Of a stretch of 64,000 nt of DNA, positions 1 to 64,000 are shown one piece after another. Every line of letters starts with the position of its first letter. The stretch's first letter is position 1. The position numbers were made by a program, and so were the translations under genes. The notes beneath the pieces are model-generated. The model was not told the origin of the DNA. It searched no databases and saw only the letters and a program-made list of their open reading frames with translations. Origin of the DNA: an uncultured Carboxylicivirga sp. (GTDB lineage: Bacteria > Bacteroidota > Bacteroidia > Bacteroidales > Marinilabiliaceae); the NCBI RefSeq assembly GCF_963668385.1, contig NZ_OY764327.1, positions 4,126,501 through 4,190,500 on the forward strand, given 5' to 3'.

Positions 1-185
1 ATGGTATCACCGGACAGGGAGCTGATCGGTTGGCAAAACTGGTGGTTAATGCCAATGCTTTTGAAACAACCGAAAATCTTAAGTTGCGTTTCTCGATGCC
101 GGCAGCATTGTGTTCGTATTGCCTTGGTGAGACACGTGTTGGAGAGGATTTTCAGATTGGGTTAAACCGAAAAATTAAGTTGTAG
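1..185 (+). CDS. 3' end of an unrecognised gene (partial)
   Basis: An open frame enters from the left edge (first full codon at base 3) and ends at TAG 183-185, leaving the last 60 residues of a protein. The fragment has a CSYCLGE stretch with a CxxC pair, which could bind metal or an Fe-S cluster, and a basic tail. It stops 2 nt before the ABC-type ATPase gene at 188, so the two are very likely cotranscribed and perhaps functionally paired. I do not recognise the family, and the missing N-terminus would be needed to name it. Confidence 0.6.
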   Translation, partial: GITGQGADRLAKLVVNANAFETTENLKLRFSMPAALCSYCLGETRVGEDFQIGLNRKIKL

Positions 186-187
186 CA

Positions 188-1189
188 ATGAGTGATTGTT
201 TATCAAAATCAATAAAGATACTTCAGAAAGAATATCCGATGGTAGTAGATTTCCTATCATCGTTTAACTTGAAACCAGAAGTTGATAGTAAGAGTTTTAC
301 TGAGATTGTTAATGAATTACCTGCATCTTATTTCGAAGATCAGGCTACTGATGCAGATCAATTGTTTGAGCTATTCCAAGAGTTTATTAAAGGTTTGGAA
401 GATACTCAAACGGTACAATCAATTGATAGTTTGGAGGTGTTACCAGGCAAGGATAAAAGCGGAAATTCAGAATCGTGCAACCTGAATTTAATTCCCGGTG
501 AAATAACTTGTATTGTGGGGCCAACAGGTTCTGGTAAAAGTCGACTATTGGCAGATATTGAATGGCTGGCAAATAAAGATACACCTACCGGAAGAACAGT
601 TTTGATTAATGGTGAAACAGCCGATGATAGCAAAATTGCACAAATGGGAGGTAAGCTAATAGCTCAGATTACTCAAAATATGAATTTTGTGCTGGATATG
701 AGTGTAGAAGAATTCCTCAGGATGCATGCTCAAAGTCACTTTATGCTGAATGTGGAAGAAGTGATTACAGAGGTAATCAAACTAGCAAATGATCTTTCGG
801 GAGAACCATTTCAGCCTGATACACCGGTTACTTTTTTAAGTGGTGGCCAATCCAGAGCCTTGATGATTGCCGATGTGGCTTGTGTTGGTCAGGCTCCCAT
901 TGTTTTAATTGACGAAATTGAAAATGCTGGAGTAAACAAAAAGAAGTCGCTTGATTTGCTGGTAAAGAAAGATAAAATTGTATTGATGGCTACCCACGAT
1001 CCTCTTTTGATTCTTTTGGCTGATAAAAGAGTGGTGATCAAAAACGGAGGAATGCACAAAGTAATTGAAACCAATTCTATAGAACGCGATTTCTATTCTG
1101 AATTGGAGCAACTTGATAATAAATTACAACTCACAAAAGATTACTTCCGGTATGGGAATGAGTTAAAGAAGGTAGGGGATATTTATTAG
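188..1189 (+). CDS. ABC-type ATPase with a helical N-terminal extension
   Basis: A 333-residue cytoplasmic ATP-binding protein. Residues 1-75 form an acidic, probably helical extension. From about residue 80 comes an ABC nucleotide-binding domain: Walker A GPTGSGKS at 111-118, Q-loop Gln near 160, signature LSGGQ at 217-221, Walker B IVLIDE at 238-243 and switch His at 270 (MATHDP). The usual LDEPT after Walker B is replaced by IDEIENAGVN, so it is not a standard transporter subunit. No membrane partner lies beside it. The gene begins 2 nt after the upstream frame that carries a CxxC, which suggests a shared job such as ATP-driven cofactor or metal-cluster handling. That job is inference; the ATPase call is secure. 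Confidence 0.8.
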   Translation: MSDCLSKSIKILQKEYPMVVDFLSSFNLKPEVDSKSFTEIVNELPASYFEDQATDADQLFELFQEFIKGLEDTQTVQSIDSLEVLPGKDKSGNSESCNLNLIPGEITCIVGPTGSGKSRLLADIEWLANKDTPTGRTVLINGETADDSKIAQMGGKLIAQITQNMNFVLDMSVEEFLRMHAQSHFMLNVEEVITEVIKLANDLSGEPFQPDTPVTFLSGGQSRALMIADVACVGQAPIVLIDEIENAGVNKKKSLDLLVKKDKIVLMATHDPLLILLADKRVVIKNGGMHKVIETNSIERDFYSELEQLDNKLQLTKDYFRYGNELKKVGDIY

Positions 1190-1306
1190 AAGATAATTAG
1201 GCAGAGGATAGAATAGCTTTTTAGTTGTGTAATCTCTTACTGTAGCTTGCTTGGCATTAAATTTGCTTTGGATTGTTTTCAAGAAAATAATCAAATAGTA
1301 TAAGTA

Positions 1307-1885
1307 ATGAAAAGCACCATTTTACTTTCTTCTCTCATTTTGTTGACCTCATTTTTATGCCCAAGTATTGCTCGGAATAATTCAGAAGAATTCTTTATTC
1401 AAACAGAAGATATGGAAGGTATTAGTTTTGAGGTTAAAACATACATAGAAGATGATCAAAGAATGCTTCAAATTAAATCTAAAGGTTTATCTGCTGTTAA
1501 TGAAAATGCCACTTTCCCTATCGATGGAAAAGTTATTAGCGCAGAAGTTGCAGACTTGAATTCGGATGGATATCCTGAACTACTTATTTTCCTTTCTTCA
1601 GAAAATAATTGTGGTGATGTACTTGCCTATTCTGTAAATAATGGAAAGTCAATGAGTCAGGTTTATTTTCCTTCTTTAGATCTTCATGGAAATCTGGATG
1701 ATGGATATGAAGGGTGTGATTCATACAAAATAGTTAATAATACACTGCAGAGAGAATTTCCTATTTACAATAGTAATCATCATACAACAGGTCAGTTACG
1801 ACAGATTGAATATACATTGGTTGATGGAGAAGCGTCGCGTCATCTAATAGTAAAAAGAGTGGCAATTATCTCAGAGTGGCAATAA
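1307..1885 (+). CDS. Secreted PliI-like protein (possible lysozyme-inhibitor fold)
   Basis: A 192-residue protein with an N-terminal signal peptide (MKSTILLSSLILLTSFLCPS), so it is exported to the periplasm or outside. The middle carries an FG-GAP-like acidic turn, AEVADLNSDGYPEL, followed by Cys-containing segments near residues 103 and 138. This resembles the PliI family of periplasmic I-type lysozyme inhibitors, which share an 'ADLNGDGxPE' strand-turn. Identity rests on that motif and on size. It is a monocistronic gene 117 nt after the ATPase. I see no -7 box clearly enough to call. An alternative is an unrelated calcium-binding secreted protein. Confidence 0.55.
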   Translation: MKSTILLSSLILLTSFLCPSIARNNSEEFFIQTEDMEGISFEVKTYIEDDQRMLQIKSKGLSAVNENATFPIDGKVISAEVADLNSDGYPELLIFLSSENNCGDVLAYSVNNGKSMSQVYFPSLDLHGNLDDGYEGCDSYKIVNNTLQREFPIYNSNHHTTGQLRQIEYTLVDGEASRHLIVKRVAIISEWQ

Positions 1886-1956
1886 ATGGCACTGTTTTAA
1901 CGACTAGGTTGTAGTCTGTAATTTTATAGAAATGTAAAAATCAGTATTTAAACAGA

Positions 1957-1964
1957 TATATTTG
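1957..1964 (+). promoter_or_regulatory. Bacteroidota -7 box TATATTTG of the EFR1 gene
   Basis: TATATTTG matches the TAnnTTTG consensus of the primary sigma factor in Bacteroidota. It lies 21 nt before the ATG at 1985, giving a very short leader. No 21-bp direct repeat lies upstream, so it serves as a built-in negative control for the AraC-type sites listed elsewhere. Confidence 0.5.
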
Positions 1965-1984
1965 CCCTCAAACTTGATTGTTTC

Positions 1985-2767
1985 ATGAATACAGCTTTGT
2001 ATTATTTCTCGGGGACCGGTAATAGTTTAAGTGTGGCGCGTTCCATTAATAATCAACTAGAAGGAAGTGAGCTATTACCAATTGTGGGGTGCTTAAAACA
2101 GAAACCTGTAAAAGTAAATGCCCAAAGAGTGGGCATTATTTTTCCTCTTCATTTTATGACTGTTCCGCGCATTGTGCACGAGTTCTTAAAAGAAGCACAA
2201 TTTGTAAATGCAGAATATATTTTTGCTGTTGTAACCGGTTTAAATCCCAAAATTGGGAATGCACTATCGCAGATTGAGAAATATCTGAATAAGGCAGGGG
2301 TAAAATTTAATGCTGGTTATTTTATTCCTATGGTGGCTGCCCATTTTCCATATGTGAAACTTTCAAAAATAAAAGAACCTCAAAAACTTTATCAGGAAGC
2401 AAAGGATAAAGTATTAAAGATAAGTGAAAGTATTCTTCAGCTGAAAAACGAGTTCGATAAAGAAGCAGCTGTTTTTGGCGATCTCAAACTTCTAGTGTCA
2501 AAAAAGCAGGAACATAAAGAAAGCTTTTTGTCAGTTGGAGAGGGCTGCATACGTTGCGGATATTGCATGCAGGTTTGTCCTTTTCAGAATATAAGATTAA
2601 ACGGCAAACAAGTTGAATGGCTGGATAATTGTCATCAATGTTTGGCTTGTCTGCACTTTTGCTCACGATCGGTTATAGAGTATAAAAAATTATCGATTGG
2701 CCAACCTCGAAAGCATCATCCTTCTGTTTCACTTAACGATATAGCTTTGCAGAGGCAGATTCCCTAA
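1985..2767 (+). CDS. EFR1-family ferrodoxin (flavodoxin plus 2x[4Fe-4S])
   Basis: A 260-residue cytoplasmic electron carrier. The N-terminal flavodoxin-like domain has the FMN phosphate loop SGTGNS at 9-14. The C-terminal part has two 4Fe-4S clusters, CxxCxxCxxxC at C188/C191/C194/C198 and again at C216/C219/C222/C226. This order is that of the EFR1 'ferrodoxin' family of anaerobes, which shuttles low-potential electrons to reductases that remain largely unassigned. The gene stands alone between a TATATTTG promoter and a strong stem-loop. The nitroreductase at 6059-6886 also carries two 4Fe-4S clusters and would be a plausible electron acceptor, but no sequence link shows this. Confidence 0.88.
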   Translation: MNTALYYFSGTGNSLSVARSINNQLEGSELLPIVGCLKQKPVKVNAQRVGIIFPLHFMTVPRIVHEFLKEAQFVNAEYIFAVVTGLNPKIGNALSQIEKYLNKAGVKFNAGYFIPMVAAHFPYVKLSKIKEPQKLYQEAKDKVLKISESILQLKNEFDKEAAVFGDLKLLVSKKQEHKESFLSVGEGCIRCGYCMQVCPFQNIRLNGKQVEWLDNCHQCLACLHFCSRSVIEYKKLSIGQPRKHHPSVSLNDIALQRQIP

Positions 2768-2775
2768 TAAGATAG

Positions 2776-2818
2776 GGATCGGATCTTTATAACAAAAATG
2801 GTAATAAAGATCCGATCC
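2776..2818 (+). terminator. Stem-loop after the EFR1 gene
   Basis: A perfect 15-bp inverted repeat (arms 2776-2790 and 2804-2818, GGATCGGATCTTTAT and its complement) closes a 13-nt loop 8 nt after the EFR1 stop codon. There is no long T-run, so it is a hairpin terminator or an mRNA-stabilising end. Confidence 0.6.
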
Positions 2819-2834
2819 TTAATATTTGATTTTT

Positions 2835-2924
2835 ACTAGTCCCGCTAGGGACGTTTGTAACAGCATAGTACTTTAGTGCTATGGCTATAAGCAATGTAAA
2901 TCCAAAGCCCGAAGGGCTGTCTGT
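2835..2924. repeat. REP-like multi-hairpin repeat, copy 1 (short form)
   Basis: Contains three successive hairpins: GTCCCgctaGGGAC, CATAGTACtttaGTGCTATG and AGCCCgaaGGGCT. Two longer copies occur at 5590 and 5808. This copy ends after the third hairpin and lacks the roughly 90-bp tail of the other two. It is non-coding and intergenic. Confidence 0.75.
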
Positions 2925-3043
2925 ATTAATTCTTCCAATTGGCGAATTGACTTACATAGAATAATCAAATTTTTTTCAAACCGAATGCAGCGTTTTTGTA
3001 TACTTGTGTATTCTATTAGCAAAACCAAGTATAGAATAACCTA

Positions 3044-3577
3044 ATGCCCTATATCTTCAAAAGAAATAAACAAAAACGATTCGAAGCACTTTATCGAACC
3101 TATGCAAAAAGCTTATATGTTTTGTCGTTGCGATATGTGGCAAATAGTTTTGATGCCGAAGAAGTAGTTCAACGAGCTTTTATCAAGGTATTTGAAAAGT
3201 TAGATGCATTCAAAGAAAAGAATGAAAAAGCCACAAAAGGCTGGTTGAACCGCATTGTTATTAATGAATCCCTTTTGTTGTTGCGAGAGCAAAAACGTAT
3301 TCAGCTCAATGATGACAACACATTTAATGAACCTTTTACCGATTCGTTACCCGATACTGATCTGAGTTATCAGGAATGCTTATCGCTGGTGCGCAATTTG
3401 GCCGATGGTTACCGGGCCGTTTTTAACCTATACGTTATTGAAGGATACTCACACAAGGAAATAGCTGCCATGCTTGATATTTCCGAAGCTTCTTCGCGAT
3501 CGCAATTAACGCGTGCACGTGCTTATTTGCAAAAACAAATTAAACAGTTGAATTATGAAACCGAAGTCATTAGATAA
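3044..3577 (+). CDS. ECF-type RNA polymerase sigma factor
   Basis: A 177-residue sigma-70-family protein. Region 2 spans about residues 10-85 (FEALYRTYAKSLYVLSLRY, then DAEEVVQRAFIKVFEKL), and region 4 about 115-170, with the DNA-binding helix-turn-helix HKEIAAMLDISEASSRSQLTRAR. There is no region 3, as expected for extracytoplasmic-function sigma factors. The next gene starts inside its last codons (23-nt overlap) and encodes a single-span membrane protein, the usual position of a cognate anti-sigma factor. The third gene is an outer-membrane protein. The signal sensed is not visible. Confidence 0.92.
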   Translation: MPYIFKRNKQKRFEALYRTYAKSLYVLSLRYVANSFDAEEVVQRAFIKVFEKLDAFKEKNEKATKGWLNRIVINESLLLLREQKRIQLNDDNTFNEPFTDSLPDTDLSYQECLSLVRNLADGYRAVFNLYVIEGYSHKEIAAMLDISEASSRSQLTRARAYLQKQIKQLNYETEVIR

Positions 3578-4133
3578 TATATTCAAGGATCAGTTAGGAA
3601 ATGATTCAGAACAACTGGAATCTATTCAGTTTAATGAAGAACGAGTATGGAATAACGTTCAAAAAGAAGTGAAACGACCTTCTATTTCCTACGGATGGGT
3701 TGCTGCTATGGCAATTGTTCTATTGTTGTCGGGATATTTTCATCTTCAGCAAAGGCAAATAATACGGAATCAACAAGGACTGATTGTAAATCAATCACGA
3801 GATATTGCACTTCTGAATGAAAAACAAAACAATATATTAGCCAACATCGATACCACCAAACAAGTAGTGGCGAAGAAAACGTTGGTATATCAAAAAATAG
3901 AATCAGCACCTGCAATAATGCCTTCTTATAAGGTTAAAGTAGTTTCGATGATGCCGGTTTATGTAGATAAACCTGTCTATGAAGAGACCTTAATGGCCGA
4001 AAAAGAAGAATCAAATATCGAACAACTTAATCTACCGGTATATTACGAAAGTGATGAATTAGCATCCGCCAGTCAGCCTCAAGTGCGCAAGAAAAGCCTG
4101 ACCGGAAAAATTACAAAAATGTTAAACAATTAA
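3555..4133 (+). CDS. Probable membrane anti-sigma factor or sigma-operon membrane protein
   Basis: A 192-residue protein with about 50 cytoplasmic residues, one transmembrane segment near 54-72 (WVAAMAIVLLLSGYFHL) and a periplasmic tail that starts as a coiled coil and becomes low-complexity. It overlaps the sigma gene by 23 nt, so translation is coupled. No classical zinc-binding HxxxCxxC anti-sigma motif is visible. The anti-sigma role is therefore inferred from topology and operon position, not from a recognised domain. The downstream outer-membrane gene begins 10 nt after its stop. Confidence 0.65.
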   Translation: MKPKSLDNIFKDQLGNDSEQLESIQFNEERVWNNVQKEVKRPSISYGWVAAMAIVLLLSGYFHLQQRQIIRNQQGLIVNQSRDIALLNEKQNNILANIDTTKQVVAKKTLVYQKIESAPAIMPSYKVKVVSMMPVYVDKPVYEETLMAEKEESNIEQLNLPVYYESDELASASQPQVRKKSLTGKITKMLNN

Positions 4134-4143
4134 CCCCCAACTT

Positions 4144-5475
4144 ATGAAAAGAGTTGTATTTATAATGCTTCTGGTTGTTATTAGCGAAAGCGTATTTAGT
4201 CAATCGAGCCGCAAAATTAGAAATTATATAGGTTACAGAGGTAATAATCTTAAAGATACCTTACGAATCGATTACGGACATGGGCAATCAATGGAAATTA
4301 CCTATCAGTGGTTTCAGTTATTTACCGAAAAAGAGAAACGTTTTAATGATCTTTTTTGGGAACCAACCACTTCATTATTTCATTTGATGGAAGATAAAGT
4401 GGAGAAGATACCTTTAAAAAAAGGTGTAAAGTATCATGTTACTCTTGAAGCTCTTACTAATCGGAAATATGAAATGGAGAATTATTTTCATTATGCCGGT
4501 AGTGGTAATGAACATTCGGTAACGCATAAACTTACAATTGGAGATAGTGCAGTTGTTTCTACTAAGGTACGGCATAAAATGAAAACGAATCCAGAACAGA
4601 AGATTATTAAAGAAAAATACAAGTTTGATAATTATAAAAATGATCCTACTTTATCGCCTGAAGCAAAAAAGGATTCTATAAATAAGATGATTGATGACTT
4701 CATTAATTCTTTTTATACTAAAGAAAACATTCTTTCAGTTGAGGAACGTAAAGACGATGAACAGCAGCGTCAGTATAAAATTGAGAATGGTGAATTGGTT
4801 GGACAGTTACAATGGCAGCATATTATAGAATTAAAAAGTGGATATGCCACGGTTAAGCTGTATGTAAATGATTTATCGGATTTGAGTGCTTTTAATCTTG
4901 ATCAACTGCATGGTTTTTTACGTAACGAAACGGCCAATTACATGCAAAACGAATATTATAAATACTTTACTTATTTGAATTATAAAGTAAAAGATGGTGA
5001 TATCGTTTATAATTATTCTCCCTTTGAGAGAAGGAGGAAACGTAACAAAACCTATACTTTTGAATTAACTCCTGTGGTTGGTACATCTATCCAAAAAAGC
5101 CATTGGACAGCAGATGCCGGCTTGCAATATGGTCTTACTATAAATAAAGGCTTACAGGCTTCCAACAGAATTAGTGTTCGATACATGTTAAAGAGTTATG
5201 GTGATCCCCTAATAGCAGGTGCCCCGGTTAAGGTAAGTGGATTTGCCGATGCTTTGTGGGATGTTAATCTGGCCGATGATTACAAAACGCCCACTTGGGT
5301 AGGGGCCGGTTTAGGATACATGGTGCATAACAATGGTAACTTATATGGCGACCAGACTTTCAGAGTTTTCCTTAAATATCGATCGTCGCAACATTGGGGC
5401 ATTCAACCCGAATTCAATTATTCAATAGATGACAAAAAAGGCTTTGTAGGAATTGGACTCTTTTTTAGTCTATAA
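4144..5475 (+). CDS. Outer-membrane protein of the ECF sigma operon
   Basis: A 443-residue exported protein with signal peptide MKRVVFIMLLVVISESVFSQ. The middle (about 130-260) is charged and probably helical. The last 150 residues alternate hydrophobic and polar residues, have many Gly and aromatic positions, and end FVGIGLFFSL, typical of a C-terminal beta-barrel ending in an aromatic strand. It follows the sigma and anti-sigma genes by 10 nt and ends at an intrinsic terminator, so the three genes form one operon. I recognise no named family. It could be the envelope target or sensor of that sigma factor. Confidence 0.65.
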   Translation: MKRVVFIMLLVVISESVFSQSSRKIRNYIGYRGNNLKDTLRIDYGHGQSMEITYQWFQLFTEKEKRFNDLFWEPTTSLFHLMEDKVEKIPLKKGVKYHVTLEALTNRKYEMENYFHYAGSGNEHSVTHKLTIGDSAVVSTKVRHKMKTNPEQKIIKEKYKFDNYKNDPTLSPEAKKDSINKMIDDFINSFYTKENILSVEERKDDEQQRQYKIENGELVGQLQWQHIIELKSGYATVKLYVNDLSDLSAFNLDQLHGFLRNETANYMQNEYYKYFTYLNYKVKDGDIVYNYSPFERRRKRNKTYTFELTPVVGTSIQKSHWTADAGLQYGLTINKGLQASNRISVRYMLKSYGDPLIAGAPVKVSGFADALWDVNLADDYKTPTWVGAGLGYMVHNNGNLYGDQTFRVFLKYRSSQHWGIQPEFNYSIDDKKGFVGIGLFFSL

Positions 5476-5507
5476 TCAGATATTAATAAATAGGAACCTT
5501 AAGCCTA

Positions 5508-5541
5508 ATGCCCTTCGTGTAATACGGAGGGTATTTTTTTT
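5508..5541 (+). terminator. Intrinsic terminator of the sigma operon
   Basis: Eleven-base-pair stem (5508-5518 with 5524-5534, two G-U wobbles) followed directly by an eight-T run, 32 nt after the operon's last stop codon. Confidence 0.85.
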
Positions 5542-5589
5542 GTCGGATTAGAGCTATTTTACTTTATGATTTTCAGTGGGATGTTTATT

Positions 5590-5769
5590 ACTAGTCCCGC
5601 CAGGGACGTTTGTAACAGCATAGTACGTAAGTGCTATGGCTATAAATAATGTAAATCAAAAGCCTGAAGGGCTGTCTGAGTTTCTTTTAAATGATATCAC
5701 TGGTAGAAGAGGACAATGCTATATCGAGTTAGGCGATACAAAGACACCCAGTTAGAGAACGAGGTGTAG
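5590..5769. repeat. REP-like multi-hairpin repeat, copy 2 (long form)
   Basis: Same three hairpins as the copy at 2835, extended by a roughly 90-bp tail that ends in a fourth imperfect hairpin (ACACCCAG...CGAGGTGT). It forms a direct repeat with copy 3, period 218 bp. The 5476-6058 gap otherwise holds only two terminators and copy 3; no gene is seen there. Confidence 0.78.
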
Positions 5770-5807
5770 TTTGATTTCTTAACGAAGGAGCAATCGTTTA
5801 TTATTTA

Positions 5808-5985
5808 ACTAGTCCCGCTAGGGACGTTTGTAACAGCATAGTACTTTAGTGCTATGACTATAAGTAATGTAAATCAAAACCTGAAGGGTTGTCTGTGTTT
5901 CTTTTGAATGATATCACTGGGAGAAGAGGACAATGCTATATCGAGTTAGGCGATACAAAGACACCCCGTTAGAGAACGAGGTGTA
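5808..5985. repeat. REP-like multi-hairpin repeat, copy 3 (long form)
   Basis: Nearly identical to copy 2 in order and length. The third hairpin reads AACCTgaaGGGTT where copy 2 has AGCCTgaaGGGCT. Both arms changed together, so pairing is preserved. The tail hairpin is ACACCCCGTT...AACGAGGTGT. Confidence 0.78.
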
Positions 5986-6026
5986 GGTTGAATAATATAA
6001 TTGAATTAAGAAATTCAAAAACAAAG

Positions 6027-6050
6027 ACACCTCGCTTAGAAGCGAGGTGT
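6027..6050 (-). terminator. Perfect hairpin after the nitroreductase gene
   Basis: ACACCTCGCTT (6027-6037) pairs perfectly with 6040-6050, 9 nt past the stop of the minus-strand gene. On that strand it is followed by a T-rich tract. It shares its outer bases with the last hairpin of the REP-like repeats and may derive from one. Confidence 0.65.
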
Positions 6051-6058
6051 AAAAAATA

Positions 6059-6886
6059 TTATAATTGAATGCGATTCAAATGTAATCCTTCTGACTGAAC
6101 CGAACGAGCAAATTTAACAGCTGGTAAACCATAAACCATTATATAACCAATAGTATGATCTTCGGGAATATTAAATATGCTTTTCAATTCGGTGGCTACA
6201 TGTTCCATCACCGTTTTTAAAAAGCCGTTCCAAAGAGTTCCGATACCCATAGAGTTAGCTAAAAGTTCAAAAGAACTTAGCGAAATTACACTGTCGGCTA
6301 CACCATTACTATTGGCTGCTGGTGCTGTGGCAATAATCAGGTGAGGAGCATCGCGGAAAATAACATCAATGCCTTTGGTTTCCCACACATGCTGAAAAGC
6401 ACCGTACAGCGATAAAGCACCTTCCAATTTACCCACTTCCTTAGCCTCTTTAATGGCATTGTAAACGACTTCACGCACTTTATCCATTTCGGCTCTGGTG
6501 TAGGTGGCCGATAATAGAACCTGGTTTTTATTATGGCCTGTTGGAGCATACGCAGCACTTTCTATTAACTTTTGAATAGTGGCTTCTTCCACTTCTGCCT
6601 TTTTGAATTTACGTACAGAACGACGGGTTTTAATCAACCGTTCCATTTCATTTGCTGAAGGAATTTCTTTGGTAACTGCTATACTGTCTTCGGGATTCTT
6701 ACCAAAGATAGAAAGAGCACCCGTTGGGCAAACCGCCAAACAATGCTGACATTTAATACAGTTTTTCTCTTTCCCCTCTTTAATAACAGGTATTCCGTTT
6801 TTTCCATCAATAATCAGAGAAGGACATTCTTTAGCGCATAATGAACATTGCGTACATAAGGCTTCGTCAATTTTAAAATCAAGCAT
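6059..6886 (-). CDS. Ferredoxin-nitroreductase fusion
   Basis: A 275-residue FMN-dependent oxidoreductase. Residues 1-60 hold two 4Fe-4S motifs (C11/C14/C17/C21 and C43/C46/C49/C53). From about residue 80 begins a nitroreductase fold, with the FMN-binding RRSVRKFK start, the AAYAPTGHNKNQV segment near 112-124 and the C-terminal GYPA-like YIMVYGLPAVKFAR. Ferredoxin-fused nitroreductases occur widely in anaerobes and probably take electrons from ferredoxin rather than NAD(P)H. The substrate is unknown. The gene is monocistronic, with a hairpin 9 nt after its stop. Confidence 0.88.
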   Translation of the reverse strand: MLDFKIDEALCTQCSLCAKECPSLIIDGKNGIPVIKEGKEKNCIKCQHCLAVCPTGALSIFGKNPEDSIAVTKEIPSANEMERLIKTRRSVRKFKKAEVEEATIQKLIESAAYAPTGHNKNQVLLSATYTRAEMDKVREVVYNAIKEAKEVGKLEGALSLYGAFQHVWETKGIDVIFRDAPHLIIATAPAANSNGVADSVISLSSFELLANSMGIGTLWNGFLKTVMEHVATELKSIFNIPEDHTIGYIMVYGLPAVKFARSVQSEGLHLNRIQL

Positions 6887-6970
6887 GTTTAATTAGTTTG
6901 TTCAGGCCGCGAAAATAATGAAAATATGTAAGTATAAATGACTAACAGTCCTTATGAATGTGGTTTTATT

Positions 6971-7037
6971 TGAACAAAAAGGGCGCTTGCTTGAATGTAT
7001 TGGATATAGCTATATCAATACTGCACCAATATCTTTG
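6971..7037 (+). promoter_or_regulatory. 21-bp direct-repeat operator and -7 box (gene at 7068)
   Basis: Half-sites TGAACAAAAAGGGCG (6971) and TGAATGTATTGGATA (6992) start 21 bp apart. The -7 box TATCTTTG (7030-7037) begins 38 nt after the second start. One of ten such promoters in the window; an AraC-type activator is inferred. Confidence 0.6.
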
Positions 7038-7067
7038 TGAGCTTATAATATAAATGGAAGATCAATA

Positions 7068-7787
7068 ATGAAAGCAGTCGTATTATTTCTGTTTGTAATA
7101 ATAATTTCCTTTGATGTTAGCTCCCAGATAAAGCTTACACGGGTCCATTCTAATATGGAGGCTTATGAGTTTAATGGAGGAGAAAAAGCATTGCATTGGG
7201 TAACCAACGGGCGAATAGCTTTAAGTTCTCGCGATGCAATAAACCTTGAAGTGATTGGGGCTTATTATACACGAGACGGAATTACAGATTGGACTCCTGG
7301 CGATTTCAGTATTACCTATTCGCGCAGCTATGCTTCATCAAAAGTTGGTTCAAGTGGCTGGCAAGGATGGTCGCCTATTGTAAAATTGGTTATGCCAACA
7401 GGTGATCCGACAAATGCAGCTATCTTTGGTCACTGGATTCTGGAACCGGCAGTGCAATATAAGTGGTTGTTAAAAGATCAACGTTTTTATATCAGCAACA
7501 AATGGCGTTATAACTTTCCGCTAGCTAATACAGGAGAGTGGCCCGAGCCTCCCATTTTACTTCGCTTCGAACCTAAGTTTGGATTTACTTCAGATAAGTG
7601 GTCGGCAGCTTTCAGTTTAGATAATCGTGCTGTTTTTAATCAGGATGCATTTGTAATATATGCACGAGTAGATGCAGGATATAAATTAGGTAGTAGGAGT
7701 GGATTAAATGCCTTTTATACCAACCGTGTGAGACATCAGGTTTTATTTAAAGCCTATGGTGGAATTGGTTTTTACTACAATTTTTAA
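7068..7787 (+). CDS. Outer-membrane beta-barrel protein
   Basis: A 239-residue exported protein: signal peptide to about residue 20 (cleavage after DVSSQ), then alternating-residue strands rich in Trp, Tyr and Gly, ending GGIGFYYNF with a terminal aromatic as in outer-membrane barrels. Length and strand pattern suggest an 8- to 12-strand barrel. No named family is recognised. It has its own promoter with the 21-bp AraC-type repeat, so it appears coordinated with the hydrolase cluster to its right, although no AraC gene lies beside it. It could be a small substrate channel. Confidence 0.6.
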   Translation: MKAVVLFLFVIIISFDVSSQIKLTRVHSNMEAYEFNGGEKALHWVTNGRIALSSRDAINLEVIGAYYTRDGITDWTPGDFSITYSRSYASSKVGSSGWQGWSPIVKLVMPTGDPTNAAIFGHWILEPAVQYKWLLKDQRFYISNKWRYNFPLANTGEWPEPPILLRFEPKFGFTSDKWSAAFSLDNRAVFNQDAFVIYARVDAGYKLGSRSGLNAFYTNRVRHQVLFKAYGGIGFYYNF

Positions 7788-7878
7788 AGTTTCTGGTCTT
7801 CATTCCTAATGAATACTTTAACAGGGTTACGATTAGTTAATATTTCTGCTGGATTTTAGAGTGCTACATATTTCGGTT

Positions 7879-7944
7879 TGACAGTTTTGGGATACCTGAT
7901 GACATTTTTGGAGTAAAAGATCATAGTGGAATCATGGATATTTG
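7879..7944 (+). promoter_or_regulatory. 21-bp direct-repeat operator and -7 box (Omp85-like gene 1)
   Basis: Half-sites TGACAGTTTTGGGAT (7879) and TGACATTTTTGGAGT (7900), exactly 21 bp apart. -7-like box GATATTTG at 7937, 37 nt after the second start. One of the two clearest copies in the window. Confidence 0.7.
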
Positions 7945-7991
7945 TATCAGAATAATTTTTGAAAAACAAACAATTAATAAATAAATCAATC

Positions 7992-9278
7992 ATGAAGACG
8001 ATACGTTTAACTTTAGCAGCAGCCTTAATGAGTATGGCTGTAACAGTAGGAGCGCAGTCGCCTCCAATTCAGAACAACCAGGAAGTAACCCCTGAAATTG
8101 AAAAGGAAAGAGCAGAAGCAGAAAAAGCAGAAGCCAATGCTAAAACTGATATCAAAGTTGGAAAACTGTATCTAACGGCACTTCCTGCATTAGCATCTAA
8201 TCCGGCATATGGTTTTATTTATGGAGCAGCTGCATCAGGTAGTATATTTTTAGGTGATCCGTCAACTACCAATATGTCTAATTTGATGGCAATAGCCACA
8301 TACACAACAAAAAATCAGTTAATGATTGCTCTACGTGGTAACTTATACACCAACGAAAATAAATGGATGTTACAGAGTGATTATAGATTTTTTGATTCTT
8401 CGCAACCCACTTTTGGCTTAGGAACAGGAGCCGATGGAAATACCTTAATCCCTGGAGTATCACCTTTGGGCGAAGATGAACTATATGAAGGAGAAGGTAT
8501 GGAGTTTAATTTTATACGGGCCCACCAAACAGCACTTAGGCAAATAAAACCCTCGTTGTATTTCGGTGGAGGTATTCATTTTGATCGTTTTTCGGATATT
8601 AATGATAACATATTGGATAAAGAAAATGGTATTTATTCTAATCATTATACTTATAGTATGAAGCATGGTTATGATCCCACTGGTTATAATTTGGTGGGTG
8701 TTTCGGCAAGTGCTTTATATGATACCCGTGATAATATGGCTAATCCATATTCAGGACGTTTTGCTAACATTTCTTATAAGTACAATGCCGACTTTTTAGG
8801 TAGTGATCAAAGCTCATCTACTCTTTGGATGGAATATCGTGATTATTTTAGTGTAAGTAAGAATGTACCCCGAAATGTACTTGCTGTTTGGACCTATGCT
8901 AACATTACAACACACGGACATCTACCTTATATGTTAATGCCTGCAACTGCCTGGGATCAGATGGGAAGATCAGGTCGTGGTTATGCTCAGGGACGCTGGA
9001 GAGGTGATGATATGTTTTATGCTGAGGCTGAATACAGGTTCCGTTTACCTCTTTTGGCTAAAAACCCTGATTTATTTGGTGGTGTAGTATTTGCCGATGC
9101 TACTTCGGCCTCTGCTCGCGATGCCAATGTAAACTTATTTGACAACTGGGCTTTTGCAGCTGGTGCTGGTTTGCGTATTCAAATCCAAAAAGCAACGCGT
9201 ACTAATCTTGGATTCGATTATGGTGTAGCTAATGATGGTACTGGTGCCTTTTATATAAACCTTACCGAGTATTTTTAA
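7992..9278 (+). CDS. BamA/TamA (Omp85)-like outer-membrane barrel, paralog 1
   Basis: A 428-residue protein. ATG 7992 is chosen because MKTIRLTLAAALMSMAVTVGAQ forms a signal peptide that aligns with the paralog at 17581; the frame is open further left from TTG 7959. There are no POTRA repeats; after a short charged linker, residues 50-428 form a bacterial surface-antigen barrel with an Omp85-like GRGYAQGRWRGDD segment (compare the VRGF loop) and a last strand ending in Phe. Single-domain proteins of this family are not the essential BamA. They may be secreted-lipase-type or substrate porins. It has its own 21-bp operator and ends at a terminator facing AraC gene 1. Confidence 0.8.
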   Translation: MKTIRLTLAAALMSMAVTVGAQSPPIQNNQEVTPEIEKERAEAEKAEANAKTDIKVGKLYLTALPALASNPAYGFIYGAAASGSIFLGDPSTTNMSNLMAIATYTTKNQLMIALRGNLYTNENKWMLQSDYRFFDSSQPTFGLGTGADGNTLIPGVSPLGEDELYEGEGMEFNFIRAHQTALRQIKPSLYFGGGIHFDRFSDINDNILDKENGIYSNHYTYSMKHGYDPTGYNLVGVSASALYDTRDNMANPYSGRFANISYKYNADFLGSDQSSSTLWMEYRDYFSVSKNVPRNVLAVWTYANITTHGHLPYMLMPATAWDQMGRSGRGYAQGRWRGDDMFYAEAEYRFRLPLLAKNPDLFGGVVFADATSASARDANVNLFDNWAFAAGAGLRIQIQKATRTNLGFDYGVANDGTGAFYINLTEYF

Positions 9279-9306
9279 AATAATGGTTAATTGTTAATGA
9301 TAAAAG

Positions 9307-9337
9307 GGTCGCAACAGTTTTGTTAGCGGCCTTTTTT
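9307..9337. terminator. Bidirectional terminator between Omp85-like gene 1 and AraC gene 1
   Basis: GGTCGCaac...gttaGCGGCC stem followed by six T. The same sequence theme (rGGCCGCAACAG...) recurs at 12127 and 16343, each time just before the 3' end of an AraC gene. Confidence 0.72.
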
Positions 9338-9388
9338 GAGATATTGAAACACTTTCAATAAGTTTATGATAGGAATGTATGAATTTTA

Positions 9389-10375
9389 TTATCCGGGAAT
9401 TACTTCTTTGGGATTAACACCTTTTACTTTTTTAAACATCAGCGAGAATTTCGATACGCTGTTATATCCCATATCAAAACCTACTTCCATTACTGTATAC
9501 TGGCCGGTTTTTAAGCGTCGATAGGCTTCATCCATTTTGGCATGGGTATAAAACTGGTAAACCGAGCAGTTGAACAAAGCTTTAAAATCGCGCTGAAGCT
9601 TTGATACACTTACAGCAAATTCATTGGCCAGATCTTCCAGATTGATTTTGGACTCAACGCTTTGGATTACTTTGTCTTTGATTATCATTAAGCGATTGTA
9701 ATCATCAACATGTAGTCCGTGTAATTCATCTTTATTCAATAATTTCTGAACCGATTGCATTAGAGTTGTAAATAATTCAAACGCTTTGGCATGCACCAAT
9801 AAAATTCTACCCGAATCGATATTATCGTAATGTAAGAGATCAAATAACAGACGATCCATCTCAGTTGTTAAATGCAGATGATAGCCTTTTGCTTCATCGT
9901 TTTCAAATAATTTATCAAAAATATCCACGGCTTCGGGCATTAATTCCTGAAGTCCCTTTCTATACAGTTTAAACGATACAGATTGATGCTGATGATTGGC
10001 ATGAAATTCTGATTTTAGTGGAAATAATCCATTATATATAAAAATACCTTGAGGAGAACCAGCCTCCATCAATTGTTGTTCATTATTGTAATCCTGCACC
10101 ACTTTCCCTTCTTTCACGATATTAATGTGATAATAATCGGGTATTTCGTCCGGAGTTCTGTCAATAACGATATTATAATCGTAGTTTCCCTGTACAACCA
10201 TAAACTCAAACTCAGGGAAATAAGAGTAGGCAGTAATTTTCCATTCGCTATTACCTCTTTTATATATGAGTCGTTTATCTTTTACTTCGGCTTTAAAACT
10301 TTCTTCAAAAGCTCTTAAATAGGTTTGAATATCACCTTCTTTTATCTTTATGTATAAAGGATCTTGTGTTTTCAT
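9389..10375 (-). CDS. AraC-family transcriptional regulator, paralog 1
   Basis: A 328-residue regulator (ATG at 10375; the frame continues to TTG 10384). The N-terminal 220 residues form an unnamed sensory domain shared with the two paralogs. The C-terminal 105 residues carry the double helix-turn-helix: first recognition region AVSVSKLQRDFKALF, second YNSVSKFSLMFKKVKGVNP. Cytoplasmic. It is transcribed away from the esterase gene at 10570 across a 194-bp region that holds the paired half-sites at 10476/10497, so I infer control of that promoter. No ligand can be named from the sequence. Confidence 0.9.
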   Translation of the reverse strand: MKTQDPLYIKIKEGDIQTYLRAFEESFKAEVKDKRLIYKRGNSEWKITAYSYFPEFEFMVVQGNYDYNIVIDRTPDEIPDYYHINIVKEGKVVQDYNNEQQLMEAGSPQGIFIYNGLFPLKSEFHANHQHQSVSFKLYRKGLQELMPEAVDIFDKLFENDEAKGYHLHLTTEMDRLLFDLLHYDNIDSGRILLVHAKAFELFTTLMQSVQKLLNKDELHGLHVDDYNRLMIIKDKVIQSVESKINLEDLANEFAVSVSKLQRDFKALFNCSVYQFYTHAKMDEAYRRLKTGQYTVMEVGFDMGYNSVSKFSLMFKKVKGVNPKEVIPG

Positions 10376-10475
10376 TGGTGTCAAGTTCTGGCTTTAAAGT
10401 TAATCGAAATCCTTTGTTAATAAAGAACAAAACGACTTTGTAGTAGTACTCATTTTGTTTTGATTACTTGTTAAA

Positions 10476-10541
10476 TGCTGCAAAAGGGTTGAGGGTTGAT
10501 AGAATTGGGACTGGACTGTTACAAATCTTAAATGATATTTG
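10476..10541 (+). promoter_or_regulatory. 21-bp direct-repeat operator and -7 box (esterase gene)
   Basis: Half-sites TGCTGCAAAAGGGTT (10476) and TGATAGAATTGGGAC (10497), 21 bp apart. Box GATATTTG at 10534, 37 nt after the second start. Lies in the divergent region between AraC gene 1 and the esterase. Confidence 0.6.
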
Positions 10542-10569
10542 TAACAGTAAATTTTAAAAGCTATTAGAT

Positions 10570-11580
10570 ATGAATATAAAGCAATTTTTTTTGATGACAA
10601 TTTTGGGTGTGTCGCTTTTAGTAGCGCCTAATGCCCAGGCACAGAAATCATTTTTTAATCCGGAAGTACCCGACATTGTTCAGTACGAAGTAACACCTGA
10701 TGTAAAGTACGGAGAAGGCAAAGTTAATGCAAACGGCAAAGTTGCCATGAAGGACCTAACCATGGATGTATATTATCCAAAAGCCGAGTCAGGCGAGCCA
10801 CGTCCTGCTATTATTTTAACTTATGGTGGAAGCTTTCACCGTGGTAATCCTCGTTCTCCTTATACGGGATTTGGAGGGCAAACAACATCAATGAGCCAGT
10901 ATGCCATGCGTTATGCTGCCGAAGGTTTTGTGGTATTTACCATTAATTATCGCGTAGCTCCCGATAATCCTATTGTAGACGAATACTCAGTATACACCGA
11001 AGACGATATTGACGTAAGTATATTTACAAATCCAGCTGCGGTAGCACAAACAAATGTTATTCGCCAGCAGATGGGATTGGAGCCTTTAACAGATGAAAAT
11101 GCCGAACCGGTTTTGAAAGCTACTGTTCTGGCAGCTGCCGAAGATTTACGCACAGCCATCCTCCATGTTAAAGCTGAAAACAAAACTTATAATATTAACC
11201 CTGATAAGATTGCATTGGGTGGATTCTCTGCCGGAGCAGTAACCTCTATTAATGTGGCATACGGAATGCAGGAAGATGTATCGGCTGTATTTATCAACTC
11301 AGGATTTGTGGCCGGACTGAAAGTGGCTAACAAAATTGCTGCTTCAGACAGCAATCCTCCTATTATGATGTTTATGAGTGATAATGATTACCCTGTAGTA
11401 TCTATGTTTACCCAACCACTTATTCAAATTTTTAAGGCGAATAACGTAGAATACCATTTTAACTGGGTTCCGGGTTTCGGTCATTTTTATCCGGGAGGAG
11501 CAGTAACTTTATCTGATGAGGGCGATAAAGCACCACTTATAGAAAGAACGCTGGGGTTTTTAAAAGAGAAGCTGCAATAA
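10570..11580 (+). CDS. Secreted alpha/beta-hydrolase (esterase-like)
   Basis: A 336-residue exported hydrolase with a signal peptide to about residue 25. It has the carboxylesterase layout: oxyanion segment YGGSFHRG near 85-92, nucleophile elbow GGFSAG with Ser220, acid in SDNDYP (Asp271 or Asp273) and His305 in GFGHFYPGG. The GGS/HGG-type oxyanion hole and the size point to the BD-FAE or hormone-sensitive-lipase-like branch, which cleaves carboxylic esters. The substrate is unknown. An operator for an AraC-type protein lies upstream. The Lumazine_bd_2-like gene follows after 63 nt, past a weak hairpin, so a two-gene operon is likely. Confidence 0.85.
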   Translation: MNIKQFFLMTILGVSLLVAPNAQAQKSFFNPEVPDIVQYEVTPDVKYGEGKVNANGKVAMKDLTMDVYYPKAESGEPRPAIILTYGGSFHRGNPRSPYTGFGGQTTSMSQYAMRYAAEGFVVFTINYRVAPDNPIVDEYSVYTEDDIDVSIFTNPAAVAQTNVIRQQMGLEPLTDENAEPVLKATVLAAAEDLRTAILHVKAENKTYNINPDKIALGGFSAGAVTSINVAYGMQEDVSAVFINSGFVAGLKVANKIAASDSNPPIMMFMSDNDYPVVSMFTQPLIQIFKANNVEYHFNWVPGFGHFYPGGAVTLSDEGDKAPLIERTLGFLKEKLQ

Positions 11581-11596
11581 GCATTTAAAAAAGCTA

Positions 11597-11621
11597 AGCC
11601 TGTACTACTTTAGTGCAGGCT
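11597..11621 (+). terminator. Weak intra-operon hairpin
   Basis: AGCCTGTACT (11597-11606) pairs with AGTGCAGGCT (11612-11621) with one wobble and no T-run. It may attenuate transcription between the esterase and the following gene rather than stop it. Confidence 0.4.
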
Positions 11622-11643
11622 GGCCTAATTAAAAATGAATGAC

Positions 11644-12099
11644 ATGAAGAAACTTGTTTTATCACTACTTATTGCAATATCAGGCTTATCGGCCTCTGCG
11701 CAATCGGATAAGAAAGAAGTTGAAGCCATAAAAAAGGTAATTGAAACAGCTTATCTCAATGGCGTTCAGAATATCGGTAATATGGACTTGATCGATGCCG
11801 GTTTTCATCCCGATTTTCGGATGCAGGTGTTGGAAAAGGACGGAAGCCTGTCAAACGTGTCCCTCGACGAATTTAAACAACGGGTAAAAAACAACATCGA
11901 TAAAGGTGTACTGCCTCGCCCCGAAGGAAAACAGGTAAGCGTTGAGTTTTTAAGTATCGATGTAAGTAAATATGCGGCCACCCTAAAAATGGATTACATC
12001 CTCGAAGGAAAGTCGGTTTACATCGATTATATGCAACTGTATAAATTCCCCGAAGGATGGAAAATCGTAAATAAGATTTACTACACCGTGGGTGATTAA
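11644..12099 (+). CDS. Secreted Lumazine_bd_2/NTF2-like protein, paralog 1
   Basis: A 151-residue protein. The ATG at 11644 gives a clean signal peptide (MKKLVLSLLIAISGLSASAQ); the in-frame ATG at 11635 adds only three residues. The mature part is a SnoaL/NTF2-type fold of the putative lumazine-binding family, with VIETAYLNGVQNIGNMD at the start and the closing strands LYKFPEGWKIVNKIYYTVGD. Members are small ligand-binding or orphan proteins. It is highly similar to the gene at 15853, including the HPDFRMQVLEKDG core, so one is a duplicate of the other. It follows the esterase gene. Confidence 0.78.
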   Translation: MKKLVLSLLIAISGLSASAQSDKKEVEAIKKVIETAYLNGVQNIGNMDLIDAGFHPDFRMQVLEKDGSLSNVSLDEFKQRVKNNIDKGVLPRPEGKQVSVEFLSIDVSKYAATLKMDYILEGKSVYIDYMQLYKFPEGWKIVNKIYYTVGD

Positions 12100-12126
12100 A
12101 AAATGATGATTGATTAAAGATTAATG

Positions 12127-12160
12127 AAGGCCGCAACAGATTGTTGTTGGCCTTTTCTTT
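12127..12160. terminator. Bidirectional terminator before AraC gene 2
   Basis: AAGGCC...GGCCTT stem around CGCAACAGATTGTTGTT, followed by a T-rich run. Sequence-related to the terminators at 9307 and 16343. Confidence 0.7.
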
Positions 12161-12162
12161 TT

Positions 12163-13140
12163 TTAACCCGGTATCACATCACTTGGATTAATTCCTTTAT
12201 TTTTTTTAAACATGATCGAGAATTTGGGAATGCTATTATACCCAAGATCGTAACCCACTTGCATTACGGTAAATTTACCTGTTTTCAGACGGCGATAGGC
12301 TTCATCCATTTTGGCTTGAGCAAAAAACTGATAGACTGAAATGTCAAATAGTGTTTTAAAGTCGCGCTGCAATTTTGATTTGCTGATAGCAAACTGTTTG
12401 GCAATTTCTTCAACATTGATTTTACCCTCAATATTATCTAACATTTCCTTTTTAATTAAAAGTAAACGATTATAGTCATCAATGTGTAAACCATGTAACT
12501 CATCTTTTTCTAATAATTGTTTAATGGAATTTAAAAGCATGGTAAATAATTCCAGCCCGCGAGATAATACCATAGTGTTTTTGCCAAAAATACCACTGTT
12601 AAATTCATAAAGTTCTGTCAAAAGCCTTTCCATCTCAATAGGTAATTGGGTGTGATAGGCAGTTGGCTCATCGTTTTCAAATAAGGTTTCAATAATCGGT
12701 ATTGCTTCGGGCATTATTTCGGCTATAGCTTGTTTTGATACTTTAAAAACAATAGCCTTGTAATCCTGATTGGCTGGTATGTTTGATTTTAAAGGGAAAC
12801 CACCATTGTATACAAATACACCTTTATTAGTGCCGGCTTCTGCAGTTTTCTCTTCGTTATCATAGTCCTGCATTATTTTACCCTCTTTAATCATATTAAA
12901 ATGATAATAGTCGGGTCTTTCATTAGCAATTCTATCAACTACAATATTATTATAGAAGTTGGTACTAAGTACCCCCAGTTCAAAATCAGCTGCAATAAGC
13001 TGCGACGAGAGATGAAAATAGTTAGAACCTTTTTGTATCTCAAACCTGTTTTTTATTCTCTTTTGCTCAAAAACCTCCTCAACTACCTTAAAGTAGTTGT
13101 TCATTCCGCCTTCAGTAACCTTTAAAATTGTTGTGTCCAA
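12163..13140 (-). CDS. AraC-family transcriptional regulator, paralog 2
   Basis: A 325-residue paralog of the regulators at 9389 and 16377, with the same unnamed N-terminal sensory region and C-terminal double helix-turn-helix (AISKSKLQRDFKTLF and YNSIPKFSIMFKKNKGINP). I keep the TTG start at 13140 because the residues it adds (TTILKVTEGG) align with the paralogs' starts and no in-frame ATG lies upstream; the first internal ATG is at residue 13. It diverges from the serine hydrolase gene at 13407, whose upstream region holds the G-rich half-sites at 13248/13269. Ligand unknown. Confidence 0.88.
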   Translation of the reverse strand: MDTTILKVTEGGMNNYFKVVEEVFEQKRIKNRFEIQKGSNYFHLSSQLIAADFELGVLSTNFYNNIVVDRIANERPDYYHFNMIKEGKIMQDYDNEEKTAEAGTNKGVFVYNGGFPLKSNIPANQDYKAIVFKVSKQAIAEIMPEAIPIIETLFENDEPTAYHTQLPIEMERLLTELYEFNSGIFGKNTMVLSRGLELFTMLLNSIKQLLEKDELHGLHIDDYNRLLLIKKEMLDNIEGKINVEEIAKQFAISKSKLQRDFKTLFDISVYQFFAQAKMDEAYRRLKTGKFTVMQVGYDLGYNSIPKFSIMFKKNKGINPSDVIPG

Positions 13141-13247
13141 TGTGTATCTGTTTACTCACGTAAAGTTAAAGAATCATTTAGTGTTTACAATTATTTGAAT
13201 AGTTTGCTCATACAATACTACCGTTATGTCTTATTTTTGGCCTTAAA

Positions 13248-13322
13248 TTATGCTTTTGGGTTCTTTGGGAATTGGGTTGGGACAAACGGAGATGATTGTA
13301 ACCTCCATAATCCTGATATTTG
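13248..13322 (+). promoter_or_regulatory. 21-bp direct-repeat operator and -7 box (serine hydrolase 1)
   Basis: TTATGCTTTTGGGTT (13248) and GAATTGGGTTGGGAC (13269) put their GGG blocks 21 bp apart. Box GATATTTG at 13315 is 46 nt after the second start, 9 nt further than in most copies. The left halves are weak, so this is the least regular of the set. Confidence 0.45.
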
Positions 13323-13406
13323 AATTGTTAATTTAAATACAAGTTCAGCAATGCTTTAGTAAGCCTAAATAGCTGATCAATTTTGTAACTACTAAAAATA
13401 ATTGAT

Positions 13407-14717
13407 ATGAGAATTACATTATTACTTTCAGGATTGTTCCTGATATCGACAATGAGTTTTGCACAAAAGACAAGTAACAAGCTGGATGGAACCGATGGTT
13501 TGCAGCCAATTTCAGAATTTAAGGAAGATATTAATTCAACAGATGCTCAGAAGTATCGTACCGAATACAGGGCATTAAATTTTATTAAGGCCGATCAAAC
13601 GGGAGCTTACGGTTTTTTAAACCTACCCGAAGTTTCGCCAACAGCAACAGTCTACAGAAACGGACAGGTTTCTTTTTTAGAAGAAAATTTGAATGAAGAG
13701 CTTTGGAATACGGTTACCAAAACCAATGCCGGAACCATGCCTTTATCTGAATTAGTACAAAACGACAGTGCCCGTATGCAGGGGTTGTTAGTTATTCATG
13801 ATGGTAAAATTGCTCTTGAAAAATACATGGGCATGCGCGAAACAGATAAGCATGTGTGGTTTTCTGCATCCAAAACACTAACCGGAATATTGGTGCACAT
13901 TTTAGAAGAAGAAGGAAAGATTGATCTGGAGGAATCAGTTACGCATTATATACCTGAGTTTAACAGCGCTGATTGGCAAAAAGTGAAAGTAAAACACTTA
14001 TTGCATCACGTATCGGGTATGGATTATGTAGAAACAAACAAAAACTTTAAAACACCCGGACATCCATTGGCTATTGGTTTTGCTTATGCGATTGCTACGC
14101 GCCACGAGCCATCAGAAAAATCACTTTTTGATATTATGAAGGATGTAAAATTGTATAGAGAACCGGGTGAGGCTTTTGACTATTCAACCATGAATACACA
14201 GATTCTGGGTCTTATTATCGAAAAAGTAACCAATCAGAAGTTCGAAGATGTATTAAGTCAGCGCGTATGGGGAAAAAGTGGCATGGAGAGTGAAGGCCAT
14301 TATGCACTAACTCCATATGGTGAGATCTTAAATGGAGCTATCTTTTCATCTCGATTGAGAGATATGGGACGTTTCGGATTGTTATTTACCGATAGTTGGA
14401 ATAAGGTGTCTCAAGAGAAAGTTGTTTCGGATAGTTACTTCGAAAAAGTAAATGACAAAACATACAGCGACGCATATTTAAAAGGAGAGCAGGGTACTAA
14501 CAATGCAAAATACTTTGGCGAAGTTCCTTCGCATGCAAGCTACCAGTGGGATGCAGTGTTTAATGATGGAGATATGTATAAGGCCGGTCGTTATGGTCAG
14601 GGTATTTATGTATCGCCCGAAACGAATACTGTAATTGTATGGTTCTCTACCGTATACGAAAACCTTTTATACTTCCCCGGTTTTGCACGTCAAATAATTG
14701 ATCAAAATTATCGCTAA
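13407..14717 (+). CDS. Secreted serine hydrolase, class C beta-lactamase fold, paralog 1
   Basis: A 436-residue exported enzyme with signal peptide to residue 19-20. The penicillin-binding-protein/beta-lactamase motifs are SxxK at Ser153-Lys156 (FSASKT) and a Tyr motif at 259 (FDYST). The late HxG/KTG-type motif is not obvious. Such proteins are usually esterases or peptidases, not resistance enzymes; nothing here points to antibiotic hydrolysis. It is related to the enzyme at 20869. It is monocistronic, with a terminator at 14729, and lies divergently from AraC gene 2. Confidence 0.85.
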   Translation: MRITLLLSGLFLISTMSFAQKTSNKLDGTDGLQPISEFKEDINSTDAQKYRTEYRALNFIKADQTGAYGFLNLPEVSPTATVYRNGQVSFLEENLNEELWNTVTKTNAGTMPLSELVQNDSARMQGLLVIHDGKIALEKYMGMRETDKHVWFSASKTLTGILVHILEEEGKIDLEESVTHYIPEFNSADWQKVKVKHLLHHVSGMDYVETNKNFKTPGHPLAIGFAYAIATRHEPSEKSLFDIMKDVKLYREPGEAFDYSTMNTQILGLIIEKVTNQKFEDVLSQRVWGKSGMESEGHYALTPYGEILNGAIFSSRLRDMGRFGLLFTDSWNKVSQEKVVSDSYFEKVNDKTYSDAYLKGEQGTNNAKYFGEVPSHASYQWDAVFNDGDMYKAGRYGQGIYVSPETNTVIVWFSTVYENLLYFPGFARQIIDQNYR

Positions 14718-14728
14718 ACATATTGGTA

Positions 14729-14751
14729 AAGGGGTTCATTAAGAACCCCTT
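14729..14751 (+). terminator. Terminator after serine hydrolase 1
   Basis: AAGGGGTTC (14729-14737) pairs perfectly with GAACCCCTT (14743-14751), 11 nt past the stop and followed by TAATTT. The 315-bp gap to 15034 otherwise holds only the operator listed next. Confidence 0.72.
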
Positions 14752-14883
14752 AATTTAAAAAAATAAGTGTTGGAGATATTGAATAATCTTTGTCTCCCAG
14801 CCATACTTATGCCCAAATAATACTACCACTAACTTAAAATACGACTAGTAAATTCTTAGTTGTGCAATAGCAACAATTCAATT

Positions 14884-14949
14884 TGACCAAATGAGGTGAT
14901 AGCTTGATCTGTTTGGAGCCTTTGTTCATGAATAGATATATCATTTTTG
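14884..14949 (+). promoter_or_regulatory. 21-bp direct-repeat operator and -7 box (gene at 15034)
   Basis: TGACCAAATGAGGTG (14884) and TGATCTGTTTGGAGC (14905), 21 bp apart. Box CATTTTTG at 14942, 37 nt after the second start. Confidence 0.58.
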
Positions 14950-15033
14950 CATCATAAAGTGGATATCACGGAATAGAAACTATTGATTGAATTGCCATTA
15001 AGCTTATGTGAAATTAAAATAAAGCAATATATT

Positions 15034-15831
15034 ATGAATTATCTAAAAGCATTAATACTTACAGGAATACTCGCGTTTGGTAATATCCTGAGTTTTGCTC
15101 AAACACAAGAAGAGATAGCGCAGAAATTACAAAATCCATTGTCAAACATTACTGCGCTACCTATTCAATATAACTTTGGATTAGGAACACCAGATTACGA
15201 GGGAACAACTTACACTACCTCATTTCAACCGGTAATGGCCTTTGACTATGGTAACTTTAGTATGGTACACCGAGCCGTTATTGGTACATCATACCTGCCA
15301 TCTACTACTTTAGGTAATGGAAGTACTTTTGGAACAACCGATTTAAACTACTCTTTCTATTTTGCTCCTAAAAAGAAGTTGGGGAATTTAGCCTTTGGTG
15401 TTGGGCCATCTATCGATATGCCTACTGCCAGTGATCCTTTGTTAGGTAGTGGTAAGTGGAATGCCGGAGCCAGTATTGTTGCTGTGTACCAAAAAAACAA
15501 GTGGACGCTGGATATGGTATTCCGTCAGACCAATTCCTTTGCCGGAGATGACGAAAGAGCTGATGTAAACCGTTTTGTCAGTCAAACCTTAGTAGCCTAC
15601 AGTTTAGGTAAAGGTTGGGTGGTAAATACTTTTCCAACTATTACTGCCAACTGGAATGCTGATAAGGGACAACAATGGACTGTTCCTGTAGGAGGAGGAG
15701 TAAGTAAGCTGGTATTTTTAGGTAAGCTTCCAACACAGTTTGGAGTTCAGTATTACAATAATGTGGTACGACCTGATTACGTTGGCAAAAGCGAACTAAG
15801 GTTTACAACAACATTTGTATTTTCTAAATAA
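15034..15831 (+). CDS. Outer-membrane beta-barrel ('neuromedin U'-type transporter-like)
   Basis: A 265-residue exported protein. ATG 15034 is chosen because it starts a signal peptide (MNYLKALILTGILAFGNILSFAQ); the frame is open to TTG 14983. The mature start, EIAQKLQNPLSNITALPIQYNFGLG, matches a widespread outer-membrane family often misnamed 'neuromedin U'. It is thought to be a porin-like barrel of unknown substrate. The last strand ends TTFVFSK. It sits 21 nt before the Lumazine_bd_2-like lipoprotein gene, so the two form an operon, behind a 21-bp operator. Confidence 0.75.
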   Translation: MNYLKALILTGILAFGNILSFAQTQEEIAQKLQNPLSNITALPIQYNFGLGTPDYEGTTYTTSFQPVMAFDYGNFSMVHRAVIGTSYLPSTTLGNGSTFGTTDLNYSFYFAPKKKLGNLAFGVGPSIDMPTASDPLLGSGKWNAGASIVAVYQKNKWTLDMVFRQTNSFAGDDERADVNRFVSQTLVAYSLGKGWVVNTFPTITANWNADKGQQWTVPVGGGVSKLVFLGKLPTQFGVQYYNNVVRPDYVGKSELRFTTTFVFSK

Positions 15832-15852
15832 CAGCATTTAAACATTATAGAC

Positions 15853-16308
15853 ATGAAAAATATAGCAATCGTATTATTTTCAGCGCTAATTGGATTAGCA
15901 TCTTGTAATGCCCCTGAAGACAAAGAAGTGGCAGCCATTAAACAGCTTGTTGAAACATCGTACCTCGAGGGAACTCAGAATATAGGCGATATGGATAAGA
16001 TTGATGCTGGTTTTCATCCCGATTTTCGTATGCAGGTGCTGGAGAAAGACGGAACCTTGAACAATGTAGACCGCGAAGGATGGAAGCAAATGGCACAAGA
16101 TAACATCGATAATGGAGTTCTTCCCCGTGCAGCTGATAAGCAGGTTAGTGTAAATTATTTAGATATTCAGGTTGAAAAATATGCAGCCACACTAAAAATG
16201 GAGTATATGCTGGAAGGTAAACCGGTATATATCGACTTTATGCAACTGTATAAATTTCCTGATGGATGGAAAATAGTAAATAAGATTTATTACACCGTGG
16301 GGGACTAG
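15853..16308 (+). CDS. Lumazine_bd_2/NTF2-like lipoprotein, paralog 2
   Basis: A 151-residue protein closely similar to the gene product at 11644, but with a lipobox (LIGLASC, Cys near residue 19) in place of plain signal-peptidase processing, so it is membrane-anchored. Shared segments include the HPDFRMQVLEKDG core and the final LYKFPDGWKIVNKIYYTVGD. The two paralogs thus differ mainly in anchoring: one soluble and exported, one lipid-attached. It is cotranscribed with the upstream barrel gene and ends at a terminator facing AraC gene 3. Confidence 0.78.
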   Translation: MKNIAIVLFSALIGLASCNAPEDKEVAAIKQLVETSYLEGTQNIGDMDKIDAGFHPDFRMQVLEKDGTLNNVDREGWKQMAQDNIDNGVLPRAADKQVSVNYLDIQVEKYAATLKMEYMLEGKPVYIDFMQLYKFPDGWKIVNKIYYTVGD

Positions 16309-16342
16309 GAGAGGATTATTGATTAAGGATTAATGATAATTG

Positions 16343-16372
16343 AAAGGCCGCAATAGTTTGTTGTGGCCTTTT
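16343..16372. terminator. Bidirectional terminator before AraC gene 3
   Basis: AAAGGCCGCAA (16343-16353) pairs with TTGTGGCCTTT with one mismatch, flanked by T-rich sequence on the plus strand. Third member of the shared terminator series (9307, 12127, 16343). Confidence 0.72.
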
Positions 16373-16376
16373 ATTG

Positions 16377-17363
16377 CTACTGCAAGGGTATCACATCTTT
16401 TGGATTGATGCCCTTTACTTTTTTAAACATGCTTGAGAATTTGGCCGGGTTGGTATAGCCCATGTCATAACTTACTTCGCTCACACTGTATTTGCCTGTT
16501 TTTAAGCGACGATAGGCTTCATCGATTTTGGCATAGGTGTAAAACTTATATATCGAAGTATTGAATAAACTATTAAAATCGCGGTTTAGCTTTGAAACAC
16601 TCACCCCAAATTCGCGGGCAATATCTTCAACGTTAATGGTTTCATTAAGAGAAGACAATAAACGATTTTTGATTTTTATGATGCGTTGATAATCATGGGT
16701 ATGAAGCCCATTTAATTCATCGTGTTTCATCTGTGTCATCACCTTTAATAGGGTGATTAAAATTTCTTGCCCACGCACTTTTATCATAGCCCTGGAGCCA
16801 AATGAGTCTAACGAGTAAGAAAAGATATCTTCCATCAAACGGTTTATCTCAGAGGGTAAAGGAATATGATAGGCAATTCCCTCATCATTGTCAAATAATT
16901 GGTTAATAGGATTTATGGCTTCCGATAATATGTTTTGTAATCCGGTTTTTGTGAATTTGAATGATAAAGATTTATAGGAGGCATTAGCCGGAAAATCAGC
17001 CACTAATGGAAATAGTCCATTGTAAAAAAATATACCTTTCGCACTATCGGCTTCTACGTTAACAAACTGATTCTGGAAGGACTGAGCATAGCCACCTTCT
17101 TTGATCAATACCAGATGAAGCATTTCAGGATTGTTATCAGGCGTTCGATCCATTCGTACGGGAAAAGATAGTTTAGTATCCAATAACGACAGTTGAACTT
17201 CGTCAATTATCTCATGAACTGTTCCGTCGATATAGATACCATTTTTATTAAGTTGATACGATCCTTCCTCTAGTTGGCCTCCAAAACGGTCGAAAAATGC
17301 TTTATAGTAGTTGTTAACATACCCTTCTTTAAACTTAAGAGTAATCGGCTGCTGTTTCTCCAT
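16377..17363 (-). CDS. AraC-family transcriptional regulator, paralog 3
   Basis: A 328-residue paralog of the regulators at 9389 and 12163. ATG at 17363. The N-terminal region (about 1-220) is the most diverged of the three. The C-terminal double helix-turn-helix has GVSVSKLNRDFNSLF and YTNPAKFSSMFKKVKGINP. It diverges from the second Omp85-like gene at 17581. The three regulators have nearly the same recognition helices, so they may bind the same operator while reading different ligands; that is inference. Confidence 0.9.
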   Translation of the reverse strand: MEKQQPITLKFKEGYVNNYYKAFFDRFGGQLEEGSYQLNKNGIYIDGTVHEIIDEVQLSLLDTKLSFPVRMDRTPDNNPEMLHLVLIKEGGYAQSFQNQFVNVEADSAKGIFFYNGLFPLVADFPANASYKSLSFKFTKTGLQNILSEAINPINQLFDNDEGIAYHIPLPSEINRLMEDIFSYSLDSFGSRAMIKVRGQEILITLLKVMTQMKHDELNGLHTHDYQRIIKIKNRLLSSLNETINVEDIAREFGVSVSKLNRDFNSLFNTSIYKFYTYAKIDEAYRRLKTGKYSVSEVSYDMGYTNPAKFSSMFKKVKGINPKDVIPLQ

Positions 17364-17484
17364 GCCTCTGTATTTTGTGTAAATATACTACAAACAAATA
17401 CAGGTTTGTTTAGTTGGGTAACTATTGCTTATTGATTTGACGCCATGTCAAATGTTCTCCACTTATTAATTCAGTTTATTACTA

Positions 17485-17550
17485 TGCACATATTGGATAA
17501 GTGTATGGTTAAAATGGTCATGTCTTTCATTTGTTCAATCTCTAGTTTTG
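17485..17550 (+). promoter_or_regulatory. 21-bp direct-repeat operator and -7 box (Omp85-like gene 2)
   Basis: CATATTGGATAAG and AAAATGGTCATG place their GG pairs at 17495 and 17516, 21 bp apart. -7 box TAGTTTTG at 17543, 37 nt after the inferred second start (17506). The TGA parts of both halves are weak. Confidence 0.45.
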
Positions 17551-17580
17551 TGCTGTAAATAGAAATTAAAGTATACAATC

Positions 17581-18870
17581 ATGAAGACAATAAAATTAAT
17601 TTTTCTGATGGCAATGATGGTCATTGCTATTAGAGTAGAGGCACAATCGCCTCCTATTCAAAACAATCAGGAAGTAACACCTGAAATTGAAAAAGAAAGA
17701 AAGGAACAGGCAGAAAAAGTGGATGCTGAAAATGTGCAACCCGATATTAAAGTGGGGAAGCTATATTTTACACCCATTCCGGCTATTGCGTCCAATCCAG
17801 CTTATGGTTTTGTATATGGAGCCGCTGCTTCGGGTAGTATATTTCTGGGCGATCCGTCAACCACAAATATGTCAAATATGATGGTAACGGCTACGCATAC
17901 CAGCAAGAAACAGCTGATGATAACATTGAGAGGGAACGTGTATACCAACCAAAACAAGTGGATGTTACAAAGCGATTACCGTTTCTTTAATTCTTCGCAA
18001 CCAACCTTTGGTTTAGGAACAGGGAGCGATGGCAATACCTTATTACCCGGAGTTTCTCCTTTTGATGATGAATTATACGAAGGAGAAGGAATGGATTTTA
18101 ACTTTATAAGAATGCACCAAACAGGCCTGCGCAAGGTAAAACCTTCGTTATATCTTGGAGGTGGAATTCATTTCGATAGGTATTATAATATTGATGATAA
18201 CCTGCTGGATTTAGAAAATGGTATTTATACCAACCATTACATCTATAGTACTAAACATGGGTTTGATCCATCGGGATATAACCTGGTAGGCGTATCGGCA
18301 AATGCATTGTACGATACACGCGATAACCTTGCTAATCCATATTCGGGACGTTTTGCCAATGTATCATTCAGATATAATGCCGAAGTCTTGGGTAGCGATC
18401 AAAGCTCTTCAACCTTATGGATGGAGTATCGCGACTATTTTTCAGTTTCAAAAGATGTGCCACGCAATGTTATCGCATTTTGGACCTATGCCAATATTAC
18501 AACCCATGGCAACCTTCCTTATATGGCTTTACCGGCAACAGCCTGGGACCAAATGGGGCGCTCGGGAAGAGGATTTGCTCAGGGCCGCTGGAGAGGTAAT
18601 GATATGTTCTATGCCGAAGCAGAATATCGATTCAGACTACCTTTGTTAGCTAAGAACCCTGATTTATTCGGAGGTGTAGTGTTTGCCAACGCCACTTCTG
18701 CTTCGGCCCACGATGCCAATGTAAAATTATTCGACAATTGGGCTGCCGCTGCCGGTGCAGGTTTGCGTATTCAAATTCAAAAAGCAACACGAACCAATCT
18801 GGGTATCGATTACGGTTGGGGACACGATGGTACCCGTGCCTTATATATTAACCTTACTGAGTATTTCTAA
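17581..18870 (+). CDS. BamA/TamA (Omp85)-like outer-membrane barrel, paralog 2
   Basis: A 429-residue protein closely similar to the product of 7992, with the same signal-peptide type, linker (SPPIQNNQEVTPEIEKER) and barrel, including GRGFAQGRWRGND and the final Phe. There are no POTRA repeats. It lies divergently from AraC gene 3 and 96 nt before the amidohydrolase gene, with no terminator between, so the two probably share the promoter at 17543. Why the organism keeps two near-identical barrels 9 kb apart is unclear. Confidence 0.8.
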   Translation: MKTIKLIFLMAMMVIAIRVEAQSPPIQNNQEVTPEIEKERKEQAEKVDAENVQPDIKVGKLYFTPIPAIASNPAYGFVYGAAASGSIFLGDPSTTNMSNMMVTATHTSKKQLMITLRGNVYTNQNKWMLQSDYRFFNSSQPTFGLGTGSDGNTLLPGVSPFDDELYEGEGMDFNFIRMHQTGLRKVKPSLYLGGGIHFDRYYNIDDNLLDLENGIYTNHYIYSTKHGFDPSGYNLVGVSANALYDTRDNLANPYSGRFANVSFRYNAEVLGSDQSSSTLWMEYRDYFSVSKDVPRNVIAFWTYANITTHGNLPYMALPATAWDQMGRSGRGFAQGRWRGNDMFYAEAEYRFRLPLLAKNPDLFGGVVFANATSASAHDANVKLFDNWAAAAGAGLRIQIQKATRTNLGIDYGWGHDGTRALYINLTEYF

Positions 18871-18966
18871 ACTAGAACAATACCTAAAAAATCAAGTTGT
18901 ATTACAACTCTTCAAGTTTGAAAATTATTCAATAGATAATAAGACAATTGTTTAAAGTATAATAGT

Positions 18967-20679
18967 ATGATGCGATATAAGATAGTATTGAAAGCAATTA
19001 TAATAGCACTCATTCCCATATTAGTTTTGGGGGCTTGTACAACTGAAAAAACAAAGGAATATAAATTATTTCATGGAGGAACCATTCTTACTGTTGATGC
19101 TGAATTTTCGGAAGAAGAGGCTGTTGTAGTGCAAGGTAAGGAGATAGTTGCTGTAGGGAATTTAAGTACGCTTAAAAAACAATATGGAAAGCAATCAGAA
19201 ACAATAGACCTGCAAGGAAATGTGATGTTGCCAGGGTTTATTGATCCACATGCTCATGTGGTGGCTGGTGCTTCGGTAGATTATCTAATGGAGTATGTGG
19301 GAATGTCCAGTTTTAAAACAACAGATGAGGTGTTGGCTCGGTTAAAAGAAATAGCTGCTGAGAAAGAATCTGGTCAATGGATTGCGGCCCGTAACTGGGA
19401 TCCATCTATTCAGGATGGTCCCGAAGAACTAACCATAAAAGAACTGGATGCAGTATCTACCGAGCATCCTATATTTGTACTCAATGCTTCAGGTCACCTG
19501 GCATATGCCAACTCTAAGGCATTTGAAGTAGCAGGTATTACCAACGACGTTACTAATCCTGAAGGTGCAGAATTTGTAAAAGATAAGAATGGTGAATTAA
19601 CGGGGGTGATGAAAAATATGGCCAGCTTTTTACAAGTTTGGATGACCATGCCTGAAGCACAGACCTTAGATCCTGCTAAAGCGTTATTGGCTCTTACCAG
19701 CGACTGGAATTCAAAAGGTATCACCACCACCACTGAATTGGCTTTAGGTGTAACATCGGGTGCGGCTGAGTGGCAATTGCTTCAGGCTATCGGCCAAAAT
19801 CCCAATTTAACGGCTCGTATTCGTGCTTACCCTTCTTACCTTAAAAATGATGAATGGACCGAAGCAGGCATTATGCCCAACAATGGTAACGAAATGACTC
19901 GATTAGTGGGTTTTAAATTAGTAGCTGATGGATCTAACCAGGGATATACCGGATTGCAGCGCGAACCTTATTGCTGTGGCATGCACCAGGGAACCTATGG
20001 AAAGGAATATACTTCGGTTGAGGCCTTAACTAAGTTTGCTACCCAAAGAGGTAATGAAGGCTGGCAGTTGGCCATACATGGTAATGGCGATGCAGCTATA
20101 GATAATATTATTACTGTGGTTGAAAACCTTATTGAGCAAGGTATTGATGTGGCTCCATTGCGTATTCGAATTGAGCATGCATCTATCATACATGATGAAC
20201 AATTAGAAAAGATGAAGAAATATGGTATTTCAGCCAGCTTTCTTATTGGACATGTGCATTATTGGGGCGTTTGGTTACGCGATATGGTATTTGGTGAAGA
20301 AAAAGTACAACTGTTAGATCGCGCTCACTCGGCCGAATGTCACAATATCAGCTACACCCTTCACTCTGATTTTATGGTGACCAATCCCGATCCATTGGAG
20401 ATGATTGAAATTGCAGTAAACCGCAGAACATTTAAAGAGCCGGATTATAAGATTTCGCCAGACGAAAGCGTTTCTGTAGAATCGGCCATTAGGGCCTTAA
20501 CCAGCGAAGCAGCATGGCAATGTATGTCAGAGCACGAAATTGGTTCTATTGAAGCAGGCAAACTGGCCGACTTTGTGATACTGGAAAAAGATCCAAGAAA
20601 GGTGAATCCAGAGAAGATATCAGCTATTAAAGTATTATCTACCTGGCTAAACGGAGAACAGGTTTATGAACTTAATTAA
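18967..20679 (+). CDS. YtcJ-like amidohydrolase lipoprotein
   Basis: A 570-residue metal-dependent hydrolase of the amidohydrolase_3 (YtcJ-like) group. A lipobox (LVLGAC, Cys near residue 23) shows it is a lipoprotein. Metal-binding marks are the HAH of GFIDPHAHVVAG near 94-96 and later His residues in LAIHGNGD and IRIEHAS, followed by TLHSDFM near residue 460. Family members cleave amide or related bonds of varied small molecules. Start: ATG 18967, or ATG 18970, which differs by one residue. Probably cotranscribed with the barrel gene upstream; an intrinsic terminator follows. Confidence 0.85.
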   Translation: MMRYKIVLKAIIIALIPILVLGACTTEKTKEYKLFHGGTILTVDAEFSEEEAVVVQGKEIVAVGNLSTLKKQYGKQSETIDLQGNVMLPGFIDPHAHVVAGASVDYLMEYVGMSSFKTTDEVLARLKEIAAEKESGQWIAARNWDPSIQDGPEELTIKELDAVSTEHPIFVLNASGHLAYANSKAFEVAGITNDVTNPEGAEFVKDKNGELTGVMKNMASFLQVWMTMPEAQTLDPAKALLALTSDWNSKGITTTTELALGVTSGAAEWQLLQAIGQNPNLTARIRAYPSYLKNDEWTEAGIMPNNGNEMTRLVGFKLVADGSNQGYTGLQREPYCCGMHQGTYGKEYTSVEALTKFATQRGNEGWQLAIHGNGDAAIDNIITVVENLIEQGIDVAPLRIRIEHASIIHDEQLEKMKKYGISASFLIGHVHYWGVWLRDMVFGEEKVQLLDRAHSAECHNISYTLHSDFMVTNPDPLEMIEIAVNRRTFKEPDYKISPDESVSVESAIRALTSEAAWQCMSEHEIGSIEAGKLADFVILEKDPRKVNPEKISAIKVLSTWLNGEQVYELN

Positions 20680-20715
20680 TGTAGCTTCATAATTATAACA
20701 TACCTATGTTTATTT

Positions 20716-20750
20716 AACGACTATTCTTTTTTAAGAGTAGTCGTTTTTTT
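20716..20750 (+). terminator. Terminator after the amidohydrolase gene
   Basis: AACGACTATTCTT (20716-20728) pairs with 20733-20745 with one wobble, followed by a T-run to 20750. Confidence 0.85.
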
Positions 20751-20774
20751 GCTTCTTATTATACGTTTTAGAGC

Positions 20775-20840
20775 AGCTTATTTTGGGTAAGCTTCTGCTT
20801 AATATGGGTATATCATAGTGTTACTTCTTTCTCATCTTTG
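20775..20840 (+). promoter_or_regulatory. 21-bp direct-repeat operator and -7 box (serine hydrolase 2)
   Basis: AGCTTATTTTGGGTA (20775) and TGCTTAATATGGGTA (20796), 21 bp apart. Box CATCTTTG at 20833, 37 nt after the second start. Confidence 0.62.
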
Positions 20841-20868
20841 CTAATGTAATCATTTAAAACAAATAGTT

Positions 20869-22188
20869 ATGAAACGATTAAATATCATCAAAACATTATT
20901 TGCTGCGGCAATGATGATTGTAATATCATCAAACAGTATGGCACAAGAAAGAAAGGGGCCTGCACCCGTTCAAAAAGCGTTAGATGGATGGTCAGCAGAA
21001 GAAAACTTAAATTACATTCGTAACTTTAGTGTTGCAGAACTTACCTTAGGCGAGCCGGCTGCTTTATGGTTTCATGCTCATGCATCGCAAACCAATAAAA
21101 CTGCTATTCTGTTACGTCGTCAGCCCATTATGGAATATCAGCAAACATTACAGCCCGAGATTGGGGCCATTGAAGTAGAAACTGATTTGGGTACTTTATC
21201 GTTGGATGAATACCTGACACACCCCCAAAGTTTTGCTCAGGGTTTTGTTGTAATTCATAAAGGACAAATAGCTTATGAGTCTTATCCCGGAATGCACGAA
21301 CTAGATCCTCATTTTTGGGCCTCTACAACAAAAGTACTGGCTTCGTTGGCAGTAGATTTGCTAATTGAGGATGGGCTTATTGATGAAAATTTACCATTGG
21401 GTAATTATGTACCTGAGTTTAAGGGTTCGGCCTGGGAAGATGTAAAAGTTGTGGATGCTCTTGATATGTCGGCCGGTTTAGATGCATTGGATAATGCAAC
21501 TCAGTTTGCCGATCCTGCTTCGGTTACCTCGCGTATGTTCAGAGCCGAGTTAGGTGAAGCAACAGATGGCAAAGTAGAATATATGCTGGATGTTATGCTG
21601 GATGCTAAAAAGGTAGATGAGCCAGGGAAATACTATGCTTACTCATCGGCTGTTACTCAATCGCTGGTGTTTTTGGTTGAAGCAGTTAGTGGCCAAAGCT
21701 GGTCTGATTTCTTTAACCAGCGAGTATGGTCAAAAATGGGTGTTGAGGGTCCTTTACAAATGCACCTTTCACCCGATGGTGTTGCCATTGTTCATGGTCC
21801 GGCATCCTCAAACCTTAGAGATTTGGCTCGTGTTGGTACACTTTATACCCCAAGCTGGAGTACCATATCAACAGAGCGCATAGTTACGCCTGCAATTATT
21901 GACCGTATATCAAACTCACCTCGTACACAAGAATTTTATATGGATGGAAGTGCTGGTTCGGGTCAGCGGTTTATGGATCGTTTGGGCGATACTTCCATTC
22001 GAACAGCCGCACGTCAATGGGATGCCATTTTTGAAGACGGCGATTTCTTTAAATCAGGTTTAAATGCTCAGGGTATGTATGTATCACCCGATCGCGATTT
22101 GGTTATTGCCTTTTTCTCAACAGAGCCAACACATCGTATACAAAAGTACCTTCGCCCTATCGTTAAATCCGGATTGTTTGATAAGTAA
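20869..22188 (+). CDS. Secreted serine hydrolase, class C beta-lactamase fold, paralog 2
   Basis: A 439-residue exported enzyme with a signal peptide (cleavage near SNSMAQ, residue 26). SxxK at Ser152-Lys155 (ASTTK) and a Tyr motif in KYYAYSSAVTQ near 256 give the class C/EstB active site. It shares the C-terminal layout (QWDAIFEDGDFFKSG, QGMYVSP, IAFFST) with the product of 13407, so the two are paralogs of one branch. It is probably an esterase or peptidase; the substrate is unknown. It is monocistronic, with an AraC-type operator upstream and a 15-bp terminator stem downstream. Confidence 0.85.
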   Translation: MKRLNIIKTLFAAAMMIVISSNSMAQERKGPAPVQKALDGWSAEENLNYIRNFSVAELTLGEPAALWFHAHASQTNKTAILLRRQPIMEYQQTLQPEIGAIEVETDLGTLSLDEYLTHPQSFAQGFVVIHKGQIAYESYPGMHELDPHFWASTTKVLASLAVDLLIEDGLIDENLPLGNYVPEFKGSAWEDVKVVDALDMSAGLDALDNATQFADPASVTSRMFRAELGEATDGKVEYMLDVMLDAKKVDEPGKYYAYSSAVTQSLVFLVEAVSGQSWSDFFNQRVWSKMGVEGPLQMHLSPDGVAIVHGPASSNLRDLARVGTLYTPSWSTISTERIVTPAIIDRISNSPRTQEFYMDGSAGSGQRFMDRLGDTSIRTAARQWDAIFEDGDFFKSGLNAQGMYVSPDRDLVIAFFSTEPTHRIQKYLRPIVKSGLFDK

Positions 22189-22232
22189 TTAGTTGATACA
22201 AGCATTGAGAGACATTAAATAGGTTATAATAT

Positions 22233-22268
22233 AGCGGTTGTTTGGCTAGTACCCGAATAACCGCTTTT
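22233..22268 (+). terminator. Terminator after serine hydrolase 2
   Basis: A 15-position stem (22233-22247 with 22251-22265: mostly paired, with G-U wobbles and one mismatch near the loop), followed by TTT. It separates the hydrolase cluster from the Septu genes. Confidence 0.72.
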
Positions 22269-22374
22269 AAGTTTTGTTGTAGCTTTGCAAGGCTATTGGC
22301 GAATATAACATATTTTTAATACCAATCGTTCGTTACGGCATGTTCTAGAAGTTTATTGTATCGATATAAATCAA

Positions 22375-23046
22375 TTACTTACTAATCTTATGTAGGTATT
22401 TGATGGCAACTAAATTATAAGGTTGAAGATAACCTTGTTTATTTACTTGCCGTTCCCACTTTGATAATTGCTTTCTTTTAAATTCCTCTACATGAGCAAT
22501 GTTCTTTGTTAGTCGAGCTCTTTTGTAATCTTCTTTTAACTTAGTAATAATAGATTCTCTATTTATTTGAGTGTAATACTCATTTAAATTAAGTGCACGA
22601 ATGTCAGCTTCGACATCGGCATCATCATGGGTTGATATAATTTTACCATTATCAAGAAACTTAATTAAAGTTTCAATATTGGTATTTAAAGGATTTAGTT
22701 TTTTAATTTCGTAATGATAATCTCCAACATCTTTACTTTTATCACAATGGGCATTTTGTTTGGGGTTACCTTCTCCTCCTTTACAAACACCTAACATATT
22801 TTTGTAATCGAGTTGTAAATCAGGATGATTTTTTCTGCATTTTATATGTTCTATTCCCATTTGAGGTAATCCTCCTTCAACAGCATGAATTCGACAAAGA
22901 CAGTAAGCACATAAACCTTTTTGTTCGAGTAATAGTTGTTGTTGAATTTCAGATTTGTCTAGTCCTTGGCCTTCATACTTTGTGCCTCCATCTCTTTTAA
23001 ATTGGGTAAGAGTAGGTGGTTCCGAACCTTTAGTAATGTGCTTCAT
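22375..23046 (-). CDS. ptuB: Septu system HNH endonuclease PtuB
   Basis: A 223-residue nuclease of the TIGR02646/PtuB type. Metal- and DNA-binding marks: CAYC at 46-49, GIEHIK with His67, KNHPDL with His74, the LDYKNMLGVCKG core with Cys88, and HCDKSK at 100-105, a zinc-supported HNH fold. It starts 3 nt after the stop of the ATPase gene, so the two are translationally linked. PtuA and PtuB are the known components of the Septu anti-phage system, in which the ATPase complex controls a DNA-cutting nuclease. No reverse transcriptase lies nearby, so this is a plain Septu pair and not a retron of the Ec78 type. Confidence 0.88.
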   Translation of the reverse strand: MKHITKGSEPPTLTQFKRDGGTKYEGQGLDKSEIQQQLLLEQKGLCAYCLCRIHAVEGGLPQMGIEHIKCRKNHPDLQLDYKNMLGVCKGGEGNPKQNAHCDKSKDVGDYHYEIKKLNPLNTNIETLIKFLDNGKIISTHDDADVEADIRALNLNEYYTQINRESIITKLKEDYKRARLTKNIAHVEEFKRKQLSKWERQVNKQGYLQPYNLVAIKYLHKISK

Positions 23047-23049
23047 ATG

Positions 23050-24417
23050 TTAATCTTCTTCAAATTCCATTAACGCAAATTCATAATCTCTGGTTGCTTT
23101 TACGGTATCAGGATCGTGTTCACCAAATTGAGCCATAAAAAGATCATTCAATATATTCTTTGCTTCAGTTAAGCCTTCTTTACTTTCAATTAGTTGATAG
23201 AATTTATCAATTTCTTGTTGAATACTATCTTCCCTTATTTTTACACCTTGTTCTGAGTACATTATATATTCAGGTTTTCTTCCTTTAGTGTAAATGTTGT
23301 CAGAGAATAATTTAAAGTTATCAATACGGTGTACGCATTTATTGGGAACACGAGATAAAACTAATGGAGAATGAGTTGTAACTAAAAATTGAATTCCAGG
23401 AAAGGTTGATTGAAGTGCTCTAATTATGTTAATTTGCCATTTAGGATGCAGATGAATGTCTATCTCATCTATTAATACAATGCCTGTAGAATTGGTATAC
23501 GAAAATTGATTCGAATCATGTGAAGCAATTACACAGCGTCGTGCTATATCTCCAACAAGATGAATAAGAATTCGTTCACCATCGGATAGATGTTTTACTG
23601 GTATTTTAACTCCATTTTTTTCAATTAGCATAACCAAACCCTCGTCATGTTCAATAAAAGGAGATTTCCCTACAGAAATATTTCCAAAAGAATCAACATC
23701 AAGATAGTTTAGAAAGCTAATCAATGCTTGTCTTACGCATTCAACAGTTCCTTTTTTGAATTCTAAATTACCTTTCTCTAGGCGAGTACTATTTTCATCA
23801 CTTTGTTCAACAATAAACCAGTTTTCAAAATCTACAAATTTAGTTTTTGCTTCAAGTGTATTGGCATAGGTTTGTAGTAATTTATTTTGTGTGATGTGTT
23901 TAATTCTAATATTGTCGTCAAAAGACCTATCTGAGCTGTAAAAAGCAAAGATGGGAACGGAACCATCAGGATCGAAGGAGTTTGCTTGTATGTCATCTGT
24001 TATTCTTTGTATATCTCCTGCGACATGATGAAATTCCGGATGGTCTCTTTGAAATTGCTTATAATAGTTGAGATTGTATGTTTGAGGAGACATTATGTCA
24101 TTAACAGAGGTATCTAAACCATTTTCAAGTTCTAAATTTATCGTTGTTTCGGATGCTCCAATTTTTAAGTCTCTATAGCTTAACTTTTCTTTTTCTGCAT
24201 CAGGAAAGAATTTAGACGTAATATTTTTTAATGCCCAACGTATAGCATTTAGTATAGATGTTTTTCCTGAGCCATTATCGCCAATAAAGACAGCTAGCAT
24301 CTCTTTTGAATAATACTCACCATATTCACTGGCTTTATTATTCTTTCTATAACTTAAAGAAAAATCCAACTCTTCAAATCCTCTGTAATTCTCAATATGT
24401 ATTTTTTTAATCTTCAT
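23050..24417 (-). CDS. ptuA: Septu system AAA/SMC-like ATPase PtuA
   Basis: A 455-residue ATPase of the RecF/SMC/ABC group. It has the N-terminal KIHIENYRGFEELDF strand, Walker A GDNGSGKTS at 46-54, an LSDGER signature near 277, Walker B GIVLIDEID near 312-320 and TTHSP near 347. The middle region (about 100-240) is the family-variable insertion. It lies directly upstream of ptuB with a 3-nt gap. In known Septu systems PtuA forms an oligomer that holds PtuB and senses infection. The pair's low GC and its place between unrelated modules fit an acquired defence cassette, though no mobility gene is visible. Confidence 0.88.
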   Translation of the reverse strand: MKIKKIHIENYRGFEELDFSLSYRKNNKASEYGEYYSKEMLAVFIGDNGSGKTSILNAIRWALKNITSKFFPDAEKEKLSYRDLKIGASETTINLELENGLDTSVNDIMSPQTYNLNYYKQFQRDHPEFHHVAGDIQRITDDIQANSFDPDGSVPIFAFYSSDRSFDDNIRIKHITQNKLLQTYANTLEAKTKFVDFENWFIVEQSDENSTRLEKGNLEFKKGTVECVRQALISFLNYLDVDSFGNISVGKSPFIEHDEGLVMLIEKNGVKIPVKHLSDGERILIHLVGDIARRCVIASHDSNQFSYTNSTGIVLIDEIDIHLHPKWQINIIRALQSTFPGIQFLVTTHSPLVLSRVPNKCVHRIDNFKLFSDNIYTKGRKPEYIMYSEQGVKIREDSIQQEIDKFYQLIESKEGLTEAKNILNDLFMAQFGEHDPDTVKATRDYEFALMEFEED

Positions 24418-24554
24418 TTTACTTATTATAAAAGCTAATGGCTGTTAGTGTAAAAATACACACTAATTGTTAGCACACAATAACAATGTTGAGTCTTAGT
24501 GATTTTTATTTTATTGAGTATGTAAAAAATGAAAGAGTATTTCTGGCAGAGATA

Positions 24555-24609
24555 AAAACACACCCCTTGTATCGATCGCCCGTTACGAAACCAGGAGTGT
24601 GTTTTTATT
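24555..24609 (-). terminator. Terminator of the 24621-25268 gene
   Basis: TAAAAACACACCCCT (24555-24569) pairs with 24595-24609 with one mismatch. Read on the minus strand it follows the gene's stop and ends in a T-run, separating that gene from ptuA. Confidence 0.7.
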
Positions 24610-24620
24610 TTGTCTTTATT

Positions 24621-25268
24621 TTACGATGGCTCAACAATACCTAACATCTCAAGGTATTGTGGCTGTTCGGCCAATGCCAGCCGAGCTATTCCTATGTAGT
24701 CGGAATACCACTCCTGCAGTTCATCAACCGCCTTGTCGCGATCTTTGGTAGCAGTTTGTGCTTCACCCATTTCTTTTTTACGGGTAGCTATCGATTTTTC
24801 TACACCAAGTACCAAAGAAGATCCTGTTTCCAGCTTTTCATTGGTTTGGCCAAATTCAGCCATTCGTGCTAATGCGTCAGCATCTTCCAACAGGTTCGTA
24901 TAAAATAGTTTTGTTTGCCCCAGTAATCCCGATTGGCTTTTTTTTCTGTCACCACCAAGGTCAAGTTTAACCCATCGGTTGGTATCATTTCTAAAGGCAA
25001 TGCGTGCTACTTTCAAATGAGGAATGTATACCTTATAAGTAGCATCAATTGCCTCGTTAAGTTCCTTAGTAGCCGCTTGTTGCTCACCATCTTCTTTCTT
25101 TTGAATAATATTCAGTTTGTTGGCTTCATTGTGAAGATGCTCACCTGCAGCCATGCGTTCAGGTGTGTAACCGAATTCGAGGAGCAAAGCTGCTATGGCA
25201 GGCTGATTAATACCATTTTGAATGGCCACTCCTGATTGTGTAATTAATTCGTCGATTTTTTTACTCAT
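24621..25268 (-). CDS. Helical protein with internal duplication, function unknown
   Basis: A 215-residue soluble protein without a signal peptide, almost entirely helical and highly charged. It consists of two related halves: ATKELNEAIDATYKVY...KVARIAF near residues 65-92 recurs as ATKDRDKAVDELQEWY...GIARLAL near 171-198, and each copy follows a segment with an ALL-xxFGYTPERMA-like or DADALARMAEFGQT motif. I recognise no family. It has its own terminator, so it need not be part of the Septu operon next to it. Its 5' region carries the 21-nt tandem array at 25347-25598. Codon use is less AT-rich than in ptuA/ptuB. Confidence 0.6.
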   Translation of the reverse strand: MSKKIDELITQSGVAIQNGINQPAIAALLLEFGYTPERMAAGEHLHNEANKLNIIQKKEDGEQQAATKELNEAIDATYKVYIPHLKVARIAFRNDTNRWVKLDLGGDRKKSQSGLLGQTKLFYTNLLEDADALARMAEFGQTNEKLETGSSLVLGVEKSIATRKKEMGEAQTATKDRDKAVDELQEWYSDYIGIARLALAEQPQYLEMLGIVEPS

Positions 25269-25346
25269 AACTTATGTCTTTAGTAAAGGGCGATATTTGT
25301 TTATATACTTTTCTATAGGTTTGCTAATGTTGGTTTGCTATTCGTT

Positions 25347-25598
25347 TTTCATCCAGGGGCACATATTTTTAATATATCAGCCAATACAAATCATTCAGGA
25401 GCATCAACAAATCATTCGTCCGCTATTGTTTTTCATTCCTCAGCATCAATAAATGACTCAGGAGCATAAATATTTCATTCATCGGCACTAATAAATCATT
25501 CAGGAGCACTTACTTTTTATTAAGTGGCAATGCTGAATAAAAAGGGAGTGACTATAAACGATTATTTTGTGACCATAAATCATTTTTTCAAAGGGTTT
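25347..25598. repeat. Degenerate 21-nt tandem array (about 12 units)
   Basis: Units start at 25347, 25368, 25389, 25410 and so on to 25578, exactly in phase. Core units (25389-25514) follow AATCATTCAGGAGCATCAATA with 3-8 changes; outer units decay. In the plus frame they read as a heptapeptide of the form [NF]HS[GS]Axx, with one TAA in the core. The array ends 79 nt upstream of the minus-strand start at 25268, so it could be a regulatory array or a coding fossil. Confidence 0.7.
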
Positions 25599-27181
25599 TA
25601 ATTAAAGCAATGCATTTTTATGATTTACATTTTTATTCTGTTAAAATTTTTAATCTATACTTAGTCTGGAACTTTTATGTATTAAAAAACACTTTTAAAG
25701 TAGTTAATTTATAGTCAAATACAAAGGATTGATTTGATAATAATATAAAATTATGGTTAATGTTATTCATTAAACGTTATACGGAAAGTGACTAAAATAA
25801 TTTCTTAAATGCACCATTATTAAAGGGCTATAGATGCATGTGTAAAAGGAGGTAGTAGAGTTTGAGAATCTCAAAAAAATATTGACATAAAAACTTATTA
25901 ATAACCGGCTAAATTTATATTCAACTGTGCTGAGGTTGCTTGACTCTATATTATGCATATCTATAAACATTTATCTTTGCCGGAGAAAATGGATCACTTT
26001 AAAAAGGTTCAATATAAAATTGAGTGGGTGAAAATTCTCAGGTAAAAGTTAGCCCTAGATCGGCCTTGTCTGGTGAGCCATAAAGCAAGGAGAAGTTGCC
26101 GTTAAAATCGGTGCTGTTTGAGCGTAGCGAGTTCAGCGATTTTAGGCAATGAACCGTAGCCTTATGAGTGAAGCAGGCGCAGCCTTGATTTTCTTTTGCT
26201 TCTGTTTTCTTGTATCAAGGCAAGAAAATGAAGTGGGGATTGGGGCAAAGCCCCATTTTAATGATTACCCTCTATAAAGCATACAGAGCCAATAATTTTA
26301 AGATCCAGAATCACCCCACTCGAAACAAAGTTTCGAACTTCGGATTGTCAGCGATAGTTGCGAACATGGCGGAATGGTGGCTTCGAGGAACGAGAAGTTG
26401 TACCTGAAGCCAATAAGTTCGACAACGTTGCGCAGCAATCGCCTCAATCCGAAAGATTTTTGATTCCTTTTTCTAAAAAAGGAATAATAGAATTCTTCGC
26501 TCAAGCCTGAATGGCTTCAACTTTTTGTTCATATATTCTTATAATTAAAAGGTATTCACGATTTTCGTTTTACTACAATTGCCTTCAGTTCTAAAGTTGA
26601 CAAAAAAGCCGACGCCGACAGTACTTGCTTACCCTCTAGAGCAACGCTTCGGGAAAAATTTAAAGATTTACGGAATGTATCTAAAATTTTTCTGTGCTCC
26701 GCTTTTGCTAGTGGGTCCCAAGCTGCATTGCTGAGGTCGGAGTGACGAGATAACAATATTTATAGGAAGTTTATTGCAGCATTCTATGTCCATTTTTAAA
26801 ACACAAACTTGAATTAAAGAATAGAATTTCATTTGGTGAATCTATGATTGATCCACAAGAATATAAATTGATCCGAGATAATAAAGCAATCTTGTAGAAG
26901 CTGAATCTTTATAGAATCAATATACCTGACTTATCACTAACAATCGCGGTGGGATTGCATATCGTTTAGCCGTTTCTATGTTTTTTAAGTTGGTAAGTAA
27001 TCATAGATAATATAAACGATCTATTACAAGTGCTTAGCAATACAAAAAGTATAAGCGAAAATACCTGGCTTATTTCCGTCCGACTATATAAATAATTATT
27101 GTTGTTGCATGGTTACCTACCACCTGCGATATTCTAGATAAACTGAATTGACCTTTATGCATACCTAATAGTCATAAAGTT
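25599..27181. other. Gene-poor region with hairpins and possible dispersed repeats
   Basis: No convincing gene lies in this 1.6 kb. Visible structure: TAAAATCG (26103-26110) paired with CGATTTTA (26137-26144); TTTTCTTG (26205-26212) paired with CAAGAAAA (26221-26228); a GGGGC-AAA-GCCCC hairpin at 26242-26254; and an ATTCCTTTTT/AAAAAGGAAT stem at 26463-26485. The part from 26050 to 26250 looks like a composite dispersed element common in Bacteroidota, but that is from memory. The short minus-strand frame 26556-26756 is also probably repeat sequence. The rest, including 26757-27181, shows nothing I can name. Confidence 0.45.
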
Positions 27182-27247
27182 TGACTACATCGGGTATGCG
27201 TTTGAAGAAAATGGTAAAGTGCCGGAACCGGTACAAAACTAATTTTG
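27182..27247 (+). promoter_or_regulatory. 21-bp direct-repeat operator and -7 box (gene at 27309)
   Basis: TGACTACATCGGGTA (27182) and TGAAGAAAATGGTAA (27203), 21 bp apart. -7 box TAATTTTG at 27240, 37 nt after the second start. Confidence 0.62.
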
Positions 27248-27308
27248 CTGCACGTAATCAATGGTAGGTTTTACTGTAATTGATGCTCGAAATTTAAGAT
27301 AAAGCAAA

Positions 27309-28142
27309 ATGAAAAAAATAGTAACTCTATTACTGGGCTTTGCAGCGTTTATAAATGTTGTAAATGCCCAAAACGAAAATAAAGTAGTAGCTGATAGTTT
27401 ATATACCAAAGAAGCCTCGAAAGCCGATTGGGATATGAGTTTGGCTCTTAAATCGCAAAATATTTTTCGTGGTTTGTTACCTTCTGCTTCTCCGGCTATG
27501 GCTACACAGGCCGGTGTTATATGGAAAGACTGGATTTTTGCCATGTACGGTGGTGTTGGTTTAAACGGTGTTTATCAGGAAACCGACTTTATTGTGGTGT
27601 ATCGCCAGCCGCGTTGGAATGCTCACCTCGAGTATTATTACAACTTTACACAAGGTATTACCGATATACCAACGCCAAGCGGATTGTTCGATTTTAACAA
27701 ACAAACTACACGCGGTTTGCTCGATTTGATTGTAAATGTGCAGTTAGATAAAAAAGGGCATTGGAACCTGAAATCGTCCACCTTGGTTTTCGGTCGCGAT
27801 AATGTGATTGAAACCATTGGTCAGGACGATAACGGAAATGCCATCACTCGTCGTGGTGATCAGCGTTATACACAATACTTGGCTTTGGAATATGGCTGGT
27901 ACTGGGGCGACAATAAAGTAAAAGCCCATGTGGGTGGATCTTTCAGTTTAAGCGATCCAACAGCAGGGCATTTTTATGGTGCTAAACCCGGGTTTAATGA
28001 CATAGGTTTTGCTTTTACCCGAAAAGTAAAGGTGAACGAGAATACCAAATTGCCGGTAAAAGTAGCTGCTATATTGAATCCATTGGCACAAAAAAGCTAC
28101 TTGCAGTTTTCAGTGGATCTGATACAGATTAGTAAATTGTAG
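27309..28142 (+). CDS. Outer-membrane barrel protein (TorF-like porin candidate)
   Basis: A 277-residue exported protein with a signal peptide to about residue 20 (NVVNAQ). After a 20-residue linker it shows the opening strand DMSLALKSQNIFRGLL, resembling the 'S-x-x-WRG' first strand of putative porins of the TorF type. It continues with alternating aromatic strands and ends YLQFSVDLIQISKL. The barrel call is reasonably firm and the family name tentative. Its promoter carries the 21-bp operator, linking it to the same inferred regulon as the hydrolase cluster 7 kb to the left. Confidence 0.65.
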   Translation: MKKIVTLLLGFAAFINVVNAQNENKVVADSLYTKEASKADWDMSLALKSQNIFRGLLPSASPAMATQAGVIWKDWIFAMYGGVGLNGVYQETDFIVVYRQPRWNAHLEYYYNFTQGITDIPTPSGLFDFNKQTTRGLLDLIVNVQLDKKGHWNLKSSTLVFGRDNVIETIGQDDNGNAITRRGDQRYTQYLALEYGWYWGDNKVKAHVGGSFSLSDPTAGHFYGAKPGFNDIGFAFTRKVKVNENTKLPVKVAAILNPLAQKSYLQFSVDLIQISKL

Positions 28143-28508
28143 AATAGCATATTGATGTGTTGTTGTTTTGATGCCATGGTGTTTGCTTTATTGCTATAGT
28201 TGGTATCAATTGTAATTAATACAAAAGACAGTTGTTAATTGAAAGATTTCATAATAACCAGATGCCAAAGGCAGCCGTGGACCTTATTGTTAGGGGCGCG
28301 ATAAATAATAAAAATGATTGGATCTTCTGGTTGGTATTTGTATACAAGAGTTCACAAAGTAAAGAAGAATCAGAGTACTTAGCACTATCGTTGCATTGTT
28401 GTTAATTAAGCAGCATTACCTTACATTTTTATCGCTATGTTCATCAATTCTTTTGCACTTACTTTTCTATGGCTTTAAATAATGTTAAGTAATCATTCAA
28501 TTATTTAA

Positions 28509-28574
28509 TGACCTGATTGGGTTTATGAATGATTATTTTGGATAAGTACCTCCTTGGGGATCTGTCTTCCTTTG
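28509..28574 (+). promoter_or_regulatory. 21-bp direct-repeat operator and -7 box (DUF2490 gene)
   Basis: TGACCTGATTGGGTT (28509) and TGATTATTTTGGATA (28530), 21 bp apart. Box TTCCTTTG at 28567, 37 nt after the second start. This is the only recognisable signal in the 28143-28610 gap. Confidence 0.65.
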
Positions 28575-28610
28575 TTAGCTCAATTTTTATCTCAACTAAT
28601 CATCATTTCA

Positions 28611-29420
28611 ATGAAATATAAAATTGCAATTATCTTGCTGTTTGCAAGTACCATTAGTAAGGCACAGTTTACTGATGCTGGTAGCAGTACTACCAGTCTG
28701 GAAGAAACCGGTATATGGAACGGATTATACCTGAAAGCCCGTTTAAGTGATAAAATCGGGTATTATGCCGAACATCACTACAGGGTGCGTAATGCAGCCG
28801 ATAATGTAACTTCATTTATTGGCAGGGACAGACAAATTTATAATCGTGCCGGTATCAATTTCTTTTTTAGTAAAAATTTTGAAGCTGTTATTGGTCCTGC
28901 CTTAATCGTTAATTATACCCCCGATCCGGGAAATGATCAGTATGAAAAAATAACATTAGAACCTCGTATATGGCATCAGTGGTTATTTAAAACAACCGAT
29001 TTGGGAAGGTTTAATCTTTATCATCAGTTCAGGTTTGAGCACCGCTGGAAAAGAAACAATGATGTAGGAGCCGAATACGATTATACTAACCGATACCGAT
29101 ATAAGTTTTTTGCATATATCCCCATTAATTCACCAACTATTAAAGAAAAGACCTTGTACTTTTCGCCCAGTGCCGAAATTTTTATGCACTCCGGAAAATC
29201 TATTGTTGCCAATCCAATGGAGGATTTCAGAACCTATAATGGGTTTGGTTACGTGCTAAATAATAACATTACTTTTTTTGCCGGTCATATGTGGACTTTA
29301 GGACAGAAAAGTGATGGAGCCTCTTATAAAACAACCCATATATTACGTTTTAATGTATTAATCGGTCTCGACTTCCGCAAGTTAGAGAAGCGTTTACCTG
29401 GCATTAATTTAGGATACTAA
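28611..29420 (+). CDS. DUF2490-like outer-membrane protein
   Basis: A 269-residue exported protein. ATG 28611 starts a proper signal peptide (MKYKIAIILLFASTISKAQ); the frame is open to TTG 28554, which would put the -7 box inside the gene. The mature part has the DUF2490 layout: TGIWNGLYLKARLSDKIGYYAEHHYRVR-like first strands, an Arg-rich turn, FRFEHRW in the middle and a GLDFRKLEKR end. DUF2490 members are small outer-membrane barrels of unknown role. It probably forms an operon with the MORN gene, which begins 64 nt later. Confidence 0.75.
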   Translation: MKYKIAIILLFASTISKAQFTDAGSSTTSLEETGIWNGLYLKARLSDKIGYYAEHHYRVRNAADNVTSFIGRDRQIYNRAGINFFFSKNFEAVIGPALIVNYTPDPGNDQYEKITLEPRIWHQWLFKTTDLGRFNLYHQFRFEHRWKRNNDVGAEYDYTNRYRYKFFAYIPINSPTIKEKTLYFSPSAEIFMHSGKSIVANPMEDFRTYNGFGYVLNNNITFFAGHMWTLGQKSDGASYKTTHILRFNVLIGLDFRKLEKRLPGINLGY

Positions 29421-29484
29421 TTACAAACCTCAGTATTGTCAATAAGCTATTTAAGAAATTTGATAACCGAATGAACGAATAGAT

Positions 29485-30345
29485 ATGAATAAAAAATATA
29501 TAATATCGGTATTGCTATTAGCCATGCTTATTTTGGTTGCCATGCTTGCTAAAAGCAAAAATGAACTGAACGAAAGGAACACATTTATAAATGATATAGC
29601 AGCAGAGCTTGATTATTATAAGATAAAATCAAAAGCCGATTCATTATTAAACCACGATGAGCTGGAATTGGCCTTGGAGCAGTTTGCTATCCTTGATCAG
29701 ATCAATAATAATGAAGCTTATACCCATCATGCTAATTCTATTTTTGAAGAGCGAAATAAAACTCATCAGAATAATAGTTTCCTATCAAACAAAATTCGCG
29801 AAAGAGGAAAGGTTATCCGCCAATTGTATAAAAACAAAGATGAGCTAAACGATAGCCTGGAAAAGGTAAAAACTACCCTTTATGTATTACAAACCGAGTT
29901 TGATTCTGTACTGATATGTAATAGTAACATTGAGCTGCGTGTAAATGAATTAAACGATAGTATCAGCTCTATTCATATTACCGACACCTTAACTATTTAT
30001 TGTGGCCAGGGAGTAAGTATTAAATATTTGGGAGAAGTAAAGAGTGGCAAGGCACATGGTTTTGGATATGCCATTTTTGATAATAAAGGATTTTATGAGG
30101 GCAACTGGAAAAACAGTTTGCGCAATGGGCAAGGAAAGTACTCGTGGCAAAATGGTGATGTTTATGAGGGCGAATACAGTAATGACTTAAGGAATGGTTT
30201 TGGAATCTATCAATTTAAAAGTGGAGAGCAATACATTGGCGATTGGCGTAACGATTTGCGCCACGGAAAAGGTGTACTGTTGGATAAAGATACAAAAGTA
30301 CTATTTGATGGGAAATGGGAAAACGATAAACCAGACAGACACTAA
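29485..30345 (+). CDS. Membrane-anchored MORN-repeat protein
   Basis: A 286-residue protein. Residues 5-24 form a transmembrane anchor, 25-165 a long charged coiled coil, and about 180-280 four MORN-type repeats (GKAHGFGYAIF..., EGNWKNSLRNGQGKYSW, EGEYSNDLRNGFGIYQF, IGDWRNDLRHGKGVLL). MORN repeats make an extended beta-sheet rod that binds proteins or lipids. With an N-terminal anchor the rod would lie in the periplasm. It lies 64 nt after the DUF2490 gene, in an apparent operon. A role in linking envelope layers is conceivable but unsupported. Confidence 0.8.
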   Translation: MNKKYIISVLLLAMLILVAMLAKSKNELNERNTFINDIAAELDYYKIKSKADSLLNHDELELALEQFAILDQINNNEAYTHHANSIFEERNKTHQNNSFLSNKIRERGKVIRQLYKNKDELNDSLEKVKTTLYVLQTEFDSVLICNSNIELRVNELNDSISSIHITDTLTIYCGQGVSIKYLGEVKSGKAHGFGYAIFDNKGFYEGNWKNSLRNGQGKYSWQNGDVYEGEYSNDLRNGFGIYQFKSGEQYIGDWRNDLRHGKGVLLDKDTKVLFDGKWENDKPDRH

Positions 30346-30400
30346 AGTACGGTTAGTCTGAAATTAAAGTGCAATTGCTTTTAATTCAATATAATCATCT

Positions 30401-30466
30401 TGACTGTTTTGGATAAACGCTTGACCATTTTGGGTAAGAAATAACGGGCTCAGAGCCTCATCTTTG
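30401..30466 (+). promoter_or_regulatory. 21-bp direct-repeat operator and -7 box (small lipoprotein gene)
   Basis: TGACTGTTTTGGATA (30401) and TGACCATTTTGGGTA (30422): the best-matched pair in the window, 21 bp apart with 12 of 15 bases identical. Box CATCTTTG at 30459, 37 nt after the second start. Confidence 0.75.
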
Positions 30467-30514
30467 TAATGAAATTAAAACAAAGCAATTTTATAACAAT
30501 TAAAACAAGTAATC

Positions 30515-30697
30515 ATGAAAGTAAATTTTAAAAACATTTTCGTAGCAATGGCTTTTGTAGCCGGATTAGGATTCGCTTCTTGTTCAAGCGACAGCGATAA
30601 CTACACTCCATCTGATGATGCAGATGTACAACTTCCAATGGCACCAGAGGTGGATTTACCAATGGCTCCAGATTTTGACAAAGTGCCACAAAACTAA
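30515..30697 (+). CDS. 60-residue lipoprotein with a repeated LPMAPEVD motif
   Basis: A tiny lipoprotein: signal peptide with lipobox GFASC (Cys near residue 23), a Ser/Asp-rich linker, then the near-repeat LPMAPEVD / LPMAPDFD and the end KVPQN. The mature protein is under 40 residues and must be mostly unfolded. It has a complete transcription unit of its own, with the strongest 21-bp operator in the window and a strong terminator, so it is a real and probably highly induced gene. I know of no homologous family. A marker-like or interaction-peptide role is possible. Confidence 0.75.
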   Translation: MKVNFKNIFVAMAFVAGLGFASCSSDSDNYTPSDDADVQLPMAPEVDLPMAPDFDKVPQN

Positions 30698-30723
30698 TTT
30701 TAGTTTAGGAACTGAAAATAAAA

Positions 30724-30772
30724 AACCGGGAATGTATACTTTTAGCTAGTAGGTATACATTTCCGGTTTTTT
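30724..30772 (+). terminator. Terminator after the small lipoprotein gene
   Basis: AACCGGGAATGTATAC (30724-30739) pairs with 30753-30768 with one wobble, followed by a T-run. Confidence 0.85.
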
Positions 30773-30900
30773 GTAAAAAAAGATATTACAGCAAGCAGAT
30801 ACTGCTTATTGTTCAAGAATAATTGGTTTCTTAGTTTTAATGAAAGAGGAATGTTTCCAGGAAGCACTCCTTTTTATTTTTTTGAATTACAACATTAGAA

Positions 30901-31180
30901 GCTAATAACCTGAGTTCGATTTAAATTTTAAAACTCAGATTGAAATAAAAAACTGATTTACAATGAATAATTTTAGAGTAATAGTGAACTATTGCGATGG
31001 AATTTGAAGCAGTTAATCAGTTCTTTATTCAAAGCTTGCTAATTTCCACTTACAAACAGCAATTTTCTTCGTGCAATCGACTCAAAATAGCCCGCTATTC
31101 TTTCGTCAATATACACTTGAAACTAACTATTTGTAAGCGTTCTGAGTTCAAAATTTTACGTCGAACTCAGGTTAATAAGC
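30901..31180. mobile_element. Candidate MITE or IS remnant with about 40-bp inverted ends
   Basis: The ends GCTAATAACCTGAGTTCGA (30901) and its inverted counterpart at 31162-31180 match over a 13-bp core (AACCTGAGTTCGA) and imperfectly to 40 bp. Each end is itself a hairpin (CTGAGTT...AACTCAG). About 200 bp of AT-rich sequence lies between, without a transposase gene; short open stretches on both strands are broken by stops. No clear target-site duplication is seen. It fills most of the 30698-31232 gap. Confidence 0.5.
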
Positions 31181-31232
31181 AATTGGTAAATTGCTGTATT
31201 TTCAACTATGTGCGCATATAGCTAAGAGCGAA

Positions 31233-32864
31233 TTACAAATCTGACAGATAACTCACCAGGTTAATATCCTTACCTGTAAGATTGAGTTTTTTACGTAGTC
31301 GACCTCTGGCCACTTCTACGCTTCGCACAGTTTGATGCGTTATGGTTGAAATTTCTTTAGAACTTAGGTTTAAGCGTAGTAAGGCAGCCAGTCTTTCTTC
31401 CGATGGGGTGATGTCGCTATGTTTGTATCTTAGCTTTTTATAGAAATCGGTATGCACCATTTGAAACCGGTACTCAAACTCATTCCATATCTCATTGTCC
31501 GATTCGGCATTTAAATTATAAATAACTTCCTGTATACTTCTCTGATTTTCTTGTTTTAGATTCTTTTTTAGATTTAGCAGGCTTTTGGCTACATTGTTGA
31601 TCAATTCGTTTTTCTGAACCAGGTACATTACGTTGGTGGTTAGTTCACGGTTTTTTGTATCTATTTCGAGTTCCAGGTTTTTATTCTCAAGATAAACCCT
31701 CTTTCTCTGATTTCTATAAATGATCATAGCCAAAAAGGAAATGGATAAAACAGCTGATAGAAGAAATATAAAGATGGTATATCGGTTTTTGAGCTCTAAC
31801 TTTTCTAATAAGGCTTGCTCTTCAAGTTTTTCCAGTTCAAATGATATTTGCATCTGAGCCAGTTGATTCATCTTTTTTTCGTTCAGAAGGCTATCGCTAA
31901 GTGTTTTGTATAGTTTATGTTCCTCTAAGGCATCAGCTAATAGTCCTTTGTCTTCATAAATTTGATAAAGAAACATATGAGCCACTTGCTGCGATTCTAA
32001 TAAACCACGCTGTTTAGCCAGTTTAAGCGATTCTTTGGCAGCCCACTCTGCACTATCCAGTAAATTAATATGGTTGTAATAATCAGATAAGAAATAGTAG
32101 GATTTAACAAGGCCTTCGGTTAAGCTATTTTCTTTTCTTATCTGTATTGCTTTATCTATATATGCTTTACCCATATTATAATTACCATTCTGAACTTCAA
32201 TTTTTCCCAGGTTATTATATATCGAACTGGTTATATCAGGAAAATAATCGGCTTCAGCAGTCTTTAATGCCTTCTCATAATATTGAATAGCTCTTTTGTC
32301 TTCACCTAACTTTTCATATGCACTGGCCAGGTTATTATATATTTGAGATAAATACTTGTAATATTCTGTTTTTATCTCTTCGGGTGTTTCGTTAAATAGT
32401 TGAATACATAGTTGGTAGTAGTTAATGGCTTTGTGGAAGTTTTCTATTCGGTCGTATACCGCACCAATGTTATTAAGCGTGCGTAAACTGCCTATAAAAT
32501 GCTTTTCCTTTTCAAATACTGATAAAGCCGAAAAATACAATTTTAAAGTAGCATCGTAGTTTCCCAAAAAGTAATTGGTAATACCTGACTCTAACTGAAA
32601 TAAGGCAAACTGAATAATGTCATCGTTGTTATTGGCGAGTTCTTGTCCCTGATTACTATATATTATAGATTTTTTATAATCGTATGTACGTGTCAACTTC
32701 ACAATCTGAGTAAGTATATCAACCTGTTCTTTGTATGAATTTGCGTTCTCTAGCAAATTGCTTAAGCTGTCTTCTTTTATAATATCCGTGTTTTGAGATT
32801 GGATGATTTGAGTGGAAAACAGAAAAATCAGGATATGTATAAACGCTTTGTGTTGGCCCATCAT
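31233..32864 (-). CDS. TPR / transmembrane / LuxR-type regulator, copy A
   Basis: A 543-residue one-protein signalling regulator. It has a signal peptide (1-23), about eight tetratricopeptide repeats in the periplasm (40-330; for example IYNNLASAYEKLGEDKRAIQYY), a transmembrane helix at 362-383, a cytoplasmic coiled coil (384-450), and a C-terminal LuxR/GerE-like helix-turn-helix at about 483-540 (SSKEISTITHQTVRSVEVAR). It would read an outside or envelope signal and bind DNA directly. It diverges from the giant protease gene at 33342, whose upstream region has the TGAGG array. Paralog at 52452. Either of two adjacent ATGs could be the start. Confidence 0.85.
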   Translation of the reverse strand: MMGQHKAFIHILIFLFSTQIIQSQNTDIIKEDSLSNLLENANSYKEQVDILTQIVKLTRTYDYKKSIIYSNQGQELANNNDDIIQFALFQLESGITNYFLGNYDATLKLYFSALSVFEKEKHFIGSLRTLNNIGAVYDRIENFHKAINYYQLCIQLFNETPEEIKTEYYKYLSQIYNNLASAYEKLGEDKRAIQYYEKALKTAEADYFPDITSSIYNNLGKIEVQNGNYNMGKAYIDKAIQIRKENSLTEGLVKSYYFLSDYYNHINLLDSAEWAAKESLKLAKQRGLLESQQVAHMFLYQIYEDKGLLADALEEHKLYKTLSDSLLNEKKMNQLAQMQISFELEKLEEQALLEKLELKNRYTIFIFLLSAVLSISFLAMIIYRNQRKRVYLENKNLELEIDTKNRELTTNVMYLVQKNELINNVAKSLLNLKKNLKQENQRSIQEVIYNLNAESDNEIWNEFEYRFQMVHTDFYKKLRYKHSDITPSEERLAALLRLNLSSKEISTITHQTVRSVEVARGRLRKKLNLTGKDINLVSYLSDL

Positions 32865-33053
32865 CTGTAAGTTTTAGGTGTGCAAAAATAACGATTATTT
32901 ATCCATTTTAAGGTTGCGTTAAATATATCTAAAAGAAATAGAGCAATAGGTTAAAATTCAAAAAGAGAGGTGTTAAGATGCAGATATACAAGTATAAAAG
33001 ATTTTGAAAGAGAGGTGAAGAAATCGATTATGTTATATAATAACATCTAATGC

Positions 33054-33131
33054 TGAGGTTTAATTGGAGGGGGGTGTGAGGTATGCTTGAGCTAAAAAAC
33101 ATTAAAAAATAATAAGAAATAATCTCATTTG
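33054..33131 (+). promoter_or_regulatory. 11-bp phased TGAGG array and -7-like box, site A
   Basis: TGAGG at 33054, TGGAG at 33065, TGAGG at 33077 and TGAGC at 33088 lie on one face at 11-12 bp steps. A -7-like CTCATTTG (33124-33131) begins 36 nt after the last unit. The first unit sits in TGCTGAGGTTTAATT, shared with sites B (49480) and C (54284). Only this site and the small gene at 33187 are seen in the 32865-33341 gap. Confidence 0.6.
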
Positions 33132-33186
33132 CACTTGTAAATACGCTTTGTCAGTAGATCCAGTTTTTAAGTTAATCTAAGCGAAT

Positions 33187-33321
33187 ATGAAAGAAAATAC
33201 TTCTGAAAAGGAAATAAGACGTTTAATAAGAAGAAGGGAAGAGGAGAACGAGGTTTTTAAGAAACTCTTAAAACGTTTAGATGAGAATTCAAAAAAAGCA
33301 AAGGAAAAAGGGAAAAAATAA
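33187..33321 (+). CDS. Small basic protein, 44 residues
   Basis: ATG 33187 to TAA 33319-33321 encodes a 44-residue, highly charged helical peptide without signal or membrane segment (starts MKENTSEKEIRRLIRRREEE, ends KKAKEKGKK). It begins 55 nt after the -7-like box and ends 20 nt before the protease start, so it would be the first gene of that operon or a leader peptide. No counterpart exists before the second protease gene. Amphipathic Arg/Glu spacing supports a real coiled-coil peptide, but the evidence is only the frame and its position. Confidence 0.5.
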   Translation: MKENTSEKEIRRLIRRREEENEVFKKLLKRLDENSKKAKEKGKK

Positions 33322-33341
33322 CAATAAAATCCTATTATAGA

Positions 33342-36300
33342 ATGAATATTACTACCCAATTAAAACAAACTGTATGCCTTATCCTGATAATGCTGTTATC
33401 TGTAACAGTGCATTCTCAGGAATTACAGGTATATAAAAAAGGTGTACTTCAAGGCGAATTTAAAGTAAAAATTAAGCCACAATTGGTAGTATCACCTGTT
33501 GGACTAAAATCAACACAGATTAACGGTTATGCTAATACAGGTATACAAGGTATTGATGATTTAAATTATCAGTACGAAGCCGTTAGTTTTGAACGTTTAA
33601 TTCCCTATTCCCCCAAGCACGATATTAAACATCAAAAACATGGTTTGCATTTATGGTACAAGGTAAAGGTAAATACGCAAGCCGAACTTGATCAGGTACT
33701 AAAAGCCTATAGTAATACAATAGAAATAGAAAGGGTTGAACCTTTTTATGAGAAAAGTCTGGTGCCACACACACTTACAAAGGCTGATATTACATCTGCT
33801 GCAGGTTTGAAATCGACTTCCAGTTCACCATTTGATGATCCTCAATTTGATGAACAATGGCATTATCACAATACCGCTGATAACCCGGGTACGCCAGGAG
33901 CAGATATAAACCTGTTAAAGGCGTGGGAGCGTCAAACAGGTCATCCTGATGTGATTGTAGCAGTAATTGACCAGGGGGTTGATTATAAGCACGAAGATTT
34001 GGCGGCTAATATGTGGGTAAATGAAGCAGAGCTTAATGGCACGCCAGGTGAAGATAGCGATGGTAATGGCTATATCGATGACGTTTATGGTTATGATTTT
34101 GTGAATATGGATGGCGATGTTAAAGCATTACCACATGGAACGCATGTTGCTGGAACTGTTGCTGCTGTTAATAATAATGGTATTGGTGTAGCTGGTGTTG
34201 CCGGTGGATCGGGCAATGGCGATGGTATACGCATTATGTCCTGTATGATTATGTCGGAAAGTGCGACAGGAAGTGCTGAAGCGGCATTTGTATATGCAGC
34301 AGATAATGGTGCTGTTATTGCTCAAAACAGCTGGGGATGGAATATACCAGGGGTTGTAGAGCAATCCATTTTGGATGCTATTGATTATTTTATTGAGGAA
34401 GCCGGTCAATACGAGAACAGCCCCATGAAAGGCGGGGTTGTAATTTTTGCTGCCGGAAATAATGGCGATGAGGGAGAATACTGGCCGGGTTGTTACGAAC
34501 CAGTGATAGCAGTGGCTTCAACAGGACCAGATAATGAAATAACATCCTACTCCAACTATGGTGACTGGCTGGATGTGTCAGCTCCAGGAGGTAATATTAA
34601 CAATGGACAAGACCATGGGGTGTTAAGCACCATGCCTGATAATAGCTATGGATTTTATGATGGTACCTCAATGGCTTGTCCCCATGTATCGGGAATTGCA
34701 GCGTTAATTGCATCAGAATATAAAGGACCTGAATTTGATGCTGGTCAGTTAACAGCCCGCCTTTTAAGTGGAGTTAATGTAATAGATACCATGGAAGTTA
34801 ATTCGTCATGGGTTGGTAAAGTTGGACTCGGAGCTGTTGATGCTTATCTGGCTTTACTGGAAGATAACGGGATAGCACCGGATGCCATCACAGATTTAAG
34901 CTATCTAGGGGTGTCTGGAGAGTTTGTACTGTTAAATTGGACTGTACCTGCCGATGAGGATGACGATGCCCCCCGCTATTTCCATGTTTACTATGCTGAT
35001 TACTTATTTGATAACAGCATGATTGATACAATCAGTTATGTGCGCGTCAACAGTATTCTGGATGCAGGAACAACATTTGCATATGAGCTAACCAAATTAA
35101 TGCCTAACACCAATTATCATGTAGGTGTTACAGGTGTTGACCGCTGGGGTAATGAATCCCTGTTATCAAATATGGTTAGTTTTTCCACCAATGCAGGTCC
35201 GGAAATTACACTTGATAAAACCAGTATCAACTTCAATGTTGATGTAAATAATGATACTTTATCGCATCAGCAATTTACTATTTCTAACACAGGTGAAGGC
35301 TTGTTAAAGTGGAATATTGCCTCAAATCATGTTGAAAACATTGATATATACGACAATCAAAATGAGCGCGTGCTATATAAGGTCAATTATACCGGAGGAC
35401 AAACCGGTATTGACTCGCAGAATCTCAAGGATAAAGCATCCATTGAGCCATTTGCACAAAAGCCATCGTTGCGCTATATGTATTATTATCATCCTGATTA
35501 TTTAAATGAAACACTTGTTAAACTTGGTGAATCAAATGAAGAGCTGCCCAGCTCATCAGCAACCTATTTTAAAGTAGTTAATTCCGAAGGTTTTAACCTA
35601 ACCAGCGTATTGGTAGGTGTGAGTTTTGATAAGATTACAGATGATCCGCTTTATGTTGAAGTATATAAAGGAGGTGACATTAACACTGCTAAACTGGTTC
35701 ATTCGCAAATTTTTGAGATTGGATACGATAACTATTACATTGATCAAATTGTATTTGATAAGCAAATGCAGTTTAAGGAAGGTGAAGAATTTTTTATTGT
35801 ATTTCATATGCCTCCAGGTCACAGGTATCCGTTGTTGGCCGCACAAGCCTATAATCTGGCCGGCACTGATCATTCTTATTTTAGTAATGACCAAGGAGTT
35901 ACCTGGGTTAAATTAAAAGATATTTACTACGACTACACCAAGGTATGGGTGGTTGTAGCAGTTAACGATTTGGAACCTTTAGGAAATTATGTTGAATTAT
36001 CTAATACTTCTGGCTATTTAAATCCAAATGAATCGGAAACAATTGACCTGACAGTTAATGCCGCTAAGTTAATTAATGGTGATTACGAAACTAACCTTCA
36101 GGTTTTCGGTCAAGGCTATACAAATTTATGGAAAGATGTTAATCTGAATTTTGATGTTACTGGCCAGACCAGTAAAATTGAAAGTGATGATGTAGTTAAC
36201 TTTGGTAATGTATTTATAGGTACAGGAAAAGAGGAAACCATTACTATAAGTAATGTTGGACTAGGCGCATTTGATAATGGATATAATGCACTTAATATAG

Positions 36301-39300
36301 AAATTAGCCATCCTGACTTTAAGCTGGTCGGAACAGGTCCTAAAGTAATTCCGGCTGAACGTTCGGAAGAGCTACGCTTTTACTTCAAACCTACCACAGA
36401 GGGAGCCATTAATGCTACAGTTAAAGTCAGCGATAAAGCAGGTAAAGTGCATACATTCAGTTTGTATGGTGCTGGAACCTGGCCAGCTAAGGCGGTTGTG
36501 AGTCCACCTGTATCTAACTATGCCGACATGAATCTGGGTGATTCCTTCGAAGGAAGTTTTTTCCTACGAAATGATGGAGATTATCCGCTAAGATATTATG
36601 TGCCAAAATTTGCCGATGGTTCTAATATGCCTGATTTTGACACAAAGTCGATTCATAACTTTGGCTATGTGTCCGGGGAAAATACTCCGGCACCGGGAGA
36701 AGAAGCTTTCGAATGGGACGATATTCAATTCACTGGCACAGATATAACAGATATCTTCCGATTGGATGGTAGCGTAATGTTAACCGATGCCCAGATTGGT
36801 TTCCGCTTTCCATATTTTGGTAATAACTACGACACCTGTTATATCTCCAACTGGGGAGCTGTATCGTTAGCCAATAATGGCTGGTTTAATGCCAAGCCGG
36901 CTGGTTATAAAAATCCTGCACAGCCTTCTAAGTTAATATCGGCCTGGGGCATGCCTTTTAGTCTTAATCTGGGCGGAAAAATTTACTATCAGGCACTACC
37001 GGGTAAGTTTGTAATACAGTATCAGGATGTTGTGCACGAAAGCTACATTTACGACAATACTATCAGTTCAGGTATTGGCTGGCTTGAGGAGCCAATAACC
37101 TTCCAGATTGTATTACATCAGAATGGTGATATAGATTTTAATTATAAGGATTTGGGAGAGGTGCTTGGTACTAGAGACCTGGGTTTTAACAGAGCTTCTA
37201 CTTTAATTATGATCGAAGATCAGGCCCTGGATGACCGAATTGTGTTAAATGGTTATGGTACAATTGTAGGTAGAGATCCATTTATACTTGGTACATATCC
37301 AACTACCGGGCATCAGATATATTTTAAAAATCCGGGTTATGGAGTCTTGAATGAGTTAAGTAACTCGTCTGGAACCATAGCTGTAAATGATTCAGTTGAA
37401 ATTCATTTTAAAGGATCAACAGAGAATCTGTTTGTTGATGATTTTGAAGAGCGCATTAATATTGTAAGTACCGATCCGGTAAATAATCCGGTGGCGCACA
37501 CCATTAAAATGAATATTACATCTGGTGGTACCGTAGGCTACGTCTTTGTTCCTGAGGAATTGGATTTTGGCAGCGTATTTCAAGGTGCTATCACCGACCT
37601 TACGCTACGCATCACCAATAATGGTTCGGCAGTGGGTACATTAACTAATGTAGTGTCGGAAAACGGAATGTTTACCGTAGACGGTTATTTGCCAGCGGAA
37701 CTAAAGCCTGAAACTGTTTCCGACTATACAGTTACAGTTAATGCTACTGATCTTGGGGTTGTTTCTGATGTTATTGTAGTAATTGATGATAAGGGGCAAA
37801 CATTCCGCATTCCTGTTACCTGCAATGTCGTGGAAGCACCTTTTATCTCATCCGGAAGGACTGAAATAGATGAATCACTTCAATATGGCACATCCAAAAC
37901 TTTAAGCATAGATATTGTCAATGATGGAAATAACCCTATGGAAGTTACACCATCGGCTAACGAATGGTTATTTGCATGGCCTGATGACGGAACAGAAGTA
38001 AGTGGTGGTGCCGATTATGTATACACCATAGAGCATAATACAGAATCGCCATATTATAACTGGAGTAATGCCATCAAAGAAGGCACTAAGCTGGATGTGA
38101 CGGAGGAAATATTTAATCCTGAGAAATTCTGGATGACTATACCTCTGCCTTATGAAATATCTTTCTATGGCGAGAAGTACGATACTATTTATGTGGGACA
38201 TACAGGTGTAATTACCTTTTTGCATGATCAACCATCGCGTGAGTGGGGACCTGATCACTTTATACCCAATGAAGCATTAATTAATGGATACCTGGCACCT
38301 TTATTTGGGTTTAATGGGGTGTCGAATCCAAACTTTTACCCTGAAACAGGTATTTATACCATGGAATACAACGATAAGTTTGTGATTCGTTTTCAGGACT
38401 TAGGTTCAAATGGCGGAGGATCACCAGTATCAGTTGAAGTATGGTTGTTTAAAAACGGCATTATTAAGTACCTCTATGAAGTCAATGAACCTGAGACTGC
38501 CATGATTCTGTCTTCTTTAATTGGTATTGAAAACCAGGATGGGACTAAAGGTATTCAGGTATCGGCCCGCACAATGGGTATTATTCAGAATGGAACAGTA
38601 GTGACTTTCCTGCCTCAAAAGTCATTTACCATACCTGCTAACACTACACAAGCCTTTAATGTGTTCCTTAATGCAGAATCGCTGTATGATGGCGTTTATA
38701 CTGATAAATTGATTTTTGCCAACAACACGCCTTCAGATCCTGAGTTTAGTATTCCGGTTAGCCTGCAGGTGATAGGCGAAGACAATGTGTTTGTTGAGGA
38801 TACTCTTGATATGGGTGAGCTGATGATGGTTGAGCATGATAGTGCAGGGTATACATCACCATACAAACGTTACGACTTTGATTTTACTGTTAAAAATAAA
38901 GGTTCGCGAACTATTCTAATCAATAGTTTAAGGTTCTTAGAAGGCTTTAATAAGGGTGAAATTCTGGGTGACGACAACAAGTTTGGTAATGGGGATGAAG
39001 AAGATGGTTGGACTGATATTACATCCAAAAGGTTTAGATTTAATCTCAAACCGCTTGAGGAAGAGACTTTCCGTTTAAGGGTATACCCTTTATCTGAAGC
39101 CACAGTGGCTGATACAATTTTAGTTAATTGCGACATTGAAGGCGGTGTGATAAAAGTACCACTGTCTGGTATATTTACTATGCCACCACTTATTAATGTG
39201 CAGACTGAACGCATCGATTTATATACGGATACAATAAATTACGTTGACACCCGCACCATTGTGTTTGATAACCTGGCCGGTTCAGCTAACCTCGATTACG

Positions 39301-40979
39301 AAATTGGCATTAGCTTTAAGCGTGGTTCATCGCCTCAGCCTGCAGTAGCCAGCGTTACGCCTATGGCCTTACCATCAGAGTACGCAGGCAAGCTTAAAAT
39401 TAGCAAAGCCGAAGATAGTGCGCCTGCAGCAGTGTTAAAAGCAACGGCTAATGACTTTAACCGTGTGTTACAGTATGAAAATCTGGTTACCAACGAAAGT
39501 CTGGTGGGATTCGGAGAAAGTACGTTGAATTTTACGGCTGCTACCGGGTTTTATGCGCCTGAAGATGGTTTTAACCTGTCGCATGTACAAACCTGGTACG
39601 CCTGGGGTGATGTGCTGGAGAGTGAGATAAAGGTGCAGATTCTGGGAGGTGCTGAAAAACTCGCTGACTGTCAGTTGTTATACGAGCAAAAATATCAGCA
39701 TATAGCCGAAAGTGGCTCGTCAGCCGGAGCGTTTATAACCATTCCGCTTGATGATAATGTATTCTTCTTCCCCAACGAGAAATTCTTTGTGGTATTTGTA
39801 TTCGACTTTAGTATTACTTATCCCTTAGGAACTTTTACAACATCTGAGCCTGTTTCAAACCGCTACTACTTTGGCGATGGCGAAACCATGTTCGAAACCG
39901 TTGAAGCCGGATATACCACATTAGGATGGATGGTCCGTGCAGCCGAATCTGAAGCAGGTGGTTTAACCTGGTGTACTATTGAATCGGAAAAACTAGGTAA
40001 ACTTATGCCAGGTGAGGAATCGCAAATCGACCTTTCGTTTAACTCTACCTACGCTGAGCAAGGCGTTAATCAGGCCTTTATTATTGTGAAGAGTAACGAT
40101 CCATACACGCCAACTGTTGAAGTGCCTGTAACACTTAGCCGTAATAAAGGACCTCAATACGCTGGTGGTAACGAAAGGCGTTACAGCATCAATGAAGCTG
40201 ATACTTTAAGTTATGTTCTGAAAATTCATGACGAAGAAGGCGACAGTTTCACCATTAATGTGCCAGAAGAGAAGGACTACTTCACTTATACTGTCTCGGA
40301 AGATAAGGTTTATATTGAATTTACGCCTGATTACGATGGAGAAGGGCAGCATACATTTTCTGTTGAAGCCACAGATAGTCATAGTAATCAAACAACATTC
40401 CGTTTAATTGTAGATGTCGCTAATGTTAATCGTGCTCCCTATGAGTCGGTCGAAATAGGAGAACAGGTTTTCCCTCTTGAAACCGAAGACGGTTACCTGA
40501 TTCATTTGAGTCATCACATTATTGATCCGGATGGCGATGAGCTTAGCTTTGAAGTAGAGGTTGATGATGAAGAGGTGGTTGAATTCTTCCATACAGGAGC
40601 TACAGCTATTTTTATGCCGGTAAAACTTGGTTATACTACCATAAAATTAAAAGCGACTGATCCGGAAGGAGCCACCTTTGAAATGGTTGTGCCGGCCTTT
40701 GTTGAGCACCGTGTAGGTATCGACGATGTTGAGCAAAATGCCATTCGTTTGTATCCTAACCCGGCCGATAAGGAAGTGCGATTGTCCTTTGATCTTTCAG
40801 GTGAAACGCCAACACGTTGCGATATACTCAATACTACCGGTGAGTTGGTTAAGAGCTTTAGCATAAAGGGGACTAATTCTACAGAGGTACTTAATGTTAG
40901 CGATCTGAATCCGGGACTCTATATGCTGAAGGTACATACGACATCAGCTACATACGTGAAAAAACTTATTAAAAACTAA
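33342..40979 (+). CDS. Giant secreted subtilisin-like (S8) protease with T9SS sorting domain
   Basis: A 2,545-residue cell-surface protease. After a signal peptide (to about 25) and a propeptide-like region comes the S8 domain with Asp210 (AVIDQGVDYKHED), His265 (HGTHVAG) and Ser443 (GTSMACPHVSG), all present. Next are a fibronectin-III-like domain (about 505-610), then some 1,600 residues of ASH/HYDIN-like beta-sandwich repeats (each beginning with a '...LDFGSVFQG...LRITNNG' type strand), cadherin-like domains near 2290-2460, and a type A T9SS C-terminal domain (RLYPNPADKEV...GLYMLKV). It is exported by Sec, then T9SS, and anchored outside. The regulator copy A lies divergently; a T9SS protein and SusC/D genes follow. 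Confidence 0.9.
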   Translation: MNITTQLKQTVCLILIMLLSVTVHSQELQVYKKGVLQGEFKVKIKPQLVVSPVGLKSTQINGYANTGIQGIDDLNYQYEAVSFERLIPYSPKHDIKHQKHGLHLWYKVKVNTQAELDQVLKAYSNTIEIERVEPFYEKSLVPHTLTKADITSAAGLKSTSSSPFDDPQFDEQWHYHNTADNPGTPGADINLLKAWERQTGHPDVIVAVIDQGVDYKHEDLAANMWVNEAELNGTPGEDSDGNGYIDDVYGYDFVNMDGDVKALPHGTHVAGTVAAVNNNGIGVAGVAGGSGNGDGIRIMSCMIMSESATGSAEAAFVYAADNGAVIAQNSWGWNIPGVVEQSILDAIDYFIEEAGQYENSPMKGGVVIFAAGNNGDEGEYWPGCYEPVIAVASTGPDNEITSYSNYGDWLDVSAPGGNINNGQDHGVLSTMPDNSYGFYDGTSMACPHVSGIAALIASEYKGPEFDAGQLTARLLSGVNVIDTMEVNSSWVGKVGLGAVDAYLALLEDNGIAPDAITDLSYLGVSGEFVLLNWTVPADEDDDAPRYFHVYYADYLFDNSMIDTISYVRVNSILDAGTTFAYELTKLMPNTNYHVGVTGVDRWGNESLLSNMVSFSTNAGPEITLDKTSINFNVDVNNDTLSHQQFTISNTGEGLLKWNIASNHVENIDIYDNQNERVLYKVNYTGGQTGIDSQNLKDKASIEPFAQKPSLRYMYYYHPDYLNETLVKLGESNEELPSSSATYFKVVNSEGFNLTSVLVGVSFDKITDDPLYVEVYKGGDINTAKLVHSQIFEIGYDNYYIDQIVFDKQMQFKEGEEFFIVFHMPPGHRYPLLAAQAYNLAGTDHSYFSNDQGVTWVKLKDIYYDYTKVWVVVAVNDLEPLGNYVELSNTSGYLNPNESETIDLTVNAAKLINGDYETNLQVFGQGYTNLWKDVNLNFDVTGQTSKIESDDVVNFGNVFIGTGKEETITISNVGLGAFDNGYNALNIEISHPDFKLVGTGPKVIPAERSEELRFYFKPTTEGAINATVKVSDKAGKVHTFSLYGAGTWPAKAVVSPPVSNYADMNLGDSFEGSFFLRNDGDYPLRYYVPKFADGSNMPDFDTKSIHNFGYVSGENTPAPGEEAFEWDDIQFTGTDITDIFRLDGSVMLTDAQIGFRFPYFGNNYDTCYISNWGAVSLANNGWFNAKPAGYKNPAQPSKLISAWGMPFSLNLGGKIYYQALPGKFVIQYQDVVHESYIYDNTISSGIGWLEEPITFQIVLHQNGDIDFNYKDLGEVLGTRDLGFNRASTLIMIEDQALDDRIVLNGYGTIVGRDPFILGTYPTTGHQIYFKNPGYGVLNELSNSSGTIAVNDSVEIHFKGSTENLFVDDFEERINIVSTDPVNNPVAHTIKMNITSGGTVGYVFVPEELDFGSVFQGAITDLTLRITNNGSAVGTLTNVVSENGMFTVDGYLPAELKPETVSDYTVTVNATDLGVVSDVIVVIDDKGQTFRIPVTCNVVEAPFISSGRTEIDESLQYGTSKTLSIDIVNDGNNPMEVTPSANEWLFAWPDDGTEVSGGADYVYTIEHNTESPYYNWSNAIKEGTKLDVTEEIFNPEKFWMTIPLPYEISFYGEKYDTIYVGHTGVITFLHDQPSREWGPDHFIPNEALINGYLAPLFGFNGVSNPNFYPETGIYTMEYNDKFVIRFQDLGSNGGGSPVSVEVWLFKNGIIKYLYEVNEPETAMILSSLIGIENQDGTKGIQVSARTMGIIQNGTVVTFLPQKSFTIPANTTQAFNVFLNAESLYDGVYTDKLIFANNTPSDPEFSIPVSLQVIGEDNVFVEDTLDMGELMMVEHDSAGYTSPYKRYDFDFTVKNKGSRTILINSLRFLEGFNKGEILGDDNKFGNGDEEDGWTDITSKRFRFNLKPLEEETFRLRVYPLSEATVADTILVNCDIEGGVIKVPLSGIFTMPPLINVQTERIDLYTDTINYVDTRTIVFDNLAGSANLDYEIGISFKRGSSPQPAVASVTPMALPSEYAGKLKISKAEDSAPAAVLKATANDFNRVLQYENLVTNESLVGFGESTLNFTAATGFYAPEDGFNLSHVQTWYAWGDVLESEIKVQILGGAEKLADCQLLYEQKYQHIAESGSSAGAFITIPLDDNVFFFPNEKFFVVFVFDFSITYPLGTFTTSEPVSNRYYFGDGETMFETVEAGYTTLGWMVRAAESEAGGLTWCTIESEKLGKLMPGEESQIDLSFNSTYAEQGVNQAFIIVKSNDPYTPTVEVPVTLSRNKGPQYAGGNERRYSINEADTLSYVLKIHDEEGDSFTINVPEEKDYFTYTVSEDKVYIEFTPDYDGEGQHTFSVEATDSHSNQTTFRLIVDVANVNRAPYESVEIGEQVFPLETEDGYLIHLSHHIIDPDGDELSFEVEVDDEEVVEFFHTGATAIFMPVKLGYTTIKLKATDPEGATFEMVVPAFVEHRVGIDDVEQNAIRLYPNPADKEVRLSFDLSGETPTRCDILNTTGELVKSFSIKGTNSTEVLNVSDLNPGLYMLKVHTTSATYVKKLIKN

Positions 40980-40984
40980 CCCTT

Positions 40985-41017
40985 GGCTACCCGGCTGGTG
41001 CAAGCTGGCCGGTAGCC
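40985..41017 (+). terminator. Hairpin between protease A and the next T9SS gene
   Basis: GGCTACC...GGTAGCC stem with an inner GGC/GCC extension and one bulge, 5 nt after the protease stop. It lacks a T-run, so partial termination or 3'-end protection is likely and the downstream gene may still be read from the same promoter. Confidence 0.5.
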
Positions 41018-41082
41018 TCTTACATTGCTTTATTACAAGGTTGCAATGGCAACTAATTTTGTTAACCATTAAATATTAAATC

Positions 41083-43278
41083 ATGAAAAGATTTACTTTA
41101 TTATTACTGGGAGCCTGTTTGTTCAGTTTCTCAACGATTGCACAGTTTGCACCAACTTCTGATGTGTTTGCTCCTATAACGAAAGCAGGTGCTATTACTG
41201 ATGTTGCTAAATATGGAACCGGTCTTGTTTTTGTGAGTACTACAGAAACCAACGATGTTATTTCATTTACAACTGACGGTAGTAGCTTTACCGATGTAGA
41301 AACACTAATAACAGGTACCACCAAAGCATTATATGGTTGGTCTGATTCAGAAATAGCTTTTTACCTTGGTGAAAGTGAAACTGATGGCTTGGGTAAAGAG
41401 CTTCGTAAGCTTGAAAGTGGAACAGCTGCAGCTATCAAAGATCATGAGGAAGAATATGATCCGGAAAAAGGAGGTTTAGTGAAAGGCGTGCTTACAAGTG
41501 TAGGTCGATATTTTAATAACGATTTAGGCGCCTATGATTATCATTATTTTTATCAAAGTAATGTTGGTGGTTTAGGTACTGCAGTTATTAAACCATCCGT
41601 CTATGAAACTGCTACCGGTGATATATATTCAATGCAGGCACCTGGCAATTTTTCAATACCGTATATTCAAACTCAAACCGGTCATTTCAATGGCGTTGCT
41701 TTTAATGGTAGTTATTACTACACAGGAGGCGTGCCATCAGGCTGGGGAGCTGCTCAAGCCCTTTTTGAGGTAGACTACGATAACTATACATTGATTCAGA
41801 GGTTTGTAGCCGATGATGATTTACTTGGATTGTACAGTTTTAAGGCCACAAATAATCGTATGTTTTTTCTGCAAGGTATGAATGATTGGGCAGATGCTCG
41901 CTTGTTTTACATGGATACCGATGGCCTTGTTGAGAGTTTGATGATCAATGGTATGGATGTTATGGTAGATGATGCTGTTCCTATGCATGTTTTCAATAAT
42001 AAACTATATGCCGTTGTTGAAGATAAGTTAACATCCATTGCCTGGGATATGGATTATGCTACTACTAGTTGGGGCTGGGTGATAAAGAAATATCATATCA
42101 ATGCTGAAGGTGAATCGGATAATATTACTGGTTTGGCAGTTTCAGGAGACAATATCTTTGTTTTAGCTGCCAAATCAGGTGGTGAAGCTGAATTGTTTGC
42201 ATTAAATCCTAATGAAGGCGAGTATGTTAGTGCCATGCCTGATAATATTGCTCCAAGCGATGCATTTCACTCGTTAACAGCTATTGAAGGCGGTGTTGCC
42301 TTTTTAGGTAATAATGGTACATCAGATGTGGTATATGTATCGGATGGTAATGATGGTAACACTAAGCAATTACTGTTTGAAGGACAACCAACTCTATCAA
42401 TTAATGAAATGTACAGTGCTGGAGGTAAAGTATATATGTTTGCCGAAAATGGAACAGATACAGATATATATCAGTACAGCCCTTCCTTTGCTACACAAGC
42501 TGTTACCGTAACTATTCTTGATGAGGCGACAAGTGAGCCTATTCAATATGTAAACGTGGTATTTAATACTGGTTTAATGAGATATTCAGGTACAACTGAT
42601 GAAAACGGACAGGTAATTATAGAAAATGTACCTAATGGATATTTAAATGTAACTGTTGATGCAAGTGGTTCATCAATGCCTTATGTGGGTGTTAATCAGG
42701 AGTATTACGTAGGTGCATACACTACAGAAGTAACTTATTCATTGCAAACCGGAAAGCAGTTTATGATTACTGTACTTGATGCCAATACCAGCTCAGAAGT
42801 ATATGATGTAACTCTAACTTTTGTTGATCAAACTGATGAGTCTGAATATAGTACAACTATAGGTTATAATAATTTTACAAATATGGTAACAGGTAATACC
42901 CCAATTTTACCATTGGGTACTTATACGGTAACCATTGTATGTGATGGATATGATACATATACTGAAACTGACTTTTTAGTTGATGACAATATAAGTTCTG
43001 TCTCTTTTACAATTTCTGAAATATCAACAGGTATGGATAAAACCAAAGATAATGGTATATCAATTTATCCAAATCCAGCTTCAGATGTGATTAATATTAC
43101 TACAGATAAAGAAATTGTATCCGTTGACGTTATTGCTATTAACGGTGCAAAAGTAAAACAAGTTACAAGAGGTGATATCACTCAAATAAATATTTCTGAT
43201 TTGGCTAAAGGAATTTATATCGTAGTAACTACTGATGTAAATGGAGCTAAAGCATGGACAAAGGTTAATAAACTCTAA
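41083..43278 (+). CDS. T9SS-secreted beta-propeller-like protein with two CarboxypepD_reg-like domains
   Basis: A 731-residue secreted protein: signal peptide to about 20, a 440-residue N-terminal region of blade-like repeats (short strands with GWSD, GVAFNG and DGNDG turns), then two carboxypeptidase-regulatory-like beta-sandwiches (about 470-545: TILDEATSEPIQYVNVVFNTGLMRYSG.. and 555-640), and a T9SS sorting domain (ISIYPNPASDVINI...GIYIVVTT). It is paralogous to the 49645 product, which has more sandwich domains. I cannot name a catalytic activity; a binding or scaffold role on the surface is likely. Confidence 0.75.
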   Translation: MKRFTLLLLGACLFSFSTIAQFAPTSDVFAPITKAGAITDVAKYGTGLVFVSTTETNDVISFTTDGSSFTDVETLITGTTKALYGWSDSEIAFYLGESETDGLGKELRKLESGTAAAIKDHEEEYDPEKGGLVKGVLTSVGRYFNNDLGAYDYHYFYQSNVGGLGTAVIKPSVYETATGDIYSMQAPGNFSIPYIQTQTGHFNGVAFNGSYYYTGGVPSGWGAAQALFEVDYDNYTLIQRFVADDDLLGLYSFKATNNRMFFLQGMNDWADARLFYMDTDGLVESLMINGMDVMVDDAVPMHVFNNKLYAVVEDKLTSIAWDMDYATTSWGWVIKKYHINAEGESDNITGLAVSGDNIFVLAAKSGGEAELFALNPNEGEYVSAMPDNIAPSDAFHSLTAIEGGVAFLGNNGTSDVVYVSDGNDGNTKQLLFEGQPTLSINEMYSAGGKVYMFAENGTDTDIYQYSPSFATQAVTVTILDEATSEPIQYVNVVFNTGLMRYSGTTDENGQVIIENVPNGYLNVTVDASGSSMPYVGVNQEYYVGAYTTEVTYSLQTGKQFMITVLDANTSSEVYDVTLTFVDQTDESEYSTTIGYNNFTNMVTGNTPILPLGTYTVTIVCDGYDTYTETDFLVDDNISSVSFTISEISTGMDKTKDNGISIYPNPASDVINITTDKEIVSVDVIAINGAKVKQVTRGDITQINISDLAKGIYIVVTTDVNGAKAWTKVNKL

Positions 43279-43296
43279 AGAGTTATTGTGCCGGAT

Positions 43297-43332
43297 AGAA
43301 GCACCCGCTAACGAGCGGGGCTTCTTCCTTTA
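43297..43332 (+). terminator. Terminator after the 731-residue T9SS gene
   Basis: AGAAGCACCCGCT (43297-43309) pairs with AGCGGGGCTTCT (43314-43325) with one bulge, followed by TCCTTTAT. Confidence 0.7.
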
Positions 43333-43433
43333 TAATTGCTAGCAAAAACGTAGCTACTAAATGAATATAGTTTTAGCGTGCCATTATACAGAATTGTCAA
43401 CAAAAAGAATTGAACCCCATCAATAAATACCCA

Positions 43434-43868
43434 ATGAAGATGATAAAAGTGAATAGAAAATTAATGTTATTGGCAATGAGCCTTCTGTTATTTGTGGCAT
43501 GTGATAAAGATGAAACAACAGACACAACCGCACCAGTTGCTACTGTAACAGCTCCTCAGGCTCAAACTTATTACAGGGGAAATACCCTTATGTTTTCAGC
43601 TACATTCACCGACGATACAGAATTGAAAGAATGTACTGTTTATCTTACCCAACAACAAACAAAAAATAGCAGGGGATGGGATGATCCCTATAATCCCGAC
43701 GCAGTTACTTTTCCATTATCAGGAAAAGAAGATGTGATCAGTGATCAATATTTATTTGAAACATCCATTCCTTTAGACATTATGGCGGGCGACTATTATG
43801 TAGTGGTAGTTACGTCCGATCAGAGTTTAAATTATAGTACTGTTCAAATTCCCATATATATAAAGTAA
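43434..43868 (+). CDS. Lipoprotein with Ig-like domain (DUF4625-like)
   Basis: A 144-residue lipoprotein. ATG 43434 (or 43440) is chosen because it gives a signal peptide with lipobox LFVAC, Cys near residue 23; the longer frame from TTG 43410 adds nothing. The mature part is one Ig-like sandwich (APVATVTAPQAQTYYRGNTLMFSATFTDDTELKECTVYL), as in DUF4625 surface lipoproteins. It stands 89 nt before the SusC gene and could serve the importer as a surface binding subunit. That link is by position only. Confidence 0.65.
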   Translation: MKMIKVNRKLMLLAMSLLLFVACDKDETTDTTAPVATVTAPQAQTYYRGNTLMFSATFTDDTELKECTVYLTQQQTKNSRGWDDPYNPDAVTFPLSGKEDVISDQYLFETSIPLDIMAGDYYVVVVTSDQSLNYSTVQIPIYIK

Positions 43869-43957
43869 ATCCGTCTATTTGAATAAATAAGGCAAAGGCA
43901 GTTCATCGTTAGGGATGAACGAATACATAAACTCAAAATCTACAAAATTACATTATA

Positions 43958-46873
43958 ATGAGGCAATTATTAATTTATTTGTCGTTGGTTCTCTTTATTT
44001 CAACCGGATCGGTTTGGGCGCAAACAACTACCCTTACCGGTACCATCACAGATAAATCCAATGGAGAGCCAATGATAGGTGTAACCATTTTAGTAAAAGG
44101 CACTACGGTTGGAACCGTTACCAATATTGATGGTGCCTATAACCTGCAGGTTCCAACTGATGCACAGGTGTTGGTATACTCTTTTATTGGCTATGAAACA
44201 CAGGAGATAGCGTATATCGGCCAGAAAGAGCTAAATATCCAAATGCAGGATGATTCAGAAAAACTGGGTGAAGTAGTTGTAAACGGTGGGTATGTAAAGC
44301 AAAAAAAAGGTGCCTATACCGGTGCTGTAGAAGTTGTTGAAGCCGAAAAACTGGAACAAGTTCCTGTTGTAAGTTTCGATCAGGCATTACAAGGACAGGC
44401 TGCAGGTGTGGTAGCAACCAGTTCATCAGGGGCACCCGGAGCTTCTGCTACTATTAGGGTGCGAGGAACCAGTTCTGTTAACGCAGGCAACGATCCACTT
44501 TATATTATGGATGGTATCCAAATTACGGCCGGACAGTTCAGTTCAATTAATACTAACGATATTAAAACTCTGACTATACTTAAAGATGCTACAGCCACTT
44601 CGTTATATGGTTCAAGAGCTAGTAATGGTGTAATTTTAATCGAAACCAAAAGAGGTGCCGGAGATGGTAAAACAACCATTCAGTATCGCGGTCAATTTGG
44701 TTTAAGCCAGGTTGTACGCGATAATTTTGAGATGATGAATACTGCCGAAAAGATTCAGTACGAAGAAGAGATTGGCATTAAATCATACACTCCAGAAGAA
44801 AAGTTACAATTATTAAAATACGATACTAATTGGTTTAACGAAGCATTGCATAATGCCATGTCTGAGTCACATGAATTATCTGTAAGTGGAGGTAATGAAA
44901 CAACACGCTTTTACCTTTCTGGAGGATATATGTTTCAGGATGGAATCATGCCACGTTCAGATTTTGAACGAATGACTTTACGTCTGAACCTCGATAACAA
45001 AATATCAGATAAAAGTAATTTTGGTTTGAACCTGATGCTTGGTCAGGAGATGAAGAATAATACCAATACTATATCTAATAGCTTGTTAAATCCAATTTTT
45101 GCATCGCGTATGTTAAATCCGTATTTATATAATAAAAACGAAGATGGTTCATACAATAGCAATGGTTTTCCATATGCGGTTAATCCTTTTGAAGAGTTGG
45201 ATTTGAATGAGAATGATGAGCAAACATTAAAAATTGTTGGTGGTGGATTTTTCGATGTTGAGTTAATTAATAATTTGGTATACAGGTTTAATGTAGGTAT
45301 CGATTACTACTACAGAACAGGCCGTGGTTATATCAATCCTCTTGCTTATGGTGGCCAGGGTATTAAAGGTTCAACAACTGAAGCCTTTGTAAGAAACTAC
45401 AGACTTACACCAACCAATACTTTAACCTATAAGTTAAATTTAAAAGAGAGTCATAATTTCACTTTTCTACTGGGGCAGGAAGCCGTAATGAATCAATCAA
45501 AATCATTTAGTGTTTCAGCCAAAAATCTGCCTGCAAATGGATTAAAGCAAGTATCGCTTGGAACGCAAATTGCAAGTTGGGGTGGTGGAATGAGTGACTA
45601 TACCATGGCCTCATTCTTTGGCAATGTAAATTACAATTATAAGTATAAATATTTGGCTGATTTTAGTTTGCGTCGCGACGGTTCTTCTCGTTTTGGGGTA
45701 GATAATCGTTGGGGTACATTCTGGAGTGCCGGTTTAGGATGGAATATTCAGGAAGAGGAGTTAATTAAAGGTATTCACTGGATTGATCAGTTAAAACTTA
45801 GAGCCAGTATTGGTGAAACAGGAAATAATAATATTGGTAACTATCAACATCTTGATTTATTTAATTTTGGTTCTTACCAGAATCAGCAAGCTATTTATTT
45901 TGGACAATATGGAAATCCTGATCTTACCTGGGAGAGAAAAATTAAAACCAATGTAGCTTTAGATTTAGCCATTTTTAAACGTTACAGAACTAAAATTGAA
46001 TTGTATCAGGAAGATACGAAAGATATGTTGTTCTTTTTACCCTATTCTTGGTCAAGTGGACTTGGTGGACGCATGGAAAATATAGGTGAAATGACCAATA
46101 AAGGAATTGAAGTTGAATTTGATTTGGACTTGATTCAAACCAAAGACTTTAATTTAAATGTTAACACCAATTTTGCTTATAATAGAAATGAAGTTACCAA
46201 ACTTTATGGTGGACTTAAGGAACTTGATCAGGTTTCAACGTTAATGCAGGTTGGCCAGCCTTTGGGTACCTTCTATCTGACTCGTTGGGCTGGTGTTGAT
46301 GCTGCCACAGGTAAAGGTTTATGGTATAAAAAAGATGATTCTGTAACCGATTTTTATTCAGATAGTGATAGAGTATTGCAAGAAGGTAAATCATTTATTG
46401 CTCCCTGGAATGGAGGTATGAGAACTACCGCTACTTACAAGAATTTGTCTTGTTCGGTATTCTTTACCTGGATGGCTAATAAATACCTGGTAAATAACAC
46501 GCGTTATTTTACCGAAAGCCAGGGAATGTTTACTTCTTATAACCAAAGTAAGGAAATGCTGGATTACTGGAAAAAGCCGGGTGATAAAGCCAAGCATCCG
46601 TCGCCCGAATACCAGGATAATCAATTTGATACACGCTTGTTAGAGAATGCCTCTTTTCTTCGTTTAAAAAATATAAACCTTTCGTATAATGTTAATCTAA
46701 ATAAACTAACACGTAGTAAGGTGTTTAGCGCGGCTAAAATATATGTTCAAGGTCAGAACCTCCTAACTTTTACAGGTTATACAGGTATTGACCCTGAGTT
46801 TCATGGTGCCAATGAACTTAACATGTATCCCAATGTGAAAACGTATACCGTTGGTATTGATTTAAGTTTCTAA
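43958..46873 (+). CDS. SusC-like TonB-dependent outer-membrane importer A
   Basis: A 971-residue SusC/RagA-family transporter: signal peptide to 22, a CarboxypepD_reg-like N-terminal domain (23-110), a TonB-plug (about 115-235, with DPLYIMDGIQI and ATSLYGSRASNGVILIETK), and a 22-strand barrel ending KTYTVGIDLSF. With the following SusD it would make a 'pedal-bin' importer driven by TonB and ExbBD. Since it sits between secreted proteases and their relatives and no glycosidase is present, I infer peptides rather than glycans as cargo, as for RagAB in Porphyromonas. The SusD gene follows after 20 nt. Confidence 0.9.
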   Translation: MRQLLIYLSLVLFISTGSVWAQTTTLTGTITDKSNGEPMIGVTILVKGTTVGTVTNIDGAYNLQVPTDAQVLVYSFIGYETQEIAYIGQKELNIQMQDDSEKLGEVVVNGGYVKQKKGAYTGAVEVVEAEKLEQVPVVSFDQALQGQAAGVVATSSSGAPGASATIRVRGTSSVNAGNDPLYIMDGIQITAGQFSSINTNDIKTLTILKDATATSLYGSRASNGVILIETKRGAGDGKTTIQYRGQFGLSQVVRDNFEMMNTAEKIQYEEEIGIKSYTPEEKLQLLKYDTNWFNEALHNAMSESHELSVSGGNETTRFYLSGGYMFQDGIMPRSDFERMTLRLNLDNKISDKSNFGLNLMLGQEMKNNTNTISNSLLNPIFASRMLNPYLYNKNEDGSYNSNGFPYAVNPFEELDLNENDEQTLKIVGGGFFDVELINNLVYRFNVGIDYYYRTGRGYINPLAYGGQGIKGSTTEAFVRNYRLTPTNTLTYKLNLKESHNFTFLLGQEAVMNQSKSFSVSAKNLPANGLKQVSLGTQIASWGGGMSDYTMASFFGNVNYNYKYKYLADFSLRRDGSSRFGVDNRWGTFWSAGLGWNIQEEELIKGIHWIDQLKLRASIGETGNNNIGNYQHLDLFNFGSYQNQQAIYFGQYGNPDLTWERKIKTNVALDLAIFKRYRTKIELYQEDTKDMLFFLPYSWSSGLGGRMENIGEMTNKGIEVEFDLDLIQTKDFNLNVNTNFAYNRNEVTKLYGGLKELDQVSTLMQVGQPLGTFYLTRWAGVDAATGKGLWYKKDDSVTDFYSDSDRVLQEGKSFIAPWNGGMRTTATYKNLSCSVFFTWMANKYLVNNTRYFTESQGMFTSYNQSKEMLDYWKKPGDKAKHPSPEYQDNQFDTRLLENASFLRLKNINLSYNVNLNKLTRSKVFSAAKIYVQGQNLLTFTGYTGIDPEFHGANELNMYPNVKTYTVGIDLSF

Positions 46874-46893
46874 TTAAAAAATTTAAAGAAGTG

Positions 46894-48321
46894 ATGATGA
46901 AAAATATAAAGTTCATAGCCATATTAGTTTTAACCATCCCTTTTATGGTTGGGTGTGAAGACTTTTTTAATTTAACACCGCATGATTCTATTCCTAAAGA
47001 CGAAGCGTTACAAACTACAGATGATGCGCAGATGCTAATGAATGGAGTGTATGCAACCTTTATGGGGAGCGATTCATATGGCTTCGGTTTAACAATATTT
47101 CCGGCTCTTATGACGGATGCGGCCTTTGCAACCACTTTCTATAGTAACCAATATGGTAATGTATACGCATGGAAACTAAATCCAGGAACATCAGAGGTTG
47201 GTAATATGTGGGCTGCCTCTTATGCGGCTATTTATAATGCAACTTACCTTATAAATAACATCGATGCTGTAACCGGAGATTCTGCTCTTATTAGTAATTT
47301 AAAAGGAGAGGCTTATATAGCCAGAGCGCTGATACATTATAATTTGGTTAGATTGTATGGAAAGGCTTATTCACAAGCTGATGAAAAGGATTTAGGTATT
47401 CCTTACGTTACTTATAATGAAGTAACAAATCCTGAACGAAATACAGTTAAAGATGTGTATACATTTATATTGGAAGATATAGAGAAAGCTTTTGAACATA
47501 TACCCTCAATATATAACAATACATTTTTCTCACTTGAATTTGCATATGGTCTGAGAGCAAGAGTAGCTCTGGATATGGAAGATTATGAAAGCGCTATTCT
47601 TTACGCTTCAAAACTGATTGACGATGAAATGTTTGCCTTATCAAATGGTCGCGATTATCTGGATATGTTTTTAGAAGATGAAGGAACCGAGATTATTTGG
47701 AAAGTGGGTTATACTCTAACAGATTTTGGTGCAACACCCGGATATAACTTTTATAATAGAAATGGGTCTGACGAATTGCCGTCGCCCGATTATATTCCGG
47801 GTCAATGGTGGATTGATTTACTAACCGAAAGAGAAGATATCAGAGCCTATCACCTGCAATATACTCAAACCAACTTTGGCTGGGCCGGATATTTAATGTT
47901 TAAGTATCCTACAAATCCAATGTTTGATCAACAAGGCCTTAATATGCCTAAACCTATGCGTTTAGCCGAAATGTATTTGATCAGAGCCGAAGCATATGCT
48001 TATTTAAATGAAGATGAACTGGCACAGGCTGATTTAATGTCATTATTGGAAAACAGAATAAAAACGGTGTCTGCTATTAACCAGGTGGGTGATGCACTGA
48101 AAGAGCTCATTAAAACAGAACGAAAAAAAGAGCTGATGTTCGAAGGGTTTTATTGGTTTGACTTAAAGCGTTATGGCGAAGGATTTGTTCGTGTACCCCA
48201 AGCTAATACCAATGTGGCCAATGATCTGGAGATTACACCTGATGATTATCGTTGGCAATGGCCTATTCCAACCATTGAGCTAAATGCTAACAAGAATATT
48301 GAGCAAAATCCGGGTTATTAA
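46894..48321 (+). CDS. SusD-like surface lipoprotein A
   Basis: A 475-residue SusD/RagB-family lipoprotein, the lid of the SusC importer. A lipobox (FMVGC, Cys near residue 20) is followed by the typical EDFFNLTPHDSIPKDEALQTTDDAQML start, TPR-like helices in the middle (MWAASYAAIYNATYLINNID; EAYIARALIHYNLVRLYGKAY), and the C-terminal ERKKELMFEGFYWFDLKRYGEG segment. Start at ATG 46894 (GTG 46891 and ATG 46897 are alternatives). It lies between SusC and a further lipoprotein gene in one tight operon. Confidence 0.9.
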   Translation: MMKNIKFIAILVLTIPFMVGCEDFFNLTPHDSIPKDEALQTTDDAQMLMNGVYATFMGSDSYGFGLTIFPALMTDAAFATTFYSNQYGNVYAWKLNPGTSEVGNMWAASYAAIYNATYLINNIDAVTGDSALISNLKGEAYIARALIHYNLVRLYGKAYSQADEKDLGIPYVTYNEVTNPERNTVKDVYTFILEDIEKAFEHIPSIYNNTFFSLEFAYGLRARVALDMEDYESAILYASKLIDDEMFALSNGRDYLDMFLEDEGTEIIWKVGYTLTDFGATPGYNFYNRNGSDELPSPDYIPGQWWIDLLTEREDIRAYHLQYTQTNFGWAGYLMFKYPTNPMFDQQGLNMPKPMRLAEMYLIRAEAYAYLNEDELAQADLMSLLENRIKTVSAINQVGDALKELIKTERKKELMFEGFYWFDLKRYGEGFVRVPQANTNVANDLEITPDDYRWQWPIPTIELNANKNIEQNPGY

Positions 48322-48339
48322 TCTTATTATAAAAAAGCA

Positions 48340-49158
48340 ATGAAATTATATAAATATCTTAGTTTGGTAGCAGTCGGACTCTTATTGTGGAATTGCCAAC
48401 CCAATGAGGTAGCTACATATGATGGCCCGTCGCAAATTCATTTTATCGAGAGTAGAGGAAGTATGATTATTGATGGCAATAATCCTGAATATAATATTAA
48501 GGTTGGCGTCAATAGGGCAGTTGATACTGATCGGATTTTTACCGTTGTTATTGATGAAGAAAACACATCTTCGGTTGAAGGAGTAGATTTTGAATTTGTT
48601 AATAAGGAGATAACAATTGCTGCAGGTGAAGTTTTAGGTGAAGTAACAATTAAAGGAATATTTGAAGGAGCTGAACCTTTAGGAACCCAATTGAGCCTTC
48701 GGTTAAATAGCAGTATTAGCAACGAGGTGGCAGAGTATAGTAATGAGTATACATTACAATTATATAAATTCTGCGACTTCGATAGAGATGCTTTTATTGG
48801 TACCTATATGGTGTACGAGCATTCAACCTACGGAGAGTTTGAGTATACAGCCAAAGTAACTGCCGGCGATGATCCATACTCGGTATATATAGATGGTTTT
48901 TGGGATGTTTCGGGTTCGAAGGTCGAAATTCGTTTCGATCGGAAGGCTACCAACTGTAATATACCCTCACAGTTTTTCTATTTTGATGGGAGTTATGAAC
49001 CACAATATCAGAATTTTTGGTTGAGAAGTACTTCGCCTGGTATTTATAACAGTTGTTTAGGAAGTATTGAAGGAATGGCCTACCATGTATATCCTCAAGA
49101 TATGTTAAACTCTTATTGGGATTACGGTACTTTTGATATGTATAAGATAACAGATTAG
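48340..49158 (+). CDS. SusCD-associated surface lipoprotein (Calx-beta/DUF4843-like)
   Basis: A 272-residue lipoprotein (LLLWNC, Cys near residue 19) in the SusE/F position, 18 nt after SusD. Residues 30-145 form a Calx-beta or BT_3987-like beta-sandwich (YNIKVGVNRAVDTDRIFTV, SSVEGVDFEFVNKEITIAAGE). The remaining 120 residues form a second, Tyr/Phe-rich domain that ends FDMYKITD. Proteins at this position bind substrate on the cell surface and hand it to SusCD. The exact Pfam name is uncertain. A strong terminator follows, closing the operon. Confidence 0.7.
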   Translation: MKLYKYLSLVAVGLLLWNCQPNEVATYDGPSQIHFIESRGSMIIDGNNPEYNIKVGVNRAVDTDRIFTVVIDEENTSSVEGVDFEFVNKEITIAAGEVLGEVTIKGIFEGAEPLGTQLSLRLNSSISNEVAEYSNEYTLQLYKFCDFDRDAFIGTYMVYEHSTYGEFEYTAKVTAGDDPYSVYIDGFWDVSGSKVEIRFDRKATNCNIPSQFFYFDGSYEPQYQNFWLRSTSPGIYNSCLGSIEGMAYHVYPQDMLNSYWDYGTFDMYKITD

Positions 49159-49181
49159 GTAGATAGCAACCTATATTTTAT

Positions 49182-49231
49182 GGGCTTCAGACTTTAGTTG
49201 GTTATTTCAACTGGTTTGGAGCCCTTTTTTT
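49182..49231 (+). terminator. Terminator of the SusCD operon A
   Basis: GGGCTTCAG...TTGGAGCCC long imperfect stem with an inner TAGTTG/CAACTG pairing, followed by a run of eight T. The 49159-49644 gap also holds the TGAGG array at 49480 and is otherwise empty. Confidence 0.82.
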
Positions 49232-49479
49232 AAGCCAATGATTGAAAATATAGCTATAGAGTTGACATGCGGTGTTACCTAGAGTACTTCTTAATAGGAC
49301 TTAAGCATAAGTGCTAAGGTGTTTCTTTACTAAGTTATTATCAAGATTATATTTTTGCCAACAAGGTTAATTGTACTTGTAAGAAATTACATCTGGTTTT
49401 TAATTGAGATGTGAGAGGAGGTAGTGGTCAGTAAATCAAGTCGTAGCATTGTTGTGCGAGAGGTGTGTGTGTTAATTGC

Positions 49480-49557
49480 TAAGGATTAATTAATTCTATG
49501 TTGAGGTTATCATGAGGCAATGTACGCGTCTTTATCGAAGTGATTGGGGTAAGTTTA
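49480..49557 (+). promoter_or_regulatory. 11-bp phased TGAGG array and -7-like box, site B
   Basis: TAAGG at 49480, TGAGG at 49502 and TGAGG at 49513 (steps 22 and 11). The first sits in TGCTAAGGATTAATT as at sites A and C. A TAAGTTTA box begins at 49550, 37 nt after the last unit. It drives the T9SS gene at 49645. Confidence 0.58.
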
Positions 49558-49644
49558 TTCTTTATTAAGTAAAAATAATCTAAACTCAATTAGAGTCTAT
49601 TTTATGACTCTTATTAGTTGCAAACACTTCTTAAAGTCATTCGT

Positions 49645-52413
49645 ATGAAAAGAATTTTATCTTTATTTCTCATTTTGTTAACTTATTTATCTGCTTTTTC
49701 TCAGGCTAATGAAATTGTACCTGATACTTATATTAAAAAGACAGAAGCCGGTACTTTTATCGATGCCAATATCTACAATACTGGAATTGTGTATGGAATT
49801 AATAATGGCACCAACGATCTGATATTTTATAGTACAGATACGGAAAACTATACTGAGGCCGATGCTCTTGATTTAGATATGATGCAATATCTGCAGGGAT
49901 GGTCGGGAGATCCGATTGCGTTTTATCAAGGCAAAATTAGCTCTGAGTCGGATTTTGCAATGGTTAGAGCTATCAATAATGGTACTGCTTCCAGTGTGTT
50001 TGTTAGTGCTGATGGATCAAACTTAAATGTTGCAAAAATTGTTCAGGCACCGTATCAAACAGGCGCCAGATATTATGATTTCTTTAAAGGGGCTTATGAT
50101 TTTACGTCTTATTCATTTCTATGCGGCGTACAAGAGACAGATGGTACAAGCGCTAGTAATATAGTTTTAGAAGAAGATCCTGCCTTTGGTGGTATCAGAC
50201 ATAGTAGTAAAACATTTACTACAGGAGAAATGCCAACTGTATTTGTTGATCAAAGTCTGTATTTCGCTGGAATATCAAACGTTTCTGGTTTTGATGGCAT
50301 TTTTAAAATTAATTATGACGCTGAAGGTAGTACTATCTCAAAATATGCTGAACGACAGTCTGCATCAACAGCTCATTGGAGTCATCTTACCAATAACGGC
50401 AGTTACATCTTTGCTACTAATTACGACGTGTCTTATCAGCAATCTGAGCCCATTACTTGTATAGCATTAGCTGATCCTACTCAAATCACAACTGTTTTGG
50501 ATTATAATTTCTATGATACAGAACTAATTGAGAGTAATAATAAAATATATGCCGTTAGCGAGCCCACTGTAAACAGCGAGAGGTCTGGATTTAAAAAGTT
50601 AACTGTTATTTCAAGCCCTACAGAAGTGTTGGTTGTTAACGTTAACGGTGTTGATGAAGATGATCATGTAGATAACCTGGTTTTATCGGGTAATAAATTG
50701 TTCTTTACAGCAACCACTCCCGAGGGTAATAATGGCATATACGTTATTAGAACCGATATTGATAATCCAACTCCGGTATTGGCCGCCGGTACTAATAATC
50801 AGGATATCATTCAAGTAGTGCCAACATCTTATGGTGTCGTTTATAGTTATTATGATTCAGCCTGGCAGCAATATAAAATTCAGTGTTTAACAGGTATAAG
50901 TAATAATAATTACCAGTTATCGCGTAATCCTTCCGATGGAGCTTATTACTTTGGCAAAATAGAAGAGCTGGTTGTTAACGACAATACCTTGTATATTTTT
51001 GAAAACGATGGGAATGGCAATACGGTTATTTCAACAAGTGATTTGTCAAGTACTAAATTTAAAACCGGTACAGTAACTTTTGAGGTTACGCATAATTCTA
51101 CCGGCGATGTTGTGGCAGGTGCAACTATTGTGCTCAATAACGGTTTGGAAGAGTTTGTATTAACAACAGACGAAGCCGGAATAGCTGTTCTTTCGGATGT
51201 TGAAACCGGTAAATATGACATCACTGTTTCGGCAGATGGCTTTATCACTTATGAAATACTAATTTCAGATGATTTACCATATCAGATTTATGATGGAGAA
51301 TCCACTAAATCAATATCTCTAGATATGACAAGTGAGGTAGCTTCATTTGATTTTACCATACAGGATGGTCAGGGTAATTTGCTTGAAGGTGCTGAAGTAA
51401 AATTATTGGATGACGATTACATCTATAGTTGGTCAGCTGTTTCTGATGCATCCGGACTGGCTAGTTTCGATGGTGTGGTATACAGCTCCTATTCTTACGA
51501 GGTTTCAAAGGATGGTTATGCATCGGCTGAGGGTACTTTTGAGGTTACAGATGCAACAACAGTTGGAGAGACCGTTGTATTAATACCTTCGCGGAACCTG
51601 GTATTTAAAGTATATGATGAAGATATTTATAATGATTTTTCTGGAGAAGGATTATTGAAATCAGCAAGGGTAGTATTAACCAATACAGCTACAGCTGAAA
51701 CTTACAGCGATTATACTGGCAGTGGTGATGATTTTGGAATTGCCTATATCGATGAAATTCCTTACGGCAAATATACCGTATCAATCACAAAAGGCGGTTA
51801 CGAACCATTGGATGTATTTGGTAATTTTACTGTTGATGGCTCCACTGATTTAGAGCATATGTATACCCTTGTTGCCCTGACAAGAGACATCAATATTACT
51901 GTTTACGACATTGCTACCCGCGGATCTAACAATGATGGTGGTGAACTGGGGGGTGCATCTGTTGTTTTGGAAGACGATTATTACAGATATGAGAATATGT
52001 CTTCTGATGATGATTTTACACCTGGATTAACCGAGTTCACTAATATTCGTTACGGGTCGTATACGCTAACCATTACTTTAGACGGTTATGATATTTATAG
52101 TACCTCATTCTCGCTAAATCAATATACTAAGGATAAGGAATATGGATTAGATCAGGTGGCAACATCTATCAAAAAAGTGGATAAGAATGCTATGGTGGTC
52201 TATCCTAATCCGGTTGACGATCTTCTTACTATTGTTTCAGAAACACCTGTTATTGAAGCTAAGATTTACGATTTGGCTGGAGTTCAGCGGATGGTAGTTA
52301 CCGGAAATGCAATTTCAACGGTTAATGTGTCATCCTTGCCAAACGGTGTTTATTTACTTTCAACAAAAGCAGTAAATGGATATAGAAGTACAATAAAGAT
52401 TAGTAAAAAGTAA
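49645..52413 (+). CDS. T9SS-secreted beta-propeller-like protein with several CarboxypepD_reg-like domains
   Basis: A 922-residue secreted protein. ATG 49645 starts a signal peptide (MKRILSLFLILLTYLSAFSQ); TTG 49618 is only the frame limit. The N-terminal 430 residues match the propeller-like part of the 41083 product (both open with KAGxxTDV/KTEAGTFIDA-type strands and GW-S-D turns). Four carboxypeptidase-regulatory-like sandwiches follow (about 480-840), then a T9SS sorting domain (VVYPNPVDDLLTI...GVYLLSTKA). Two extra sandwiches compared with its paralog suggest domain duplication. It has its own TGAGG-type promoter. Confidence 0.75.
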   Translation: MKRILSLFLILLTYLSAFSQANEIVPDTYIKKTEAGTFIDANIYNTGIVYGINNGTNDLIFYSTDTENYTEADALDLDMMQYLQGWSGDPIAFYQGKISSESDFAMVRAINNGTASSVFVSADGSNLNVAKIVQAPYQTGARYYDFFKGAYDFTSYSFLCGVQETDGTSASNIVLEEDPAFGGIRHSSKTFTTGEMPTVFVDQSLYFAGISNVSGFDGIFKINYDAEGSTISKYAERQSASTAHWSHLTNNGSYIFATNYDVSYQQSEPITCIALADPTQITTVLDYNFYDTELIESNNKIYAVSEPTVNSERSGFKKLTVISSPTEVLVVNVNGVDEDDHVDNLVLSGNKLFFTATTPEGNNGIYVIRTDIDNPTPVLAAGTNNQDIIQVVPTSYGVVYSYYDSAWQQYKIQCLTGISNNNYQLSRNPSDGAYYFGKIEELVVNDNTLYIFENDGNGNTVISTSDLSSTKFKTGTVTFEVTHNSTGDVVAGATIVLNNGLEEFVLTTDEAGIAVLSDVETGKYDITVSADGFITYEILISDDLPYQIYDGESTKSISLDMTSEVASFDFTIQDGQGNLLEGAEVKLLDDDYIYSWSAVSDASGLASFDGVVYSSYSYEVSKDGYASAEGTFEVTDATTVGETVVLIPSRNLVFKVYDEDIYNDFSGEGLLKSARVVLTNTATAETYSDYTGSGDDFGIAYIDEIPYGKYTVSITKGGYEPLDVFGNFTVDGSTDLEHMYTLVALTRDINITVYDIATRGSNNDGGELGGASVVLEDDYYRYENMSSDDDFTPGLTEFTNIRYGSYTLTITLDGYDIYSTSFSLNQYTKDKEYGLDQVATSIKKVDKNAMVVYPNPVDDLLTIVSETPVIEAKIYDLAGVQRMVVTGNAISTVNVSSLPNGVYLLSTKAVNGYRSTIKISKK

Positions 52414-52423
52414 ATATTTTAAT

Positions 52424-52451
52424 AACGGGGTTGCATTAATGCAACCCCGTT
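52424..52451. terminator. Perfect bidirectional terminator between convergent genes
   Basis: A 14-bp perfect palindrome (AACGGGGTTGCATT and its complement) flanked by A- and T-runs, serving the plus-strand T9SS gene and the minus-strand regulator copy B. Confidence 0.9.
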
Positions 52452-54083
52452 TTAAAAAGAATTGAGATAACTAACCAAATTAATATTCTTCCCGGTTAAA
52501 CCCAATCGTTTTCTCAGTCGGCTTCTGGCAACTTCTACACCTCTAATAGTTTGATTGGTAATAGCAGCAATTTCTTTTGATGACATGTCTAGCCGTAATA
52601 AAGCACACAGTCGTCTTTCGGTGGTTGTAATAGTAGGGTGCTCTTTTTTCAGGTTGTCAAAAAAATGATTGTGTACCTGATTAAAACGAAGCTCAAATTC
52701 ATTCCATATTTCCTGATTTGATTGGGATTGGAGTTTGAATATTAAGGTTTGAATTTTAGTTCCTACTTTATTGTTTGTATCTTTTTTTAAGTGGGTTAGA
52801 TCTTTTACTGTATCAGTAATTATCTGATGGTTTTGCACTAATTGCATAACATTGGTGGTAAGTTCCCGATCTTTTGTATCAGCATTTAACTTTAGCAGCT
52901 TATACTTCTTTTTTAGTTTACTTTTTTGCGATTTATATACTTGTGCTATTACAATGGCAATAGTACCTAAAGTTGTTAGAAGGAGTAAAAGAATTGTGTA
53001 TTTGTATTTTAATTTTTCTTGTTCAGTTTTGTTTTGTGTTTCAATTTGTTCGAGTTCATGCGAAGTTTCTAACTGAGCCAGTCGGTTTAGTTTATGCTCG
53101 TTACTAATGCTGTCGCTGATAAGCTTAAAGTTTTTATGTTGCTGAAGAGCTTCTTTATAGAGGGCTTTGTGTTCATATACCTCAAACAATAAAGCATAGG
53201 AAGACTTTTGCAATTCAAGTAAATTCGATTTAACAGATATATCAAGCGATAATTCACTTGCCCACAAAGAACTGTCCAGTTGATTATTTAGTAAATAATA
53301 ATTGGCAAGTACATTATATGTTTTGGCCATGTTTAAAGTGTCGCTGTTATTGTTTCGTATTGTAAGAGCCCTGTCTAGATAAATTTTGGCTTCAGTTAGG
53401 TTGTTTTGTTCTAGTTTAATGATACCCAGGTTGGTGTAGATAGCCCCTAAAATAGGGTCAAAGCTAATTCTTTCAGCTTCCTGCAGTGCTTTTTCATAAT
53501 ATTCAATGGCATAATCAGTTTGCTTTAGTTTATTATATGCACTTGCTATATTGTTATACAACTGAGGAATAAATCGATTAAATTCATCTTTATTTTTAGT
53601 GTCTAATTGTTTGAATTCCTCAACGGCATCCTGATAGTAATTAACAGCCTTCTCATATTGTTCGATTCTATCGTAAATCATTCCAATATTATTGTAGCAT
53701 TTAATAAGATTAACATAGTCATCAATAGATTTAAAGTTATTGGTAGCTTTAAAATATTTGTTTAATGCCTTATCATAAGCTGAAAGGTAATAATGTGTTA
53801 CGCCATTTTCAAACTGAAATCTGGCCTTCCAGTACATATCATCTTCGTTTGAGGCTTGTATTTCGCCTTGTTTTCCGTAAAGTATCGATTTTTTATGATC
53901 GTATTTACGTGTATGCTCAATCAATTGAATTAAAGAATTGAAACGATCCTCTTTTTTGGCTGCTTTTTTATAAGCTATAATGAGGCTGTCTTCTTTAAAA
54001 ATAGTTTTTGCTGATGAAAGGGGTGCAAAAACATATAGGCATGCAAAAATAATCAAGTACTTTTTGTTTGAGTATCGACTCAT
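52452..54083 (-). CDS. TPR / transmembrane / LuxR-type regulator, copy B
   Basis: A 543-residue protein, the same length as copy A at 31233 and colinear with it. Signal peptide (1-25), periplasmic tetratricopeptide repeats to about 330 (IYNNLGIIK-like units), a transmembrane helix near 355-378 (KYTILLLLLTTLGTIAIVIAQ), a coiled coil, and a C-terminal LuxR-type helix-turn-helix (SSKEIAAITNQTIRGVEVARSRLRKRLGLTGKNINLVSYL). The DNA-binding helices are almost the same as in copy A, so both may read the same TGAGG sites; the sensory halves differ more. It diverges from the second giant protease gene. Confidence 0.85.
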   Translation of the reverse strand: MSRYSNKKYLIIFACLYVFAPLSSAKTIFKEDSLIIAYKKAAKKEDRFNSLIQLIEHTRKYDHKKSILYGKQGEIQASNEDDMYWKARFQFENGVTHYYLSAYDKALNKYFKATNNFKSIDDYVNLIKCYNNIGMIYDRIEQYEKAVNYYQDAVEEFKQLDTKNKDEFNRFIPQLYNNIASAYNKLKQTDYAIEYYEKALQEAERISFDPILGAIYTNLGIIKLEQNNLTEAKIYLDRALTIRNNNSDTLNMAKTYNVLANYYLLNNQLDSSLWASELSLDISVKSNLLELQKSSYALLFEVYEHKALYKEALQQHKNFKLISDSISNEHKLNRLAQLETSHELEQIETQNKTEQEKLKYKYTILLLLLTTLGTIAIVIAQVYKSQKSKLKKKYKLLKLNADTKDRELTTNVMQLVQNHQIITDTVKDLTHLKKDTNNKVGTKIQTLIFKLQSQSNQEIWNEFELRFNQVHNHFFDNLKKEHPTITTTERRLCALLRLDMSSKEIAAITNQTIRGVEVARSRLRKRLGLTGKNINLVSYLNSF

Positions 54084-54283
54084 TTTAATTGGGGATTAAA
54101 AAAACTCTATTTGTTGATTTTCAAAAATACCTTAAAAAGCCTAAGAATTCCATGTGAAAAATCAAAACATTAAACCAATGTGTTTACTCTTCTTATTCGA
54201 AAAATGAGAGGTGCAATATACCAGAATATCAAGGCAAAAAGTGTTAATGTGTGATGTTTAATATGTTAATAATGTTCTTGTGC

Positions 54284-54360
54284 TGAGGATTAATTAGGGT
54301 TAAGATGAGGTTCTACTGGGGCTTAAAAATTGGCAAATAAAGTTAAAAAGATCTGATTTG
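54284..54360 (+). promoter_or_regulatory. 11-bp phased TGAGG array and -7-like box, site C
   Basis: TGAGG 54284, TAGGG 54295, TGAGG 54306 and TGGGG 54317, each 11 bp after the last. -7-like box CTGATTTG at 54353-54360, 36 nt after the last unit, as at site A. The 54084-54488 gap holds nothing else recognisable. Confidence 0.62.
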
Positions 54361-54488
54361 CGAATTGGAGTAGAAAGTATACTAGCATAAACCTTGCCAA
54401 AAATATTGCCTGAAAATGTAGCACGGATATTAATGCGTGGTCTATTGATAGTTATGAATTGATATTGTTAACCTATTTAATTTCGAAG

Positions 54489-55514
54489 ATGAACATAGTA
54501 CGAAGTTGTTTTTGGATATGTTTCTTTATACTTCTTGCTGAAGTTGGAAATGCTCAGCAGGTTTTTGAAGAAGGATATCTGCAAGGAGTCTTTAGAGTAA
54601 AACTAAAGCCCGATGTTGAATTGATGACCTTAAAATCCACATCAAGTGGTCAGGCTTTGCTAGGTATTACCGAGATTGATGAAGCATTAACCTTCTATAG
54701 GGCGTCACAATTAAAAAGAGTTTTTCCGTATAATGCTAAATATGATGAAAGACACCGGAAGCATGGCTTGCATTTGTGGTACGAAATAAATTATTCGTCA
54801 GAGGCCTCATTGAATCAGGTGATAGAAACATTTGAGAATATTTCATCCATTCAAACAGCTGAGCGAATTAGAGAAAAAAGTTTTGATGGAGGTAGAGTTA
54901 TTCGCTATAATCCTGAGAAGAATGTTGCTAAATTAAAATCTACACAGCAGGATTTCATGTTTGATGATGAGTTGATGGAACAACATTATCACTACGGACC
55001 AACTGGTACTTTAGATCGTTTTGATCTGGCTCATATCAACCTTTGGGAAGCCTGGGAGAAGTGTGCAGGTCATCCATCGGTAATTGTTTCGGTGCATGAT
55101 TTAGGTATTTCTTATACCCATCCTGATTTGAGTGCCAATATGTGGGTAAATGAAAAAGAACTGAATGGAACTACTGGTAAAGACAGTGACTTAAATGGAT
55201 ATACCGATGATGTTTACGGATATAACTTTGCTTCGGCAACAGGTCAGATTGCACCGGGTAATCATGGAACACATGTTGCCGGTACTATTAGTGCAGTAAA
55301 TAACAATGGGATTGGTTCGGCTGGTATAGCCGGAGGTACAGGTAACTCAGACGGTGTTAAGTTGATGAGCTGTCAGATTTTTGACGGAACAACCCAAGGA
55401 GGTTTTGCAGCTTCGTATGTATATGCTGCAGATAACGGTGCTGTGATATCTCAAAACAGCTGGGGGTATTCAACTGCCGGTACACGCGAGGAGTCGGTTG
55501 AAGCAGGTATTTAA
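54489..55514 (+). CDS. N-terminal piece of protease B (341 residues)
   Basis: ATG 54489 begins the signal peptide (MNIVRSCFWICFFILLAEVGNAQ); TTG 54459 is only the frame limit. The product would carry the propeptide-like region plus the catalytic Asp and His and end inside the S8 domain, without Ser. As a free polypeptide it should be inactive and unstable. Confidence 0.55.
   Translation: MNIVRSCFWICFFILLAEVGNAQQVFEEGYLQGVFRVKLKPDVELMTLKSTSSGQALLGITEIDEALTFYRASQLKRVFPYNAKYDERHRKHGLHLWYEINYSSEASLNQVIETFENISSIQTAERIREKSFDGGRVIRYNPEKNVAKLKSTQQDFMFDDELMEQHYHYGPTGTLDRFDLAHINLWEAWEKCAGHPSVIVSVHDLGISYTHPDLSANMWVNEKELNGTTGKDSDLNGYTDDVYGYNFASATGQIAPGNHGTHVAGTISAVNNNGIGSAGIAGGTGNSDGVKLMSCQIFDGTTQGGFAASYVYAADNGAVISQNSWGYSTAGTREESVEAGI
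55512..55514 (+). other. In-frame TAA inside protease B
   Basis: The local sequence GGTATT-TAA-TATTTTATTGAGGAAG aligns with copy A's GCTATT-GAT-TATTTTATTGAGGAAG without any gap, so the stop replaces a sense codon rather than following a frameshift. Confidence 0.9.
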
Positions 55515-55535
55515 TATTTTATTGAGGAAGCCGGT

Positions 55536-58500
55536 ATGTATGAAGGAAGCCCGATGCAAGGGGGTGTGGTAATATTTGCCGCAGGTAATTCAAATGCTGA
55601 TGGCGAGTACTACCCCGGATACCTTTCTAATGTGATAACGGTGGCTGCTATTCATCAGAATAAGACCAAGGCTGCATATTCCAATTATGGTCAGTGGATT
55701 GATGTTTCGGCCCCGGGAGGCGATATGGATTTAGATGAAGAAATGAATAAAGAAGAAATAGAAGCTCCATATCATCATGGTATTTTTAGTACGTTGCCCA
55801 ACGGTGGTTATGGTTGGCTCGAAGGAACTTCAATGGCTTGTCCGCATGTGTCGGGTGTGGCTGCTTTGATTGTATCCAATAACATTGGAAAAGATCTTAC
55901 CAATACCGAGGTGTTTTCTATTCTAAAAGGATCGGTTTACAATGTTTATGGTGATAATGCTGAAGAACACAAGTATTACAATAAACTCGGAACTGGAAAT
56001 ATCAATGCCTTGTATGCCTTAGATGAAAAAACAACTACCGGTCCTGCAACCATTACTGATCTTGCGGTAGCTTCGTCAACCCAGGATAAGGTGAATCTAA
56101 CATTTACTGTACCTGAAACAGGTTATGGGCGAAAACCGGATTATTACAAAGTGTACTTTTCCAAAACATCAATCGATGGAGCTCAGTTAGCGAATTATCC
56201 ATTTCAAAAATACAATTCCTTGTCAACAGATGCAGTTGGGGCCGAGGCTCAGTATTATGTTGAGGAATTGGATGCACTTACTACTTATTACATTGGAGTA
56301 GTATCGGTTGATAAATGGGGTAATGAATCAGTATTGTCCAATGTATTACAAGCTGAAACAACAGCTGGTCCAACTGCTGAGTTGATTGTTGACTTTAATG
56401 CGGGTTCGCCATTAAGCTATGTTCAGCATGTATTGAATGCTCAGGAAAATACAAGTATTGAAGATCAGTTTATATTACAAAATTCAGGAGCAGGATCATT
56501 ACGCTGGTTGACCAACTTTGATTTAAATATTGAGGATAACGAAGATTTTATAGCAGCCAATAATAGCAGTAGTTATGCTTATTCAACGGAGAGTAATATT
56601 CAGGTTTATCAAACCAGTCCTTACGAAACGCTTGTGGAGTTTAATCAGCATGCCGATACCAGTATTTTTAAAGGGTATTTAACGGCATCATCTTATTATC
56701 AAATAGGGGAAGCCAATCCTGAAACACCTAGTTCATCGGCCACTCGATATCATGTAAATTTAGAAGATGGATTTAACTTAACACATATTGCTGCTCGCTT
56801 AAATTTTGTATTGGCCGATTACGAGCGAATTGTAATTGAAATATTCGAAGGGGCTGATATTGCCACAGCCAAATTACGTCATCGACAAGAGTTACGCGAC
56901 AATACGGTGGGACAGACAGCAAAACACGAGTTGTCGAATAACCTGTATTTTCAGAATGGATCGTATTTCTGGGTAGTTATTCACCCGCCAACAGGTCATA
57001 AATATCCTTTATCAGTTGCTTTTGAAGCCGAAGAAGGTTGGGGTCGCGAAAATAACTATTACAGCTCAAACAATGGATCGACCTGGAAATCGTTAGGCGA
57101 TGTTTATATCGAAGGATTTTCGTTTATGGTAGAGGCTATCAGTTACTTTTCCAAAGGGAATAGCTTTATCACCTTACCACGGGAAAGTGGCGAAGTGAGC
57201 AGTACCGCAGGTGAGAATCAGGATACCGTAATCTACAATATTGATATCTCTGATGTAATCAACGGAACTTATAATTTCAATGTAAATATTCAAACCAACG
57301 ATACAGAAAATCAACTGTTAAGTTTTCCGTTGCAAACAATTGTTGAAGGTCATAAACCAAAATTGTCCGGAACAACCTTGCTTGATTTCGGCCGCGTGGT
57401 TATCGGAAATGAAAAAGTATTGGAGGCCCATATCTCTAACACTGGTTTGGCTGATTTAATTCTGGGGCGTCAGGAAGAGGCTACCGGAACTATTAGGTTG
57501 AAAGGAGACATGGTTAAGAAAGTAGAAGCTCTGTCATCTGTTATCTTTAACCTGAGTTATACACCCAAAGAGGCCGGATCGCTAAATACTGAGTTCCGCT
57601 TATACGATCTCGATCAGACTGGCGAGTATATTATTAAAGTAACGGGGCAGGCGGTAAATCCACCTAACGCTGCTTTTTCACCAAAATCGGCTTCATTCGC
57701 TGATGTTACCATTGGCGATACCCTTACCGGAACGCTAATGATGAAAAACCTGGGTGAACAACCTTTGCAATATTTTATACCAAAATTTGCTGACCGACCA
57801 GATGATTTTGAAGGTGAGACATCTGATATAAGTCGTTTTGGATATTTTGTTGAAACTGATGAAACACCGGATACCTGGATCGATATTACTACCACAGGTG
57901 AAGTAATCGAAAATCTGGCAACCATTACCGATCAAACCTGGATGCATGAGGTTGATCTTTCATTCGGATTTCCATTTTTTGGGGAGAAACAACGTAAGGC
58001 ATATATATCACCAAAGGGATTAATAGCCTTTACCAACGACGGAACGTTTAATCAGTATCCAATGGCTCCGTTAAATGAATATAGCCCAACCAAAGCTTTT
58101 TGTGCATTAGGCGAATCGGTGTTGTATAGCAATACAATTGATAGTAAAATTTATTACCAGGATTTTGGTGATAAGTTTGTAGTACTGTTTAAGAATATAC
58201 CTATGGGAAGCCTTGATAGCGAGTCCTTCTCTATTATTTATCACCTGCTTGAATTTGAAATGATAATTGATAAAGGTGGTAATATGCAGGTTATTTACAA
58301 TGATTTGGATGGATTCACCAATACTACTTTTTGGTCGGTATGGGCACACGATTTGGAGGAGAATGATGCCATTGTAGCCAATTATATCCTAAGCAATCAA
58401 ACAAACATTACAACCAATACCAATATTACCATGGTTAATCCTGGTTTAGGTTTGTTTCATTCAATTACCAATCCTTCAGGTGTGTTGTTGCCGGATGAGA

Positions 58501-61500
58501 TTGTAACCATGGAATACTCATTACTAACAGATAAGCTAAATGAAGACACGTACGTTGAATATCTGCCGATATTAACTAATATGCCTACCAAGCCATACAT
58601 CAACTATGCAGCTAATATTGATGTAACAGCAGGTGGAGAGTCTGACTTATTGCTTGATCAGGAAGCCATTGATTTTGGAGATAATTTTCATTTGGCCAAT
58701 ATCGAGCGCAAGCTAAGAGTAATAAATGACGGAACCGCTCCGGGTGAGATTACCAGTATGGTAATAAAAGGTGCCAATGCTGATCAGTTCCAGCTTATTA
58801 CCGATCAAATATTGCCAGTGAGTGTGGGTGCCGAAACCATCGAAACTTTTATAATTAAAGCTTTAAGTGATGTTGTGGGTAGCTATACCGCAACGCTTGA
58901 AATTGTATTTAATACGAATGAAACAATTTCGGTTGAATTACAAAGTAATATTGTGGAGGCCCCATTAATATCAACTAATGTTCAGGAGTTTAATATTAAC
59001 CTTAATGCTGGCGAACAAACCAATGTTGAGCTTACTATTTCAAATACCGGTAATAGTAATCTTGAGTATGCATTAAAGGCAAGTAGTATTGTTTTTGAAG
59101 ATAAATCAATTCTTAAATCATCAAGAGTGGTTAAAGATTACGAATATCAATTCTTTAATAGTAACGATCATAAATCGATTTTTTACGATTGGGTTGATAT
59201 AACAAAAACTGGAACTAAGCTGGTATCAATGGATGTAACCAATTACAGTAATTATTGGAATACTATTGAGTTGCCATGGGATTTCGAGTTTTATGGCAAT
59301 GACTATTCCGAGATATTTATTGGTTATACCGGAGTAATTGCCTTCTCCGATACCAGTGAAGTCTATCCTCGAGGTGATGTACAGATTCCTTCTACCGATG
59401 GATTGAATAATTACTTTGCTCCGATGTTTGGTTTCAGCTACAATGATTTATATAGTGACGAGCTGGCGGGCGTTTATTATCAGCAAAATGAAGATGAGCT
59501 TATTATTACCTGGCGTTCGTTTACCGATGGTTTTGGTATGTCAATGGGACCTATGTCATGGCAAGCTATTCTTTACAAAGACGGTAGAATTAAAACGCAA
59601 TATAATTTTGATCTTACCGATTTTTCAATGGTACCTGGAATTTCCGGTATTGGAGTTGAAAACATAGATGGTACCCAAGGGTTAAATGTTGCCTACGGAT
59701 CGTCATATATCAGCAATAACTGTGCGCTTGAGTTCTTCCCTATTAAGAAAGAGGTTCTTGAACCCGGAGCCACAGCAAGGCATCAGATAACAGTGGATGC
59801 AACTCATATTTATGCCGGCGAATATACCGAGTACATTACCATACTGAACAATACGGTAGGTGACGGGATGTTGAAGTTACCTTTCAATATAAGTATTGCA
59901 GGAGAGCACGATGTGCAAATTGATGATATCGATTTCGGAAATATTTACGTGGTTGATCAGGATGGATATGTTAACCAACATCAACCATTGGACGATAACT
60001 GGGTATATTATTTTACCTGGGAGAACAACGGATTGAGAGACTTTAGAGTGGGAAAGTTCTTTATTACTAGTCTTGAAAGTAACTTTAAAGCGCAGATGGA
60101 GACATGGGTTCCAATGCGATCAGGAACACTTACGTGGGGTTACATGGACATTGAATATCTGCCGACTTATACGCCGGATATTATTAACCCGGAACCTATT
60201 CCACTGGTAATTCCTGCCGAAGGTGAATTGGAAGGACGAATTTGGTTATTCAAACGCCCCAATACAGTAGCAGATCTAAGCGGCGAAATTATAATTGTGG
60301 ATTATGAGGCAGTTAAAGATCTGACGAAGGAAGAGCTGGATAATTTGCAGGAAGCAGATGTAGATGAGCAATATAAAATCAGAGTTCAGTGTCGTGCACA
60401 CATTCAGGAAGCTCCTGCTATCTCAGTTGATGCTGATAACATTAGTGCCTATGCAGTAGACAGTGAAACCATTAAAACAAAAACAGTAACCATTGATAAT
60501 TCCGGTAAAAATGACCTGGATTTTAATCTGAATATTAAATATGCCTATGACTTTATGTCGTTGAGCGATACTTATTCGATGGGCGATGCTGTACCCTTAA
60601 ACAGTAGCTCGGTGGAGTTAAAAAGCACCGGAAAAGTAAAAAGCACAGCCGGTGATGATATTAATGATGATGCAAGGGTATTAACTCAATTACTTTCAGA
60701 AGAAGTGAAACATACTTTTGGATGGGGTGCTGGTGGTTATCCGGTGCATACAGTAACTCAGTTGATTGCCCCTGAAGATGGATTCTGTTTCTCGCACCTG
60801 ATCCATTATTATACTTATCGAAGCTTAGTAGAGGGATATTATACTGTTCAGATATTTGCTGGAGATGAAGAATTCTTGAAAACCGGATTGATATACTCAC
60901 AGAAGGTCAACTACAGTTACGAAAAACCACTTTATAATAGTCAGGTGGTGAAAGAAATAGTCACTTTCGACCGACCTGTTATGATACAGGGTGGTGAGTC
61001 TTTCTTTATCCGAATTATTTATCCGGGAGAGATGGATGCACCTGCCGCATTGGGTGAAATTTCCCCAGAATTACAAGCTGGTAATATGTTTGGATCAACC
61101 GGTACTGAATATATGCCGATAACCGATTTGCCTGTAACCAATGTGGGCTGGATGGTTAAGGCCGTAGAAAACGAACAAATCAGTCCTGAGTGGTTAGAAG
61201 CTTCAACTTCATCAGGTACTATAGCACCGGGCGAATCTGCCACGGTTGATTTTACTTTTTATGGCTCACGTGTATTTAATAGTGATAACTCAGCTGTTAT
61301 TACTATCAACTCAAACGATCCTAATAATAAAGTAAAGAAAGTAGGTGCTGAGTTTACTCGTAACAATGGGCCTTCTTATAATATCAGTAACAATTTTGCT
61401 CTTACCATTGCCGAAAATGAAGAATACGATTTTACCTTATTTGCATCGCACAAGGGTGGTATCGATTACACATTAACGCTGGCAGAAGAATATGATATTG

Positions 61501-62174
61501 TTACCGGTGAGTTCGATGGTCGGAATATGGTACTGAAATTCAGACCTGATTATGACAGTAATGGCATATATCGTATAGTTGTTAATGGTGAAGATACCAA
61601 AGGCAATGTAAACACCTTCACGTTTATAGTAACGGTTACAAATACCAATCGTGCTCCTGAACTAATTCAGGAGATGGATTTTACGGTTCATTTGGACAAG
61701 CATCTGGAATATCATTTGGATCTGAAAGAATACATCAGCGATCCTGATGGTGATGAAGTAACCTATACCGTATCAAAAGACAACGACAATATTGAGTTGT
61801 TTCAAAACGAGGATCTGTTAATTATTAAACCTGCAATTATTGGAAATACAGTGTTAAGCATTTCGGCGGCAGATCCAGAAGGAGCCACCTTGACTACAGA
61901 GGCAAATGTTAATGTGTTGCTTCGTGTAGGAATTGATGAGGTTGAATTAAGTTCTATCACTATTTATCCAAATCCAGTGCAGGATTATATCCAATTATCA
62001 AACGATGTGGTTAATGGAGCCAATTATCGAATTGTTGCCATTACTGGTGAAACGATCAAGACAGGAATAATCAATGCTACTAAAATTAATGCATCTGATT
62101 TAAAAGCGGGTGTTTATGTGCTGGAGATTACGGTGAATGATAACCTCATTAAAAGAAAGTTTAACAAGCTGTAA
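55536..62174 (+). CDS. C-terminal piece of protease B (2,212 residues)
   Basis: Same frame as the N-terminal piece; the first ATG lies 22 nt past the TAA. It carries the catalytic Ser, all sandwich repeats and a type A T9SS sorting domain (ITIYPNPVQDYIQLSNDV...GVYVLEIT). If restarted here it would have no signal peptide and could not be exported. Fourteen nucleotides after its stop the next SusC-like gene begins, so the operon order matches copy A in part. Confidence 0.6.
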   Translation: MYEGSPMQGGVVIFAAGNSNADGEYYPGYLSNVITVAAIHQNKTKAAYSNYGQWIDVSAPGGDMDLDEEMNKEEIEAPYHHGIFSTLPNGGYGWLEGTSMACPHVSGVAALIVSNNIGKDLTNTEVFSILKGSVYNVYGDNAEEHKYYNKLGTGNINALYALDEKTTTGPATITDLAVASSTQDKVNLTFTVPETGYGRKPDYYKVYFSKTSIDGAQLANYPFQKYNSLSTDAVGAEAQYYVEELDALTTYYIGVVSVDKWGNESVLSNVLQAETTAGPTAELIVDFNAGSPLSYVQHVLNAQENTSIEDQFILQNSGAGSLRWLTNFDLNIEDNEDFIAANNSSSYAYSTESNIQVYQTSPYETLVEFNQHADTSIFKGYLTASSYYQIGEANPETPSSSATRYHVNLEDGFNLTHIAARLNFVLADYERIVIEIFEGADIATAKLRHRQELRDNTVGQTAKHELSNNLYFQNGSYFWVVIHPPTGHKYPLSVAFEAEEGWGRENNYYSSNNGSTWKSLGDVYIEGFSFMVEAISYFSKGNSFITLPRESGEVSSTAGENQDTVIYNIDISDVINGTYNFNVNIQTNDTENQLLSFPLQTIVEGHKPKLSGTTLLDFGRVVIGNEKVLEAHISNTGLADLILGRQEEATGTIRLKGDMVKKVEALSSVIFNLSYTPKEAGSLNTEFRLYDLDQTGEYIIKVTGQAVNPPNAAFSPKSASFADVTIGDTLTGTLMMKNLGEQPLQYFIPKFADRPDDFEGETSDISRFGYFVETDETPDTWIDITTTGEVIENLATITDQTWMHEVDLSFGFPFFGEKQRKAYISPKGLIAFTNDGTFNQYPMAPLNEYSPTKAFCALGESVLYSNTIDSKIYYQDFGDKFVVLFKNIPMGSLDSESFSIIYHLLEFEMIIDKGGNMQVIYNDLDGFTNTTFWSVWAHDLEENDAIVANYILSNQTNITTNTNITMVNPGLGLFHSITNPSGVLLPDEIVTMEYSLLTDKLNEDTYVEYLPILTNMPTKPYINYAANIDVTAGGESDLLLDQEAIDFGDNFHLANIERKLRVINDGTAPGEITSMVIKGANADQFQLITDQILPVSVGAETIETFIIKALSDVVGSYTATLEIVFNTNETISVELQSNIVEAPLISTNVQEFNINLNAGEQTNVELTISNTGNSNLEYALKASSIVFEDKSILKSSRVVKDYEYQFFNSNDHKSIFYDWVDITKTGTKLVSMDVTNYSNYWNTIELPWDFEFYGNDYSEIFIGYTGVIAFSDTSEVYPRGDVQIPSTDGLNNYFAPMFGFSYNDLYSDELAGVYYQQNEDELIITWRSFTDGFGMSMGPMSWQAILYKDGRIKTQYNFDLTDFSMVPGISGIGVENIDGTQGLNVAYGSSYISNNCALEFFPIKKEVLEPGATARHQITVDATHIYAGEYTEYITILNNTVGDGMLKLPFNISIAGEHDVQIDDIDFGNIYVVDQDGYVNQHQPLDDNWVYYFTWENNGLRDFRVGKFFITSLESNFKAQMETWVPMRSGTLTWGYMDIEYLPTYTPDIINPEPIPLVIPAEGELEGRIWLFKRPNTVADLSGEIIIVDYEAVKDLTKEELDNLQEADVDEQYKIRVQCRAHIQEAPAISVDADNISAYAVDSETIKTKTVTIDNSGKNDLDFNLNIKYAYDFMSLSDTYSMGDAVPLNSSSVELKSTGKVKSTAGDDINDDARVLTQLLSEEVKHTFGWGAGGYPVHTVTQLIAPEDGFCFSHLIHYYTYRSLVEGYYTVQIFAGDEEFLKTGLIYSQKVNYSYEKPLYNSQVVKEIVTFDRPVMIQGGESFFIRIIYPGEMDAPAALGEISPELQAGNMFGSTGTEYMPITDLPVTNVGWMVKAVENEQISPEWLEASTSSGTIAPGESATVDFTFYGSRVFNSDNSAVITINSNDPNNKVKKVGAEFTRNNGPSYNISNNFALTIAENEEYDFTLFASHKGGIDYTLTLAEEYDIVTGEFDGRNMVLKFRPDYDSNGIYRIVVNGEDTKGNVNTFTFIVTVTNTNRAPELIQEMDFTVHLDKHLEYHLDLKEYISDPDGDEVTYTVSKDNDNIELFQNEDLLIIKPAIIGNTVLSISAADPEGATLTTEANVNVLLRVGIDEVELSSITIYPNPVQDYIQLSNDVVNGANYRIVAITGETIKTGIINATKINASDLKAGVYVLEITVNDNLIKRKFNKL

Positions 62175-62188
62175 TACTGATCTAATTT

Positions 62189-64000
62189 ATGATGATAATG
62201 AAAAAATATATAAGTCTGTTTTGGGTCTTTTTTATGGCAGGCATCACTGTCTGTGTAGCCCAAACCAAAACAATTACCGGTGTGGTAATTGAGAAAGAAA
62301 CAGATATGGGAATGCCCGGAGTAACAGTTGTTATTCCGGGAACTACCACCGGAACAGTTACTGATATGGATGGTAATTTTAGTCTTACCATTGATGAAAA
62401 TACTGCCACCCTGCAGGTTAGTTTTGTGGGTATGCAAACGCAGATGATTCAGTTGGATGCCCGCAAACATTATGTAGTAATGCTCGAAAATGAATCGGTT
62501 GGCTTGGATGAGGTGATTGCAGTAGCTTACGGTACAACTAAAAAGAGTTCGTTTACCGGAGCTGCCAGTGTGGTGAAAGGTGAAAGTTTAACCAAGATGC
62601 AATCGGCCAACCTGGCAAAATCCCTTGAAGGTAGTTTGGCGGGTGTTCAGGTAACACAAAGTTCTGGTCAGCCGGGCTCAGGAGGAAGCATTATTGTGCG
62701 TGGATTAGGTTCTATTTCAGCTTCGAAATCGCCTTTGATTGTATTGGATGGAGTACCTTACGAAGGATCGCTGAATTCGATTCCGGCACAGGATATCGAA
62801 AATATGTCGGTGTTAAAAGATGCTGCAGCCAACTCAATGTATGGTGCACGTGGCGCAAACGGAGTGATACTAATAACCACTAAAAAAGGTAAGTCCGGTG
62901 CTTTGAGTATTAATTTCGATTCGAGGGTTGGAGTCAACAGCAGGGGAGTACCTAACTACGATATCGTTACTGATCCGGCTGAATACTACCAGCTAAGTTG
63001 GGAGGCATTGCGCAATAGTTATTTAAATAAATATGGATATGCCGAAGCCGGCATGCAGGCATCGCAGGATTTAATTGATAATAGCTTAATATATAATGTT
63101 TACAGGGGTGTTTCCAATACCGAATTAATCGATCCGTTTACGGGTATGATTAATCCAAATGCCACAGAAACCAAATGGGGAAACGAGTGGGCAACAGTTC
63201 CCTTTAAAACAGGTATCCGACAAGAATATAACCTTAGCTTAAGCGGAGGTAGCGATATGTCAACCTACTATGCTTCATTCGGGTATTTGTCTGACGAAGG
63301 TATTATCGACGGTTCGGAGTTTGAACGTTTAAACGCGCGTTTCCAGATTGATCAGAAGTTTGGCAGCCTGTTTAAGCTTTCCGGAAATATTGCATATACC
63401 GGTACTATTCAGAATTCGGCTGCTGCTGGTGGTGCAAGTCAGGGCAACCTGTTTATGTTTACCCAATCGGTAGCGCCTATTTATCCGGTATACTTGTATG
63501 ATCTTGAAACCGGTGAGAAACAGTATCAGGCCAATGGCCAGCCGGCATACGATTATGGCGAAAGTACGGGCCGTCCTTTTGCTTCGTTAGCCAATCCGGT
63601 TGCCACAACCAAGGCCGACATCAACGATAATAAAGCCGATAACCTTACATTGCGCGGATCAGCTTTATTTAATATTATCGATGGATTAACCCTAACCGTA
63701 AACGGTGCTTACGATTTGTATTTTAATTACATGTCTACATTTATGACACCTATTGGGGGTGATGCCCAGGGCGTTGGCGGTTTAGGTTATAAAACGTCTC
63801 AGCGATATGTGTCAACAAACTACAACCAGTTATTGAACTACGAAAAAACAATTGGTTCGCATACCGTAAAGGCATTATTGGGGCATGAGTCGAAGAAGAA
63901 TAAAAACAACAACCTTTCTGGTAGCATGGCTAATTTCTACGATCCGTATAACCCTGAATTTGCCAATGCTACTTCATACCGAAGTCTTACATCAGGTTAT
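62189..64000 (+). CDS. SusC-like TonB-dependent importer B (partial, runs off the edge)
   Basis: An open frame from ATG 62189 (ATG 62192 and 62198 are alternatives; 62198 begins the signal peptide MKKYISLFWVFFMAGITVCVAQ) to the window end: 604 codons so far. It shows the CarboxypepD_reg-like domain (TITGVVIEKETDMGMPGVTVVI), the TonB-plug (SPLIVLDGVPYEGSLNSI, AANSMYGARGANGVILITTKKG) and the first barrel strands. It is distinct in sequence from importer A at 43958. It begins 14 nt after protease B, with no T9SS propeller-like gene between them. A SusD gene is expected to the right. Confidence 0.88.
   Translation, partial: MMIMKKYISLFWVFFMAGITVCVAQTKTITGVVIEKETDMGMPGVTVVIPGTTTGTVTDMDGNFSLTIDENTATLQVSFVGMQTQMIQLDARKHYVVMLENESVGLDEVIAVAYGTTKKSSFTGAASVVKGESLTKMQSANLAKSLEGSLAGVQVTQSSGQPGSGGSIIVRGLGSISASKSPLIVLDGVPYEGSLNSIPAQDIENMSVLKDAAANSMYGARGANGVILITTKKGKSGALSINFDSRVGVNSRGVPNYDIVTDPAEYYQLSWEALRNSYLNKYGYAEAGMQASQDLIDNSLIYNVYRGVSNTELIDPFTGMINPNATETKWGNEWATVPFKTGIRQEYNLSLSGGSDMSTYYASFGYLSDEGIIDGSEFERLNARFQIDQKFGSLFKLSGNIAYTGTIQNSAAAGGASQGNLFMFTQSVAPIYPVYLYDLETGEKQYQANGQPAYDYGESTGRPFASLANPVATTKADINDNKADNLTLRGSALFNIIDGLTLTVNGAYDLYFNYMSTFMTPIGGDAQGVGGLGYKTSQRYVSTNYNQLLNYEKTIGSHTVKALLGHESKKNKNNNLSGSMANFYDPYNPEFANATSYRSLTSGY

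Follow-up and report, generated by a model that had tools for sequence, protein, structure and literature searches.

Ten promoters spread over 24 kb of a Carboxylicivirga genome carry the same 21-bp direct repeat of TGA-N7-GG, and it is highly likely, judging from the sequence, that these tandem half-sites are read for class II activation by three AraC-family proteins encoded in the same cluster. The repeats were read in the window, by which we mean the whole 64-kb stretch analysed (bases 4,126,501-4,190,500 of the 6.27-Mb single-contig genome), and they are real and conserved.

A first-pass annotation had described ten promoters with half-sites 21 bp apart, and all ten pairs were found where it had placed them, on the plus strand. 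The operators occupy 6971-7006 (half-sites starting at 6971 and 6992; -7 box at 7030-7037), 7879-7914 (7879 and 7900; 7937-7944), 10476-10511 (10476 and 10497; 10534-10541), 13257-13292 (13257 and 13278; 13315-13322), 14884-14919 (14884 and 14905; 14942-14949), 17485-17520 (17485 and 17506; 17543-17550), 20775-20810 (20775 and 20796; 20833-20840), 27182-27217 (27182 and 27203; 27240-27247), 28509-28544 (28509 and 28530; 28567-28574) and 30401-30436 (30401 and 30422; 30459-30466). By column counts, both halves have TGA, a run rich in T and then TTGG, there is an extra G at position 19, and the second 15-bp half ends 22 nt ahead of a -7 box of the form TAnnTTTG. The TTTG stands 41 nt past the start of the second half-site (box start at +37) in nine of the ten promoters, and 42 nt past it (+38) in the promoter at 6971. 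The box distances first reported were 37 nt in eight cases, 38 nt in one and 46 nt in one; the first two values stood, and the last was a register error, since the pair 13257/13278 is the best in the fourth promoter, in place of the one at 13248, and puts its box at 37 nt. This moved register is weak when taken alone, with p=0.116 here and p=0.020 in the near-identical copy of C. linearis. The perfect -7 box at 1957 (TATATTTG), which had been said to lack the repeat, indeed lacks one, as a search nearby with a matrix of operator plus box was empty.

The first genes after the boxes, all on the plus strand, encode two Omp85-superfamily proteins (7992-9278, 428 aa from the ATG, and the first gene of 17581-20679, followed by an amidohydrolase, PF07969), two beta-lactamase-family (PF00144) proteins (13407-14717 and 20869-22188), an alpha/beta hydrolase (BD-FAE; the first gene of 10570-12099, followed by a PF12893 protein), a DUF2490 protein (28611-29420, 269 aa from the ATG), three proteins belonging to no Pfam family (7068-7787, 239 aa; the first gene of 15034-16308, 265 aa, followed by a PF12893 protein; and 27309-28142, 277 aa) and a 60-aa small lipoprotein (30515-30697). 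The three pairs of genes are each presumed to form a single operon. The targets are probably exported enzymes, outer-membrane proteins and a small lipoprotein, their export and lipoprotein status having been assigned by eye from the N-termini. No SusC or SusD family member was found among the 20 window proteins scanned.

To what extent the repeats exceed chance depends on the site. With a leave-one-out matrix made from the ten sites themselves, nine take ranks 1 to 15 among the window positions of both strands, and up to nine of the places above a site may belong to other training sites; 13248, in the original register, ranks 86. With the full own-site matrix a non-site at 55187 outscores 14884, and two others at 36788 and 34058 outscore 13248; none of these three reaches the threshold of 11 once the box is scored as well, and with this matrix of operator plus box only the ten sites, all of which are part of the matrix, reach 11 in the 64 kb. 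An IUPAC pattern allowing up to three mismatches gave 26 matches in the genome against 10 for its reverse, including seven of the ten sites and one remote site; it was too loose at three mismatches, and a sequence-only model, R1, was used in its place. R1 was built from 18 of 34 AraC-divergent promoters (described below), none of them from this genome or C. linearis, and these 18 align without gaps; left out were the rows of these two genomes together with locus L065 (nine), those with p>0.02 (five) and those with a box offset other than 41 (two). On the 6.27-Mb genome, 30 matches at E<=10 were listed from 150 scored of 4,037 first-look candidates. The top five genome-wide are 7879, 30401, a remote eleventh site at 3,954,059-3,954,129, 14884 and 28509 (E 3e-6 to 0.026); 6971 ranks 8 and 17485 ranks 13, and the operators at 10476, 13257, 20775 and 27182 lie outside the 30 matches listed.

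An operator-only matrix from the 18 promoters of R1 placed sites of the cluster at ranks 1-6 of 127,910 window positions and nine of the ten in the top 14, with 20775 at rank 159. Across 60 shuffled windows of 64 kb, a score as high as those of the five best sites was seen 0.00-0.12 times per window, one as high as those of the next four 1.05-2.67 times and one as high as that of 20775 143 times. Therefore, with this matrix, the repeat alone exceeds chance for five sites, and for the lower five the case leans on the own-site matrix and the fixed distance to the box. Site 20775 is weak.

Three AraC paralogues lie on the minus strand at 9389-10384, 12163-13140 (50% identical to the first) and 16377-17363 (43% identical to the first), and, as the first-pass annotation had noted, they are divergent from the operators at 10476, 13257 and 17485, respectively. 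The product of 9389-10384 shares 99% identity with a protein of Carboxylicivirga linearis FB218, so that the window stems from a near relation of this species. Each of the three has the C-terminal domain with two helix-turn-helix motifs (HTH_18) that marks regulators of the AraC/XylS family. The three proteins (325-331 aa) gave HTH_AraC-type matches and weak ExsA_N matches only, with none of the sensor kinase or receiver domains of a hybrid two-component system. They are the only members of their subfamily found in the genome, the next match being to the DNA-binding part only (E 1e-10).

The association was followed in 34 AraC loci, which include three near-copies from C. linearis; L027, L029, L030 and L034-L037 were taken as duplicates of genomes already in the set and left out, and three of the 33 AraC matches in family genomes have no locus and fall outside the 34. 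When tested with Markov shuffles, 26 of the 34 loci have a divergent repeat at p<=0.01, including L065, which has no box in place; the other eight have none at this level. The box was not used in selecting the 28 loci with p<=0.02, and yet 27 of them have TTTG 40-42 nt past the second half-site, 24 at exactly 41 nt. A matrix-free count of GG...GG pairs in 31 divergent regions peaked at 36 for lag 21, with 21 and 22 pairs at lags 20 and 22, against a background over lags 5-59 with a mean of 8.2 and s.d. of 5.5; TG...TG pairs were likewise most frequent at lag 21, with 46, but stood out less, the mean being 26.6, the s.d. 8.4 and the count at lag 8 already 45. As regards autoregulation, the best repeat on the strand of the AraC gene scored 6.9 in the 34 loci, and TAnnTTTG boxes on that strand within 100 nt of the AraC start were present in 4 of 19 loci.

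AraC-family proteins can act as repressors. The same three proteins might thus bind the repeats and repress, and the near edge of the operator, 52-125 nt from the AraC start codon in 19 loci, is close enough that a bound protein could block the AraC promoter too. We regard repression of the targets as improbable, because the operator lies upstream of the -7 box and not over it, in the class II position, and at the fixed distance seen in 27 of 28 loci. Activation is the reading that we follow below.

The subfamily (E<=1e-40) is present in 13 of 60 genomes of the family, this one included, and in at least 2 of 295 genomes drawn from the order, again with this one included and with up to seven best candidates scored per genome. 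The operator pattern has on average 5.3 matches per genome where the subfamily is present (13 genomes) and 1.4 where it is absent (47 genomes; Mann-Whitney p=1e-5, uncorrected for relatedness and genome size); the reversed pattern gave 0.8 and 0.3, respectively, and this control underestimates the background, as the 47 genomes hold 65 matches to the pattern and 16 to its reverse. An R1 match at E<=1e-3 was obtained in all 12 other genomes with the subfamily, of which ten supplied training rows and two, G053 and G022, did not. No match at this level was found in 23 genomes without the subfamily that we chose from the 47 (best E 0.0024); weaker matches, at E<=0.05, occur in 13 of these 23. Strong operator matches are therefore supported as tracking the genomes that have the AraC subfamily, with one exception: G012 has no subfamily member, yet two R1 matches at 3e-6 and 3e-5, one before a 150-aa lipoprotein-like gene and the other before no clear target. 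Clusters of sites scoring at least 11 occur in relatives, with 13 in C. linearis (36 kb), 10 in G050 (30 kb), 5 in G054 (18 kb) and 6 in G046 (contig C12; 18 kb); these are counts of sites rather than operons, given by the operator plus box matrix, which contains training rows.

The sites of G012 would fit a circuit in which another AraC-type regulator, such as a hybrid two-component system (HTCS), reads the repeats and the adjacent AraC genes are bystanders; the HTCS proteins have AraC-type domains, and 21-bp-period repeats are predicted for them (PMC3878776). This arrangement appears very unlikely, as the repeat is divergent from the AraC gene in 26 of 34 loci, a match at E<=1e-3 occurs in 0 of 23 tested genomes without the subfamily, and the recognition helix covaries with the operator. 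Sites were called for 29 AraC loci. Where the first recognition helix begins with proline (4 of 4 loci), the proximal half-site reads GTC at positions 3-5; where it begins with another residue, other bases stand there (25 of 25). When the helix columns are left out of the protein tree, both traits change twice, and at the same two points; two independent coincidences are too few for significance, and the residue and the bases were chosen after seeing the alignment. In two of the four proline-bearing proteins an arginine of the same helix is changed too. The set comprises 29 of the 34 loci, leaving out L067 (a fragment) and four loci with no called site; the site of L069 was taken from the operator plus box matrix, and L039 and L072 (p=0.116 and 0.206) were kept as their box fits. 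The cluster's own AraC proteins therefore remain the preferred readers of the repeats.

The evolution of the sites bears on their nature. The remote site differs from its C. linearis counterpart at 14 of 66 positions and at none of the 30 half-site core and box positions (Fisher p=5e-5), which were named after the consensus was seen. Nine cluster sites aligned to C. linearis show nine changes in all, including two in TGA positions (both at 20775), two at half-site position 4 (in 13257 and 17485) and none in the GG pairs at positions 11-12 or in TTTG. Upstream of the first operon, BLAST homology with C. linearis begins at 7064, just ahead of the gene; farther upstream the sequences are unlike, yet the operator is present in both species. 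As the cluster contains paralogous AraC, Omp85-type and beta-lactamase-family genes, the shared sequence could in principle be a promoter copied by tandem duplication and not a selected protein site. We give this explanation almost no credence: of columns 40-61, which separate the operator from the box, only 42 and 57 carry more than 0.35 bits, the operator is found with unlike flanks in other genera, and at the remote site the consensus positions are spared by the changes. Copying was rejected because like half-sites have unlike flanks.

The remote site precedes a second small lipoprotein gene (G000:C1:3953809-3954000), whose product is 50% identical to that of 30515. In 11 of the 34 loci the AraC gene is divergent from one for a lipoprotein-like product of 52-63 aa, and in one more from one for a product of 128 aa. 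Of 27 sequence matches to the small lipoproteins, 25 led to 18 located genes, and 11 of these have an upstream repeat (p<=0.02), some being the same loci as the AraC partners. No Pfam family matched the three small lipoproteins scanned. Other AraC partners in relatives encode a choloylglycine-family amide hydrolase, an alkyl-sulfatase-type metallo-hydrolase and an M20 peptidase-family protein.

Each promoter thus has two tandem 15-bp half-sites, with TGA as box A and GG as box B, 21 bp apart, as in operators of the XylS type. A regulator, probably a dimer, would contact both from one face of the DNA. According to PMC9723704, the TAnnTTTG box of F. psychrophilum lies at -12 to -5; if the same applies here, the half-sites would fall at about -49/-35 and -70/-56. 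The proximal one would span about -49 to -35 of a promoter with no consistent -33 element: PMC7366714 reports a TTTG at -33 in B. fragilis, and in the 15-nt stretches compared here TTTG occurs in one of the ten promoters (14884) and ATTG in one more (13257). From this position the bound regulator could recruit RNA polymerase, that is, act as a class II activator. The readers would be the three cluster proteins, and their N-terminal domain may sense a small molecule. The first-pass proposal of an AraC-family class II activator accordingly fits the divergent repeats, the geometry of XylS and CphR and the co-occurrence with the subfamily; for activation itself, and for which paralogue would serve which promoter, we infer from these patterns.

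We may also sketch a broader picture, possible though doubtful, in which an AraC subfamily of Carboxylicivirga and its family, often accompanied by a 52-63 aa lipoprotein, has been duplicated into clusters of many operons and controls exported hydrolases (choloylglycine-family amide hydrolase, alkyl-sulfatase-type, M20, beta-lactamase-family and amidohydrolase) and outer-membrane proteins in response to an amphiphilic molecule; within the subfamily, a change of TGA to GTC in box A, coupled to the proline with which the first recognition helix begins, would keep paralogues from cross-talk. The analysis provides a testable operator, backed across species, for one-piece AraC proteins on Bacteroidota TAnnTTTG promoters, and suggests that class II geometry on these promoters equals that on sigma-70 promoters. 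It also yields predicted targets for three regulators and draws attention to a family of small lipoproteins that has no name, and its paralogues form a natural series for studying the choice of bases by AraC recognition helices. A literature search, most subscription journals being outside its reach, found no published account of this regulon; the passages that it returned from PMC12125979, on Vibrio XylR-type sites, and from PMC11253607, on HTCS inhibition, do not describe it.

The cluster is a real local control circuit, and a mechanistically familiar one. By best Foldseek E-values, the AraC model resembles AraC proteins of the ToxT/Rns/CsvR type; fatty-acid sensing, considered on account of these matches, gained no support from the N-terminal domain. 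The Bacteroides HTCS regulators share with the present system an AraC-type DNA-binding domain, a 21-bp period and their occurrence in Bacteroidota; direct repeats of this period were predicted for them in 2013, with 16-bp repeats and a 5-bp spacer for HTCS_Man and 12-bp repeats and a 9-bp spacer for HTCS_Rgu-1 (PMC3878776). The HTCS are hybrid two-component proteins of polysaccharide loci, whereas those described here are AraC proteins of 325-331 aa. The closest likeness is to XylS at Pm and to CphR: the XylS operator is a pair of 15-bp repeats containing boxes A and B (PMC5481539), and the CphR sites, TGCA-N6-GGNTA, lie at -49/-35 and -69/-55 (PMC6205950). Two 15-bp direct repeats, in what would be a matching class II position if the start is derived from the box, make class II activation the likeliest reading. 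Unlike these systems as so described, the cluster uses a Bacteroidota TAnnTTTG promoter and a box A of TGA where theirs is TGCA, and the operator stands before ten operons in a single cluster and before one gene remote from it. With 21-bp repeats already predicted for the HTCS and the geometry shared with XylS and CphR, the regulon is new and its kind is known.

Two small lipoprotein-like genes of this genome, located at 30515-30697 of the window and, on the minus strand, at 1245-1439 of L001, the locus with the remote eleventh operator site, carry operators that ranked second and third, respectively, among the matches listed in the genome-wide scan. The two genes are related to each other, encode 60-64 aa, lie about 203 kb apart, and gave no match to Pfam families. 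Small lipoprotein-like gene groups with their own operator copies were also observed in the related genome G046, at L128 (contig C12) and L129 (contig C4); in the L129 operators, seven of the eight half-sites show GTC at positions 3-5 instead of TGA.

In another related genome, G012, operator-like sites were found at L132 2561 and L133 3137, and the AraC subfamily of the three paralogues was not found in this genome. A similar site may be read there by another AraC-type regulator; alternatively, the subfamily gene may be absent only from the assembly.

The stretch TAATGTAA, immediately 3' of the -7 TTTG (columns 70-78), is conserved in many promoters of the alignment A2 and the window, and this conservation extends past the usual -7 box.

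At 31233-32864 and 52452-54083 of the window, the minus strand carries two reading frames that are both 543 aa long; in their vicinity are very large ones, of 2545 aa (at 33342) and 2212 aa (at 55536). In the cluster-to-cluster comparison, no counterpart of window 22189-24551 was found in the C. linearis cluster. Inside the operator cluster, at 22375-24417, lies a Septu-like anti-phage gene pair, which matches the PtuB1 (E 7e-52) and PtuA1 (E 1.5e-92) models.
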